The position numbers and the translations under genes were made by a program. Source: Acholoe squamosa (taxonomy: Eukaryota > Annelida > Polychaeta > Phyllodocida > Polynoidae). From it: a stretch of DNA of 64,000 nt. The notes beneath the pieces were generated by a model. The model searched no databases, was not told where the DNA came from, and saw only the letters and a program-made list of their open reading frames with translations. The stretch is taken from NCBI GenBank assembly GCA_949317995.1, contig OX439050.1:48733777-48797776 (forward strand). The letters are read 5' to 3'. The stretch's first letter is position 1. Each line of letters begins with the position of its first letter. Below, piece after piece: positions 1-64,000 of this stretch.

Positions 1-3000
1 TCATGACATTGACTGGGCGCTGAATACTGCTGCATTCCAATAACCTCTATTTCTACATCTTGTGATTCTTCCTGCCCCAAAGTTTTAGTGGATTCATCAG
101 TGGTCGCCTCAGCTGAAGAACTCCTCTGACTGTTATCATAGCCAACCTTCAGTGCTCTTAATTCATCAGCCCATGAGCCAACAGTATGAGCAACATAATC
201 ATCAACTGATTCGTCTATGTAACCCAAAGGTTCATCTGATGAGGTGCTCCTTGTTTCCACACATGATGGAGGAGCATGGGTATTGTTGTGGTCAGTCTCT
301 TTGTATTTTTCTTGCAGCTCTTCACCCTTTGCCATCTCACTTTCCCCCAGGCCAAGTACAGAACATGACTTCTGTTCATCTGAGGATATTTGTATCTGGT
401 CCTGATCAACTTGCCTTTTTGCAAATTTTGATGGAAGCACATCTTCAGGCATTATATCATCGGCAAATCCTGCAGTCGGCAATGTGTGCTGAGCTGTCAT
501 ATAGCCAGGATCTGGTATGTCAGGTGTCGGTAACACATCTAGACCTCTTCCATCACAAGCTCTAGCGGTTGTTGATACTAGTGATGCATCCTGAGCAATT
601 TCCTTACTGCCTTCCACCATTCCTAAACTTGAGAATGCATCCACCAGAGTTTCATGACATGCATCATTCCCAATGGAATCAGTTACATCTTCCTGATAGT
701 TGTGTAAGGTTTCGGGTTCAATATTGGTAGCATCAGCAAGAATGTTCTCTTTGTCATGGTCACTTGCATCATTTAATGCCTTTAGTTCATCTGCCCAGGA
801 GCCAACTGTATGTGCAACATAATCAACTGATTCTTCAAGATGAGATATATGTTGATCAGTCAACTTATCACTTTGTTTAGCTATACCGTGCAATGTCCTT
901 CCCTCTGATTGTGACATATCAGCAGGTCCAAGATCATGTGTAATTGATGGGGGGCATACCCGATCATTTTGTCCTATCGCTTCTTCAGTAATTCGCCTTT
1001 CCTCTTGGACCATCTCAACCCCAGCACCTGATTGATGTTCACTATGAGAAACCTGTACCTTAGCATCAGAGAATTTACTTTCTGTTGTTGATAATTCTTT
1101 GATGGCTATTCCACTAGCATTGTGTGCAGTTTCTGGTAGCAAATCTTTGCCAATTACAACTTCAGCTTCTACATATGGAGCTGTTTCCTGTCCAGGTTCC
1201 CCTTGTCTAGTTGTTGTGATTATATCCCCAGTGAGTTGCATACTAGGAGAGATTCTGGCATCCGCATCCCTAATGAGCTCAGCTACAACTTGAAGGTGAT
1301 TGTCTATGTCTGCCTTTGAAGTCATTTCTTGGTGTCTTCCTTCACAACATTCACTGAGCTCTGAATCTTGCTGTGTCTTGACAACATGAAATGATTCTAC
1401 ATTTTCTGGCTCCCCCTGTTCCATTGTAAGAGTGTATTCGGCAGTGGTCATGTCAGTTGAAGAATCTTCTTGATTGTGGTCCAAGTTATCCTTTAATGCT
1501 CTCATTTCTTCAGCCCAAGAGCCAACAGTATGAACAACATAGTCATCAACTGATTCATTAATGTAACCTGAAGGTTTATCTGGTGATGTGCTCTTTGCTT
1601 CAAAAATTGATATTCTTCTTTCTGCTGATGGTGCATCAGCTTTTCCATGACCTTTCCCTTCATTTTCCTCTTGAAGATCTTCACTATCAAGCTTGTAACT
1701 ACCTCGTACATCAACTTCAGAATCTGAGAGTATGTGTGTCTGGGGATAATCCACTTGCCTTATTGGGGATTGAGCTACTGTCAATGGTTGTATCATATCT
1801 CCTCCAGATACATCACTAGCTTCCGGAATTCCAGGTGCAGATTTTTGGTGTTGATCTGTCACATAACTTTCATCTGGTATGTTAGGTGTTGGTAAGACAT
1901 CTGAACCTCTTGTATAACCAGTGTCTGCAGTTGTATCAGTTTTATCATGAGATTCCACCATTTCTAAACTTTGTAATGTATCCTTCACTGTTTCATGACA
2001 TGTAGCGTTCTCAGTGACGGCTTCTCCATTTAGATCTGTTGATGTTTCCAGATGACTGTCTAGTTCTTCCTGTGACTCCATCATTAATGCCCTTTCAAGT
2101 CTCATAATCTCAAGGTTAAGGTCATCAAGTTCAGTGCTGTCTTCAAGCTCCTCATATATTGTTGCAAGTTGTGAAGGGTCCTCGGTATAATAAACCACTT
2201 CATCTAACGAGTCATCCTCCACCTCATACAGGTCTTCATCTGCTACATCAGCTGTATCTGAGGCATCTTCTCTTAGTTCGTCCTGGGAATTTCTCCTTTC
2301 CTCTAATAACTGAATTTCCTCATCATCAATCTCAACATGTTCAGTGTCTTCATAGTCACTCATTATTTGATACAAATCAGCATCATGCATTTCACTTTGT
2401 AGAGTGTCCTTGCAATCCCTTTTAGGTGTCAAGATGTCTTCCTGGCATTTTACCCCGGTCTCAGTCTCATGAATGTAGTATTTTACCAATTTCTGATCAT
2501 AATGATCACCTTCACTCTCAGAATATGTCAAAGCGGACTCAAGGGCTTCTTCCATGTCTGTAGGCTCAACAGATGTATCATGTGACAGCTGGATTTTCTT
2601 TAAGAGTTCTTGGTGCAATTCCTCTAATGGTCCATGTTCGTTTTCCCCTGGTTCTCCACTTTCTTCCTTTTCTACTGCTTCTTCTTCTTCTACTTCATGT
2701 ATTTCTACTTCAACGGCTTCCTCTTTGTCATCATCATCTTCCTTGTCAGTATCCCCTTCTGAATGTTCACCATCCACAGTCATCAAATGCAAGGATCGTT
2801 CCCTTCTCAATGTTGCAGAAGTTAAACCTAAGAAAGCATCCACTTGTTCTATTGACATAGAGTCATTTGGAACTTCAATTTCATCATCAATTAATTCCAG
2901 GCTGGCATCGGGTAGGAACACACTATCATTCTCACTATCCAGTTCATCATATGAGCTACTGAGACTAACAGGACATACTTGGGAGTCCTGGCCAACCTCT

Positions 3001-5593
3001 AGTTTATCTGTTGTAGCTTCAAAGTTTATATGGATCTGAAAACCTTCATTGAGATTCTCCATTATCAAGGAACTATTGTCATCAAGTTTGTCTTCAATGA
3101 CAATATTGATAGGGCCAGCAAAAGAAGGGTCCAATATTACCCCATACTGTCCTGCTATCGATTGATTAAGAGGTTCACCTCCCAATGACCATTTGACATC
3201 TCTACTTCCAATCCCTTCATCATCATCATTTTCTATTTCAATCAGAGAATTCCTTTCAGAGTTTGTAGGTGCAATGGCTTCTTGATAAGACCTGGATGCA
3301 TTATCTGCTGTAAACATCCATTCAATCTTACTCCCATCTTCTGACTGATCAGCCTCACTAGACAGTTCTGGATTCCTTGCTAGTGGGGTAGGGGCCCTGT
3401 CTTCATCTTCATCTGATCCATCTTGATCTGTAAGTAGATCTTCATTAACCTTTTCCTTTGGGATACAGTCCTCTCTTAAATTGGTATTCAGAGCCAGATC
3501 ATGTTCTGTCAGAACAGGGTCGGGTTGTTTATCTTTGTGTGTTGAATGGTATTGGTAATCCTCCTTAGCTGAAGTCTGTATTTCAAGAGCTGTGACTTGA
3601 CTTCCCATTGTATCTTCATCTTGATAATTATCCAATGAACCAACATCATCTTGGACAGAATGAAGTGTTTTAACATCCGAATGGATCTCTGATTGGTCAA
3701 CATCCTCAGTCGATGTTGGCTGATGCATCGATCTCATTAGAATGTTTGAATGTTCAGACACAGTTCCTTCATTTATGTGGTCAGCTCTGGGACCTGTAAC
3801 ACCCCTTCCAATTGCTTCACTTCCAATATTTGTCTCAGACTTTGAACTCTCACAATGCTCTGTAATAGGAAAATTGCCTCTTTCATTGTCCTCAGGCACA
3901 GTCATCATTAGTTCCATGGTTTCATTTTCATTCCATGTATATACTGCTGAGCTGTTTGCTGCTTCCTTAAATGTCGATGGCTCTATCACCATCTTAACTG
4001 GATCACTGTGGTCACCATTCCCACCTGGCAGTTCCAAGGACAACTGAGGGTCAGTTTCAACTGGTATATACAATGAACCACTTGTCTCAGGAGTTGCAGT
4101 GCACTGTTCGCTTTCAAATGTGGAGTCAGCTGAAGTGGTTATGGCTTCACCCATGTTAGATTCATCTGGCAGTGATGATATGCTGATAGTCTGCCCTTTT
4201 GCAAAAGATGATTCCCCCCAGGCACCTGCCTCTTCCACACCCTGTAGGTCTGGGTCCTTTGAACTGAGGTATTCACCCAATGTTTCCACCATGACATGTG
4301 AGGCTTCTTTCTCTTCTCCTGCATCATCTCCTAATGGACAGTGCTCCTCCATTGGTCGTTGGTCTGTGGCTGGATGATCTAGTTCTGTTTCCCCTGTTTG
4401 TTGATTTGTCACTTGAGTTTCTTCCACATCCAGGACCTTCCTTGATCCCTGGGTGTAATCAGCGATAGGAATAGAGATTGCATGCTTGGATAGTGTAAGA
4501 GTTTCAGATGCTTCCGCCTCCACTTCTGTTTGGATTGCCTCATGATATTCAATTCCTCCTTCACCTACCACCTCTTCTTGGTGGTAATCAGACTCAGATC
4601 TCATAAAGTTTATGGTTTGGAAAGGTTCCTGATTTTTGTCCTTTTCCCCAACTTTCACAACACTGATGTCTTGGCGATTTCCCTTTTCCTCACCAGATGC
4701 ACTTACTCCAATCATTGATTGATCAGCTCTGTGTGTGGAATCTGTGTTCTGTGACATGGTATTAAAAGCATCTTTAGATTCAATGGCTTCCTTAAGCATG
4801 TAGTCATATCTATCACCTTGGCCACTTGCATCATCCTTACTGAGCTCAGGCAGTATCTGCCCATGAGGTAGATTGTCTTCATTATCTATCCTACCCCAAC
4901 CTTCCTCTGCTCTCTCCCCTTCAAGGGCCATGAAATCAATCTCCTCAGAAGTGGCTTGTAGAGTTTGACCTGTAACCATTACAAATTCAGTCTCACTAAT
5001 AGACTTGGTCAAAGCATTATCCATTCCAAATGTTTGATCATGTTCCTGCTGGTTACTACCTGTGACTTCTGGTTGTCTACAGTCTCCCACTACCAGATCA
5101 TTATGTTCTACAACAATGTAATCAGATTCCAAGCTGTCACTACTTACTGACACATTATCTCTGGCTGTTGTTTCACTGCGGGAATCAGGGGATGTTTTGA
5201 GCTCCTCAAAAAACTCCCCTTTAGGTATGATTTCATCTTCTGCAGATGTTTTCTTTATAGTTGGGTCAGGAATCTCCTCCTTCACTTTTCGTTCTTGTTC
5301 TTGTGTGCTTATTTGTGTGGATTGATCCGGATCCGTCCATGAACCATATTCATCAACATTATAGGTCTGAATGTGTTTACGAACCTCAGCTGTTGCTTGG
5401 CTGCTTTCTGTTGACAGTAGAACTCCTTCATGTGAAGAATAACTACCCATCGTCTCATCCAATATTTGTGTGTTCTCAGATGCTATCAGTGGGAACCTTA
5501 TCTCATAACCAGCATCATCATAGTCCACGTTTGATATTTCGGAGAACATAAGTGTTTCTCCTAGGACACTTGGCAGATTCACTTTTAGACTAG

Positions 5594-5635
<42 letters not shown>

Positions 5636-8600
5636 GTGACATCTTGGACTCTTCATGTACTATGTCATCAACACAAGCTGACCTAGGTGTTTCTGTTTCA
5701 AACAAACTCTCATTTTCTATTTCTAAGTGACTGCCATCACTGGACATACTTTCCACACTCAAATGAGTATCATCCTCCATTGGTCTATCATCTATCTTTA
5801 ATTCATCTATTTCTGTGTCTCTAGTAGTTGCAAACTCTGTTGGTAATGATTTTTCTTTCAAACTTGTAGCAGGAGGTACATTCGGCATAGGCCCTTCTAA
5901 CTCTGCTCCATTATCCTCAAATGTCTTTAGTTCTTCTGCTTTCACTTCTTCCCATGATTCTGTTAGATTAACAGTTTCAGCAGTATCAAATTGTCTTTGT
6001 GCATCTTGGACTGGTTGCTGCTCGAATGCTTGATGTATTGACTTTGTGCTTTCTGTTTCAGAAAGTGTTGCTTCATAATGCACTGATTCCCTATATGTTG
6101 AATCATGGTTTTCAAAATCTGCAGTGACCACCTCTGTATTAGCAGGTTGACGGATCAGTTCAAGGAACTTCTCATGAGCCATTATTATTTCATCAGGTTG
6201 TGAATCACTTATAGGCTCTGTCTCAGATGGATGAGAGTGTGATGGATCAATGTCCCTAACCAACCTTTCCTCCTCCTTATCACCACCTACTGCATCTTCA
6301 ATACCACTACTGACCTTTGAAATCATGGCCGCATACCCCTTCATATCACCGCTATGCTTTTCAGATGACTTACTTATTGACATTCTGCTGAAGTGTTCAC
6401 ACTCAATAGGTGTTTCCTGTTCATGACCGATAGAAGTTCGTTTCTCCTGTTCTTTCTCTTTATCATGTACAATGATACCATGACATATATCCTCAGGCAC
6501 ATTGTCTATTGGTGATTCTGTGGCACCCAAAGCCATTTCTGGGTGTGGTTCTTCTTTCCTTTTGTCATACACTGTGTTATAACTGCTAGAGGGTCCATAC
6601 ATTTCAAATGCACTTGATTCACTCATTTCCACTGGGCTATCTCCTTGAGCTTGATGTAATGTTCTGGTTTCCTCTTCTCCTGGGAAATCTAAGGCAAGTG
6701 TTCCAGGTGAGCCATTGTCCCCATCTGGTCTTGCCTGTGATAATGCCACCTCCTCAGCATCTGAAACATCAGCAATATCTTTAGTCACAATACTCTCCTT
6801 GTGATCTGTTTCACCCATGAGCTTTAGGAACATACCAAGTTCAGGAGGAGCTACCTCTGTCTCTGCAGTGCATGAGCCATATTCTTGATGGACAGTCAAG
6901 TCATCTGATTTGTTCTCACCCAGGAAGTCATCTGAAGTTATATCCGATTGGCCTTGTTCTAACTGAAAAACCTCATCCTTTTTGAGCATTCTTTCTGTTG
7001 GCAACATATCTTCCTGAGCCTCATGCTCTACATCATCAAATCCAGTGTTCCCAGAAGACCTGGTGATTACTTGTAAAGCATTCTGAAGTTCATCCGCTAA
7101 TGATTCATCTATCTCTGAATCACTAATAATGACAGTGTCCTCGTTGTCATCTTGGGCATCCTGTATCATGTAACCTTCTGATATTTCCATTTGATCCATT
7201 GGATCCACTCCTGGAAGAGGTATTGTGTCAGATTCAATAGCCTCTTCATCTGTCAATGGAGGTTGGCTAGTAACTTCTGATAGAACAAACACATTGGTCT
7301 TGTTTCTTTCTCGCTTTCTTCTCCTCCTCTCTATGGCACTCTCATCTTGACTTTCTTTGGGCTGAGCTACTTCTGACACATGTTCTGGAAAATTTAGCTC
7401 TGAGTTATCAACCTCTGATTTACTAGTATCTGATGGTTTATTGCCAATTTTGATATGGGGAGTCTCATCACTGACATTTATGTTTCCCCGCTGAACCACC
7501 CAAGCTTCTACAGTGCCATACATGCTGTCCATTGTTGAGATGGCCTTTGAAGAAACAGTGGTTGCTTCACTAGTATTTTCATCATTTTGGTTTACTGCAA
7601 GCATATCTACCTCCTTATGCATGTCAGAAATATTCTCAACTATTTCCTCAGGCAGAGATAAGGTTTGTACTTCTTCAGCTATGTACACATCAGAAATGGG
7701 GTCTTCAGTAAATACTCTCATATCCTGTTTCACATCAGTATCTGTCATCCCTTGAATTATTCCTGGTAGAACTCTTTCAGCGAGTTGTTCAGTTGTATTT
7801 TCTTCAAGAGTAGTCTGTGGGTCCATCTCCAAGTCCGAAGTTTCCCATTCCTTTCTTCCTGAAGTGGAATCACTATCTGGCAGCCTTTCCATCACAGCAT
7901 TGGGTTGAATATCCTTAGTTCTTTCTCCATAAGTCACCTGAGATTCATGACCCATCAGATTAACCTTGCTGTCATCTTGCATACTTGAATCTCTTGGCTC
8001 AAATGCTGTCGTTATGCTAGAAGCATATTTTCCCCTGCATTCTTTATGAAAATCATGAGAACTTTCAGGATTAGTACCTAGTTCACTTTCATGGTCGTCT
8101 GATGTTTTAACAGTTTCAGATATGTTATGTTCCAATATTTCCTGATAAGGAGATCTGATAGCGATACCATCCTCTTCATTCTTAACTTGGGACAAAGTTG
8201 TAGTGGTCAACACTGCATCATCAATGCTGGGATCTTCTTTCTGTGTTGAAGGGGATCGGACAGGAGTGCTATTCGTATTGAGTGTGTCTCTATCATCTTC
8301 GACCGATTGGAAATTGCCTATGGCCAAAGTGACAGACATTTGTGAATCATCACACAGTGTATTATCCGTGGGATCTCCAGATGATTCTGGTTGCCTGTTT
8401 CTATCAGCATATTTCTTTGTCTCATGGTAGAATGGCTCAATCTCTCCCCTTTTGTCAGATGCATCAACTGACTTTGACACAGAAGTCAGTACACCTTCTT
8501 GGATGATATGGGAGGAGAGTGACTCTGCTAGTGATATCATTCCTAGGACTTCAGAGATATTCAGGTCCATATCGGACACTTGAGAAAGTGTACCATCTTG

Positions 8601-11600
8601 ATTCTGCTCTGATGTTTTTGGCTTAATTTGTTGGTCATCATCTTGGGGTATTTGGTCAAGTGTGCTCGTAGAACAAGCCATATCTATAGCAGGATCATCT
8701 CTGGTGGGTCTAGGTTTCTCACTTTGTTCTTGGTTCAGGTTATTCACCTTGAGTATATCATAGGTGTTATGAGGCGAAGCCAGGTCTTCTTGTTCTGGCT
8801 GGGGGACATATTGGTGGAATGCTTCTCCTTTTTCAACTGAAAGGGCACTTCTCTCTGTTTGTGACGTAGTAGTCCTCATTTCTACTTCAAATGGTGTTGA
8901 AATAATGATCTGTGATTCTAGTGATTCTAATTCATTTGGCGATGCATCAGTCTGTGAGGACATAGTTGCTTGCTCTTCTATTTCAACTTCACATGGCTTG
9001 GCTTGATCTTCACTGTGCATATGTGAGGAACCTGTGGCTACTGCTGAGTCAGAGGAAGTTTCAATTAGATGGGTGTTAATTCTTCTCTCTTCCCGTGCCA
9101 TTATATCAGCAACAAGCTTGGCATCCCTCTCTTCATCTATTTCTGTGGACTCTGCAGATTCAGCATGGTGTATCAGGCTCTGTACCATTTCCCACTCTGA
9201 TGAAGTTACCTCATCAGAGTCAGACTGGTCATCACCAACTTTATATGGGGGACGGTTACCTGGCAGATCATCTTGATGTTCAACAGTTTTATCTATAGTT
9301 CCTGGTATCCTCAAATCCACACTTACTGTCTCTACAGGGACACAATCTAATCCACCATGTTCACTATCTCTCTCCGGTAGTTCACTTTGAACTCTGGTTT
9401 GTTCCTTATCCTTCCTGTCCATTTCTGTCTCTGCAAACTGACTTGTTGAAAAGGATGTTGAGCCACTTTTGCTCGAAATCTGCTGGAGATTTTCAAAATC
9501 CAATGACGATGGGACATCCACAGACATCATTCCAAAAATAACATCATCTTGGTTTGGCTTATCTGGGTTTTCTTTGGTTTGAAATTTTGATTCAGTAGTA
9601 ATGAGCTCTGGATCTCTTTCTTTGGATTCATCATTACCATCCAGCTCACTTGTACTGGGTATGTGGGATTGTATGTCATGAATGCACTGAGAAGATTCCA
9701 GTGGGATGTCTTTGTATATGGTATCCAACATTGTATCTGTACTCTCCTGTGTTGTTATTGTCAAGTCTTCTACTGCAGGTTGGCCTGAGTCCATGGAGTC
9801 CTCTCTTGATAGGAAAGCTGCATTATCTATGTCAGTAGGATCTCTCAAAGGTGCTCTGTCTTCATCTTGTTTTATCTCCTCTGATACTGAAACCTCCATC
9901 TTATCCTCTGTTGCTTGATGTGAACCCAATGGTCTTTCATCCATATCACCTGCCTTAGTGTCATACAAATCATGGTCTTCATCTTTCACAGACAATCTTG
10001 GAGAAGTCCTTTCCACATTAACTAAGTCTCCTAAAATATCTTTGTTAAGACTGAGCTCATCCTTATGGAATTTACTTTCATGAGATGTGTTGTAGTCAGT
10101 ATCCACACATACACTCCCGGCTTGCATCCTCTGACTAATTTCTGGATCTCTGCTTTGTTCTTCTATTAATACATCTGCTTGCCCCAAAGGTACATCTGGA
10201 CCTTGTGCAGGCATGTTGAAATCACATAGTTTAGCAGCTTCAACGCCTGTATGAGAGTCATCATGCTTCTCCATTGGATATTCTGTGGAGAGTGAAGTGA
10301 AGCTGGCAATCTTAGCTACATCACCAGATGTCATCAATTCAACATTGGATGAACCTACATTCTTCTCATCCTCTTCCTCTTCTCCAGTGCTTTGGGGATT
10401 GCTTATCTGGTGTTCAGCTGACTCTGTCACCATGTAGGATTCCTCACTCCTGTACATGTGAGGTGTATCTGATTCATCACAGGGTCTGGGTAAAGAGTCA
10501 TGTGTGTGAGTGCCATCATCCACAATTGCTCTCTCCATAACGTCTCCATGTCCTGTACTGTATTCCTTGCCAGTAGTCTCACTGATATCACCTCCAATGA
10601 CTGGCATATTAGTATCAATTGATGTATCTAGATTGTCAGTCTCATATGAGATCTCCCCTCCTTCTCCTTCTGACCGATCTACTGAACTGGAAAGCATCAG
10701 AGGAAGCTCAAAAGCTATAGAAGGCATGTCATAATCTAGTTCAACCTGGTCTGTGTGTTCTGTGGGCAGTGAGGTTACACTTGAGGATTCCGGAGCTTCC
10801 ACCACTTCAACACATGATTGGTATTGTTGATCTATATCCTTAACATTGTCACTTGGAGTTTTAGGTGATTCTTGCAGATGTTCAGCTGTAGGAATGCCAG
10901 AATCATGTGGATAAATGTTATCTAAGCTTGGTGACTCAGATCCTTCATTGTAAACCAGGTCATATTGACATTGTTCTTTAACAATTGCCTCTTCAATATT
11001 GCTTCCCACATGCTCATATGACTCAATCCCTGATCCCATTTCTGTCTTTTCAGCTCCTGAAACCAGAGCTATACTGTCATTATCAGCTTTTTCCACTGAT
11101 TGTGGTTGGCAACCATCAATATCCTGTGCCTCATGTATACAAACCTCTTGAACATTCCTCTCAAGATTTTGAAAAGCTTCTGTAACAATTTTGTCCTCCC
11201 CATCAACCTCAACTTGAGAAGCAGTGGTAGTGACCATCATATTAATTTCTTTAGACAGTTCAACATCTTTAATTGAATCTTCATGTCTCTGCTCATTGAG
11301 TCTGGCATCTCTGTTGTCATCAGGAGTATGTTGCTGTGTTCTAGGCACATCAGAATTAAGTGGGCCTTCTTGACCTAGTGCTGGCATCTTTAACTCACCT
11401 GGGATAGCAGCTTTGACCACCATGTGTGAGTCATCATGGACATCCTCTTGACATACTGTGGAGAGTGAAGATATGCTGCTATCCTTAGCTACATCAGCAG
11501 ATGTCACCAATTCTACATTCATTGAAACTTCATTCTTCTCATCATCTTCACCAGCATTTTGGAGATCATCACTCAGGTTTTCAGCTGATGCTGCTTTCAA

Positions 11601-14600
11601 GTCTGATTCCTCACAACTGTACAGGGGATGGTGATCAGGTTTATCTGCTTCATCGGTGGGCCTTAGAAAATACATATCCATGTGAGTGTCATCTCTCTCT
11701 ACTGCTCCTTCTATAGCATATGCATGTCCTGTTCTGCATTCCTTGCCAATAGTCATATCCCTTTCTATGGGTTTCCTACTACTGTCCACATATAGAAGCT
11801 CCCCTTCTCCTATTGCTGGTTCACCCTCCTTGAATTCTTCCATTTGACTGGCAACCATTTCATCCTTACACATCACAAGAAGCTTACGGGATTCTATGGG
11901 CACAGAAGTTAGACTTGATGGTTCTGAAGCTCCTATCACACTGTCACATGAGGGGTATTGTTCCATATCCTTAACATCATCCCTTGACATGTGAGGAGAT
12001 TCTTCCAGATATCTCGTAGTATGAATGCCACTTCCATGTGGATAATTATCCTCCAAGCTCGAACAGGTCTCACTTGAATATGCTTCTACCTGAACCTTTT
12101 GCTCTTCAGGTTTTTCCTTGATAATAACTTCTTCTATATTGCTCCCAACATGCTCATGTGACTCAATCACTGAGTCCTTGATTTCAATTCCAACACCTGA
12201 AACCAAAGCCTGTTTACCATCACCATCTTGAGTTTTGTATGAGTCTTTAATATTGTCACTATCGGATTCTTCTTCTAGATGTGACTGACACTTTTCAATG
12301 CCCTGTGGTTCAGATGAATACTCACGTTCAGAGACCTCCTTCACGCCATTTTTCACAGATGTCTCCAAAGCCTCTGTGATAGTTCTATCTTCCTTATCAT
12401 GATCAATGTGACTAGTAGCAATCTCTATGTTTGATTCCTTGGACAACCCAATACCTTCAGTTGAATCTTTATGCAATGTCTTATTAATTTTGGAATCACT
12501 ACTGTCATTACCATGATATGTTTGAGGCACATCAGAATCAAATATTGATAGACTGCTATCAATCTCTTCAGCATATGTTGTAGATGGCAAAGTATCCTCC
12601 TCACTAACCCTTTGTTGAACCTCTCTTTCATCATCACCCTGACATCTGCTAGATTCCTTCACATGCTCAGCACTGCATACATCAATAATATAGTGATCTT
12701 CATCCTTGGCTTTGACACTATCACCAATATTGATCTTCTCCACTGGTCTCTCAGTGTTTGGCATGTCTACTGTGGACTGATCTTGGTGTGTATCATCAGG
12801 TACTTGGAGAGGGATGTGAGGATCAACTACCAGCTCTGGGACATGACTTGTTGCTGTCTGTTTGTCCTCTATTACCTCTGTATGTTGAAGGTATTGGTGA
12901 GATACATATTCAGATGCATATTCATCTCCACCAATATGACAAGTGTGAGGTATGTTTCCTGAACTTGGACTTGTTGGATCTGATGCACTGCCCGTCAAAA
13001 TCAAGTTACCTTCTTCTTTGTCCATAGCAAGCACATCCTCCAATGCTGATGCTGTGCCTCTGTCGCTCTGGGTAGTGTACTGCTCAACACCAGTGATGGT
13101 ATTAGTCCTCTCAACATAACCAGTGGTTTCCTCAGTCTCTGCGAGATCCTCATGCATTGTATGCATTGTGTCCACTTCATACATATCAGTGGCCTTGTTG
13201 TCATCAGTGACCTCATGATCGTCATTAGGACCTCCCTCATGTAAAGCAGCAAACTCATGTTGGGCATTTTCTACACTTGGCTTTTCTGAATCTTGTATGG
13301 ACAACAGTGCTAAACTGGCTGATTCAGCCAATTCAGCAGATAGATTTATCTCTGGTTGTGACCTATGTTGGTCATCATATTCCATGTCCTCTGTATAGAG
13401 GATATTTGGAGAAACAGCTTGAGGGCCCCATTCATGTAATGCTTTGACTTGCGCTTCATTAACAGAGGTCACTGGTTCAGGGTGTTCAGGTAATTCAATC
13501 GCAAGATATGGGATGACTCCCTGTTGCTGCTGATCGTAATGATAGCTTCTAGACCCTTCACCTAGTGTAGTTAGATTTTCACCAACTTTGTGGGTCTCTT
13601 CTTCCTCATTGATGTAGGTTTCTTGTTTGCAATCGCCATAATCACTTTGATTTTCATGTGGATGTGATGGGCACCCTTCTTCCTCACTTTCTTGTATTCT
13701 GCCTTCAGTGATCGAAGCAGTACTATCTGTATCTTTGCAGGGAATATCATCTTCAGGTGACATTAATGAACCTCTCAGTTCCTCTTCTGGGATAAATCCT
13801 GCATCATCAGTAATCAGTGTTAATACATTATCTTCTGGACGTATAATGTCTGACTGGGTGGATGGCACTGACTCAGTCTCAGAATGATGGGCCTTAATGT
13901 TCAGACTGGATTCCATGTCCATTCTACCAATAGACTCCTTCCGTTCATTTTCAAAACCTGGGGATGATGTCAATTCTAGCTGATTTGATTCACCAGGACC
14001 CATGTGTAATTCACTTTCTTCAGTTGTCTTTTCAGTACCATCATCTACTCTCCTTGCTGCAATTGGTATCCCCTCTTGAGATTGACCTGCTTCAGCTGGA
14101 GTTCTGTTCATGTTCTGTTCTCCAGATGACAATTCTAATTCCTGAATATCAGATGATGGTACCAATGTAGTAGTTAAAGGGTATTGTGTCTTGTCCCTAT
14201 GGTCCTCAAAAGTCTCTTCTTCCTGGTAATATGGTAATTCAGGTGTTGAATCAACTGGCTCCAGATCTGTAACCATTTCACAGGATTTTGAGTCCTCTGA
14301 TGGGTCTTTGCTGTCCAGTACTGCAAAGGGTCTGTCAATATGAACTATGGCATCATCTCCAGAATCTTCTGGAAAATACGGCGGGGCAATTCCCTCTTCT
14401 CCTATATCAGAGATCATCTCTGTTGTGTCAGCTGGTTCAGGATCCTTCTTTACTTGATCATCTGGCTGTGAGCATAACACCTTTACTGACGGAATGTCTT
14501 GCTTAATGACCTCTATTTTACTTGATGGATCTAAAGTTTTCAATGTCACCTCCTGACCCTTTATCTCTGGTGCATCAAACAGCTCAATTCTGTCATTGAT

Positions 14601-17600
14601 ATCAATTGGAGTCTTCTCTTGTGAGGGGCAATCCTGTCCTTCATATGTTAAAATTTCCTTATCTGCTCCCCTTATGATATCTTTGTGCTCTATTTGCAAT
14701 TCTTCAATATTGTCCTGTAAATCAGGGTACAAGCTTTCAATCACCTTGATATTATGATCACTTTCCCCTTGTTGGTGGGCAGTGGCCTTCCCTATTTCAT
14801 TGCTAGTATGTTGTACCTCAGTTTCTGAAGCAGGTATATTGGAAGGGATTGTTCTTGTGTCATCATTCAGTTCAGTAGAGGATGCGTCTTCATTATCTGG
14901 ACACACTTCTGTTTTCTCTTCTGGAACATCAAAGGCAGCTCTCTGTTCGTGCTCACCATCTACATCTTCTCTATGGAAGGTGTCAGTGTCAGCTGCACCA
15001 GCATGTTCCTCTCCTGGGTGCATATCCATTTGCTCAGTTTGATGATCCCCAATAGGCTCTTTAATATTCAGCTGACTTGGGGATATTTCTTTATCATTTT
15101 CTGTCTTGGGTAAGCTGAGTTCATTCACCTCTTGTGTCTCATTCTCTGGCAGAGTGGATTTTGCCGTTTCTGAGTCTGTTTCAGAGGTCACATCTCTGAA
15201 TTCTTCAGGATTGTCTGACATGGACAAAGTAACATCTGCATCAGGAATAAAGAGCTGTTTCCCAGGTTCTTTATCATCATGGATGCTTGAGTCCTGTACT
15301 ATTGGTAGCCAATGAGCAACATCAGAACTTTCAGCTTTTTCACTTTTCCTGCAAATATCTAGTCCTGTTTGAAGAGCTAAATCAGATTCTGATGATGGAA
15401 TATTACGATTACTTTTTCCTTCCTCAGCCACTGTTTCTTTTTCCAAAGTTGTTTGCTCAGCAGTATAAGCTACTTCTTGATCATTGATGTCAGATATGAC
15501 TGCATTCAGTATTTCCACCGCTGATGATGATTCCAAAGACTGCTTTGGGGACTCTATTTTTTCAGGAATACTACAAGTATCTGCCTTCTCAATTTGTCCA
15601 TCAGGCCCTATGTTCAGAGCAACTATAGGTTCTTCTTTTACAGGGTCCTGAGGTTGATAGCCATGTGATCCTTCTTCTGCAGCATATTCCTCTTTTAAAG
15701 TTACACTGTGCTTCTCAATATCACCTGTTTGCTCAGGCATGCTTTGATCTGAAACCCTTCCTGGTTCACCTGGTTCTGCTGACACACTGGTCATAGGTCT
15801 CATCATGGTTTCCTCAACATGTACGGATGCATATTCAGATGAACCTTGGTGTAGTTGCTGGTCCTTGATGTTCAGGAAGTCAGTAAATTCTTGTGCAGCT
15901 GAGATATCTGGTGAAGCACTGCTATAGGCATCTTTATCCAATTGATGTGATATTTGTAAGTCTGCCAAATCATCCTCCTCATTGAGTGAAGTTGTGTCCT
16001 CCATCTTTATATATTCTTTTTGGATGTATGACTGTTCTTCTGTGGAGAGTAATCCCGGGTCATTACTTCCAGGTTCATTTAGAATATGGCCTTCAAGTTG
16101 CAGTTCTATTTCAGGGACATTTTCTGATGCTGTGGTAAAAGTATCGTTGACTTCCTGCACATTCACATCATCTTTGCTGATAAACTCTTCATCCTTACTG
16201 CCAGATGGCGACCGAAGGCCTTTCACCTCATCCAATCCCAATATCTGCTCATTGATCCTAATTTCCATTTCAGTCAGTGTGCTCTCTGAAGCAGAGTCCA
16301 TGTCTTGTTGTTCCTCACTTATATGTCGTGTGTCATCGGCCAGGTTAAGGTTAATTGATGCTACTTCTCTTGTATACCCTTCTTCTGAGAATATATCAAT
16401 TGAATCTTCAGCAATGTCTCTGTTGGGCTGACCAATGGTACTTATTTCCTCTTCAGTGTCATCTCCAATTGATATACCAATGACATCATCTAGGGCCTGT
16501 TCATACTCTGCAGTTGTAGTTTCCGATTCATCCTTCCCTGCAGAGATAGGTAAATTTGACTTGGACCTATCTGATCCTTGTAATGGATTGTGAGTCTCAA
16601 CACCTGATGTATACTCCCTATCAACTTGGTGATCACCTGCTAGCTCATTATCAGGCACTGCTGCAGTGTCCAGAGCTTTATCCTTGTTTCGGTCCTTGGT
16701 GTCTGCATCTAGACCAATCTGTCCCTCATTGTCAGACTTCCTTATGACCACATCACTTTGCTGCAGTTGAGGAATGGTTGAAGAAGGAGCCAGGTCATAA
16801 GGAAGTTTGGTTTCCTCACACACAATGTCAGTCACTTCTTCCTGCAGACAGTTTTCACCCGAGGAGTGTGGTTCATCACCAGTGACTGGTTGTTTTGCTG
16901 GTGTTTCTGGATGTAAGTCAACAACCAGCTTTTCTTCAAGAGTAACACTTTTGTAATCTGGTTCCTCATAATCAGAAATATTTTTTACTGCTGAGTCAAA
17001 AATGTATGAGTTATCATATATTTCCACATCTTCCACATCTGGTGTTCTTCTATCCTTTTGACATGTTTCTAAACTAATGTCTAATGGGGCTGTCATTGTT
17101 TGAGGGTGTGTTAGGTCATCTGTCAATGTGAAATCTGAATTCCCTCCAGTTTCTTTATCAGCATATGTAATTTCAGTAGATAAGGCGGAAATATCAGCAT
17201 TAGCATTTGTCTCACCAAGGTCTTCTGCAATTTCATTGGCACCCATAGATGTCACTTGAGGAATGGTGTCATCCTTATGGTCTCCATGCTCCAACTCTTC
17301 CTCTATTTGATTCCAAACCTCATGTACAGAGGTGTTGGTTTGTTCCTTGGTCCCATGGATGTGAACTAGATCAGCCGCAAGAGGGGCAGATTCCTGCATA
17401 GCTTCCCCATGCAAGGTTAACTCTGTTGTGTAGCTTTGCAATCTATCAGTCTTCTCTTCTCTATTATCTACAGATAATTTGAACACTTCTTCTGGGTCGC
17501 CTGTCATTTCAGCCTTCTCCATTGCAGGATGATTTGAGATGGTTTTCATGCCTGTGACTTCACTATGCATTTTGCCTACTGTGTCTTCTGGCCTCTGTAC

Positions 17601-20600
17601 TGCCTCTTCCACCCACTCAGACCATTCAGATTCTTTCATACAGTGCTCTCCGAGCCTATCCCCCTGATCTTCTCCTGTTCCCTCTGCTGTACTGTCCAGA
17701 GTATCCGCCACCAAATTCTGTGTGGCTACATCCATATCAATCTGTTCCACGCTGTCCTCTTTGTCTGTGTTCTCATTACTATGCATTATGTAATGACTTA
17801 CAGACTCTAGAGAGAATTTGGCCTCATCACCTGCGATGTCAGACCCTCCTTCCTGAAGATGCCTATTCTGACTGGACTGTAACTTATTGCCAGTGACTGG
17901 TAGCTCTGGGTGTAGGTCATCACCTAGATTTTCCTCAAGAGCACCACTTTTGTAATCATGATCAGGAATGTCCTTTGTGTCTGGTTCTAGCATATACACA
18001 TCAGCTTCATAAATTTCCTCTTCTTTCACATATGGTTTTGTTGTATCCTTGTCAAAATCTGGACCTATACTGGTAATGGCTGAACGAGCTGTGATTGGTG
18101 GGAAATGTGTGGGTTCAGCATTGTCTTCACTGGTTTGAACATCAGCACCTGGCATCAAGAAATCGAAGTTTCCTTCAGATTCCTTATCAATGTGTGAGGT
18201 TGTGATTGGTGAGGGAGAAATTTCAAGGTTAGTGTTTTCCCCATCAAAAACCTGTACAGGTTCACCCATGGATGTCACTTGAGGGATGGGTTCATCTTGG
18301 ATGGCCTTCAGCTCTTCTTCATGCCTAAACCCTGTCTCTGCCTGACTCCATGGCTCATGCACAGAGAAATTGGTTTGTATTTCCTCAACTCTTTTATCTA
18401 CTGCTGATTCAGACTCTTCTTCACATTCTTCTGTCATTTCAGCTTGCTCTCTTGATGGATGATTCGGGATGTCTGTGACAGTAAGCAGTTCCACATTGGC
18501 AGACATGGGGGAGTTTTCAACATTTCCATCCCTGTCATTTGAGTGATGTTTGTCTTGTGCCCCTACACCTGCAACCATGGGTGCCGATTGGAAAATGTGT
18601 TCATCTTCCCAAAGTTCAGAAGATTTCCCTTGCTCCAATTGTATTTCTGTCTGATGGTGTATTGCTTGTATTGACACATCAATGACATCACTGGTTTCAT
18701 TGCTAGAAGGTATCTCCTCAAGGGAAGATTGTGTAATAGCTTCTTGATATTGTACAGGATTTACGTCATGTGTATATTGTGGATCATACATAGTAGAAAC
18801 CTGACCTTGTTCTCCACAGATTTTGGTCACTGTGTCTTCTGGTCTCTGTACTACCTCCTCAGACTTTTCAGCCTCCTCAATCCCTTTTATTGAGTATTCT
18901 TCAATCCTTTCCCCTTGATCCTCTGTGTGAACTTCTTTGGACACATGATGCACGTTGGCAAGGATATCAGGGTCTTCTTGCATCAATAACAGCATCCTTC
19001 TTACCTCATCATCATCCATTATTGCTATGGTTTCAGCCTCATCCATTTCTGAAAGATTTGAGTCGTGCTTTGAGTCTGTGTCAGTGAGGAGTTTCCCAGA
19101 TGTTGGGGAGACTGTATTATTTTCATCCCTGTCATTATCATGGTGTATATCTTGTGTCCCAACACCTGCAACTGCTGATGCTGATGGAAAGATGGATTCT
19201 TCTCTTATAACCTCAGAAACATTCCCTTGTCCTGATGCTCCTTCAGTCTGATGGGTGATGACCTCTCTCTCCACAGTCCTGACTTTACTCTCTTCAGAGG
19301 GTATTGCATCTAAGATAAAGCCAGGTCGTGTAATACCATCTCCAAGTTGCATTGAACCTGTGTCACATGGATACTGTGACTCACGTATAGTAGGGATCAG
19401 AGATTCTAGATTGCTATTGTCCACCTTACCTTGTGCTCCTTGTGATGGCTCCTCTGCCTGTTCAGCCTCATCAATATCCTTTAGAGAGTACTCTTCTAGC
19501 CATTCCCCTTGGTCTTCCCTTGTGGATTCTTGTGGAACTGAATGAAGTTTGGATAGGGGATCAGGGTCTGCTTGCATCAATAGCAACATCCTCCTGACCT
19601 CATTATCATCCATAGGTTCTGGGGTTTTATTAATACCAGGTGAGAACACAGGTTCTTCTTCGGGTTCCACATTAAGATTGCCTGAACTGTCCTCAGGGCT
19701 TTCTCCTTCATTTCTTTCATCTACACGACTCAGGGAATGTAGCAGTTTTCTTGGTATCTCTTGTTCAGGCACTTGGTCAGTTTCTGTGATGTGCTTTTTA
19801 ACTTCACCTACTGAATCATCAGAATCTTCCTCACTGATCTCCTCTACAATGCTAACAGAGGGGACAAATCTCTTCATCTTCTCTATCTGGCCTGGGGAGA
19901 AGGGTTCATCTTCAGGAGCAACTGGGGCGTCAGTTTCTTTTGAAGATCCACTCCATATTTCATGACTTTCAACAGACTTTGAGGAGCTGAGCTCTATTGG
20001 CTCAGTACAAAGGCGCTCTTGTACCTTCTGACGATTGGCAATGTATTCTTGAACTGCAGATGGAGTAGATGTGTCTTGAGTGGATGATCTCTGGGTTTTA
20101 GTTTTTGTTATCTTTCCCTCTTCTGCCTCCATACTGGTCTTGAAAGGTAAATCCTTGTTGGAATATTGATCATAGCAGGGCAATGAAGGCAATGTCTCAT
20201 CAGCCTGTATTGCTGAGGGAACTACATGATACTGAGATTGAAGTTTGTCGTCCTGGTATTGGTGAGTGATCTGACTTGATTCTGTAGTACACTGCTCAAA
20301 GTACTGACTAGGGGTTTCTTGACACGGCATAGTTCTAACAGCCAATTCTCTACTAGGGTATTGCCTATGGTAATATCGTTCAGTACCACATATGGTGTCT
20401 AGTGGAGTGCTGATGTCTTGGGCATCGTAACTGTCATGTAATTGGAAACCACTGCTCATGTCAACAATTGGATTGCCATGTTCATCACAGGCAACTGACA
20501 TCTCCATAATAGACTCTGGTGATGATATCCTGTCTGGTGTTTGAGACAAACTCATGTCTCTATAAACCTCTGTGTAGTCTTGGTTTGATTTGTCTCCTTT

Positions 20601-23135
20601 GGCAACATCAGTGATTTGTGTATCATCTTGTATCAGATTGGTGTGGTCATCAAAGACCAACCTGTCTAGTGTTTGAGACCGACTTATATCTCTGTAAACC
20701 TCTATGTATTGATGGTTTGATTTTTCTCCTTGGACAATATCACTGTCCTGTGTATCTTCCTGTATTACAATGGCCTGGTCATCAATAGCCAACCTTTCTG
20801 GCGTTTGAGACAGGCTCATGTCTCTGTAAGCCCCTATGTACTGATGGTTTGCTTTGTCTCTATGGACAACATCAATGTCTTGTCTATCTTCCTGTATTAC
20901 TTTGGCCTGGTCATCAAAGACCAACCTCTCTGGTGTTTGAGACAGGCTCATGTTTCTGTAAACTTCTGTGTACTTATAGTTTGATTTGCCTCCTTGGACA
21001 ACATCAATGACTTCTACACCATCCTGTACTACATTGGTGTGGTCATCAAGGACCAATGACACTCTTCTGGCTGGTTCAACTGATGAGGCCCTTTCCTGAG
21101 TAATATCAGGGGATGCAGATTTTTCTCTGATATCATCTATGACTCTGGCTTCTGTGTATTCACCTACAGGATTCCCATATTCATCACATTCAAGGTCTGA
21201 CTCCTCTATAACTTCAGCCATATTGAGGTCTTGTGTAGAATCCTGATCCTCCAATGGGATATGATGAGGTTCCTGGGGAACTTCATGACCTGTTACCTTG
21301 ATATCAGATGTTTGGGCTGGTAACGCCATTGCAGGGAATTGAAGGTGACCTTGTGCTGTTGGATCAGCTCTTGTGACAGACTGAGAGTGTATATGTACAG
21401 GATTGCCAAATTCATCACAAACATGGGATTCCTGTTCCACTTCTTCAATCACCGGAGCCTCCTTGACATCCTGTGTAGAATATGCTTGGGGCCATTCTTC
21501 TTGAAAGTCTTCTTGGATATCCTCGGATACATGATGAACTCCACCTTGCTCTTGATGGACTTTAAACCTAGTATCAGTTGTTTGAGTTGGAGAGATCATT
21601 GATGGGAATTGCAGGTTGCTTGGTCTATGAGTTGTGTTGTCAGTATGTGAATCAGTTAACCTCATATAGCTTTGTACAGCTCTCTCAATCGATTCAGCAT
21701 ATCCATGCACAGAATTTCCCAACTCATCACAAACAAGTGATTCCTGTTCAACCTCGTTGACATCCTGTGAAGAATATGTCTGTGACTCTTCTTCCAACTC
21801 CTTCATTGGAATATCTAAGGGTAGTGCTTGAACCTCAACATGTTGTTGATGGATTGTGACCTTAGTACCAGATGTTCGGGTTGGAGAAGCGATAGATGCA
21901 AAGTTGTGACTGGTCACTCCTTGACCTTCCGATCTAAGAGATGCTTGTGGGGATATCGACAACTCAGTATATTCTCGTACAGGGTTGCCATATTCATCAC
22001 AAATGAGTGATACTGACTCGTCTGCTTTTTCAGATTCTGCAATGCCCTGTGGAGAGCATGTCTGCAACCCTTTACCCTGATCTTTATCTGGAACCTTGTG
22101 ACCTACATGGTGGAGATCTACCTGTTCATGATGAACCTCGGCTTCTGTAACAAGGGTTTTGGTTTGAGAGGTTGCTGATGTAATTTTTGGGGTGCGTTCT
22201 CGAAGGGTTCCATAGAGTGGAGATCTACCTACCAACCTAAATCCACTAATGGGAGCTGTCTGGGCCTTATTACTGGCAGTTGTGGTGGGAGAAGTTATTG
22301 ATGCTGTCTGAGTGCTACCAAGGATACCATATCTTGTAGATCTATTGGCTGACCTGGAACCAATCTCTGAAGGTGAGACAGAAGCATGTACAACAGATGC
22401 TGGGGTTTGAGAGATTGTTGATGATGACTTTATAGTACTTTCGCCATGGGTACCGTATCGACTAAATGTATCAGCTGATTTTAACCCACCATGTGGAGTG
22501 GAACCTATGGCCTGTATACCTGATGTTACTGTTTCAGAAACTGTTGTTGGGAATTTTGTTATGCTTGCTCCATGGGTGCCATAATGAGGAGGTACACCTG
22601 CAGACCTAAAACCATCCTGTTGAGGTAATCCTGTGGCTTTTGTGTGAGATTCTGAAGGTTGAGAAGTTGATTTGAATTCTGTGGTGCTTGTTCTGAGGGC
22701 ACCATATCGAGTACCTCTGTCACCTGACCTAAGTATACCTCGTTGGGGAGAATCTGTGGGCCATGCATGAGATGTTGGATGATAAGAAGAAGCTGAGGGG
22801 AATTTTGAGGTGCTTGTTTTGTGCAAAGCATAGTGAGCAGGTCTCTCAGCTGATCTGAAACCATGCCTTGGAGACAAATCAATATGTTCCTCTCTCTGAC
22901 CACCAGAATTTCTAAATTGACCATAGGCATGTGAGGAATCTGGCTCATCCGATGCCCATCTGTTGGAGAAAGAGACATTTCCTCGACTAGGTAATGATTG
23001 GCTGCATACCCAGGATGTTCTGAGTTTCATGCGTCTAGGCTCTGGTTTATGTTCCGCTGGTGGCTCTACCTTGCCAAATATATTCTCATATCGAGCTATC
23101 CTTTCACTGATGGGTGTTGCTTTATTTTTTAGGAC
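1..23135 (-). CDS. Giant final visible exon: at least 7,711 codons of acidic repetitive protein (runs off the left edge)
   Basis: The acceptor TTCATACAG precedes 23135 and the reading frame (phase 0 from the previous exon) stays open to base 1. I translated most of the exon and checked the frame at several points (for example codon starts at 21188, 19613, 13607 and 212); no in-frame stop was seen. It opens VLKNKATPISERIARYENIF, a basic helical stretch, then becomes rich in Asp, Glu, Ser and Thr. Repeat families, listed separately, dominate the first 900 residues, the centre and the last 700. There are no recognisable enzyme domains, Ig or fibronectin folds or transmembrane segments in what I read. 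It is likely intrinsically disordered, a scaffold or spacer; that role is inference. The C-terminus and stop lie outside the window. Confidence 0.9.
150..2060 (-). repeat. C-terminal coding repeats with YVAHTVGSWADELRAL
   Basis: Three copies of (Y/V)V(A/V)HTVGSWA(D/E)E(L/M)(R/K)AL lie near 190, 815 and 1535, spaced 624 and 720 bases. Two copies of a companion block (CHET(V/L).D....SL.MVE, then DVLPTP(D/N)IPD..Y(M/V)T.QH) lie near 2010-1850 and 660-500. HTVGSWADELRAL is the best helical motif in this part. Confidence 0.8.
5595..5633 (-). repeat. Trinucleotide run encoding 13 Asp
   Basis: Thirteen ATC units on the plus strand read as GAT codons, giving SH-(D)13-ASLK in the giant protein. It is a perfect trinucleotide tract, so probably length-polymorphic. 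Confidence 0.9.
10200..12660 (-). repeat. Duplicated coding block of about 1.14-1.17 kb
   Basis: ES(Y/H)EHVGSNIEE(A/V)I(V/I)KE(Q/K) occurs near 11020 and 12160, 1,140 bases apart. NVEL(M/V)TS(G/A)DVAK occurs near 10345 and 11520. DVP(R/Q)T, the (N/S)D..(A/S)KIN/RLN region and the .TEA(F/L)(Q/E) region also recur in register. The block is present in two full copies, part of a third being possible at the 5' side. Confidence 0.75.
16800..18300 (-). repeat. Duplicated coding block of about 1.02 kb
   Basis: The segment IPQVTSMG occurs at about 18275 and 17252, exactly 1,023 bases (341 codons) apart. It is followed in both copies by a similar order of motifs: T(Y/S)..DKE(T/S).GN(S/F)DF, then DYKS(V/G).LEE.L..DLHPE.P and PVTG. 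Divergence is high, so this is an old in-frame duplication. Confidence 0.7.
18960..19620 (-). repeat. Duplicated block with the motif MDDxEVRRMLLLMQxDPDxL
   Basis: Two copies begin at codons 19613 and 19019, 594 bases (198 codons) apart. Each continues to a (R/H)(E/T)EDQGE..EEYS(L/I)KDI.EAE-like segment further on. The hydrophobic face E-V-R-R-M-L-L-L-M-Q predicts an amphipathic helix, unusual in this otherwise disordered protein. Confidence 0.75.
20460..22010 (-). repeat. Five dispersed C-D-E-x-G-N-(P/S) motifs
   Basis: ICDEYGNPVREY, VCDELGNSVHGY, VCDEFGNPVHIH, ECDEYGNPVGEY and ACDEHGNPIVDM occur near 21990, 21725, 21405, 21185 and 20480. Each follows an acidic stretch ending in S and precedes a Tyr/Ser-containing linker. 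Spacing is 220-700 bases. Cys is otherwise rare here, so these may be short recognition motifs. Confidence 0.7.
20540..21070 (-). repeat. Tandem 44-residue coding repeat, YRDMSLSQTP type
   Basis: About four copies with a 132-base period. The unit opens Y-R-(D/N)-(M/I)-S-(L/R)-S-Q-T-(P/L)-(E/D)-R and continues L.(F/I)DD...(V/L)IQ(E/D)D, then a D.V..(G/D)K(S/A)N block. The first copy lacks its start and the last lacks its second half. High identity between copies suggests recent duplication or homogenisation. Confidence 0.8.
22190..22935 (-). repeat. Coding repeats of about 40 residues centred on Y-G
   Basis: Six clear copies and one degenerate copy in the giant exon, near residues 70-315 of that exon. 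Each has the form G-(F/L/I)-(R/K)-(S/L)-A/V, then (R/H/L)-Y-(G/A), then a Ser/Thr/Lys-rich tail. Examples are RYGALRTSTTEF, HYGTHGASITKF, RYGTHGESTIKS, RYGILGSTQTAS and LYGTLRERTPKI. The YG positions are near 22925, 22831, 22706, 22582, 22456, 22327 and 22211, so the period is about 117-129 bases. Unlike the rest of the exon, this part is basic. Confidence 0.75.
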
Positions 23136-24095
23136 CTGTATGAATAAAATCCGTTATTCATGCTTAGGCATTGTGTCAGGTTCTATTTCATGCCTCCACC
23201 ATGACTTACCTAAGCTGTGAACTACAAACACCTCCACCAGGCCCAGGTATAGAAATGTCCTGGCACCAGAGACCCTTCTCCATCACCAGGAAGAGCATGA
23301 CAATGTTTGTTGTATAATCATTAATGATATAACTAGTATAGTTGTATATCAGAAGTAGCAGAGCATAATTATTCTTGCTGTGTCATCATTCCAAATGTCA
23401 AAAGTACAACTGTTGTGGACTAAGATTAAACTAGAATAATATCCGAATATACAAACAACACCATCACCAACAGTAGACCTTTCAAGTCAGTGAAAGCAAA
23501 GACCTAGACGTTCAAGACAAAGAGCAAGAATAAGGAACCCGACACCATTATTGCATTTGACAAAGATATAATGCTTACCCTTTTTTGTACCAACTCTGAT
23601 TTGTATGACCATGGCTAGCAAAGGAACAGAAACACCAAGATGGATGTTAACATGAATAATTGATTGACAAATTGATAGGCTGATTAAGAAGTGCCTTTTG
23701 CCTCTGACATGAAACCAGGGAGAATGGGAAAATGGAGATCAAATGATGTATGGTTTATAACACTGATGAGGATGTCGTTGAAATGAGCTGATGATTTGGG
23801 AAGTATAATTATGTAAAATGTGGTTGTACCTGTGTATGTGGTGCAAATTGACAGTGTTTTTACAACATCATAACATTGGATTTGTGAACATAAAATCACA
23901 TTCAACAATAACAGTAATAATGTTGAACAAATGTATTCATAACCTGTTCCACAACAATATATTTGTCATATCAGTAAAAATATATACAATAACATAACCA
24001 GGGATTACAACTCTCACACTGACAGATGTACACCATCTATTCTATAGATATATAAAGTAAAGCATAATTCATTATATAAGAATCAATTTGCCTAC
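23136..24095 (-). other. Intron before the giant exon
   Basis: AT-rich sequence of about 960 bp. I see no convincing exon, RNA gene or mobile element in it. Confidence 0.7.
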
Positions 24096-24188
24096 CTTAG
24101 CATCTTTATCTTTCTTATCAGTCTCATCATCGGATGACTCTTCCTCAGATGATGACTCTTCAGATGATGTTGCTTCCTTCTTGGTTTC
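24096..24188 (-). CDS. Exon 24: last Ser-Glu cassette before the giant exon
   Basis: Thirty-one codons (residues 663-693), phase 0, acceptor TTCCAG and donor GTAGGC. It starts ETKKEATSSEESSSEEESSD and ends DKKDKDAK. Confidence 0.75.
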
Positions 24189-24922
24189 CTGGAATAAGTA
24201 TTAAGTAGAAAACCTGCTTCGCGGCCTCTCTGCTCGATGTATGCATCCCCGCCACCAGATGGCACTATGACATGTATGACATCACAAGGACATGCACACA
24301 TACATAGGTCTCTGCGCTCAGACATACATACCCTTTTCCATTCGAGTGATAAATTTAGTCCTTTTATATCTTTACAGCAAATTGTGGACTTAAGATATCA
24401 CACACATCTATAAGAACTAGGATGTGGAACTTTCATAGAAGTACAGTGTCAAAATAGGCATAATGAATAGTTATCCTTCTTTCTCTATACATATTTTACA
24501 TGTTTTGTTTGTCAAAAGGGTATGTATGGCCAAGCTCACTAATGATAAAGACACATTGAGGGCCCAAATACAGAAGGCAATGAACAGAAACAATGAAGCA
24601 AAGCAAAATCATTATCAGAAAGTAATTTACAAATTGTATAATAATTCAAAAATGGCAGTTTAGCTTAACTAAGTCAATATGGCTGATGGTTTCAAAATCT
24701 TAGGAACTAATTGATATGAAAGCAGCAACTCGTTAACATTAATGCTTTAGAAATAAAAGTAACTGATTGTAATATGAATAATAAACTAAATATAACGGCA
24801 TGAAAAGCTTTGCATTTGCAGATGGTAGATCTACCATCTCAACTGTGAACTAAATATAACTTGAATATAATAGAACATGATTAAAGATGTATTGTGAACA
24901 TACATCCATGCTATGGACTTAC
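24189..24922 (-). other. Intron 23
   Basis: About 730 bp, AT-rich; nothing recognisable. Confidence 0.6.
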
Positions 24923-25006
24923 CTTCTTCACATCTTTTTTAGCCTCGGGTTTTTTCTCATCCTCAGACGATTCCTCTTCACTTGACGACTCCTCACTGCT
25001 GGATGA
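24923..25006 (-). CDS. Exon 23: Ser-Glu cassette
   Basis: Twenty-eight codons (residues 635-662), phase 0, acceptor ATTTAG and a strong GTAAGT donor. It starts SSSSEESSSEEESSEDEKKP and ends EAKKDVKK. Confidence 0.75.
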
Positions 25007-25293
25007 CTAAATAATTTAAAAGTATAATTTCTTTATTGAGAATCATCAGTTCAAGTGGTACTCCTTGTAAAATTTATTCGGCTTTTGGAAAATACTTGTA
25101 CTTCGTATGTCATTTTTTAAACACTGTGAGCTATTTCAATTCACAAAAAAAGAAGATTTGGACTTGTCGTCAGAGGGCATGTGTACAAACTAGAATATCA
25201 ATCATTGAATGGAGGGAATTTTGCAGAAGTACAGAAAGTCTTCAATTCTTGTAATTTAGTATAGATATGGATACGATATGAAAAGAAACCCAC

Positions 25294-25332
25294 CTCCTTC
25301 TTTGTTGTCTTCTCATCTTTCTTGTCATCGCC
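25294..25332 (-). CDS. Exon 22: short Asp/Lys cassette
   Basis: Thirteen codons, GDDKKDEKTTKKE (residues 622-634), phase 0, acceptor CTTTAG and donor GTGGGT. Confidence 0.65.
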
Positions 25333-26214
25333 CTAAAGACATGAATAAAAAAGGTGTGAAACTCTTTCTTCGGTATGTAAAAGCTCAGTGAGGTTTTGTG
25401 TCTATGGGTATGAGAGGTATTGCAAGGGGAAGCAACTGGATGTGCCTTCTTTGGTCTGTTTAAAGATTGAGGACAAACTTAGAATAAAGGTAATTAGATC
25501 AGCTCCCATAGTTACTTGAGCTGAGGTAATTAATATAAATATTAATGCCTTAATTCATCTATAACAAAATGGATCCCCCCCATGCAGTCACCTTTTAGAC
25601 AACAGAAGTGTCACATATATGAGACATTACACTGGACCTCAACATAATCAATTGCTTTATATTTTTTTAAATGATACATTTTGTAGACACAAATTTGAAA
25701 AAGGAATAAAACATTGAGACAACATTATGCGCCTTATCATCAAGGCAATATCCTTGTTCCATTGCTGAAAGAGATGCGACCATGTAGGAAAATGGATAAA
25801 GTTAGTGCTATGCGCTGCAGTGTTAGTGATACATTCCTATGGAGAAATTCCAACTGAAGCTGAGATAGGAATTTCCTAAGCGGGATATGAGGCATGTAGA
25901 TGGAGGCATCTCATTGTGGGGGATATTCTCCATCTGAGTGTTAAAATATTCATGAGATATTTAAGTACAAAGCCATGCAATACAGAATATTGTAACTTTT
26001 AAATGCATTTGACTTGTTTCTGTAAGAGATGATTAGTGAGCATCAAAAATGAAAGAGAAATTCTATGTATATAATGTATTTTATAGGATAACCTAACGAA
26101 AGTAAAAATGAAAGGAGTAAAAGTGCCAGTTTGTATACTACTTGTAAAAACTCTTAAAGGTCTACAAGTAGATACTACAGCATATTTTGGAAATGATGAT
26201 ATAAAAATGTATAC
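25333..26214 (-). other. Intron 21
   Basis: About 880 bp of AT-rich sequence. No gene or repeat recognised. Confidence 0.6.
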
Positions 26215-26238
26215 CCAGTCAAAACCTTCCTCCTCTGA
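26215..26238 (-). CDS. Exon 21: eight-residue microexon ending in Trp
   Basis: Eight codons, SEEEGFDW (residues 614-621), phase 0, acceptor TTTACAG and donor GTATAC. It parallels exon 15. Confidence 0.6.
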
Positions 26239-26504
26239 CTGTAAATAGAATTAAGTCTGAATATTAAACCTGATGGTACAAAAGCATATTGAATAATAAC
26301 AGAAGTATCCTATCATTTCAGAGAAAGGTCACATGATATCTAGATACTGACCATTCTTCATTGCACTATGTATTACCACCATTCGTAAGATAATTGCAAT
26401 GGATGAGTCAAAATTATGTCAAAAATCCTATGGATGAAACTGTCAATGGGTATGAAGGACATCAATAACATCATTTACATCAAAAATAACCAAATGTAGC
26501 ATAC

Positions 26505-26543
26505 CGAAACAGCCCTTTTGAACTTGCTAAATGACATCGGTGC
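26505..26543 (-). CDS. Exon 20: second aromatic/basic module
   Basis: Thirteen codons, APMSFSKFKRAVS (residues 601-613), phase 0, acceptor TTCCAG and donor GTATGC. It shares the pattern P-M-x-F-x-(F)-K-K/R-F with exon 14 and is likewise followed by an acidic exon ending in Trp. Confidence 0.65.
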
Positions 26544-26980
26544 CTGGAATGTGATAAGGGGATCAACTGTATCGGTATCATCGCCAAGAGAGGGAGCTCA
26601 TAATTCATGATTAGGGGTATTAAGGGTATTATGTCAAAGACATCTCTTATGACATGGAAGGTTTATATATATTTTTCAATGACAAGGCCTGTATTTCACT
26701 ATCTAAGGAAGAACTTGTATAATAGATAGCTTTATCCGAGGAAAGGGGCTAAGATTTTTATGACTATTTGGGGAGGGGAAACACCTGAGTGATCACCCTT
26801 TAGGTACATTGGTCACTGCCTTCGTTCAAACTGTTACACATGGACAAAGCTTGCTTTGATTGATATAGAATGTCCTGAAAATCATGGAAATAATACATCT
26901 TGAGTTAAATTGAATGAAACGCCTTACAATTGATGTACTTATGCAACATGAACATAATTATGTTCAGCATATATGATTAC

Positions 26981-27049
26981 CGCTGCGCTCTTTGCAGGCT
27001 CTGGCTTTTTTGCAGGCTCTGGCTTTTTTTGAGCTTCCTTTGGCGTAGG
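26981..27049 (-). CDS. Exon 19: Pro-Glu-Pro-Ala-Lys repeat
   Basis: Twenty-three codons (residues 578-600), phase 0, acceptor CTCTAG and donor GTAATC. It contains two copies of KKPEPA (an 18-bp direct repeat), a PEVK-like or linker-like composition. Confidence 0.7.
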
Positions 27050-27217
27050 CTAGAGAGAGGAAAAGGAAAAATATCAGCTTTCACAAGGAACCAGTTATTT
27101 CGGTGGAAATAGTCTGTACAAAGATCACTTATAAATGATTCACCTATCTAAGTTGAAGTTACCAGCATTTCCTAACTGAGCATTAACAAAGAAATAAAAA
27201 GTTAATGAAAATCTCAC

Positions 27218-27283
27218 CTTCGGCTTCACTGCAGACTTCTTTTTATCATCTTCGGATGATTCCTCTTCACTGGATGATTCCTT
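27218..27283 (-). CDS. Exon 18: Ser-Glu cassette
   Basis: Twenty-two codons (residues 556-577), phase 0, acceptor TTTCAG and donor GTGAGA. It starts KESSSEEESSEDDKKKSAVK and ends PK. It is a short form of exon 12. Confidence 0.75.
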
Positions 27284-27586
27284 CTGAAAGTAGAGATGGC
27301 TTATTAGAAATTTAGGTTTCTCCATGAATCATATGCATATGCATTGGTCATAATTATAAAGGGTATTTTCATCATGGGTCAATTACATGGGACAGTTGAA
27401 TTTTCAGGTATTTCTGTATGCCTTTTTCTGTCCCTTCTCTGGTGGTTGAACAAATTGTATTTTAATTAATGTAGCGGGACGGCAGTGCGCAGGAATACAT
27501 GTACATGATACCTATAAGCTGGAGACCCTTCAATAACTAAGTACATGTCATGCGTTTCCAGTGTATGGAATAAGTAAATACAATAC

Positions 27587-27622
27587 CTCTTTCTTCTTTG
27601 GAGCAGGTTTCTTTGCAGCCGC
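27587..27622 (-). CDS. Exon 17: Ala/Lys/Pro microexon
   Basis: Twelve codons, AAAKKPAPKKKE (residues 544-555), phase 0, acceptor TTTTCAG and donor GTATTG. It is basic, and resembles linker-histone tails in composition only. Confidence 0.65.
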
Positions 27623-29416
27623 CTGAAAATATAGGATGTACATTCTTAACTCAATTAATGGCCTACAATCACTTTTATCACATCAACAACCAGTTACAGA
27701 AGCATTATGTAGGCAATTTCTAAGGCACCATCTTCCTAAAGAGGAAGGTCTAGCATGTTGAGTCGGAGATAAAGGTTTACATTATAGGTTTCTGTTTCAC
27801 TATATACAATGCAGCAGCTACTGCACTGTAACAAAAGCGATATCTTGGCTCTTTGCTATTGGCTACTGAAATATAATAACTGCTATATGAGATAGGCTCA
27901 CTCTTAGACAGGGGCGTAGGAAAAGGGGGAGCCAGAGGGGCCTGGGCCCCCCCAATAATGAGGAGGTTCCCTATATAAGCCTATATTAAAATATAGCAGG
28001 CCCCCCCAACCGAGACCCCTGCCCCCCCCCCCAATTAAAGATTTGCTTCCTATGCCCCTGCTCTAGGATGGTGACTGCTCGATTCCAACCAGCCAGCTAC
28101 TAGATATAATACTGTTGACATATTTGCGTATGGGTCAAATGTATTTTGGGCATTGGACAAAAAATGGAGGGTGGAAACAAACAAAGAAATGACAGTGATA
28201 CATGGGTTGAACGCTATCACTTCCAACACAGTCCATCTACAAGAATGGTTCTGAAAGGATATGATGCTATTATCATTATTCTCAAGAATAAATAATTCAA
28301 AGTAGCAAAAATGTCTTAAATGCCAAGTAATGCATATCTGTTCAAAAAGGCAGTAACTATTCCACAGACATGCCTACCATAATTATGAAGGAAGAAGATT
28401 CGTAACAGAAGCAACACAAACTCTCAGAGTGAAATTGTAGGCTGCATGCAGAAGGCGGTTATGGTATAGAGGGCATCCTGCCCACGAAGAAGGATTGTGT
28501 ACAAATATATATTTTGTTCAATTCACTAGAGAATGAACAGGTCGCCTTTTCTTTGCTGGACCAATATCAATTGATAAAAATGAATAAACATGAGGTCATA
28601 AAAAGGATACACTTCATAAAAGACATGTATAGGTCAGTGGCCTTGATACACATACAGCATTAAGTTGAGACATGCTATTATGCAATGAGCCCGGGAATTG
28701 AGTTTGAGAATTGATTTTGCGAATACATCATAAGCCTTAATTCAATAAAACACAATCATGTGATCAGGTATTTCTGTAATCAGAAAAGTTGCAAGAGATG
28801 CCGATGGAATGGTTTATTAAAAGGGGAAGTAGGCTTGGAGTAAATGGATATAACAAAACACTCATCAGGGTACAAGTTCAACTGTAAAGAGACCAGAGCA
28901 CGTTACAAGTTTGTAAGGAAGGCGGAGTTGGGCTGTTGGGTGGCATGCGAGTTGGGTGGCATGCGGGGCTTCCAATCTCACATGACCACATGTGTGCTGC
29001 CAGATCTATCCCCCTACCTTGGGAGCTAAAAGACTTTACTTTTGAAATGAGTTCATAATTTTATTTTGAGGGCAAATGCTTTAAATTGGAGTAGGTTTTG
29101 AGTAGAAAGCAAACGCCTAGCATCACAGAGAGACAATGATTGTGTATGATAACATTTGATTCCAGATAGAGTTATGACTCAAAAAACAAAGAGGAACATT
29201 GGTGACAACGTTACCCTACAAACTGTAGCCTGTATGCTTAGTTTTCAAGTAGAGAGAGATTTTGAGGTAGATACACATGATAGCTGCACAGATGATCATG
29301 TATAAAAAAGGAGCCCCAGCTCATAATTACTGGTCACATGGGATCCATATATATACTGAAAGAGGGGATACATTAGGACAAAATCAATAGGGGTAAAGTT
29401 GACATGCCAACTCAAC
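27623..29416 (-). other. Intron 16, containing a hAT-like MITE
   Basis: About 1.8 kb. Besides the MITE at 27909-28060, it contains a short direct repeat GTTGGGTGGCATGCG near 28940-28965. No exon was recognised. Confidence 0.6.
27909..28060. mobile_element. hAT-like MITE with CAGGGGCGTAGGA termini
   Basis: A 152-bp element with terminal inverted repeats CAGGGGCGTAGGA and TCCTATGCCCCTG (one mismatch). The flanking octamers CTCTTAGA and CTCTAGGA match at 6 of 8 positions, as expected for an aged 8-bp hAT target duplication. The interior has G-rich and C-rich blocks around AAGCCTATATTA. It is non-coding and so non-autonomous. A truncated relative lies at 57237. Confidence 0.75.
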
Positions 29417-29515
29417 CTTCTTCTTATCATCATCTGATGATTCTTCTTCTGATGAACTTTCCTCCTCAGAAGATGAACTCTCCTTCTTCTTTTTCTTGTC
29501 ATCATCTGAATCAGC
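29417..29515 (-). CDS. Exon 16: Ser-Glu-Asp cassette
   Basis: Thirty-three codons (residues 511-543), phase 0. It starts ADSDDDKKKKKESSSSEEES and ends SSDDDKKK, with an SSSEEE unit repeated twice. The donor is GTTGAG and the acceptor tract is short (TTACCAAAAG). Confidence 0.7.
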
Positions 29516-30696
29516 CTTTTGGTAAGAGGGGAAGACATGACATTAATTTGACCATTATTATGTACGTAGGTTTGTAGCACAGTGTGTGAACAGATATATA
29601 CAAGGAATAAGGGATGTGTGGGGTACAGCGAGTATCCATTCCTCCTAATTCAGATATCCATTCTTCCTAATTCGCTTCTCTAATGGGACATAACCAGCTT
29701 TATATGACTACTCATAGTGGTGAGATTTAGACAATAAAAGGTCATTTGGTATTCAAAGTAAGTGAGTTTTTTTTGTAGCTATATCATTGTATTCTTTCAT
29801 CTGATATTGGGTTGAAAAACAAAACATTAACATTCTTCAGATGAATAAGTAATGCTTGAAAATATTGGAAAGCCTATATCAAAATCAACAATTGATACAA
29901 TGATTTGAAGGCTAATTTGTAGTAGCAAATATATCAGATCTGGAGTTCCATAAACAATGTAATAAATGGGGATACAATTCGTCTTGAAAATAATCTAACA
30001 AAACATAAGTGAAGAAGAGCAAAACAATCTAAGAAAGGAAAAACATATTGTAGAAAAATGGATCGATGGGTAGTTACTGAAAATAGTCAAAAGTACTCAG
30101 CAAGGTAAATGATATGAAAGAGAAATGATGAGCGAACTTGTCATAATTGCAAATATTGTGTAGAACAAAATGGCGATGGACATTACATTCCATCACATTT
30201 TGGTCCAAGGCATTAGTCAATTGGAAAGAAGCAGTATTGTAGACCTGTAAGTAGGATATAAGTAAGTTACTTATGATGTTTATATTACATTTTCTCTAAG
30301 TAAACATGCTGGCTGCATGGGTACAACTAATCCCATACAATTTACCCAACCACATACCTTCTGCAGATGTTGATATGGATAGTGTGATATCAATGAAAAC
30401 CGTAGCATATTTCTTTAGGTGATATGTTGATTTCTCTTTTTATTTCAAATAAAATAAGAATCCTTTTGATTTTTTTGAGCATTATGATATTTTACTTATC
30501 TACATACTCCATCCGTATATACAATGCAAAAGGCATGTAGTAGGTACTTGGAAGCGTATTAAGTATGTTTGATTCCTCTGATGAGCAACAATTTGCTCTA
30601 ATGCCCGACTTTCACTGGTGTGACTGTATTGACCTATATCACTTTCTACATCACACCAGTAGAGTTACAGCATCAATTAGGAATCTATTTCCCTAC
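29516..30696 (-). other. Intron 15
   Basis: About 1.2 kb, AT-rich, no recognised feature. Confidence 0.6.
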
Positions 30697-30723
30697 CCAT
30701 GGTGGTTTTTCATCATCTGAATC
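30697..30723 (-). CDS. Exon 15: nine-residue microexon ending in Trp
   Basis: Nine codons, DSDDEKPPW (residues 502-510), phase 0, acceptor TACAG and donor GTAGGG. It is acidic and ends in Trp, as does exon 21. Confidence 0.65.
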
Positions 30724-31199
30724 CTGTACAGAAATGTAATTTTCTGTTAGTGTTCAACATTGAAAGACGGTACAGACAGTATAGTTTTATATAATTCTCT
30801 TACATGCTAACTGTTCTGAAGAAAGCAACAAATTCTTTCTAAGTAATGCATTAATTATGTTTCATCTCATTCCTTCAGAGAAAAAAAATGTTTTCTTTCC
30901 AGATTTATATAGGTATAGGAAAATCTTTGTTGTGAGCACCATCAAGGCTTACCTTATTCTGTATCAAGACTAATAATACATTTGGAATGTGTTTAGTTTT
31001 TTTCAAATTGCAAATATTTCCCAAAGGTATCGACTGGGGGTACATGTTAATATTTCTTGGCATAGCAATTATAATTGATGATCCTTTTTTAATACAATCA
31101 CATCCAATTTTTTCCTAAAATGTAAACATACTATATACATATCGATCTTTTCTTCTATGTGTTCTTTAGCCACCCTTTTTGGAGGCAGTATTAACCTAC

Positions 31200-31250
31200 C
31201 GGTCGGCTGAACTTCTTGAAGCCGAAGCCCATTGGCTTAGCCAATGTACT
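31200..31250 (-). CDS. Exon 14: aromatic/basic module
   Basis: Seventeen codons, STLAKPMGFGFKKFSRP (residues 485-501), phase 0, acceptor TTCCAG and donor GTAGGT. It breaks the Lys/Glu pattern with Phe-rich basic sequence. It pairs with the next exon to form a module repeated at exons 20-21. Confidence 0.7.
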
Positions 31251-31945
31251 CTGGAAAATGACAGAACTCTGACTTGTAGAGACATATCAAATCTCCTACT
31301 TGGTCATTTAGGTGCAAATCTTTTATCATACCTTTTATATCCACATGGGGTTAAATGAAAATGTGCCACTGGGTTCTATCTTTATGGTATGACCACTTTC
31401 ATGTTCACCCCCTTTAATTAACTAATTGAATAGTATAGATATCATTCTGATGACCATCCTTTAACCAACAACAAATTTGAATTATTGGTAGTGGCATATA
31501 CATAACAGACATATAATGCAACATCTATACGGCACATGGCTATTGTATTATTGACCAATGGGAAGCATCCCTGGCATTTTCTGCGGAGACGGGGGCTGAA
31601 GGTGTTAGTCATAGTGCAGTCGGGGTCTAATGGCAGCCTCCATAGCCCAATATGCTAATGCCCTATACAGTAGTGAGTTTATGATTTTACAGCATATGGG
31701 AGAAGTGATTGTGAATAATATCTTTTCTTTAATGAAAGGCAAGTCCCTTTGCTGAAAAAAAAGAAGGAATGTGCTCAAAGTTGATTATTTTTTCAGACCT
31801 TTAAACATAATTTTGTGATGATCCAGGGGTCCATTCAGAGAGTGGATGGATTCTCCCAAACGAAAGAATGCCAATAGCGAACCTATGATGTATGGAAGAA
31901 AAGAAAACACACAAAAATTTGAATTTATGCAAAGTTCACACTTAC

Positions 31946-32032
31946 AGGTTTCTTTGCTTCCACCTTGGCTGCTTCTGTCTTCTTGACCTCCTCCTTGACT
32001 GGCTTCTTTTTCTTCTTGTCATCCTCAGACTC
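31946..32032 (-). CDS. Exon 13: Lys/Glu/Val/Ala cassette
   Basis: Twenty-nine codons (residues 456-484), phase 0, acceptor TTTCAG and a strong GTAAGT donor. It begins ESEDDKKKKKPVKEEVKKTE and ends VEAKKP. Its spacing of Pro, Val, Glu and Lys resembles PEVK-like spring sequence; that resemblance is compositional only. Confidence 0.75.
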
Positions 32033-34006
32033 CTGAAATATTCATGGGATACATGTCTGAATGTGCAGTAAAGGGCAGATTCCTTCAAGGCTAATTCCAG
32101 CCCAGATGTAGTATGTGGCATTGCTTGACATAACATCCATAAACCAGAAGGATTTACATTTGGCATAAGCTTACTAAATGATATTGGATTATGTTCCAGC
32201 ATCAATCTAATAGAGCTTGTGTATGCTACCTTTCAGCCTAAATTTGTGATGAGAATTATCTCCGCCAATGGAATCAAGCACTGTAGAGTGACAGCTAAAA
32301 CAGGCTTAAGGTGGGTTGCTACCATTGAATCAAAGATCCTAGATTTTCTTCGTTTTTCTCCCAGAAGTACAAAAAATCATCTAGAATAAGAATATATATA
32401 AAAAAAGTGGGGGTCCCGAGCTACTTTTTATTCTACAGATTTTTGAAAAATAAAAGTATTTTAATCTTCACCCAGAAATTAGAGAAAATGTGTCTCAGAT
32501 TTGAGAATTTTTTTCTGTCATAACTATTTAACACAGAGATATGAAACCTTGCATGGCAAACGGTCTGATATCCCTATTCATTAAGAATTTTTTATTTTAA
32601 GTCCATAACACGGCATTCTGGGTAAATTTCTCATTTTCCGGAAAAGAGATAGGTAAATATTCCTTTATTTTATAACAAAAACAAATAAAATTCATATTTC
32701 CAACCACTAGATTTTTCTTAAACTTCTTCAGAATATCATTCAGATAATTTGCTCTTCAATAAGAGTAATTTTGATATGGGGTCCCATGCATTATTTTATA
32801 GTTTTGGCCATGTGAATTAAAAAAGTATTGGAAAATCTGACAAAAATCCATATTCAAAGCACTGCATGATGGGTAAAATGTACACATTCTTGGCAAAAAA
32901 TTGCTCCATGATATGCCCTCAGTCACTGTGAACAGCCTACCATTTCTATAGCATTGTCTTGATCATATGGGGACTATAATTATAAAGTACAAGAGATTGT
33001 TGGAAAAAATGAAAAAAAAATCTAGATGTAAATATGCCAAAATTTCAAAGTGTCATAAAATGCACAATTTTCAGCAGACTTACTTGAATTTTTTGTGGGG
33101 ATTTAGGGCATATATATGTACGTGCACACCAAAAATAGTGTCATTCTGATGAAGTAAACATATATGCGCAGGGGCCTGCGCAGTAGGCTCAATCTGAATG
33201 GTAGTGACCCACCTTAAACTCAGCTATGTCAGCAGAATGACTTTTGCCTGAGTAAACCATGAGCGTATTTCTTTTCCTGTTGATGAGTACAGATACTTAT
33301 CCTGAACCATTTATTAGCTTATTCGGTTTCATCTCTAGAACAAGAAAAGGGAGCAAAGATTTAGTCTCTAAATCCATGCTAACTGCACCTTTTGCTGATG
33401 TTCCCGTGTTTGAGCTTACATTTTTTTCTCTTTAAAGGTTTTAAATGTATAGGTGTTCTGTGTCTGTATGTCATCTTCATGTACAACTTATGGATTTGAT
33501 CAGAATCTTATGGAGAAGTGGAACGAAGAGTGTAAGTGTCACCCCACAGCAAAAGCATAATTAGGTACAATTAGCAAAATTGATAATCTGGTTCACTATA
33601 CACACAGAGATAAAACACCAAGTTAATGAAGACAAAGTAAACCAATCTGTAGATAAACAAATGATTGGTATGTGTTACTACTATGTGATTTTGGGCAGTG
33701 TGGAAATTCAAAGTAGATCAATTATCTCAGACTATTTACAATGTCAAATCTGAGTCACCCATATTGACTACATCCGTGGCTGCTACTGGAATGTATGGAT
33801 GGGGGTCTTTATATGATAATATGCATAAGACATGAACCTACTACAAGTAGTGGATTATTATCAGTAAAATGATTATTGTCAAACCTCAGCACAAGGGTAA
33901 AGATAGATATCAGCACAGAAGTCAGTAATCATTGGTGGTTTTGAAATGAGTTAGTGGTGAAATATCAGGATGTAATGAATGGGGTTGGGTAGGGTCTTCT
34001 TACTAC
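32033..34006 (-). other. Intron 12
   Basis: About 2 kb. Roughly half is the TTAA-flanked transposon; the rest is AT-rich with no recognised feature. Confidence 0.6.
32310..33213. mobile_element. TTAA-flanked non-autonomous DNA transposon (0.9 kb)
   Basis: The left end GGTGGGTTGCTACCATT and right end AATGGTAGTGACCCACC form 17-bp inverted repeats (two mismatches). TTAA directly abuts both ends (32306-32309 and 33214-33217). TTAA duplication is typical of piggyBac- and Kolobok-type transposases. The interior is AT-rich with no ORF of note and includes two related ATTCTGGGTAAA / CATGATGGGTAAAA segments. It sits in the intron upstream of exon 13. Confidence 0.8.
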
Positions 34007-34156
34007 CTCTGACTCTGACTCAGATTCTGACTTTGATGATGATTTCTTGCTGGTCTTTGTGGCCGGTTTCGCCTCCTCCTTCTTCTTTTTCTTTTCGTCC
34101 TCAGAAGATTCCTCCTCACTGCTTTCCTCCTCTGATTCTTCTGATGATGATTCCTT
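34007..34156 (-). CDS. Exon 12: Ser-Glu cassette ending in a Ser-Glu dipeptide run
   Basis: Fifty codons (residues 406-455), phase 0, acceptor TTACAG and donor GTAGTA. It starts KESSSEESEEESSEEESSED, then a Lys block and PATKTSKKSSS, and ends SESESESE. It shares the KESSSEE opening with exon 18. Confidence 0.75.
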
Positions 34157-34511
34157 CTGTAATTGTGTTTGTTTTTCAGTTGTGTATACATTCATAAATA
34201 TATACATCTAAACCAATAATGTATGCAACATAATATGTAGCAAGCATCATGCACAGAACTGGCTTAGTATAGAGTACTCCTATATATAAGACTATATAGA
34301 AGCAGGCTTTAGGCATACTTAAATAAAGTAGTCTTGTTCTCCTTCAGTACAGAGTAAAATTTGATACTCTGTACAAAATGTTATAAAAGGACAAATGAAA
34401 ATAGTAAAGTAGTGAAGATAGTTTTGATAGTTGGGTATAACAAGGGGGTGAATGAGCACTCCTATGATATCGGCATGAGTATTGGCAGCATGCAGTGGGT
34501 GCCTTTTCTAC

Positions 34512-34613
34512 CTTTTTGGCCGCATCCTTCTTTGTCTTCTTTTTCTCGTCCTCACTCTCTTCTTCACTGCTCTCTTCTTTAGACTCCTCCTCTGAAGATT
34601 CCTTGCCTGAGTC
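34512..34613 (-). CDS. Exon 11: Ser-Glu repeat cassette
   Basis: Thirty-four codons (residues 372-405), phase 0, donor GTAGAA. It starts DSGKESSEEESKEESSEEES and ends KKTKKDAAKK. The acceptor used here (GAAAAG) is weak; an alternative AG lies 6 bases downstream and is also in frame. Confidence 0.68.
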
Positions 34614-34799
34614 CTTTTCATTCAAGAAAATCGACATTATGTCATTTATTCTATGTACTCAAAGGGAAACGTTCACCATCAAAATTTCTGTCAAAATTCA
34701 TTCCTCTTGCATTACCACAGTATTCTTGAAAGGGAATATTTTTTATGCAAAATAGGATGGACAAGGAGTGGAGGGTGTATTTGAGCTGTTAGTCTCTAC

Positions 34800-34934
34800 C
34801 TTCTTTTTGGTAGGCTTCTTGTCTTTCTTTTCTGTTTTCATTACTTCCTTTTTCTGCTTCTCTTTGTCGCTCTCTTCTTCACTACTCTCCTCTTCACTGG
34901 TCTCTTCTTCTGATCCTGACTCTTTCTTTTCCTT
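34800..34934 (-). CDS. Exon 10: Ser-Glu repeat cassette
   Basis: Forty-five codons (residues 327-371), phase 0, acceptor TTGCAG and donor GTAGAG. It starts KEKKESGSEEETSEEESSEE and ends KDKKPTKKK. Its architecture is close to exons 9 and 12, consistent with tandem exon duplication. Confidence 0.75.
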
Positions 34935-35342
34935 CTGCAAGAAGCATCAAATCTATGCTACTATTTTCACAGTGCACATGCAGTCCCCCTGTACCTATAG
35001 CCAAGGTTTCATTAGTCAGATGCTATTTCTAGATCTCTCAGTATGTACATGTGAGACAAGATTATCTCGGAAAGTCATAAAATTATCATTTCAAAATAGC
35101 CAATGTTCTAAATTAATGTCTAATCTTTTTCTTTAAAGTTAGATTTTCCATTCTCTGTATAACATATTTACAGTTCAGAATTAAAAGGATCATCTCAATT
35201 AGAGTTCGTATGTATTGTCCAGTATGCACGAGAGTAGGTTGGCTGTGGAGAATAGCTGGTCAGGGGTTCATCATGCACCCAGAAACATGCAGAGTATGTA
35301 TTTGTTTTGATTTTGATTTTGCCTTCTCATCTGTGCCAGTAC

Positions 35343-35474
35343 CTTTTTCTTAGACACTTTCTTTTTTGCTTTCTTTTCATCAGCACTTCCCTCCTCTTCA
35401 CTCTCCTCTTCACTTTCTTCCTCACTCTCTTCTTCACTTTCACTTTCAGAGCCAGACTCATCATCTGATTTCTT
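35343..35474 (-). CDS. Exon 9: Ser-Glu repeat cassette
   Basis: Forty-four codons (residues 283-326), phase 0, acceptor TTGCAG and donor GTACTG. The centre is a run of ESEEE units, followed by ADEKKAKKKVSKKK. The 2.7 kb intron upstream of this exon shows no further convincing exon. Confidence 0.75.
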
Positions 35475-35841
35475 CTGCAATTTTCACATGACCCACATTA
35501 GAATCTATGCTCCATCTCTGTAACCTAAAGGTATTATTCATATTCCTGCAAGAAAGGTTGGGGCATCTACCTCACGTATATTAGTAGAGGATTCTTCTGG
35601 ATTAAATGAAAATCATGGGAATGTCAAATACCTCTTTGGAATGCTGTGAAATACAAAAAGAAATAATGAGTAAGGACACCTTGATTGGTATTGTATAAAT
35701 GGGTCTTATACTCATTGGGCATGGAGACCTTTCCATGTTGGCACAACACTTTTTGCCAATAATGAGAACAGAAGTGACAAAAGCACTGAACACAATGACA
35801 ACCATTCTTTACTTCAAAACAATGGACAGACACTCAGCATT

Positions 35842-35917
35842 ATATGTGGCAGAATCTGCGAAAAGGGACCTTATTTCAGGGGGAATAACGTCTCTTTTGC
35901 CAGCCCAGGTCACATAT
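35842..35917 (+). repeat. 76-bp dispersed repeat, copy 1
   Basis: Begins ATATGTGGCAGAATCTGCGA and ends GTCACATAT, so its ends are inverted copies of ATATGTG. The core CTGCGAAAAGGG is shared exactly with copies at 47446 and 48944. Confidence 0.7.
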
Positions 35918-37745
35918 GAGTAATGGAATACAAAGCAAGAGGCCACTACCCATGACTGATGACCAGGAATCAGAATGGAACCTTTTGAAACACGAATCAC
36001 AAAAACAAATCACGACCAGTAACAGTTATCAGACATGATATTAATGATCAACTTTAGATTTCTCTCTCTGTTTGTGGTGTTTCCTCGGTGTACCAGATGG
36101 ATTTGAACTCAAATATCAGTTGCATCTTCTTTAACGATACCACCCTCCACAACCTGGGCTAGTTTTATCTGGAAGGGACATTATCCTCCTTGATGCAGAA
36201 TTTGCCAAGTGACATATCCAGTTGCCACATGTATTACAATGTCCCAGGGTGTCTTCAAAAGAGCAGTTATTAATTCAGCTGGCCTACCTCATCTGTAGAA
36301 TCCCCTCTCCTACATCGGGCCCTTTTGAGCTTGGTCAGCATCCATCGCTGACAGGTGGCTGACCACAGGTCCAGCATAACTACAGACTGTGTAGAACTGC
36401 TCCCCAGGGTTACCCCAGAGAGCAGCTCAGTTAGTAGGCCTCCTGCTGCTCCGTACATAGAGCTTCGCCTTCCTGGTAAACCACAGGGAGAATTGCTCCT
36501 CAATACTAATCCATAGTTAGAATGGCAGTTACTCGCCACCTCCATTCAAGTATGCAGCCTGTCGAAAGCTCCATAAACAGACAATGGGTGTTCAGTCTAT
36601 TCCAAGCCCGATGCAAAAACATTATATATAAAGAAGTCGTTAGTCTGTCTGTAAGTCCATTCAGAGACCTTGTAAAGCCTCCTGATGGATCAGGTCTTTA
36701 TAAAGCAGCCCTGCTGAAGAGGTTTTCAGCCCATCAATTTTAGTGCTCAGTATCCTGATTGAACTGATCCTACCCTGTCATAAATTATGATGTGGCTCTT
36801 CTGTTAAATAACTAACTCCAGCCCCCAAAACACCAGCTGAGGACAGGACAATGAGAGGGCCTACCAGTAAATCAGAAATTCGATCAATAGGAGCTGTTAC
36901 TGCATTGACTCTGCCCCGGCTGGTGGGCAGCTACCCTGGATGGCTCCTATCTCTAGTATAGATATACATTGCTTACTGTGCTTAATAATTTAGTCAATAC
37001 TAGGTCTATTCACTCAATAAAACTGTATTTGTCTAACTATTGTATCTTATACCACCATGTAATATTATATCACTGTGGATAGCCTCTTCAAGGCTTAGAA
37101 CTATTCATTTGTCTGACTGAATGAAGCCTAACTCCAATACAGGGGAGTAAGAACACCAAACTCAAGGCAGTGACCTAGTGAGATTGTCTGACCCTGGAAA
37201 TTTAGACTCATGTCCTTGTTCGCATCTCAGCATACATCTAAGTCACAAGCAAAGGAATGGATCATGTCTACAGTAACGGGGGGGAAGAGTCATATAAGCT
37301 TATAGAAAATGCCCCGAAACGAAACCCCAAAAAAACTTGGTTCCTAGGCCTCTGTAAGCTTGGGATCAAGTGTGATTAAAATGTTTCACCAGAACATCTA
37401 CGAAATCCGACATATCCTACAGGGTTTATACAAATAACAAACGCTCAAAAGAAATGCTGGCAAACACAAAACAAGATTATAGTTATATATGCTCTTACAA
37501 TACTATCACGATAGGGTAATTTGCATATACAATCCCCTACAACACTAACATAATGAAGTGATGACTACAATTATCGGATATAAAATCTAGGATGATGCTA
37601 TGAGTGGCCAGTAATAAAAAGGAATGCTATGAATATAATGAAAGCTAACAAATGAACCGACAAACAATATAAAAACCCAAACGGCTCAGGTTGGTATTCG
37701 ACTGTCGGTCTAGTGAATGGCAGATATATACAAGAAATATTCATA

Positions 37746-37908
37746 CCCGACTCAATATTTCACATATACAACAAAGATTAACCCTTACGTGCCCAGAATG
37801 TTTGATGTGATAACGAGATGGCCCATACTTTCTAAGCCATGTTGATAAAACCAGTTTTCCCAAAATAATTCTGGGCATGGAATGGTTAAGGCAAAATATT
37901 GAGTCGGG
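37746..37908. mobile_element. Palindromic hairpin MITE
   Basis: Outer inverted repeats CCCGACTCAATATTT and AAATATTGAGTCGGG are perfect. Inside them lies a second pair, TTAACCCTTACGTGCCCAGA and TTCTGGGCATGGAATGGTTAA, so most of the 163 bp can fold into one hairpin. No coding capacity. Confidence 0.7.
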
Positions 37909-38206
37909 GCTACAAGGAAAAGATCAGAGACAGAAAGTCCAGGAAAGTTTCACACGATAACATCAATACAGCGATCTAAACAGGGAGTGCTACAACAAAT
38001 GCATGCAATTTGTCCTTAGTGAAAGGACTCAAAGACCACTAACTAACAAACAACAGAGGATGTTACAACAAGGACTTGGCAACACGCCACTGATTAACCA
38101 ATGGTAGGGCACAGAGCAAAAGGTGCTTGACAACAGGATCCTTGAGACTACTGACGGTACATAATTGGATATACTGACGATGACACTCAACAGAGAACCT
38201 CTGTAC

Positions 38207-38419
38207 CTCTGAGTCTTCTCCATCTTCCTTCTTAACCTTTTTGGCCTTCTTCTTGGTCTTCTTCTTATCCCCTTCTTCCTCAGTCTCTTCTGATTCGGAA
38301 TCATCTGAGTCCTTCTTTTTCTTCTTCTTTTCCTTTTTCTCCTCTTCGTTCTCACTCTCAGTCTTTCCGGATTCAGACTCATCACTGGTCTTCTTCTTTT
38401 TCTGCTTCTTCTTGCTTTT
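38207..38419 (-). CDS. Exon 8: longest of the Lys/Glu/Ser cassettes
   Basis: Seventy-one codons (residues 212-282), phase 0, acceptor AATCAG and donor GTACAG. It alternates Lys blocks (KSKKKQKKKK at the start) with acidic serine blocks (SDESESGKTESENEEE, DSDDSESEETEEEG), and looks like two fused cassettes. The acidic Ser blocks fit casein kinase 2 consensus sites (S-x-x-E/D). Confidence 0.75.
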
Positions 38420-39683
38420 CTGATTTTTAAATAATTGTTGATCAATGAAGTTTGGTAAAAAAGATATTTTAGCTATCCTTTTTTCTGATTTGGTGAACTG
38501 ACATGGGGTCAGTTCATACGTGGAAATATCTCTAATTTGTACCGTCCGGTACCTAAATCTAAATCAGTCATAAAACATGGAAAATATGGAGCTTTGAAAT
38601 CTTTGTTATTACCCATATGAAGGGCCCTATTATCCTCTACTTTGGTGAAAAAATTGTGTGTCTATCTGCATTTGTCTCCTTGTGAGAACAGCTTATGTGA
38701 AATAATTCTGATAAAAGTACCGGACGTTACGTAACGTCTGGTACTTTATCATCATGTAAAGGGCAGTCTTCTGTGGATGTATAACTCAAATTTTGTTCCA
38801 TATTGTACTTGAAGTCAATTCATTCGTCAGTTAACAGGCATTGACTGGTTTCCAAATGGTTAGGGGAAATCAAATAATCTTTACACACAGCAATCTTGGT
38901 ATGGGTAGTACTGCATTGATTCATGGGATGGTAGGACGGAGGGAATAGCAGACATATGCCATGTCTTATTCAAAGTAGGTTAGATTCCTCAATGAGAAAA
39001 ATTGAAGGATATCACGTATGCTCTAGTGTTGGAAACACATTAACTGTAAGGCCCGTAATTAGAGTTCGGTACATCTATAAATTGATTTTTTTTTTCATCT
39101 CAAAAAAAGTATGCTTTTCCTTAATATGAAAAGGAGAAAGATGTTAAAATATGGATGGAGTGTATCACAAAGGGTACTCCCGACATACAAGATCAGTACA
39201 AGAAACAAATAAGGTTTTCCTCATCATCAGGTTCCATGCTATGCTAATCTGAAGTTATCCTGATGTCGGTGATTCCAGGTACCGCAGTAAATGCTACATT
39301 GCTCCCCGACTCGCAATACCAAGAATAATTGGTGGTGATTTTAATTCTTCAGCTAAAGTTCTATCATTTCCGATGAGGTGAAAGGCAACTTAGCTAGCCT
39401 AAACTTGTCAGAAACAATTACTCAATTACTCATTATTCTCTTGGATGCATTTGTATTTATTGTATTTATTATCAAAACCACTTCTTAATCAGTAAAATTG
39501 GAAATGGCGGCTGGGCATGGTGTAGAACCTGATTGTAGGAGGATGTGTATAAGGAAATAGACCAGAATGTAGGAAGAGGACTGACAAACCAATCTAGGGC
39601 CCACTCAGACACTGGGATACAATCATAGAGGAAACCCACAACAAAGGCCTCAGACACATTACATGAAACCAAGACGTAAGAAC
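38420..39683 (-). other. Intron 7
   Basis: About 1.26 kb. It contains a near-perfect palindrome of 28 bases at 38718-38745 (arm GTACCGGACGTTAC). No exon or RNA gene was seen. Confidence 0.6.
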
Positions 39684-39818
39684 CTTTATCTTTTTCTCCT
39701 TAGCCTCCTTCTCTACCTCTCCTTCTTCCTTTTCCTTCTCATCCTTCTCCTCCTCTGAGGATTTTTCCTCTTCTTCTGATGAAGACTCAGCCTCAGATCC
39801 AGATCCGTCTTTTTTAGC
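39684..39818 (-). CDS. Exon 7: Ser/Glu/Lys cassette
   Basis: Forty-five codons (residues 167-211), phase 0. It starts AKKDGSGSEAESSSEEEEKS and ends EKEAKEKKIK. The donor (AAG|GTTCTT) is weak and the acceptor (ATGAAG) lacks a strong pyrimidine tract, so the exact edges are uncertain. The frame and composition match the neighbouring exons. Confidence 0.6.
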
Positions 39819-39910
39819 CTTCATCATAAATATTTGGACATCTTTGAATGAATTATAGTCTACATCATTCAGAATTAATGAACAAGAAAGCTAAAGCCCA
39901 TGAGAGTGTA

Positions 39911-40158
39911 TACACTGAAAAACTGAGAGGAACGAAACTAGTCAGGGCAGACAACTTTAAGTCCTCAGGTTGACGATACCTAAAACTACAGCTTTAGGTC
40001 GTCAAGGTGACGACTTTAGGTCGTCATCCTGACCACCTTAGTCGTCAGTATGACGACTTTCTATTGTCAGTTTGACAAGTATAGGTGGTCTTTTGACCTT
40101 GACTACCCTAAACTCGTCTGTATTGACGAGTTTTAGGCGGCGGCATGTTTTCTGTGTA
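39911..40158. mobile_element. TA-flanked MITE with internal GTCGTCA tandem palindromes
   Basis: The ends are CACTGAAAAAC and GTTTTCTGTG, imperfect inverted repeats, each next to a TA dinucleotide as in Tc1/mariner-type insertions. The interior (about 39990-40130) is a degenerate tandem array of palindromic units like AGTCGTCA-TGACGACTTT with a period near 30 bp. It is non-coding and lies in the intron upstream of exon 7. Confidence 0.7.
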
Positions 40159-40700
40159 GTATTATAGACAATAACAGTTGCAAAGACTTAATAATGGCAG
40201 CCAAATAGTAAACATGTCTGATCAGCTGCTAAAAACCTACATAATGTTATGAATTCCTAACCAACAATTCCTGAAAAGGTAAGTCATTTCTTGAATAGTT
40301 AGCAGTGAATATCATATGGTCCTCAGTACTGGGCATAGGTCCAATTCGTACAAACCAAGTGTAATAGTCCATCTCTTCCCCTCCTAGCTACTTTGTTCTG
40401 GTAGATCAATACTGAAAATCTAATTATTGTTTCAAGGATATTAATTAAGTGAAGGGATTCTCCCCGTCTTTCTCAGTGAAATATGATCTAAAGTCAAACC
40501 TGAAAGAGAAACGACTGTTTTAAACTTGACTACTTGAATATTTTTGTGCTAACACTAGTCAAAAATATATTGAAAAATCATTGACTTCAGTATATTTGAG
40601 GTCAACTTCACTTAGAAGTTGGTTGAGGAAACCTGATACAGAAGCTATTCAATATTTAAGAAAATCATACCAGTTGTCTGGAGCAAGGGGTTGTTCTCAC

Positions 40701-40790
40701 CTTTTTCTTTTTCTTTGCTTTCTTTTCTTTCTTTTTCTCGTCGTCCTTCTCTTCTTCTGTGTCAGCTTCACTTCCGGACACACTGTTCTC
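40701..40790 (-). CDS. Exon 6: acidic-to-basic cassette
   Basis: Thirty codons (residues 137-166), phase 0, acceptor TTACAG and donor GTGAGA. It begins ENSVSGSEADTEEEKDDEKK and ends in a Lys-rich run, the same acidic-then-basic polarity as most later cassettes. Confidence 0.75.
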
Positions 40791-42047
40791 CTGTAAACGT
40801 TAAGGCCAGAATGACAAAATTATGAGTTAAACACAGGAGACATTTTATCTTCTTAAGCCAATTGCTGGAGTGCATCATAAGACATGGAGTGTGCATTGGT
40901 TATTTCAACATTTCCAACATTCCACCAAATGGAAGGAATTTGGGCTTATTTCTTCGAATTATCCTCTAATGCTACATCTATATAAACCGTATGGTTAACA
41001 AATGTCTTTTCAAACAGGTTGCTATAGCCAATATTGTTTGGAACAGGTAGAATTCATTATTCCCCTCTCAAACCCTATTGTTAACTATGAAGAACATTTA
41101 AAATAATGCTGTACGGCCTTCCTACAGGTCATTATTTTACCTTCGCTCCAATATGAGACAGGACGGTACAGTTTATATTAGTTTACACAATAAGAACTAA
41201 CAATAATATTATTATCTCTGTTTTTGTGGATTATGATGGATTCAACTGTATCATTCAATTTGGTAGGAAAGTGAACCCTTATGAAAACTGCAATCTTACC
41301 TCACGTATATATAAGGCGTGGCAATGCCATGCTATGTGCAACAGATTTGCCCTATGGGATGTCCCTAACCTCAGGAGGTGCCTTATGGATTGAATTTACA
41401 TAACAAAGCGATATGGAAATGGCTTCTGTTTCAACTTGGGGTGCACCTTATATTGTTGCATGTGCCTTATATACATGAGGTAATATGGTAGAACAAAACT
41501 AATGATAAACTTAAGTGGAAAATGAATCCATGAGCATGCATAGAAATTCCAAGCATACTGGTAATACCAGAAAGCATGTATAATAGACTAGGTAGACATC
41601 TAGCTCGATGGAAACCGCACATTATCACAATGTAGTACTAAAAGTGTATAACCTTATATCCAACCAAGTGAGCCAAAGATTTACCATAGCAGTAAGGCAT
41701 ACTATGAAAATCACCAACTATCCAAATTGAGGCATTTTGCTCAGATTATCTCTTCACTATAAACAATTTTGTGGATTGATCAAAGTTACCCTTATGAGAA
41801 GTACATTGAATGGAATGAATATTACTACAATTTAGCTGAGTAGCATCTCGATCCTCTTAAACACTGAGCAATACACCCCAGAGGAGTAACACTAAAGTAC
41901 AGAGTGTGATGGCCCCTTAAACAAAATAAACATTGTTTTGATCTTCTAACCAACAAAGCACAGAATTAGCCTGATCTGATATGTGCAACATTGTAAACAA
42001 AGCAGGCTGAAATAATCAAGTAAAAAAATCGTGTCCATACTGCTTAC
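40791..42047 (-). other. Intron 5
   Basis: About 1.26 kb, AT-rich; nothing recognised. Confidence 0.6.
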
Positions 42048-42068
42048 CTTCTTAGTTTTCTTCTTTTT
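42048..42068 (-). CDS. Exon 5: poly-Lys microexon
   Basis: Seven codons, KKKKTKK (residues 130-136), between a possible acceptor (TCTTCGTAAG) and a strong donor (GTAAGC), phase 0. The donor is convincing. The acceptor has a short pyrimidine tract, so the exon may start further upstream or may not exist. Confidence 0.45.
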
Positions 42069-42400
42069 CTTACGAAGAGATACACAAAATACCATATCAT
42101 AACCCATAACCCACATCATAACCGTAAGAGGCAGAGATATCAACCCAAGTGTAAGTCTACTTTATATCTATGTAGGTATGTTTATATGTTCATACACTGT
42201 TTAATCACGGATTAACTTGTGAATCATTAAAAGTGCCTGTCTGTTAATAAATAACAGAAAGGGCATGATCTTTCATTGTTTTTTCCCCTTGTTAGTCTGG
42301 TTTTATCATGACCAGTAGGATGGGATAGATGGACATTGGGATAACAGAAGGGTAGCTTCTGATGTTAAAGTTGTGGGGATTTAACATCAAAGGTCTTTAC

Positions 42401-42442
42401 CTTTTTGTCCTTTTTCTGCGCTGCTTTGAGAGCCTTCGCTTC
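42401..42442 (-). CDS. Exon 4: Lys/Ala cassette
   Basis: Fourteen codons, EAKALKAAQKKDKK (residues 116-129), phase 0, acceptor TTCTAG and donor GTAAAG. Basic and helix-prone, it is the first of the charged cassettes after the folded domain. No independent function is recognisable. Confidence 0.65.
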
Positions 42443-43129
42443 CTAGAATAAGTATTCCATTACTTATCTTTATATTCAATCAATAATTTATGAAATAAGT
42501 TAATTGGGTTGAATGATAAAAGTATTAGTATCATTTACCTTTGTGTTTACCACTTGCCTGATTTTAAAAAAAAATATTGTGGTTTAAATCCATATTAAGG
42601 TTATACTATCAGCCCATTATTATATAAAGGTGGTTCTTGGCCATAGTTCTAGCAGCAAAAGTGAATGGCACTATCACATCTAAGTGTTTTGAAATTATGC
42701 GAATATGCTGCTACAGGACATTTGAGAAGGCATTATATCCATAAACCTCTTGTGACGATAATGCTAAAAGTATCAAGCATAATTGCATAAATATACATGT
42801 ATTCATTCTTTATCTTTAGTTGTTTTTTTTTTCTTTCTTTATGTTATTTCAAGATCTTGTTACTTTGGCTGATAACTATATTAATTATAACAAGCCCTGG
42901 TGACATCCAGTACTGTTATATAGTTGCTAACTATAACCACCACCTACAGAAAAAGAAAGAAGAAAAATAGACCAAAACACCACAGCAGAGACACCTGACC
43001 CCACATACAACCAACAGGTACTCAGTGTAAACCATAAACACCACCAACATCAACACACCCTGTGTAATGGCCGCCACCAGAAGGAAGTAAGCCTCGACCC
43101 GCCACCTGTTGTCAAATGACGGAACCAAC

Positions 43130-43306
43130 CTGAGGATGGTGCCAACGCGGTACTAAAATGACATCAGGGAAGTAGGCATAGGCACCATACGTATACTCTG
43201 TGTAGGGATATCCACCCAGGCCATCCAATGTCTTTTGCAGCTCTAAGTTGGCAGCCGATGGCAAGCTACAACGCCGGTGTGTCAAAGAGTAGCGCAGACT
43301 TGCCAA
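43130..43306 (-). CDS. Candidate optional exon rich in Tyr/Pro (uncertain)
   Basis: Fifty-nine codons open in phase 0 between a plausible acceptor (pyrimidine tract, then GGCAG) and a weak donor (CAG|GTTGGT). It sits in the right order between exon 3 and the first acidic cassette. The product includes YPYTEYTYGAYAYFPDVILV, unlike any neighbour. Phase compatibility favours it; the weak donor and lack of a recognisable domain count against it. It could be an alternative exon, part of another gene, or a chance open stretch. It is left out of the residue numbering used here. Confidence 0.35.
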
Positions 43307-45384
43307 CTGCCGTGCAAGAAGGGATTATTATTTGGTTGAAAACTAGGATTTTGAGTTTTGATTCTTCAATTTCAAATTAGCATGGAATGGACAGTGTTGT
43401 ATATTGATTGATTAGAAATTCAGAAAACGATAATAAAATGATTGAATTGTGTCTTGTATTGATGGCTATATCTGTAATAAATCGAACAAATTGTCCACAT
43501 GTAAATCATTCATTAATATAAACCTACAGCATAATAAAACTGCAGTATAATCTTTGGAGTCATATCATGTTTTGTTTTTTTATAATTTTCTTCGTTTTAA
43601 CGCGCAGACACTGTTTTGGGATGTTCCAGATTTTTATGATTTTCCTTTTCATAATGAATGCACATATTTACTAGGTTTATCCTCCTGAAATTGCACCTTC
43701 TAATTGGGAAGTGAATATGTCAGATAAGGCAGCATCTTGAAAATGAAAAGAACACTTTTGGAATATCATGGCGCTTTCAGAAACTAACAGGTGGACAATT
43801 CTATGGTTCCTCCAATTTTCTTTAAAAGAGTATAGGTCCATGTCATGCAATTTAGCAGCAAACTATATCATTAAAGTAAAATATTATGATCAGGGAGAGC
43901 CAAAGGGCGAAGATTTGAATTCCTGAATAATATATCTTTGCCCCAGTACACTGCCATTGTTGTACACTGAACCATGGTGACACCTGTGTCTCTAGCCTTG
44001 GCACTATGACCAGCCTGACACGGTGCCCGATGTCACATACTCCACACTCTGACACACACAGACGGAAACTGCTATAAGGCCTAATAAACCTACACTTGGG
44101 GGCTGCCATCTTGTCCCCCAGAAACAGCTGGTGGCTCAAATCGGTGCAGGCCCTACACCCTTTGATGGTGAGGTCCAAGAAGGTTTTTAGGTGACTCAGT
44201 GGGAAATATTAGTAGCATTGGGGCTGTTTCTTTTTCAGGAAGGTATTGGGATATGTCATTCTGATGAAAATATTGTGGATATACGTTCGTTACCATTTCT
44301 CATACACTCAAGATCCGCAAGATAAAGTTCAATACTCCTAGAAATTTGTTTCCATTTCCAATTGAGATAACAAAAATAATTAGTATCGGTACTGTTCTAC
44401 AAAACCAGATATTATCACCAGCCCCATATAACTTTCTCTGGGCTGCTACATGCTTGTGTAAATCTGGATCTGTGGTCATTTTTTAACAACAAGGGGGGGC
44501 TGGTGGGTTTGCGCGCGCACAGAGAAAAAAATCCGACCCCCCCCCCTCTTGAAGGGGGAAAATCTTTTTGACCCCCTATAAGGGACGAAAATCATGCGCG
44601 GACATGCCCTTTTAACCTACAATAACGCGCTGGGTTTTCCACTGAAAAGAGGTGGAATTTTTTTGACTTCCCCATCAGAGGTGTTGAAAAAAATCTTACC
44701 CCCCTCAAACCCACCAGCCCCCCCCCCCCCCCTGTTGTTAAAAAATGATCACTCCCTAATAGATAGTTAACCTCCACCCCGGATAAAGGCTTCCTTGCTC
44801 TAGCAATATTTACCTCACAATGGTTTAAACGCTGTGTTATTTTAAACCGTTCATTTGTCATCATGATGAAACATCTTTGGAAAGTTAGGTAAGTAGCTTA
44901 CCCGCACTACATTCGTGAATAATACTAACCCTTCAGGTTTAGCATGATTCAAAATGAAACTCTGGGCAGTTATCCACGTTTCTTGCATTTATGATCAAAT
45001 CAGCAACAAAGTGCAGTACAATGTTTAGATAGGCGCTTTGTAGGGCTGCTGTTATAACACCGTGATCCACCCATTGCACACATGTAGACAACAGTGTTCA
45101 CAAACTTTTCACATATTCCACAGCATACACACATATATATTTATATAGCTAACATAAATGCTACAATTACCTCAGGACTAACTCCTTTGGACATGATCAT
45201 GTCACCCCAAATAAAAATTGTCAAGTCTCCATTCAACTAACTTTTTTTTCAATCAGCCTGAATACAACTGTCTAAAAATGATCGTTCAGTAATGGAACGC
45301 TTTTGACAGGTACCTAATTGGAATACAAGTTGATAATTTTTCATCATCGGTTTTAGAGAAGTGCAAACAAAAAAAAAGACTCAC
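43307..45384 (-). other. Intron between exon 3 and the following coding exon
   Basis: It holds the C-tract element at 44.47-44.75 kb. An open stretch of 108 codons at 44178-43852 (minus) is GC-richer than its surroundings, with many Cys, but no in-phase splice pair was found for it. Confidence 0.5.
44472..44753. mobile_element. C-tract inverted-repeat element, copy 1
   Basis: The left end has GTCATTTTTTAACAACAAGG and GGCTGGTGGGTTT. The right end has the complementary AAACCCACCAGCC and GTTGTTAAAAAATGATCAC, so the two arms pair over more than 40 bases, interrupted by G/C homopolymers. The interior has G-rich and C-rich blocks with TTTTGACC. The element is about 280 bp and non-coding. Confidence 0.75.
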
Positions 45385-45498
45385 CTTGACCTCTAGTTCA
45401 TGTTTCCTTTGGAACTCTACCTCCTCTTCTGGTACCTGTATCTTTAACTTCTCAAACAGTGTGTCACACTCCACTGCCTCGAAGAACATGGCGTAGTC
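45385..45498 (-). CDS. Exon 3: C-terminal helix of the SH3BGR-like domain
   Basis: Thirty-eight codons (residues 78-115), phase 0, acceptor TCGTAG and donor GTGAGT. It begins DYAMFFEAVECDTLFEKLKI, matching the family's GDYD.FFE..E.N....FLGL; the preceding Gly comes from exon 2. The fold ends around residue 97. The remaining residues (VPEEEVEFQRKHELEVK) are charged and lead into the acidic tail. Confidence 0.85.
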
Positions 45499-46194
45499 CT
45501 ACGACATGGAGGAAACAGGATGATAAAGTACCTTGTGTTAACTGTTAGCTTCTTAGATGTGAATGTGTTAATTTGCAAATAAAATACTTTTTAAAAACAC
45601 TAAGAAACCCTGCTTATAAAGCGGCAGATCCACTCGCATGGATCACTTGCTAATAGCACTCACGGTGAGTACATCTGAGAGCAGTCGGAGCGAATCTTGT
45701 CCCTTGCCACTCGGATGTCACAATAAACATTGTCACCGATTGTCACAGCAGTAGATCCACTGCTGGAATATTTCTGTCAGAATAATAATTATGGGTACAA
45801 GTTTCAAGAAATTTGCGGCAGGGGATCTGTCACTTAACCCATGGTAGACCATTTCACAGGGATATAATTATGCAGGATTCTATGTATGGACTATACAGTA
45901 AGGCAAAGGTGCAGCTTATAGGAATGCAGGGGATTAGATATGCATGGGTGTGGCTTAGACATAGGTTCTCAGGGTTATACAAGATGACATGATGCCCTGA
46001 AGCGGCCCTTAAGTGTAAATGACACTTGATGTGAAAATAAACCAATTCAGGAATCATAACCTGAAATATTTACAAACTTTCACATGCTTGCTTGATATGC
46101 CATGACCCATGAAGCAATGATAATCATTATTAATAGCAGTCAGACCCCCACCTTTTCTTTATCAAAATTTCATTGGTTGACCCCTGTATTTACT

Positions 46195-46373
46195 AAATAC
46201 CGTATTGGCATGTATGAGTGCCGGGGCGCTCTTTGATTTCAACCTGGCTCTACCCCGGCCCTTATTCGAGACCAGCGCTTATTCAAGACTTAAATTATAG
46301 TGACTTTTCAGATTTCAATACCCCTGAATAAAAGTATACCTTGGCGCTTATTCAATACCGGCACTTATTGATG
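46195..46373. repeat. Dispersed GCGCTTATTC-type repeat
   Basis: Imperfect reiterations of CTTATTCGAGACCAGCGC, GCGCTTATTCAAGAC and GGCGCTTATTCAATACCGGC. A related stretch lies inverted at about 56830-56965 (CGCGCTTATTTGAGAC, ATTCGAGACCAGCGC), so this is a dispersed family. Confidence 0.55.
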
Positions 46374-46735
46374 TGTAGGGACCGGCATCGTTGTATATAT
46401 ATTAGTGCACTTCATCCGAGAGACGCGCTCGTGTGGTGCTCGGTCCTTCTATGCCAACCAGGTGTCGCTTCGCGATACCCGTTTGGTACAAGAGGGGGCA
46501 GCACCATGCCTCGCGTCCAGCTTCTACTAAGAAGCCGGACGATCCGCAGAAGGAGACTGGACATAGTCCAGTCCAGACGTATGTTCTAAACCAGAGAGAA
46601 CGTAATAAAGTCCTACCCGAGTGGTAGGGGAGTCTGGGGCTTTGCCCAACCCAAACTACTCGTGTTGTGTTGGTATCTTTAGTGATAAGCGAGCCAACGA
46701 GCCACCCAACATTTAAGTCGATACAAACCATTACA
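46374..46735 (+). mobile_element. Solo LTR of an LTR retrotransposon
   Basis: A 362-bp segment opens TGTAGGG and closes CATTACA (terminal TGTA...TACA) and is flanked on both sides by GATG, a 4-bp target duplication. In plus orientation it has a TATA-like GTATATATAT at about 46392 and an AATAAA polyadenylation signal at about 46603, the order expected in an LTR. No internal retroviral region or second LTR is nearby, so it is a solo LTR left by recombination. It lies antisense within intron 2 of the giant gene, 57 bp from exon 2. Confidence 0.75.
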
Positions 46736-46792
46736 GATGTACCCGGCGCGTATACAGGACAATACATGTCAGTATCCAATCAAGCTACTCAC

Positions 46793-46978
46793 CCCGAGGT
46801 ACTCCTCATCATTAAAGAGCTGTGGGGGTCTGGGTGCTCTAAAGCCGCTGGGTATTTTAGCCTTGGTTCTGAACAGTTGGTGGTCCTCCCGGCGGTTAGG
46901 GTCTGAGATATCCACAGGTACGTGCTCTATAGCCTTAGACTCCAGGGTCCACAAGATGTGATCCTGCATCTTCTTAGT
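46793..46978 (-). CDS. Exon 2: core of the SH3BGR thioredoxin-like domain
   Basis: Sixty-two codons (residues 16-77), phase 0 at both ends, acceptor TTGCAG and donor GTGAGT. It begins TKKMQDHILWTLESKAIEHV, matching the family pattern KK.Q..(V/I)...LE...I.(F/V) of helix 1 and strand 2, followed by the VDI segment. It ends APRPPQLFNDEEYLG, matching the conserved PLPPQIFN....G segment, which holds the cis-proline region and the proline-rich SH3-binding stretch. This is the most diagnostic exon of the gene. A solo LTR starts 57 bp past its donor, in the intron. Confidence 0.88.
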
Positions 46979-47023
46979 CTGCAACATAAAATGGCATTTA
47001 TATAATAGGCATGGGGAGTGTAT

Positions 47024-47026
<3 letters not shown>

Positions 47027-47076
<50 letters not shown>
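47027..47076. repeat. TA dinucleotide microsatellite
   Basis: About 25 uninterrupted TA units just inside intron 1 on the exon 2 side. Confidence 0.9.
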
Positions 47077-47080
<4 letters not shown>

Positions 47081-47445
47081 CTGCAAAAATGTATCTAGGT
47101 AGACTGGAGAAAAATATTCAGAAAGATTCATTAGCAATGAACTCATGCAGATTGCCATTTCCCTTGGTAATACAGGGTATATCAGCATTGTACATAAAGG
47201 ATGAAGTTTGCTTGTCTCTGTTAACAATCATTTATGGGTTCTTGTTAGCTATGATTATCCTGAGCGTACATTAGATATAGTCCTTGTATATCAATTGGTC
47301 ATCATTTTCTCTTTTCATTAATACTGTTCTTAGTGTAAAGATTATAAAATGTACAAGCTCAATGAAATCAATAAGAACAGGTCTTGATGAGAAAAAAAAA
47401 TCAAGCCTAATTGTGGAATTAGTGGTACAGTGGATGCATGCAGCA

Positions 47446-47517
47446 TGACATATATCTTTGCAGGGACTTTAATGTACCCTGCACTAAGGGCCCTTTTCGC
47501 AGATCCTGTCACATATG
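47446..47517 (-). repeat. 76-bp dispersed repeat, copy 2 (inverted)
   Basis: Read on the minus strand it begins ATATGTGACAGGATCTGCGA, identical over its first 37 bases or so with copy 3. The far end is more degraded. Confidence 0.7.
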
Positions 47518-47874
47518 CTTACTTGTTTCTATATACAAGTGGATGGATATAGAAAAGTGTACAATCTATTTAGTTCGATTGTAATTTTCGTGCAAAAGTA
47601 CCTAGGCACGTTATATCATATTATGCTCTGTCCTACATTTTCCATAACACCTGAATGCAACATGTTATTTTAGTTAAGCATTTACCATGGTTCGTTAGCT
47701 AGAAGATTGTACATTGTTTAAAAAAAGGACAGCCACTGAAAAATCCAACACAACATTTCCCTAGCATTGCGGTACTACTAGATTCTATGTCCTCTTGACA
47801 TTTATGACAGAGTGGGTCTCAGTATCTACTGACAGGGGTGGTATGTTCATCTCCTCAGGTGTAACAAGGTACAT

Positions 47875-48162
47875 AAGGGAGTGGTGCAAATTTTCTTTAC
47901 CCCCCCCCCCCCCTCGACGGCAGTCAAAATCTTTTACGCCCCCCAGCGCCGGAGGCGTAGAGAATTGTTGCGCCCCTTTTTGAGCTATAGTAATGCACAG
48001 GCTTTTTTGCTAAAAAGAGGGTAAATATTTTTTAGGCCCCCCTCAAGATGGGTCAAAATTCTTTAAGCCCCCCCCCCCCTCTAGAGGGGTCTGAAATTTT
48101 TACGTCCCCCCCTCAGAACCACCAGCCCACCTCCCTGTTGATAAATAATGACCACTCCCTAA
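47875..48162. mobile_element. C-tract inverted-repeat element, copy 2
   Basis: Perfect terminal AGGGAGTGGT / ACCACTCCCT, with right-end sequence ACCAGCCCACCTCCCTGTTG very like copy 1. Interior blocks such as CAAAATTCTTTAAGCCCCCC correspond. Divergence from copy 1 is substantial, so both are old insertions. Confidence 0.7.
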
Positions 48163-48539
48163 TATGCCTAGGGAGACCCTGGGAACTCATGACATTCAGA
48201 TTAACACAGCAGATTGAGACTGCACATTTACTCTTGTACACTGAAGACCATAGGTGTGTAAAATGTCATCCCAGATGATGACTTTATGACTAACCCTGTT
48301 CTGAGCTCTCATGCGGGGAAAATATAGCTGAATGTCATCTTGAGCTAGGTCTATTACATTGGTCGCCTCTTTTTGTTAGCTTTGCCCCAATCAGAATTAG
48401 CTGTATGTACCAAAGTAATGGTCAGAATCCAGGAAGCTTTTTTGGTTACCTGTCATCGTTTATTTCTATTTCAACTTTATATACCATTTTCTTCCAGTAT
48501 GATGGTATTGGCATATTACTTTCATATTTAATTCCTATT

Positions 48540-48714
48540 GACCCATGAGACAACACCTTGTTACAAGAGCCTGGCAAGAGGCTAACGGGATACTTAGGCA
48601 CCCACTAGGGATGGCCTAACTAAATACTGAAAAAGCTCAGCATTGCCTGGCATGGATCCAGGGACCTTCTCATCCAAAGTTCTGCGTCCTATCCATTAGG
48701 CCACGGGGCTGGAC
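48540..48714 (-). mobile_element. tRNA-derived SINE remnant
   Basis: On the minus strand, GCCCCGTGGCCTAATGGATA resembles the acceptor and D-arm (A box) of tRNA-Arg. An anticodon-loop-like CTTTGGA and a weak B-box-like CTGGATCC follow. The anticodon stem and T arm do not pair properly, so it is not a functional tRNA. The A+T-richer sequence beyond it (48540-48645) is probably the SINE body. Confidence 0.6.
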
Positions 48715-48943
48715 AATGGCATTGGTTTAGATGAGTAATATGTCTGGGACCCTATGGATACCATATATACATTATATTTGTATGTCGGTGAATGCAGAAT
48801 GCATTCTGATGCATTCAAATGCATCCTAAAGGTGCAGACCATGGTATAAACGCAATGTGTGATGATTATGCTCGCACACGTGCCTTTTATGTACTTGATA
48901 GAGGTACTAGTGCAAGCATGATCATCATTATATCACTTTCCTA

Positions 48944-49020
48944 ATATGTGACAGGATCTGCGAAAAGGGCCCTTAGTGCAGGGTGCATTAAGATCCCTAT
49001 TCCCAGTACATGCCACATAT
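48944..49020 (+). repeat. 76-bp dispersed repeat, copy 3
   Basis: Begins ATATGTGACAGGATCTGCGA and ends GCCACATAT. The length matches copy 1 to within one base. Confidence 0.75.
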
Positions 49021-51503
49021 TATTCAGGCGTGGATATGGAAGGCCTGGATGATCCCAGGGCTTCTTATAGCCCCTCCCCCCCCCCCAAGGCTAGATAAAA
49101 AAAAAACAGATATTACTAGTGTGTTAATATCCACAACGACACATAGCTGTTCTTTATCGCTTACACACCCCTCCTCTCCCTACTCTGAATTCTTGCTTCT
49201 GTCCCTAGACATTGGCCACTGTTTGGTTTGCAGATACAGATACATACCATGTCAACTTGCATTTTCCACTGAATGCTTCCGTAAATATCACTCATCTCCA
49301 TCTAAATATATCTCATCTATCTCTCTTTGCCTTCAACAGGTATACTCCTAAATAACCATCTAGTGACGATTTTCTAGGCTTTGTGTTTATTTAGGTATCA
49401 CGGTCCAAAGCAAAAAAGGCTGGGAATCTGCCAGGGAATCAGTTAGGGGTCTATGTCGTCGACTGGAGCTCTTCGGTACTGTCAGCAAGAAAAGTAGTGG
49501 TTGTGAAGTTAGACACTATGGTGTTCTATAAGAAAACAGTGTGGTATTTAGAGGGACGCGGGACACCCTATTCCCTTTAGGGAGAAGTTCTGATTTTTTA
49601 TTCTACTGTTAAATATGCCTTCAAAACTCCTGAGGAAGAAATTTCCCAATGGCTCCTCCTGTTTTGAAATTTCTGGATTCTCCACTGCATAAAAACCTAA
49701 AAGATTTTTAGAGGACAAAATAACGGTCTAAGTTTTAGATATTGAAGCATATGGGGGTCAAAAAGGCACAGGGAACAAGATTGCTGAAAATGGTGATCGA
49801 GAGGGGACAAAATGGCGGCCTATAGAGGGTGAATACTTACATACACTATAGGTTTATAACTACATAGCAGTATGTGATAGGGCTGAATGTGAGATAACGT
49901 GGCTCATACTAGTGGTTGGGTGTCATGTATTATAGATACCCCAGCCTCACACAGATTGGTGATAGTGTCTAATCATAAAACTGTTATACACAAGTTAGGT
50001 AATACTTGTGTATTTTAATCTTTAGCTACAGTACACAGTGGTAATCTATTCAGTTTAACTGTAAATAAACATTCATGATGATCACATAAGAGCCCCTTGA
50101 TTATATTCAACACTCGTAGAGCAGCAGAGTACTTTTGATTTCCATGTATATTACCCCCTTGCTGTATTGATGGACCAGATGAAACGTTGTTTACATAGAC
50201 TGGATCAAAGGTATTTTGATTAATAAAATACTGACGAAATTGTAGCTCTGCCATGTCTATAACATTATTAATTGGTGTTGGTGCAAAGAGTTGGGGTGTT
50301 GGAGCACAATCAGGGGCCCTAGAGCTATAGATAATACAGTTTGGCTCTGAAATATATACAAACTTGCTCTTAATCGTTCAGGGACAAAAAGAAAGTTGCT
50401 CTGGTCGATGCCCTCTTATTGTGACGAATTCTAATCATAAACTTTACGCTAACTGATACCAGGGAATGCAAAAGTTACGTTTCCATAGCAACAGATTGCA
50501 AATTTGGAAGGTTTACATAAGAATTGGAATTTTCTCCTTGAGACTTCTGTAGTCCTCATGAAAAACTGAGATTCTGTGTATGCTTCTTCCTTTTTATGCC
50601 ACAGCCCCCTAGTAGCCAGAAGGGGTACTAATCCCCATGGACTCTCCTTTTTGTTTAACAATTCTGCTGCACCAGGTGCATTTGGCCCAGTTGTCGTCAT
50701 AGAATGCATTTTTTGGAGTTGCTTGCCGCGTAGCGGCCGGGAGCGCAGCGACCGTAGCAACTCCATTATATTTTCGGTTTGTCAGTGATGTCACGTTCAC
50801 CTTGTGACACAATTTGTGACATCATACGTTGGCCGTGATGTCACACGTCGGCCGCAGGGTGGCAACTCCTATCTGTGGTCCTTGCCACATTTTTCTTGTT
50901 TTCTCCATAATGATAAAGGTGCCCTACCTACCAGTATGTAAGGAATGTTATATTTGATAACAAGTCTATCAAAACAACAGGGTATACTGTTCATTTTTGT
51001 TTGGTTTTATTAATTTGATTTCCCGCTCGTTTATGCAATACTTACTGTTCACATGATATGTATAGGGTAAACCATCATAACATTTGCGCTCTGTTAGCGT
51101 CAAAACTTTTTTCGATCAATTAAATTAGAAATCTCCATAAAGGAATTTGCTCACCACTCACAACTTTGAGGCAACGCCTCTTTTAATTTAACCAACATAA
51201 AAACAATGGCGGAAGCCCTCTTGGTGTTACTGTGGTAAGTTAACTTGTTCTTCATAAATGTTTTGAAACCTCTGTAAGGCAACGCTAGGTCAGCTTTGTA
51301 TGAGGCTACTTCTCCAGGTGACTCATGAAGAACATGCATGGTCCATGACATCACGCATACACATTATAAATCATAGACTGTTTCCTCTAGAACACACAAA
51401 CCTAACTTTCCTTTTCCCGTGGTACCTATACCGTTCGCTTTCTCTGCTAAAGATTATAATTCACAAATATATTTGCCGGACTTATATGTATTGTAGAAAT
51501 AAA

Positions 51504-54295
51504 CCCAGTGGGCACAGTACAAGTCTGCACTAGCTAATAAACGTTGCATGAGTTACTAGTTTCACTGCAATGTTTACTAGCCACTCATGCAACTTCCTGG
51601 TTAGGATCAACATTTTGCCAAATTTCACAGTAGTACTTATTAAGTTATTAGTAAGTGTTGCATGTACAGTCCTGCAACATCAACTATTATTAAGTGTAGC
51701 TTAGCGACGTTTATTAGTAGATGCAATTGCAGCACTGCAGTAGCACTGCTTAGTAAGTGTTGATTTAGCATCTCTTATCAAGGGCTGCATATTAGTAGTT
51801 TATTAGCTACTGTTCAGCATTGCTTAATAAGGGCTTAACTTGCAGTGTTGACTAAATGGAACATAGCAGTGGGTACTAGTTGTTGCAAGTGCAGGGCTGC
51901 AGCTGAATCATTTACTAAGCACTGCAAATGTGTCACTTACTAAGCACTGCATATTAGTAGTTTACTGGCTGTTGTTTAGCATCACTAAGTAAAGGCTTAA
52001 TTTGCAGTGTTTACTAACTGGAATATAGCAGTGATTATTAGCCGTTGCAAGTGCAGGCTGCAGATACACCACTTAGAAAGCACTGCTAACGCATCACTTA
52101 TTAAAAGTTGCATATCAGTAGTTTACTAACTGTTGTCCAGCATCGGTTAATAATGGCTTAACTTGCAGTGTTTACCAGCTGGATCATGGCAGTGGTTACT
52201 AGCCACTGCATGCGCAGGGCTACAGATGCACCACTTAGAAAGCACTGCTAACCAATCACTTATTAAAGGCTGTATCTTAGCAGTTTATGAGATGTTTCTC
52301 AAGTGTTTAATTTGCAGTGTTTATTAAGTGTAACATAGCAGTGATTACTAGTTGGTTCAATTTGAACTGTCTATAAAAGGTAATAATCAGGTATTGAAAT
52401 TCACTCCAAATTGTCTTAAAACAAAAAGAAAAATATCCCTGTGATCCTACGTAGGTATAGCACAAGATGATAACAAAACTTCAATTTCAAATAGTTTCAC
52501 AAAATGACAAATGAAGTGGAGTAACATCTGCTTTACTACTACACACTGCTCACACCTTGCAGGTCACACCTCCTGGTCCCACCCTGCTGCACCAACACAT
52601 AGCATTGTGAAAGATACTTTAGCTATGGAGGTCAGTGGTTGACCTACATACATGTACATAACACACTGGACACATCTTACAGTCAACTGTGGCAAGCCTA
52701 AGTTAGATTAAACAATATAGGTGGGTATAGGATATTATACCAAAGATGCCTCAATACACTGATACTCCCTTGAAATATTATGTATTCTTGTTATAAATGG
52801 GATTGTGCTACTAGATAAACCTTTTCAAGGGTTTACTAATATTTGTCAAGATTTTTAAATATTTTGAATATACAATCCCAAAATACCTTGGATTTACTTA
52901 TTGAATAATGGGAACTTGCATATGGTGAAAAAGTGATATTCAGGACTGGTGTACACCACTTAATTTGTCATCTTCTGACATTGTTGAGATTATTCTTCAG
53001 TAATGTTAGCATATTGTGCTATGCCTAAGTAGGTTTGTCCTAAAACAGGTTAAATTGTATGCTAATATAAGCTCCTGCATGGGAATGACAATGGCACTGA
53101 TTCAGTTTGTAATGCAGCAACAGCACTTAGCACTGGCTACTTAGAATAGCTTAGTAGCAGGTGCATAGTAAAGGCTTACTAGCTGTTGCTTCACATGATT
53201 TAAGTAGGACTCTATTGGCATTGACTAGTAAAAGGTACAGAGCAGTGTTTACTAGCAGCTGCAACTGTAGGGCTGCAGAAGCACTGGTTATTAAGGGCAG
53301 TTTACGCATTGCTTACTAGCTGGTGTATACTAAAGGCTTACTAGCTGTTTCTTGGCATCAAATATTAAGTGTCACTAGGTGGCAGTAGTATACATTCTCT
53401 CAACTTTATAACCTTAAGGGTAATCTAAATCATATTTCTGATAATTAAAATATCATTGAGATCTATTCTAAGTCATAAAATGGCATAAGCTAGCACACAA
53501 ATTGATTGCTACAAATTAAATTACCGGATAGACTGTGTAACAAGATAGATTTAAAGTCAATTTATATATAGACACCATTTCTTTGTTCTACTGAAGATTA
53601 CTTCATATTCAGACCAACAGTGTTGCATTGACTGCCAAGAAGCAGATGTCAAAGTGATGATTGCAAAGCTCTTATTAGTGGCCTTTTCTGCAGTGGCTAC
53701 TAAGCACTGCATTATACGCTACCTGCTAGGAAGGGGTTACTTTGCAGGGCTGCCTAGTATAACATTTAGCAAATAATTGTTCAGCTATTAGGAGCTGCAT
53801 TTACACCACTTACTAGGAGGTATTATGCACTGATAAATAAGTATTGCAAAATAAACTACTAGTAAGGGCTTATTTTGCAGGACTGCCTAGTATAACATTT
53901 AGCAGATAATTAGCCAGCTATTAGGAGCTGTGTTTGCACCTCTAACTGGTAGCTATTCTGCACTGGTTAGTAAGCATTAAATTATAAACTACTAATAAGG
54001 GCTTATTTTGCAGGGCTGCCTAGCATAACATTTAGCAGATGATTAGCCAGCTACTAGGAGCTGCATTTTCACCCCTTACTAGTAGAATTCCTGCACTGCC
54101 TATTAAGTGGTGCATATAAACTACTAGTAAGGGCTTATTTTGCAATGAAGCAAAGGTAGCTAATAAACACTGCCACCAGCGAGTAAGCACTGCCTAGTCT
54201 AACATTTAGCATGAAATTAGCCGGCTAGTAGTTAGTGCAACCAGTGCAGAGCAGTGACTACTAAGGGTTTAGTAAGTGGAGGTGTGCCCACTGGG
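51504..54295. mobile_element. 2.8 kb tandem-repeat element bounded by perfect 13-bp inverted repeats
   Basis: The left end CCCAGTGGGCACA (51504-51516) is exactly complementary to the right end TGTGCCCACTGGG (54283-54295). The interior is full of degenerate repeats built on GCACTGC, TAGTAAG and TTACTAGC words. In 51.7-52.35 kb the unit is about 160 bp (TTACTAAGCACTGC ... GTAGTTTACTAGCTGTTG). In 53.7-54.2 kb a different unit of about 130 bp recurs (GGGCTTATTTTGCAGGGCTG, CCTAGTATAACATTTAGCA). A unique-looking stretch (52.4-53.1 kb) separates the arrays. No transposase ORF is present. Confidence 0.7.
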
Positions 54296-55480
54296 AAGGG
54301 ACACTATAAAACGCATCGCATTCATAATTGGTATAAATTCATGTACCCCACAGTGACAAAGGGGCAATATAATTCGAAATATTCATTCTATTGCTACATC
54401 ATTATAAATTACCAGACTAGCCAGCCCCGAACCTTTCTCATTCCTTAACCCCGAATCAATCAATATAATATCACTTGGGCGACTGAATGACTGAAGTCTC
54501 TGAATGACTCTTTTCCCAAATAGATAATCCCAATTTTTTCTACCTCTCTTTGTGCACTGCTCTGTGATCTGTCTCCTTCAACCACTAGATCTCCTTCACC
54601 ATCGTCTAGAAATGAATGGCACACTTCTAGGATGTAACAGTGGGTATAGACTGTGTAGTGGAGTAACACATGTCCCTAACTTGACCCAGATCCCACCACT
54701 TGCTCAGTGAGCTACTCGGCTAGTCTACATGCACTCTGTTATTGATGATGCCTAGAAGTGCCCCTCCCACCCACGCAACCCGGCTAAATCTGGGTCTCTG
54801 AAAAAATAAACTAGTTGACCTGCTACTAATCTTATTGTGGACCTGATTCTATGACATGTGCTTGCCTGGTATTTAGCCAAGAAAGTTTGTCAGACTTTGA
54901 GGGCTTGAAATACCATGGATGTTATGGATATTGGTTGCATATCGCTCTGGCAATAATTCATGTAATCATCCTAGATTATAGTTCTTTCTCGTCCTAAGTT
55001 CAGACGTTTTTGGGTGACAGTTCAATTGAGACGAAAGTTCAATTATGTGATTATATTCGGAATTTTCTTGTCAGAGTATAGGAATTTTGCCTGTGATAAC
55101 CAGTGCATAACCATACAGAGAGTGCGTGATATTGGTAGATGGAAATAAAGAGTCATGTTTGAGACAAGGAACAAACGATCGCAATATCCGTCAGTGTATA
55201 CATTCTATAGTTTGACCGGGGTGTATAATTTTATGGGAATATTATTTTTCTTCCCTATAGATTAATGTTTTCTAACGCCAAAACTAATTGGCATTTTTGG
55301 AAATAAAAATAATGTAACACAATTTAGCCCATAAAATCAAGATAAGTAAGGTGTGTTAGTTTCTCAACTCAGCAAAAACCAGAGTAGATGTTAGCAATGC
55401 ACCTGTACATATATCGTGTATAAGCCTATACAGCATCAATATCACCCTACACCATGATTATTATAAGATGCGGCACTCAC

Positions 55481-55525
55481 CTCCATGTTGCCCGGGTTGG
55501 ACGATATAAACACCTTGACGACCAT
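55481..55525 (-). CDS. Exon 1: start codon and first beta strand of the SH3BGR-like domain
   Basis: Fifteen codons, MVVKVFISSNPGNME, then a GTGAGT donor in phase 0. The start MV(V/I)(K/R)V(F/Y)I(A/S)S is the hallmark opening of SH3BGR/SH3BGRL proteins. The ATG has a strong context (A at -3, G at +4), and an in-frame TAG lies 36 bases upstream (55561-55559), so this is the first usable start in frame. As in the family, the CxxC redox motif of true glutaredoxins is absent. An 8.5 kb intron follows. Confidence 0.85.
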
Positions 55526-56110
55526 CTTGCTGCCGTACTGAGATCCTGTGTGGTAGTCCTAGGTATATCAATGAGGTGTTTAAAAGAATTTACACCTTAC
55601 CTGTGTCTTCTCCCTCCTTCCTTCTACCAGTCTACATAGGTAGTGCTTTCTTCATATGATAGAAGTAGTTATAGTCATAGAAGTCCAAGTACAGCCTTTA
55701 ATGACGAATGGCATATACCTACTAGATGTAGGTCTCAATAGTGACGTCCCTAGAAATACCTAGAATGATGTGCTCCAGTGTCTAGCTAGAGAGTAGCTAG
55801 AGCCAGGTCTAGCATTGAGTACAGCCAGAGTGAGCAGGGTGAGAGTGAGTTGGGGAGTGACTCAGTAAGTTAGCCTGGAGTTTCTCGGAGTGAGCTGCTC
55901 GGGGGTTGGTGAGGGATGGAGGGGGGGGGGAGCTGCTCGGAGTCTTACACTGAGGCTTCCCGGCACTTCCGGTCGCTCACCCTTGAAACCTGACACCTCG
56001 CAAAGAGGTAAATCTGGAGCAAGCCAATCTCCCGGCACATGTTCTGATTGCTTGAGTATGTTTACTCAATGACCTGCTCTCGCTGCGTTTGAAGAGTGCA
56101 ACACCCAAAT
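55526..56110 (-). promoter_or_regulatory. Probable 5' UTR and promoter region of the giant gene
   Basis: Sequence immediately upstream of the ATG. It includes G-rich and GAGTGAG-type repeats at 55820-55930 and a locally GC-rich stretch to about 56060, unlike the AT-rich introns. No TATA box was identified. The transcription start cannot be placed from sequence alone. Confidence 0.35.
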
Positions 56111-57230
56111 CTCATTCTCTGAGATTTGCGTTATCTTGGTTGCTTGGCAACAGTTTACACCGCCATGTTGCCCAGACAACACCCCCTTGTTGTTGTGTCT
56201 GGAGTTCAGTCAAGTTGTAAACTTTGAACAAGTTTGTGTCTAGATACTCCTGGAGATAACTAACAAAAGGGCACACCTGATTTGGCAGCAAGACCTTGGT
56301 CAGGACATGATCCTTATGTAAGGTTATACATACAGTCAGCAATGTGATATATACTAAAGCAGCACACACATATAAATACATCTAGTTGTAGAAAATACCC
56401 CCTATACTAGTCCTAATACACACACACACATTCAACACACTGAGATCAGTAATAAATAATAATTATTATGCTTCTATATTATCCTCTATATCTATGAATA
56501 TATGTCCTCTAATGTTAATTTGTCTGTTAAAAATTCGTCTGTTATAATCTTGGATATATCCTTTGTATCATATGAAGTCCTATCCACACAGTATTGGAAG
56601 AGCATAATTATCTCCATATCCATGAATCCTGTAAGTAGTGCCTGTGCAGGCCCCTCTTATAAGGGTGTGTACCACTGGTAGCGTGCTGTGGCACTGATAT
56701 CATACTCTGTTTGAGGACAACTGGAGGATGTCATCTGCTGCAAGAGATCTAAAAGGAACTGGTTTCTACCTAGGTGGGAAAGGTGCCAAAGGGGCGTTCG
56801 TGTATGTGATGTTTATATGCACTGCATTTGTAATTATGAGCGCTGGGGTCCCAAAAAGGCGCTGGTCTCGAATCATATGGGTCGCAGGCAAGGGAGAGAG
56901 GCAGGTATGGAGGTAAGCGATGATAACTCTGTCTCAAATAAGCGCGGGTCTTATTTAAGCTTTAAAGATTGAGTTGCATTCAATTTCGGGCATCTCATAT
57001 TTAATATCATATTAATTTTGTGTTCATGCACATACCAAAAGTTCAAATGTACAATTCCAAATTGCATATTATTTTATTTCCTTGAAGCATAGACTTGTAC
57101 TGCAAGATGATATTTATTTCTATATGGGTCAGCTCACCCTCGGAATTCCAACTTTTGGGACAGAATAATGAAAGCCATACCTGTAAAGGGGCAGCAGGCC
57201 TATACTTGGAATACCCTATTATACCGCAGG
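56111..57230. other. Intergenic stretch without a recognised gene
   Basis: AT-rich, with a diverged relative of the GCGCTTATTC repeat at about 56830-56965. Short open stretches here have no protein-like support. Confidence 0.5.
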
Positions 57231-57236
57231 TGCGTA

Positions 57237-57292
57237 GGAAAGGCGGGGTAGGGGAGGGGAGGGGGCAATAAAGGGTAGGTCCCCTGTGTAAG

Positions 57293-57347
<55 letters not shown>
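57237..57347. mobile_element. Truncated hAT-like MITE ending in a TA microsatellite
   Basis: CAGGTGCGTAGGAAAGGCGG ... CCCTGTGTAAGCCTATATA matches the left two thirds of the 27909 element. At the AAGCCTATATTA position it runs into about 25 TA units, and the right terminus is missing. Confidence 0.65.
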
Positions 57348-57349
<2 letters not shown>

Positions 57350-57873
57350 TAATCAGTTTGCATGTATGTAAATCTCTAGTAAGAAATAAGATATGAGCAA
57401 AACAACAACTTTCCTGGTATGATGAGGAACCAAAAGAAACCACAGTTTTCTGAACACTTCCTTATAGCTCAGTCCAACATTATGTGGAACACCTGTAAGG
57501 TGGTCCTACCAGGTGCTGCCTGGCTGTGGTCACAGGCCTGGGAATGTTGCCATGGAAATGAGTCATCCTCTTAGACATGGATTGTTTCCAGGTAGTCTTA
57601 GAGACCATTATGTCTGCACTTGTAGGCATACTTATGTACACATGGCTGCACTGGAGGGAGGTGTGTACACTTAGTAATGCATCTTAACTAATGCTAACTA
57701 CTATTTATTAAATATGCAATGATGAAACATTATTTAAAGTTTATGACATGCAGTAGGGAAAATTGAAGTGTCTTTGTTACCCAAATAATTATGTCATACA
57801 GCTTCATTTCTAGCCATAATTTGGGAAAATCATACTGTTTCTTTTGGTAATTTGACAACCCCCTATAGTGGTG

Positions 57874-58886
57874 TTGTACTACAGTAGCCCACAAGGGTCA
57901 AATTAAAGTTGGAGCAAAGAGTTGACTTTCACTAAAAAGTTAAAGTCCAAAACCAATATCAATGTTCAAAGTTAATTTCATTTCATTGCTGTCAAGCTGT
58001 CAAGGTGTCAACTCATGCAAACCAACTTGTGACAGGTATCTTTTAACATTGCATGGTGCACTCTATATCTGTCTATATGTCTATATCAGCAACTGCTGGG
58101 TAGCTATCGGTTCCCTCACACAATAACTGATGGTTTCACACCAAGTAGCTGCTGGTTCCAGCATCCCATAACTGGTGGTTCCCAGTCACTGTAACTGATG
58201 GTTCCACACCAATCAGCTACTGGTACTGGATCCCATATCAAGTAGCTGCTGGTTCCCACACCCAGCACTTGGTAGTTCCCATACACATTAGTTGTTGGTT
58301 CCTGCACCCAGTACCTGCTGGTTCCCACATACAGTAGCTACTGCTTCCCACATCCAGTGCTGGTTCCCATATAAACTGGTTCCTAACTCAAGTAGCTGCT
58401 GGATCCCACACCCTTGCTGGTTCTTGCACCAAGTACCTGCTGGCTTCCACATAGAGTAGCTGGTAGTGGTTCCCACATCCATTAGGTGGTTCCTGCACCC
58501 ACTACCTGCTTGTTCCCAAATACAGTGCCTGTTGGTTCCAATACCAGTAGCTAATTGATGTGGAACCACCAGTTACAGTTGGTGGGAACCACCAGTAATG
58601 GGATGCTGGAACCAGCAGCTACTTGGTGTGGAACCATCTGTTATTGTCTGAGGGAACCGATAGCTACTCAGTAGTCGCTGGTATAGACTTTGATCATATA
58701 GAAAGACACGGAGTGCACCATGCAATGCTAAAAGATACCTGTCACAAGTTGGTTTTCATGAGTTGACACCTTGACAGCTTGACAGCAATGAAATGAAATT
58801 GACTTTGAACATTGATTTTGGTTTTGTGAAAGTCAACTCTTTGCTTCAACTTCAATTTGACCCTCGTGGGCCACTGTAGTACCACA
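57874..58886. mobile_element. Foldback element of about 1 kb with long inverted arms
   Basis: The left arm (57874 to about 58200) and right arm (about 58555 to 58886) are inverted copies at roughly 85-90 percent identity by eye. Shared segments include GTCAAATT(A/G)AAGTTG, CATTGCTGTCAAGCTGTCAA, ACTTGTGACAGGTATCTTTT and GTAGCTATCGGTTCCCTCA. Inner parts of the arms and the centre are degenerate tandem copies of a CAGTAGCTGCTGGTTCC-like unit. This layout, long inverted repeats made partly of subrepeats, is that of foldback transposons. No ORF with transposase features. Confidence 0.8.
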
Positions 58887-58889
58887 AAA

Positions 58890-59400
58890 ACCAATAGTTT
58901 TCATTGATTTTGTCGAGCCGATATGTTTTAGGGCATAGGGTCCCTATCAGCCTAATGTTTTTTGTCAGGCCGATAGCAGCCCGATAGGAGAAGTTTCAGC
59001 CAGAGAAGTCACATTTTTTACCTCTTCCGCCAAGGAAAAAGAAAAATCATTCACGATTATAGGGCCAATTTTCATAGAGGCTGTTAGGTGGCCGATAAAA
59101 TCAAACTGATTTAAGTCTTGTAATGTCCTATGTGTACAGCCATTGCTGGAGCTAGTTAAGAGCGAGTTATCTCTGATAAGACAAGGGGAGGTACCAGTTG
59201 CCCCCCTAAGAATTGTAAAGTGAATGGGGGGAATAATTTCACTGGTCGATAATACATCGCGCTATGTTGCTAATTTTACCTCCATATCTTGGAGCACCCT
59301 CGCCGCCTTGGTTTTTGGAAGGTCAAGGCCAAGATAGTATAAATCAACCCGTGCTCTCAGGTCATCACTTTTTAGGAAGGGTAACTATCACTCCATCACT
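58890..59400. other. Intergenic stretch
   Basis: No recognised gene or element, apart from a local short inverted motif around GGCCGATA / TATCGGC near 58917-59100. Confidence 0.5.
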
Positions 59401-59406
59401 TTTATG

Positions 59407-59412
59407 CATATA

Positions 59413-59491
<79 letters not shown>
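59407..59491. repeat. TA dinucleotide microsatellite
   Basis: About 85 bases of TA units, nearly pure; the longest TA tract in the window. Confidence 0.9.
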
Positions 59492-59492
<1 letters not shown>

Positions 59493-59499
59493 AATGCCC

Positions 59500-59965
59500 C
59501 AAGAAGAACCTGTTGAGACAGTCTCTGTCCATCTATTTTTAAAAACCTGGTGTCATCATGAGGTTCACAGAGTATTGGTGTGCTGCTTGAAAAGTGTTCA
59601 GAAATACTCATGAATTTAGTGAGTGACAGAGCCCAGGGCATGTATTAAAATAGTGTACAAAACCGTGTGTTATCGCCCACCCCAGGCACACTTCCTATAG
59701 TGAGCCTGGAAGTGTGTTGGCAGGCTGTGAGTGTGACGCAGCCAGACGTCCAGGCACGTCCAATGCTACGTCACAGACACCTGACGTTCCGTCCTAGTGC
59801 ACAAATGTATTACACTGAAGGCTTATGAAGGCCCACGTATATGGGTGTTCCTTCCCTCCATGTATAGTGGAGGGACGGAACACCCACAGGTCTTCATTGT
59901 ACCAAAGTATGCTTTAGTATGTCCCCGTCCAGTTTTTATATGGACCAGTAGATTTGAAAGTAAGA
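59500..59965. other. Intergenic stretch
   Basis: No recognised gene. Near 59840-59890 GGGTGTTCCTTCCCTCCATG is followed by a complementary CCTCCACTATACATGGAGGG-type region, a local hairpin. Confidence 0.5.
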
Positions 59966-59967
59966 CA

Positions 59968-60136
<169 letters not shown>

Positions 60137-61075
60137 TTTTTTTGAACAAATTTAACCTTTATTGGTCATAAAAACATATGAGTTAACAAGCGTGTGAAGA
60201 AATATACAAAGTAGTAATTATGTATTCTAGACCAATAAGTTCATGGGTAGAGGCGTATCAAAAGTTATTATTATGCCCCTCCCCATGATATATATTTAAG
60301 GAAAGTTAATAATTCAAAAAATTAGTTTGACATTGAAACATTGAACATAGCGGCATACACAGTAGTATTCAAACATCAGGGAGTAAAATTTTAAAAAACA
60401 ATTGTTATTATTGTTGTTGCATGGAGGATTATTGATAACCAATTTATACATAAGATTTCATACAAATGACATTATTCATGGAATAGTTTCAATCAAATCG
60501 ATTTTCATTTTGTCCTTGAAAGTGCCAATTTCTTTTATGTTTCTAGTAATAGTTGGCAATCCATTCCATAATTGAGCACATTTGACTTCTGGGCTATTTT
60601 CATAGGCTGAACAATTTATGTAACTATAAAAGAGTACAGGAGCATCATGTAGGTGAGTTTGTCTATTTGCAACCTTAATGTTAAGACAATGTCTTACCAT
60701 CTTGTGTGCGTATACCTTACAATGGAATTGTCTTCTGTCAATAAATTTAGGGAGTTTGCTATATGATGAACTCTATCGATGGAAGTTAATATATTTAATC
60801 CTAAACAGGTCTTGATACATTTATTTTGCAGTCGTTGGAGTTCATCTAATAATGTTCCCTTAGCGGTACCATAGAAGATATCAGCATAATCAATTATAGG
60901 TAGTACATAGGTTTTATATACACGTAAGAGCACCTAATGGGATAGCATGTGTCAAAGTTTATACAATAAGAATGACTTGAAACGTGCATTTTTCTTTAAT
61001 GCTTTCACATGTAGATTGAATGTCATTTCCTGGTCAATCAGGATTCCTAGGTATTTGTACGAGTGAATAGATAGA
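60137..61075 (-). pseudogene. Decayed 3' end of a non-LTR retrotransposon (reverse transcriptase thumb and C-terminus)
   Basis: Read on the minus strand, the fragments in order are KYLGILIDQEMTFNLHVKAL, then LLRVYKTYVLPIIDYADIFY, then ENSPEVKCAQLWNGLP. These match the end of the reverse transcriptase and the downstream region of CR1/L2-like or related LINEs. Two in-frame stops (TGA and TAG, near 60976 and 60958) separate the first two pieces, and a frameshift near 60695 precedes the last. The terminal ORF piece ends at about 60476, followed by a 3' UTR with AATAAA at 60160 and then (CTAT)n. Upstream coding sequence is missing, replaced by an AAAG microsatellite, so this is a 5'-truncated dead copy. 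Confidence 0.8.
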
Positions 61076-61093
61076 TAGAATAATAGAGTGAAA

Positions 61094-61097
61094 GAAA

Positions 61098-61155
<58 letters not shown>

Positions 61156-61157
61156 AA
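61094..61157. repeat. AAAG tetranucleotide microsatellite
   Basis: About 16 AAAG units at the truncated 5' edge of the retrotransposon fragment. Confidence 0.9.
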
Positions 61158-61469
61158 AAAGTAAAAAGAAAAGAAAGAAAGAGAGAAAGGGAAGGTGGTC
61201 CATGATGAATGCCACTTGCAATGAATAGAGATTCAATTACATTAGGTCGGTGTTTTATGTGGCTGTACACTTATTGTGGGCAATATCAATTGTGATGCAT
61301 CGGTTCAAAGATAGCATCTGTCCGTTACATAGATACCATGCATGCATGAACACACAAAGCGGACAGAAACGAGGAGATGAGTACCCTTTTAATAGGGGCT
61401 AGTGAAGCCCAAATGGGCGTACGTGAAATGAGTCAGTCAGTCAGTGATTAGAAGAGAGAGTGGAGGAAA

Positions 61470-61473
61470 GAGA

Positions 61474-61541
<68 letters not shown>
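61470..61541. repeat. GA dinucleotide microsatellite
   Basis: About 35 uninterrupted GA units. Confidence 0.9.
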
Positions 61542-61544
<3 letters not shown>

Positions 61545-62080
61545 GGACAGAGAGATTGTGAAAGTAAATGACCGGTGAATGGGAGGAAGTGAATTGTATC
61601 TATCTCGATGGTTAAGATTTTCTGTAATAAAGTGGGTTGTGGCAATATGCTTTATATCATTCATTATCTGTTTAGACCCCGTCGCAATGAAGTACACACA
61701 AGTGCTAGCCCAGAATAGTGATGTCGATATCTTATCATAAATCTTTATTAAGTTGAGTATCTTCCCCTTTAATTGTGAGTAGGAGAACTGTACACCACGA
61801 CATGTCTAAGAACAGGGGTTCAGTTTTAAGGTACATTGTAAAAAAGTAACTGTTTAATCTACCAGGGACCCCTGTATAACTGAAGAGTGGACCATCGTAA
61901 TTGGAAAGTATTGAACCAGTGTAGTTTTTACAAGAAGGCCCAGGTGGCAGTATGGTGGTACACAAATGTACAAGGAATCTCAAGGAAAACTCTGGGAAGA
62001 GGAATGGGCCGTTATTTCGACGACTGTTTTTACAGTGTAATGTAGGGGTCCTACAGCCACTTAACCCCTAGCCGCTTTAG
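61545..62080. other. Intergenic stretch
   Basis: No recognised gene or element. Confidence 0.5.
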
Positions 62081-62081
62081 G

Positions 62082-64000
62082 CCGATGATATACGAACGAG
62101 GGCCTTGTGCCTATTGGGCCACTATACGCACGTAGAATGGTGGTCACAGGACTATATCCTTATGAGGTGGCCACAGGACTTCACGAGGAAAAGGTGGCCA
62201 CAGGACTGCATGAGGAATGGGTGGTCACAGGACAAAACAAGGAATAGGTGGTTACAGGAATACACGAGGGAGGAGTGGTCACAGGACCAAATTGTTACGC
62301 AACATTTTGGTATAGTGTTAACTGGGCTGTGACCACCCCTGTGTCTATGTCCACCCTCCAATGTATCCTGTAACCACCCCTCCCTGTGTGTCCTGTAACC
62401 ACCCCTCCCTGTGTGTCCTGTAACCACCCCTCCTTGGGCATCCTGTAGCTACCCATCTCTGTGTCCTGTAACCACCCCTCCCTGTGTTTCCTGTAACCAC
62501 CCAACCTTGTGTTTCCTGTAGCTACCCATCTCTGTGTCCTGTAACCACCCCTCCCTGTGTTTCCTGTAACCACCCAACCTTGTGTTTCCTGTAGCTACCC
62601 ATCTCTGTGTCCTGTAACCACCCCTCCCTGTGTTTCCTGTAACCACCCAACCTTGTGTTTCCTGTAGCTACCCATCTCTGTGTCCTGTAACCACCCCTCC
62701 CTGTGTTTCCTGTAACCACCCAACCTTGTGTTTCCTGTAGCTACCCATCTCTGTGTCCTGTAACCACCCCTCCCTGTGTTTCCTGTAACCACCCAACCTT
62801 GTGTTTCCTGTAGCTGCCCATCTCTGTGTCCTGTAACCACCCCTCCCTGTGTTTCCTGTAACCACCCAACCTTGTGTTTCCTGTAGCTACCCATCTCTGT
62901 GTCCTGTAACCACCCCTCCCTGTGTTTCCTGTAACCACCCAACCTTGTGTTTCCTGTAGCTACCCATCTCTGTGTCCTGTAACCACCCCTCCCTGTGTTT
63001 CCTGTAACCACCCCTACTTGTGTTTCCTGTAGCTGCCCATCTCTGTGTCCTGTAACCACCCCTCCCTGTGTGTCCTGTAACCACCCCTCCCTGTGTGTCC
63101 TGTAACCACCCCTCCTTGGGCATCCTGTAGCTACCCATCTCTGTGTCCTGTAACCACCCCTTCCTGTGTGTCCTGTAACCACCCCTCCTTGGGCATCCTG
63201 TAGCTACCCATCTCTGTGTCCTGTAACCACCCCTTCCTGTGTGTCCTGTAACCACCCCTCCTTGGGCATCCTGTAGCTACCCATCTCTGTGTCCTGTAAC
63301 CACCCCTCCCTGTGTTTCCTGTAACCACCCAACCTTGTGTTTCCTGTAGCTACCCATCTCTGTGTCCTGTAACCACCCCTCCCTGTGTTTCCTGTAACCA
63401 CCCAACCTTGTGTTTCCTGTAGCTACCCATCTCTGTGTCCTGTAACCATCCCTCCCTGTGTTTCCTGTAACCACCCAACCTTGTGTTTCGTGTAGCTACC
63501 CATCTCTGTGTCCTGTAACCACCCCTCCCTGTGTTTCCTGTAACCACCCATCCTTGTGTTTCCTGTAGCTACCCATCTCTGTGTCCTGTAACCACCCCTC
63601 CCTGTGTTTCCTGTAACCACCCAACCTTGTGTTTCCTGTAGCTGCCCATCTCTGTGTCCTGTAACCACCCCTCCCTGTGTTTCCTGTAACCACCCCACCT
63701 TGTGTTTCCTGTAGCTGCCCATCTCTGTGTCCTGTAACCACCCCTCCCTGTGTTTCCTGTAACCACCCAACCTTGTGTCTCCTGTAGCTACCCATCTCTG
63801 TGTCCTGTAACCACCCCTCCCTGTGTTTCCTGTAATCACCCCACCTTGTGTTTCCTGTAACCACCCCTCCCTTTGTGTCCTGTAACCCCTCCCCCTCCCA
63901 GTTGTCCTGTGACCACCCTTCTGTATGTTGTCCTGTGACCTCCTTTTCCTCGCGCATACAGTGGCACTCCACGCACGAGGGCTTGTTCGTATATCGCTGG
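62082..64000. mobile_element. Inverted-terminal element enclosing a minisatellite (reaches the window edge)
   Basis: The left end (62082 to about 62150: CCGATGATATACGAACGAGG, CACTATACGCACG, GGTGGTCACAGGAC) is matched in inverse by the right end (about 63905 to 64000: GTCCTGTGACC, CGCGCATACAGTGGCACTCC, TTGTTCGTATATCGCTGG). The arms pair over about 70 bases. Within, short GGTGGTCACAGGAC-type units (62130-62290) face a long array of the inverse-complement type, so the element is foldback-like. No transposase ORF; the repeated open frames across it are by-products of the 73-bp period. Confidence 0.75.
62325..63880. repeat. 73-bp minisatellite, about 21 copies
   Basis: The unit is made of three subrepeats of 24-25 bases, variants of TGTGT(T)TCCTGTAACCACCC, TTGTGTTTCCTGTAGCTACC and TCTCTGTGTCCTGTAACCAC. 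Copies in 62450-63060 and 63290-63840 are nearly identical. Units around 62345-62450 and 63060-63290 carry a variant with CCTTGGGCATCCTGTAGCTA. As 73 is not a multiple of 3, translation of it is meaningless. Confidence 0.92.

Follow-up and report, generated by a model that had tools for sequence, protein, structure and literature searches.

The minus strand of the window analysed here (the whole stretch of 64,000 nucleotides from the annelid Acholoe squamosa) raises the question of whether an SH3BGR-type domain heads a single protein of giant size or stands beside a second, separate giant gene. From genomic sequence alone, we predict an SH3BGR-headed gene of 23 modelled exons encoding 9,752 aa (1.08 MDa). 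All 23 exons are a multiple of three in length and are joined in phase 0, and the joined frame contains no stop codon. The first-pass annotation had proposed an acidic expansion on one strand and in one phase, which the model bears out; its size of more than 8,400 residues was correct but too low, and the giant exon is as it claimed, although the gene is closed by a further last exon outside the window. Both the gene and its giant exon overrun the window, the gene ending at window coordinate -4383 (Table 1).

Table 1. Features of the predicted SH3BGR-headed gene in window coordinates
Feature	Position	Strand	Details
Exon 1: start codon and MVVKVFISSNPGNME	55481..55525	-	donor GAG/GTGAGT, top 0.1% of GTs
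Exon 2: SH3BGR domain core (PRPPQLFNDEEYLG)	46793..46978	-	acceptor ttgcag, donor GTGAGT; PF04908 match in genome search
Exon 3: SH3BGR domain end (DYAMFFEAVE...VEFQRKHELEVK)	45385..45498	-	acceptor tcgtag, donor GTGAGT
Cassette array: 18 exons recovered, acidic/lysine-rich, phase 0, totalling 529 codons	24096..42442	-	all lengths a multiple of 3
Giant exon, in-window part	1..23135	-	open frame; runs on to window coordinate -3771 (L006:6229)
Tandem 132-base (44-aa) repeats in giant exon	20529..21056	-	tandem repeat finder; frame kept; protein repeats EVYRDMSLSQTPERL
Copies of the ESVDDYVxHTVGSWADELRALK repeat in giant exon	1..1600	-	3 in window, 3 outside

Exons 1-3 join in frame with good splice sites into 115 residues, and these residues are an SH3BGR domain, as had been claimed: against PF04908 they gave E 7.2e-23 and 81.1 bits (cut-off 21) over profile positions 1-98 of 99. 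Seven solved sequences match the head, all of SH3BGRL type, the best being 8iah_Z. The MVxKV start, PPQxFN (as PRPPQLFN) and GDYxxF (as GDYAMFF) of the family are present, and a Glu-rich stretch follows the head as in SH3BGR. Family members have a thioredoxin fold lacking the CXXC active site; the 115 letters of the head contain no CXXC, and it may share this fold. The start codon of exon 1 lies in the context AGCAAGATGG, where A at -3 and G at +4 make a strong start by the Kozak rule, and the two bins holding exon 1 have CpG observed/expected ratios of 0.41 and 0.74 (mean 0.32, sd 0.19, 187 bins).

Behind the head, 21 acidic cassettes had been counted; 18 were recovered, bordered by AG/GT and in phase 0. 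Seventeen of these were found by score and one (29515-29417) was added by eye, as were the borders of 39818-39717 and 34156-34007. Four of the 18 use an AAG acceptor, one of the four having a GTT donor as well, and several other cassette donors are weak in score. Their composition is rich in E, K and S (26% E, 29% K). Because phase 0 and the AG/GT pattern were themselves used to search for the cassettes, the shared phase counts as evidence chiefly where it concerns exons 1-3, the giant exon and the last exon. The latter follows the giant exon after a 192-base intron and comprises 139 codons and a stop codon; its coiled-coil-like spacing is the best value over every register and position when alanine and tyrosine are included among the hydrophobic residues, and it has no shuffled control. 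Without the giant exon the modelled frame is still open and encodes 783 aa. Since all modelled exons are a multiple of three and in phase 0, splicing could yield in-frame products from about 783 aa, or fewer with cassettes skipped, up to 9,752 aa.

The same genome encodes a paralog (C8:47724064-47719774) of about 301 aa which ends at a stop codon after a Glu-rich tail. It shares with the present gene three domain exons in phase 0 with identical breaks, EEEIEY/EEEVEF past the domain and an acidic tail, but its tail lies within the third exon, which bears the stop codon. In the 39 kb downstream of the paralog, the longest minus-strand frame among those listed has 224 codons, and no more than five E/D/K-rich frames, all short, passed the filter. 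As this paralog with the same domain exons is of ordinary length, the expansion is specific to the giant copy. Searches of a protein database poor in animals yielded neither a relative of the giant exon nor a giant relative of the SH3BGR core: in-window giant-exon residues 7000-7711 drew 1,775 candidates with none at E <=10, and a search for giant SH3BGR proteins (exon 2 as query, length about 3,575-11,375 aa) drew one candidate and none that scored. These negatives carry little weight because a control search with the 115-aa domain showed few animals in the database, recovering eight proteins from 13 candidates, of which the five with a named organism were all insects. Among the matches listed from open-licence PMC articles, no giant SH3BGR was mentioned by title or abstract start.

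We consider it likely that the exons form one gene, whose product would cap actin pointed ends and could carry, as an option, a giant tail that is acidic and disordered; the layout resembles that of the giant ankyrins, and we infer that the SH3BGR head is spliced into the giant exon. Phase and splice sites favour one gene, as does the fact that no good start codon or polyadenylation word stands just upstream of the giant exon. The strongest competitor, which we hold to be unlikely, is that two genes lie next to each other, namely a short acidic-tailed SH3BGR and an independent giant gene that would begin with a short or non-coding exon and have its main exon from 23135. Such an arrangement fits the paralog, which stops after its Glu-rich tail, and the sharp shift in composition at the border of cassettes and giant exon. 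It also fits the cassettes themselves, all 18 of which reach a stop after 3-55 codons when read past an unused donor; in nine of the 18, an AATAAA or ATTAAA word stands after this stop and ahead of the next exon, and short SH3BGR forms may terminate within the array. However, the 960 bases separating the last cassette from the giant exon contain neither AATAAA nor ATTAAA. An in-frame ATG at codon 36 could start a separate protein, but it is the sole one in the first 443 codons and has a weak context, the next being codon 444. The giant exon begins at a splice acceptor and in phase 0 like the cassettes; the acceptor, attcatacag/GTC, is modest (top 4.8% of AGs), the frame upstream of it is open for only 6 codons, and the donor ATG/GTGAGG ranks in the top 0.7% of GTs. 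CpG ratios at the start of the giant exon are 0.25 and 0.16, low beside those at exon 1; on the other side of the balance, bins adjoining the last cassettes reach 0.42, slightly above the mean.

Even less probable, with a small chance in our estimate, is a mixed use in which the giant exon would be transcribed mainly from a promoter of its own and would be joined to the SH3BGR head only rarely or in certain tissues. The frame compatibility of all exons permits both uses, and the 960-base intron preceding the giant exon holds four TATA-like words, a count made without a chance control; the low CpG where the giant exon begins speaks against this promoter too.

The giant exon is coding. It measures 26,907 bases or 8,969 codons from its acceptor to the better donor, with 3.8 kb outside the window, and its frame spans 8,981 codons from stop to stop. 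Among 50 second-order Markov sequences of 27 kb, the longest frame reached 182 codons, which excludes a chance origin, and the exon announced by the first-pass annotation does exist. Base bias by codon position is strong. Windowed BLAST detected several sets of divergent internal repeats, from which ten pairs were taken for dN/dS; one pair (373-536 vs 463-626) was left out as its segments overlap, and dN was below dS in all nine valid pairs, which are not all independent. With dN/dS at 0.56-0.65 for the long repeats and 0.61-0.89 for those of 44 aa, constraint is weak. That the frame is non-coding, decayed or mis-assembled can practically be dismissed: it would agree with a Pfam scan at E 0.001 of 8,968 of the 8,969 codons that found no family (best DUF1442, E 0.048) and with the lack of a relative for residues 7000-7711 in the animal-poor database, but it is at odds with the length of the open frame, the position-specific bias, the frame-kept repeats and dN below dS.

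The giant exon had been taken for the expanded Glu-rich tail of the family, an idea we rejected as its composition is unlike that of the E/K/S-rich cassettes and its repeats are peculiar to it. It is rich in D, E, S and T and scarce in K (D+E 22.2%, K+R 7.6%), with a pI of 4.27 and disorder predicted in 87 of 89 windows by the charge-hydropathy rule. For the ESVDDYVxHTVGSWADELRALK repeat, folded as 55 residues on the basis of its three in-window copies, the prediction is a single helix spanning residues 11-54, at moderate confidence (mean pLDDT 68.6, pTM 0.36). Giant ankyrins carry GABARAP-binding (LIR) motifs, and similar motifs were considered here. In a count of 18 pattern classes set against 300 block shuffles, enrichment was seen only for the core of the repeat itself (5 vs 0.0, z 50.2), and the other 17, including CK2, LIR, SxIP, LC8 and PxxP, were unenriched (z -1.6 to 1.6), which leaves the LIR candidate unsupported.

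Under the one-gene reading, the SH3BGR tail would have grown through the series of acidic phase-0 cassettes and further through the symmetric 26.9-kb giant exon, with the last exon and its coiled-coil-like spacing closing the protein. Alternative splicing may then switch between the short and the full-length products while keeping the frame. In its long form the protein, of about 1 MDa, disordered and strongly acidic, would serve as a tether or spacer, anchored at one end at actin pointed ends and held or dimerised at the other through the last exon, and its setting may be the spectrin-actin lattices of nerve cells or the ends of muscle thin filaments.

Alpha-actinin marks Z-discs, the site of barbed ends. 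The co-localisation of vertebrate SH3BGR with sarcomeric alpha-actinin, as described in PMC8541172, therefore does not agree with a pointed-end site in muscle. The SH3BGR/SH3BGRL family usually consists of small proteins of 10-20 kDa, the 'TPEC' cappers of actin pointed ends; capping is a recent result, reported for human SH3BGRL proteins, and the Glu-rich SH3BGR lay outside that analysis (PMC12827327). With reference to PMC9184744, the same study states that SH3BGRL proteins occur in the periodic skeleton of neurons; the main text of PMC9184744 does not mention SH3BGRL. Unlike the family, the present model reaches 1.08 MDa, or 783 aa without the giant exon, and adds the cassettes, the giant exon and one more exon at its end; family matches with a named source in the database have at most 291 aa.

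Giant ankyrins are built of ankyrin repeats, ZU5, UPA and death domains, and titin of folded Ig and FnIII domains. A Pfam scan of the SH3BGR domain, giant exon and last exon found no ankyrin-type domains. The comparison with the giant ankyrins ANK2 and ANK3 is one of layout and working only, namely a cytoskeletal gene with a giant exon that is alternatively spliced there and may be so here; the head domains differ, and the giant exon of ankyrin-G has 7.8 kb (PMC5422562), against 26.9 kb here. With titin/connectin the predicted protein shares a megadalton size and conceivably a spring-like role, but the giant exon matched no Pfam family at 0.001 and hence no Ig or fibronectin type III repeats; it also exceeds the largest titin exon of 17,106 bp (PMC12198301).

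We suggest only tentatively, and as rather doubtful, that this is a giant cytoskeletal protein of a new kind, one that sets spacing or charge repulsion at filament ends or within spectrin-actin lattices and is switched on or off by splicing; our confidence is lowered because SH3BGR lay outside the capping analysis and co-localises with alpha-actinin. If true, a member some thirty times as long as its paralog would be a natural experiment on the role of the acidic tail, and it would add, beside the giant ankyrins, another family to the few where a cytoskeletal adaptor has been enlarged through a giant exon.

The window lies at C16:48733777-48797776 in a genome of 1.48 Gb and 63 contigs, and was analyzed with flanks of 20 kb past its left end and 10 kb past its right end. 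The longest minus-strand frame begins at 23153 and leaves the window at the left end, with its stop codon at coordinate -3792 (8,981 codons from stop to stop), and the giant exon occupies most of it when read from its acceptor to the better of two donors. When the exons of the SH3BGR-domain head, the short acidic cassettes, the giant exon and the last exon were joined, all 23 had lengths divisible by three and encoded 9,752 residues free of stops; the exons remaining without the giant exon join into 783 residues.

Features of the modelled gene and its surroundings (window coordinates unless a contig is named; values below 1 lie beyond the left end)
Feature	Position	Strand	Details
Head exon 1	55525-55481	minus	15 codons
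Head exon 2	46978-46793	minus	62 codons
Head exon 3	45498-45385	minus	38 codons; exons 1-3 joined, 115 residues
Cassettes	42442 to 24096	minus	18 recovered, 529 codons
Giant exon	23135 to -3771	minus	26,907 bases, 8,969 codons
Better giant-exon donor	-3771	minus	ATG/GTGAGG
Intron before last exon		minus	192 bases
Last exon	-3964 to -4383	minus	139 codons + stop
Satellite-like array, modelled intron 1	51768-52287		162-base unit
Satellite-like array, modelled intron 1	53726-54144		133-base unit
Tandem array	58117-58373		23/46-base
tRNA-Gly (CCC), ARAGORN call	58144-58222		probably spurious
Minisatellite	62362-63940		73-base unit, ~21 copies, 93% matches
Array downstream of another SH3BGR exon 2	C3:3439624-3442809		short-period, head-to-tail, many copies

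The giant exon is protein-coding, as 50 27-kb sequences from a second-order Markov model contained no open frame longer than 182 codons, base make-up differs strongly between its codon positions, the remaining five frames carry 341 to 1,161 stops and dN was lower than dS in all nine valid repeat pairs, with the ESVDDYV...WADELRAL repeat showing this most clearly (dN 0.17-0.25, dS 0.42-0.93). Under a simple charge-hydropathy rule, 87 of the 89 100-residue windows of its product (994 kDa, pI 4.27) scored as disordered. The product contains internal repeats that fall into several sets and have diverged, and one repeat is predicted with moderate confidence to be a helix. A Pfam scan of the exon, short of one codon at the window edge, returned no family at 0.001, with a weak match to DUF1442 (0.048). 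Two pieces used as genome queries matched their own exon and one other place each (E 4.94 and 4.49).

The head matched PF04908 at E 7.2e-23, and all seven solved sequences matching it at E 0.001 were SH3BGRL-type proteins. Among AGs, its two acceptors score within the best 3.0% and 0.4%; among GTs, its donors score within the best 0.1-0.6%. A profile search of the genome placed PF04908 at five sites including the modelled gene, all exceeding the family cut-off; the paralog at C8:47.72 Mb was read with its surroundings and the remaining three in 3-kb stretches. The array unit on C3 is the 3' part of the neighbouring SH3BGR exon 2 including its donor (HPLPPQVFNEEEYCG...). The ARAGORN tRNA call is probably spurious, as it sits within the 23/46-base array.

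A single gene, with at least some transcripts spanning exon 1 to the last exon, is the likely arrangement. This is favoured by the 23 frame-compatible exons and by the start of the giant exon. There the acceptor, among the best 4.8% of AGs, lies just six codons after an in-frame stop; the first in-frame ATG comes at codon 36 in poor context and the next at codon 444; the preceding 960 bases are free of AATAAA and ATTAAA; and CpG is low (0.25 and 0.16, where exon 1 has 0.41 and 0.74 and the mean is 0.32 with an sd of 0.19). Against a single gene stand four TATA-like words in that 960-base intron and the C8 paralog, whose three domain exons and breaks are identical in layout to those of the modelled gene but which lacks the extension: its Glu-rich tail lies within the third exon and ends at a stop codon (~301 residues), and no listed minus-strand frame exceeded 224 codons in the 39 kb downstream. 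Nine of the 18 cassettes could also end a short transcript, as read-in meets a stop and then a polyA-like word; 12 AATAAA words occur across the 22 kb between 45385 and 23135.

Uneven cassette splice sites weigh against a single gene as well. The first-pass annotation had counted 21 cassettes, of which 18 were recovered, 17 by scoring and one (at 29515) by eye; two others had borders placed by eye. A stricter scan (donor score >1) returned 11 of the 18 places, one with different borders; the acceptor is AAG in four cassettes, one of which also has a GTT donor, several donors score low, and the exact count is uncertain.

The last exon had no Pfam match at E <=1 and only a self-match in the genome search. 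In a 35-residue stretch, a/d positions were 80% hydrophobic in the best register, a value taken without a control, and the exon may mediate dimerisation.

Giant ankyrins, with an alternatively spliced 7.8-kb exon according to excerpts of PMC5422562, have a similar layout, a comparison of working principle and not of membership. The modelled gene would be a variant within the known SH3BGR family; searches of open-licence papers showed no giant SH3BGR among the matches listed. Since the protein database holds few animals and the literature was open-licence, relatives may be on record already as giant proteins with an uncharacterised label.

PMC12827327, in its excerpted text, reports human SH3BGRL proteins to be cappers of actin pointed ends that act jointly with tropomodulin in an isoform-specific manner. 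According to the same text, SH3BGRL-2 sits at the pointed end in the erythrocyte spectrin-actin complex, and the PXXP motif is buried, making SH3 binding doubtful; its capping results cover SH3BGRL proteins, with the Glu-rich SH3BGR outside the analysis. The modelled head may likewise bind actin, and any nerve or muscle role would be putative; what the sequence establishes is the domain, the coding frame and a set of exons that fit one frame. Alpha-actinin is a Z-disc marker. Vertebrate SH3BGR is sarcomeric together with alpha-actinin in the excerpts of PMC8541172, which speaks against a pointed-end site in muscle. On the best-supported reading, the modelled protein would be a pointed-end cap with an acidic tail under splice control, and presumed splicing into the giant exon would yield a giant form acting as a long disordered tether.
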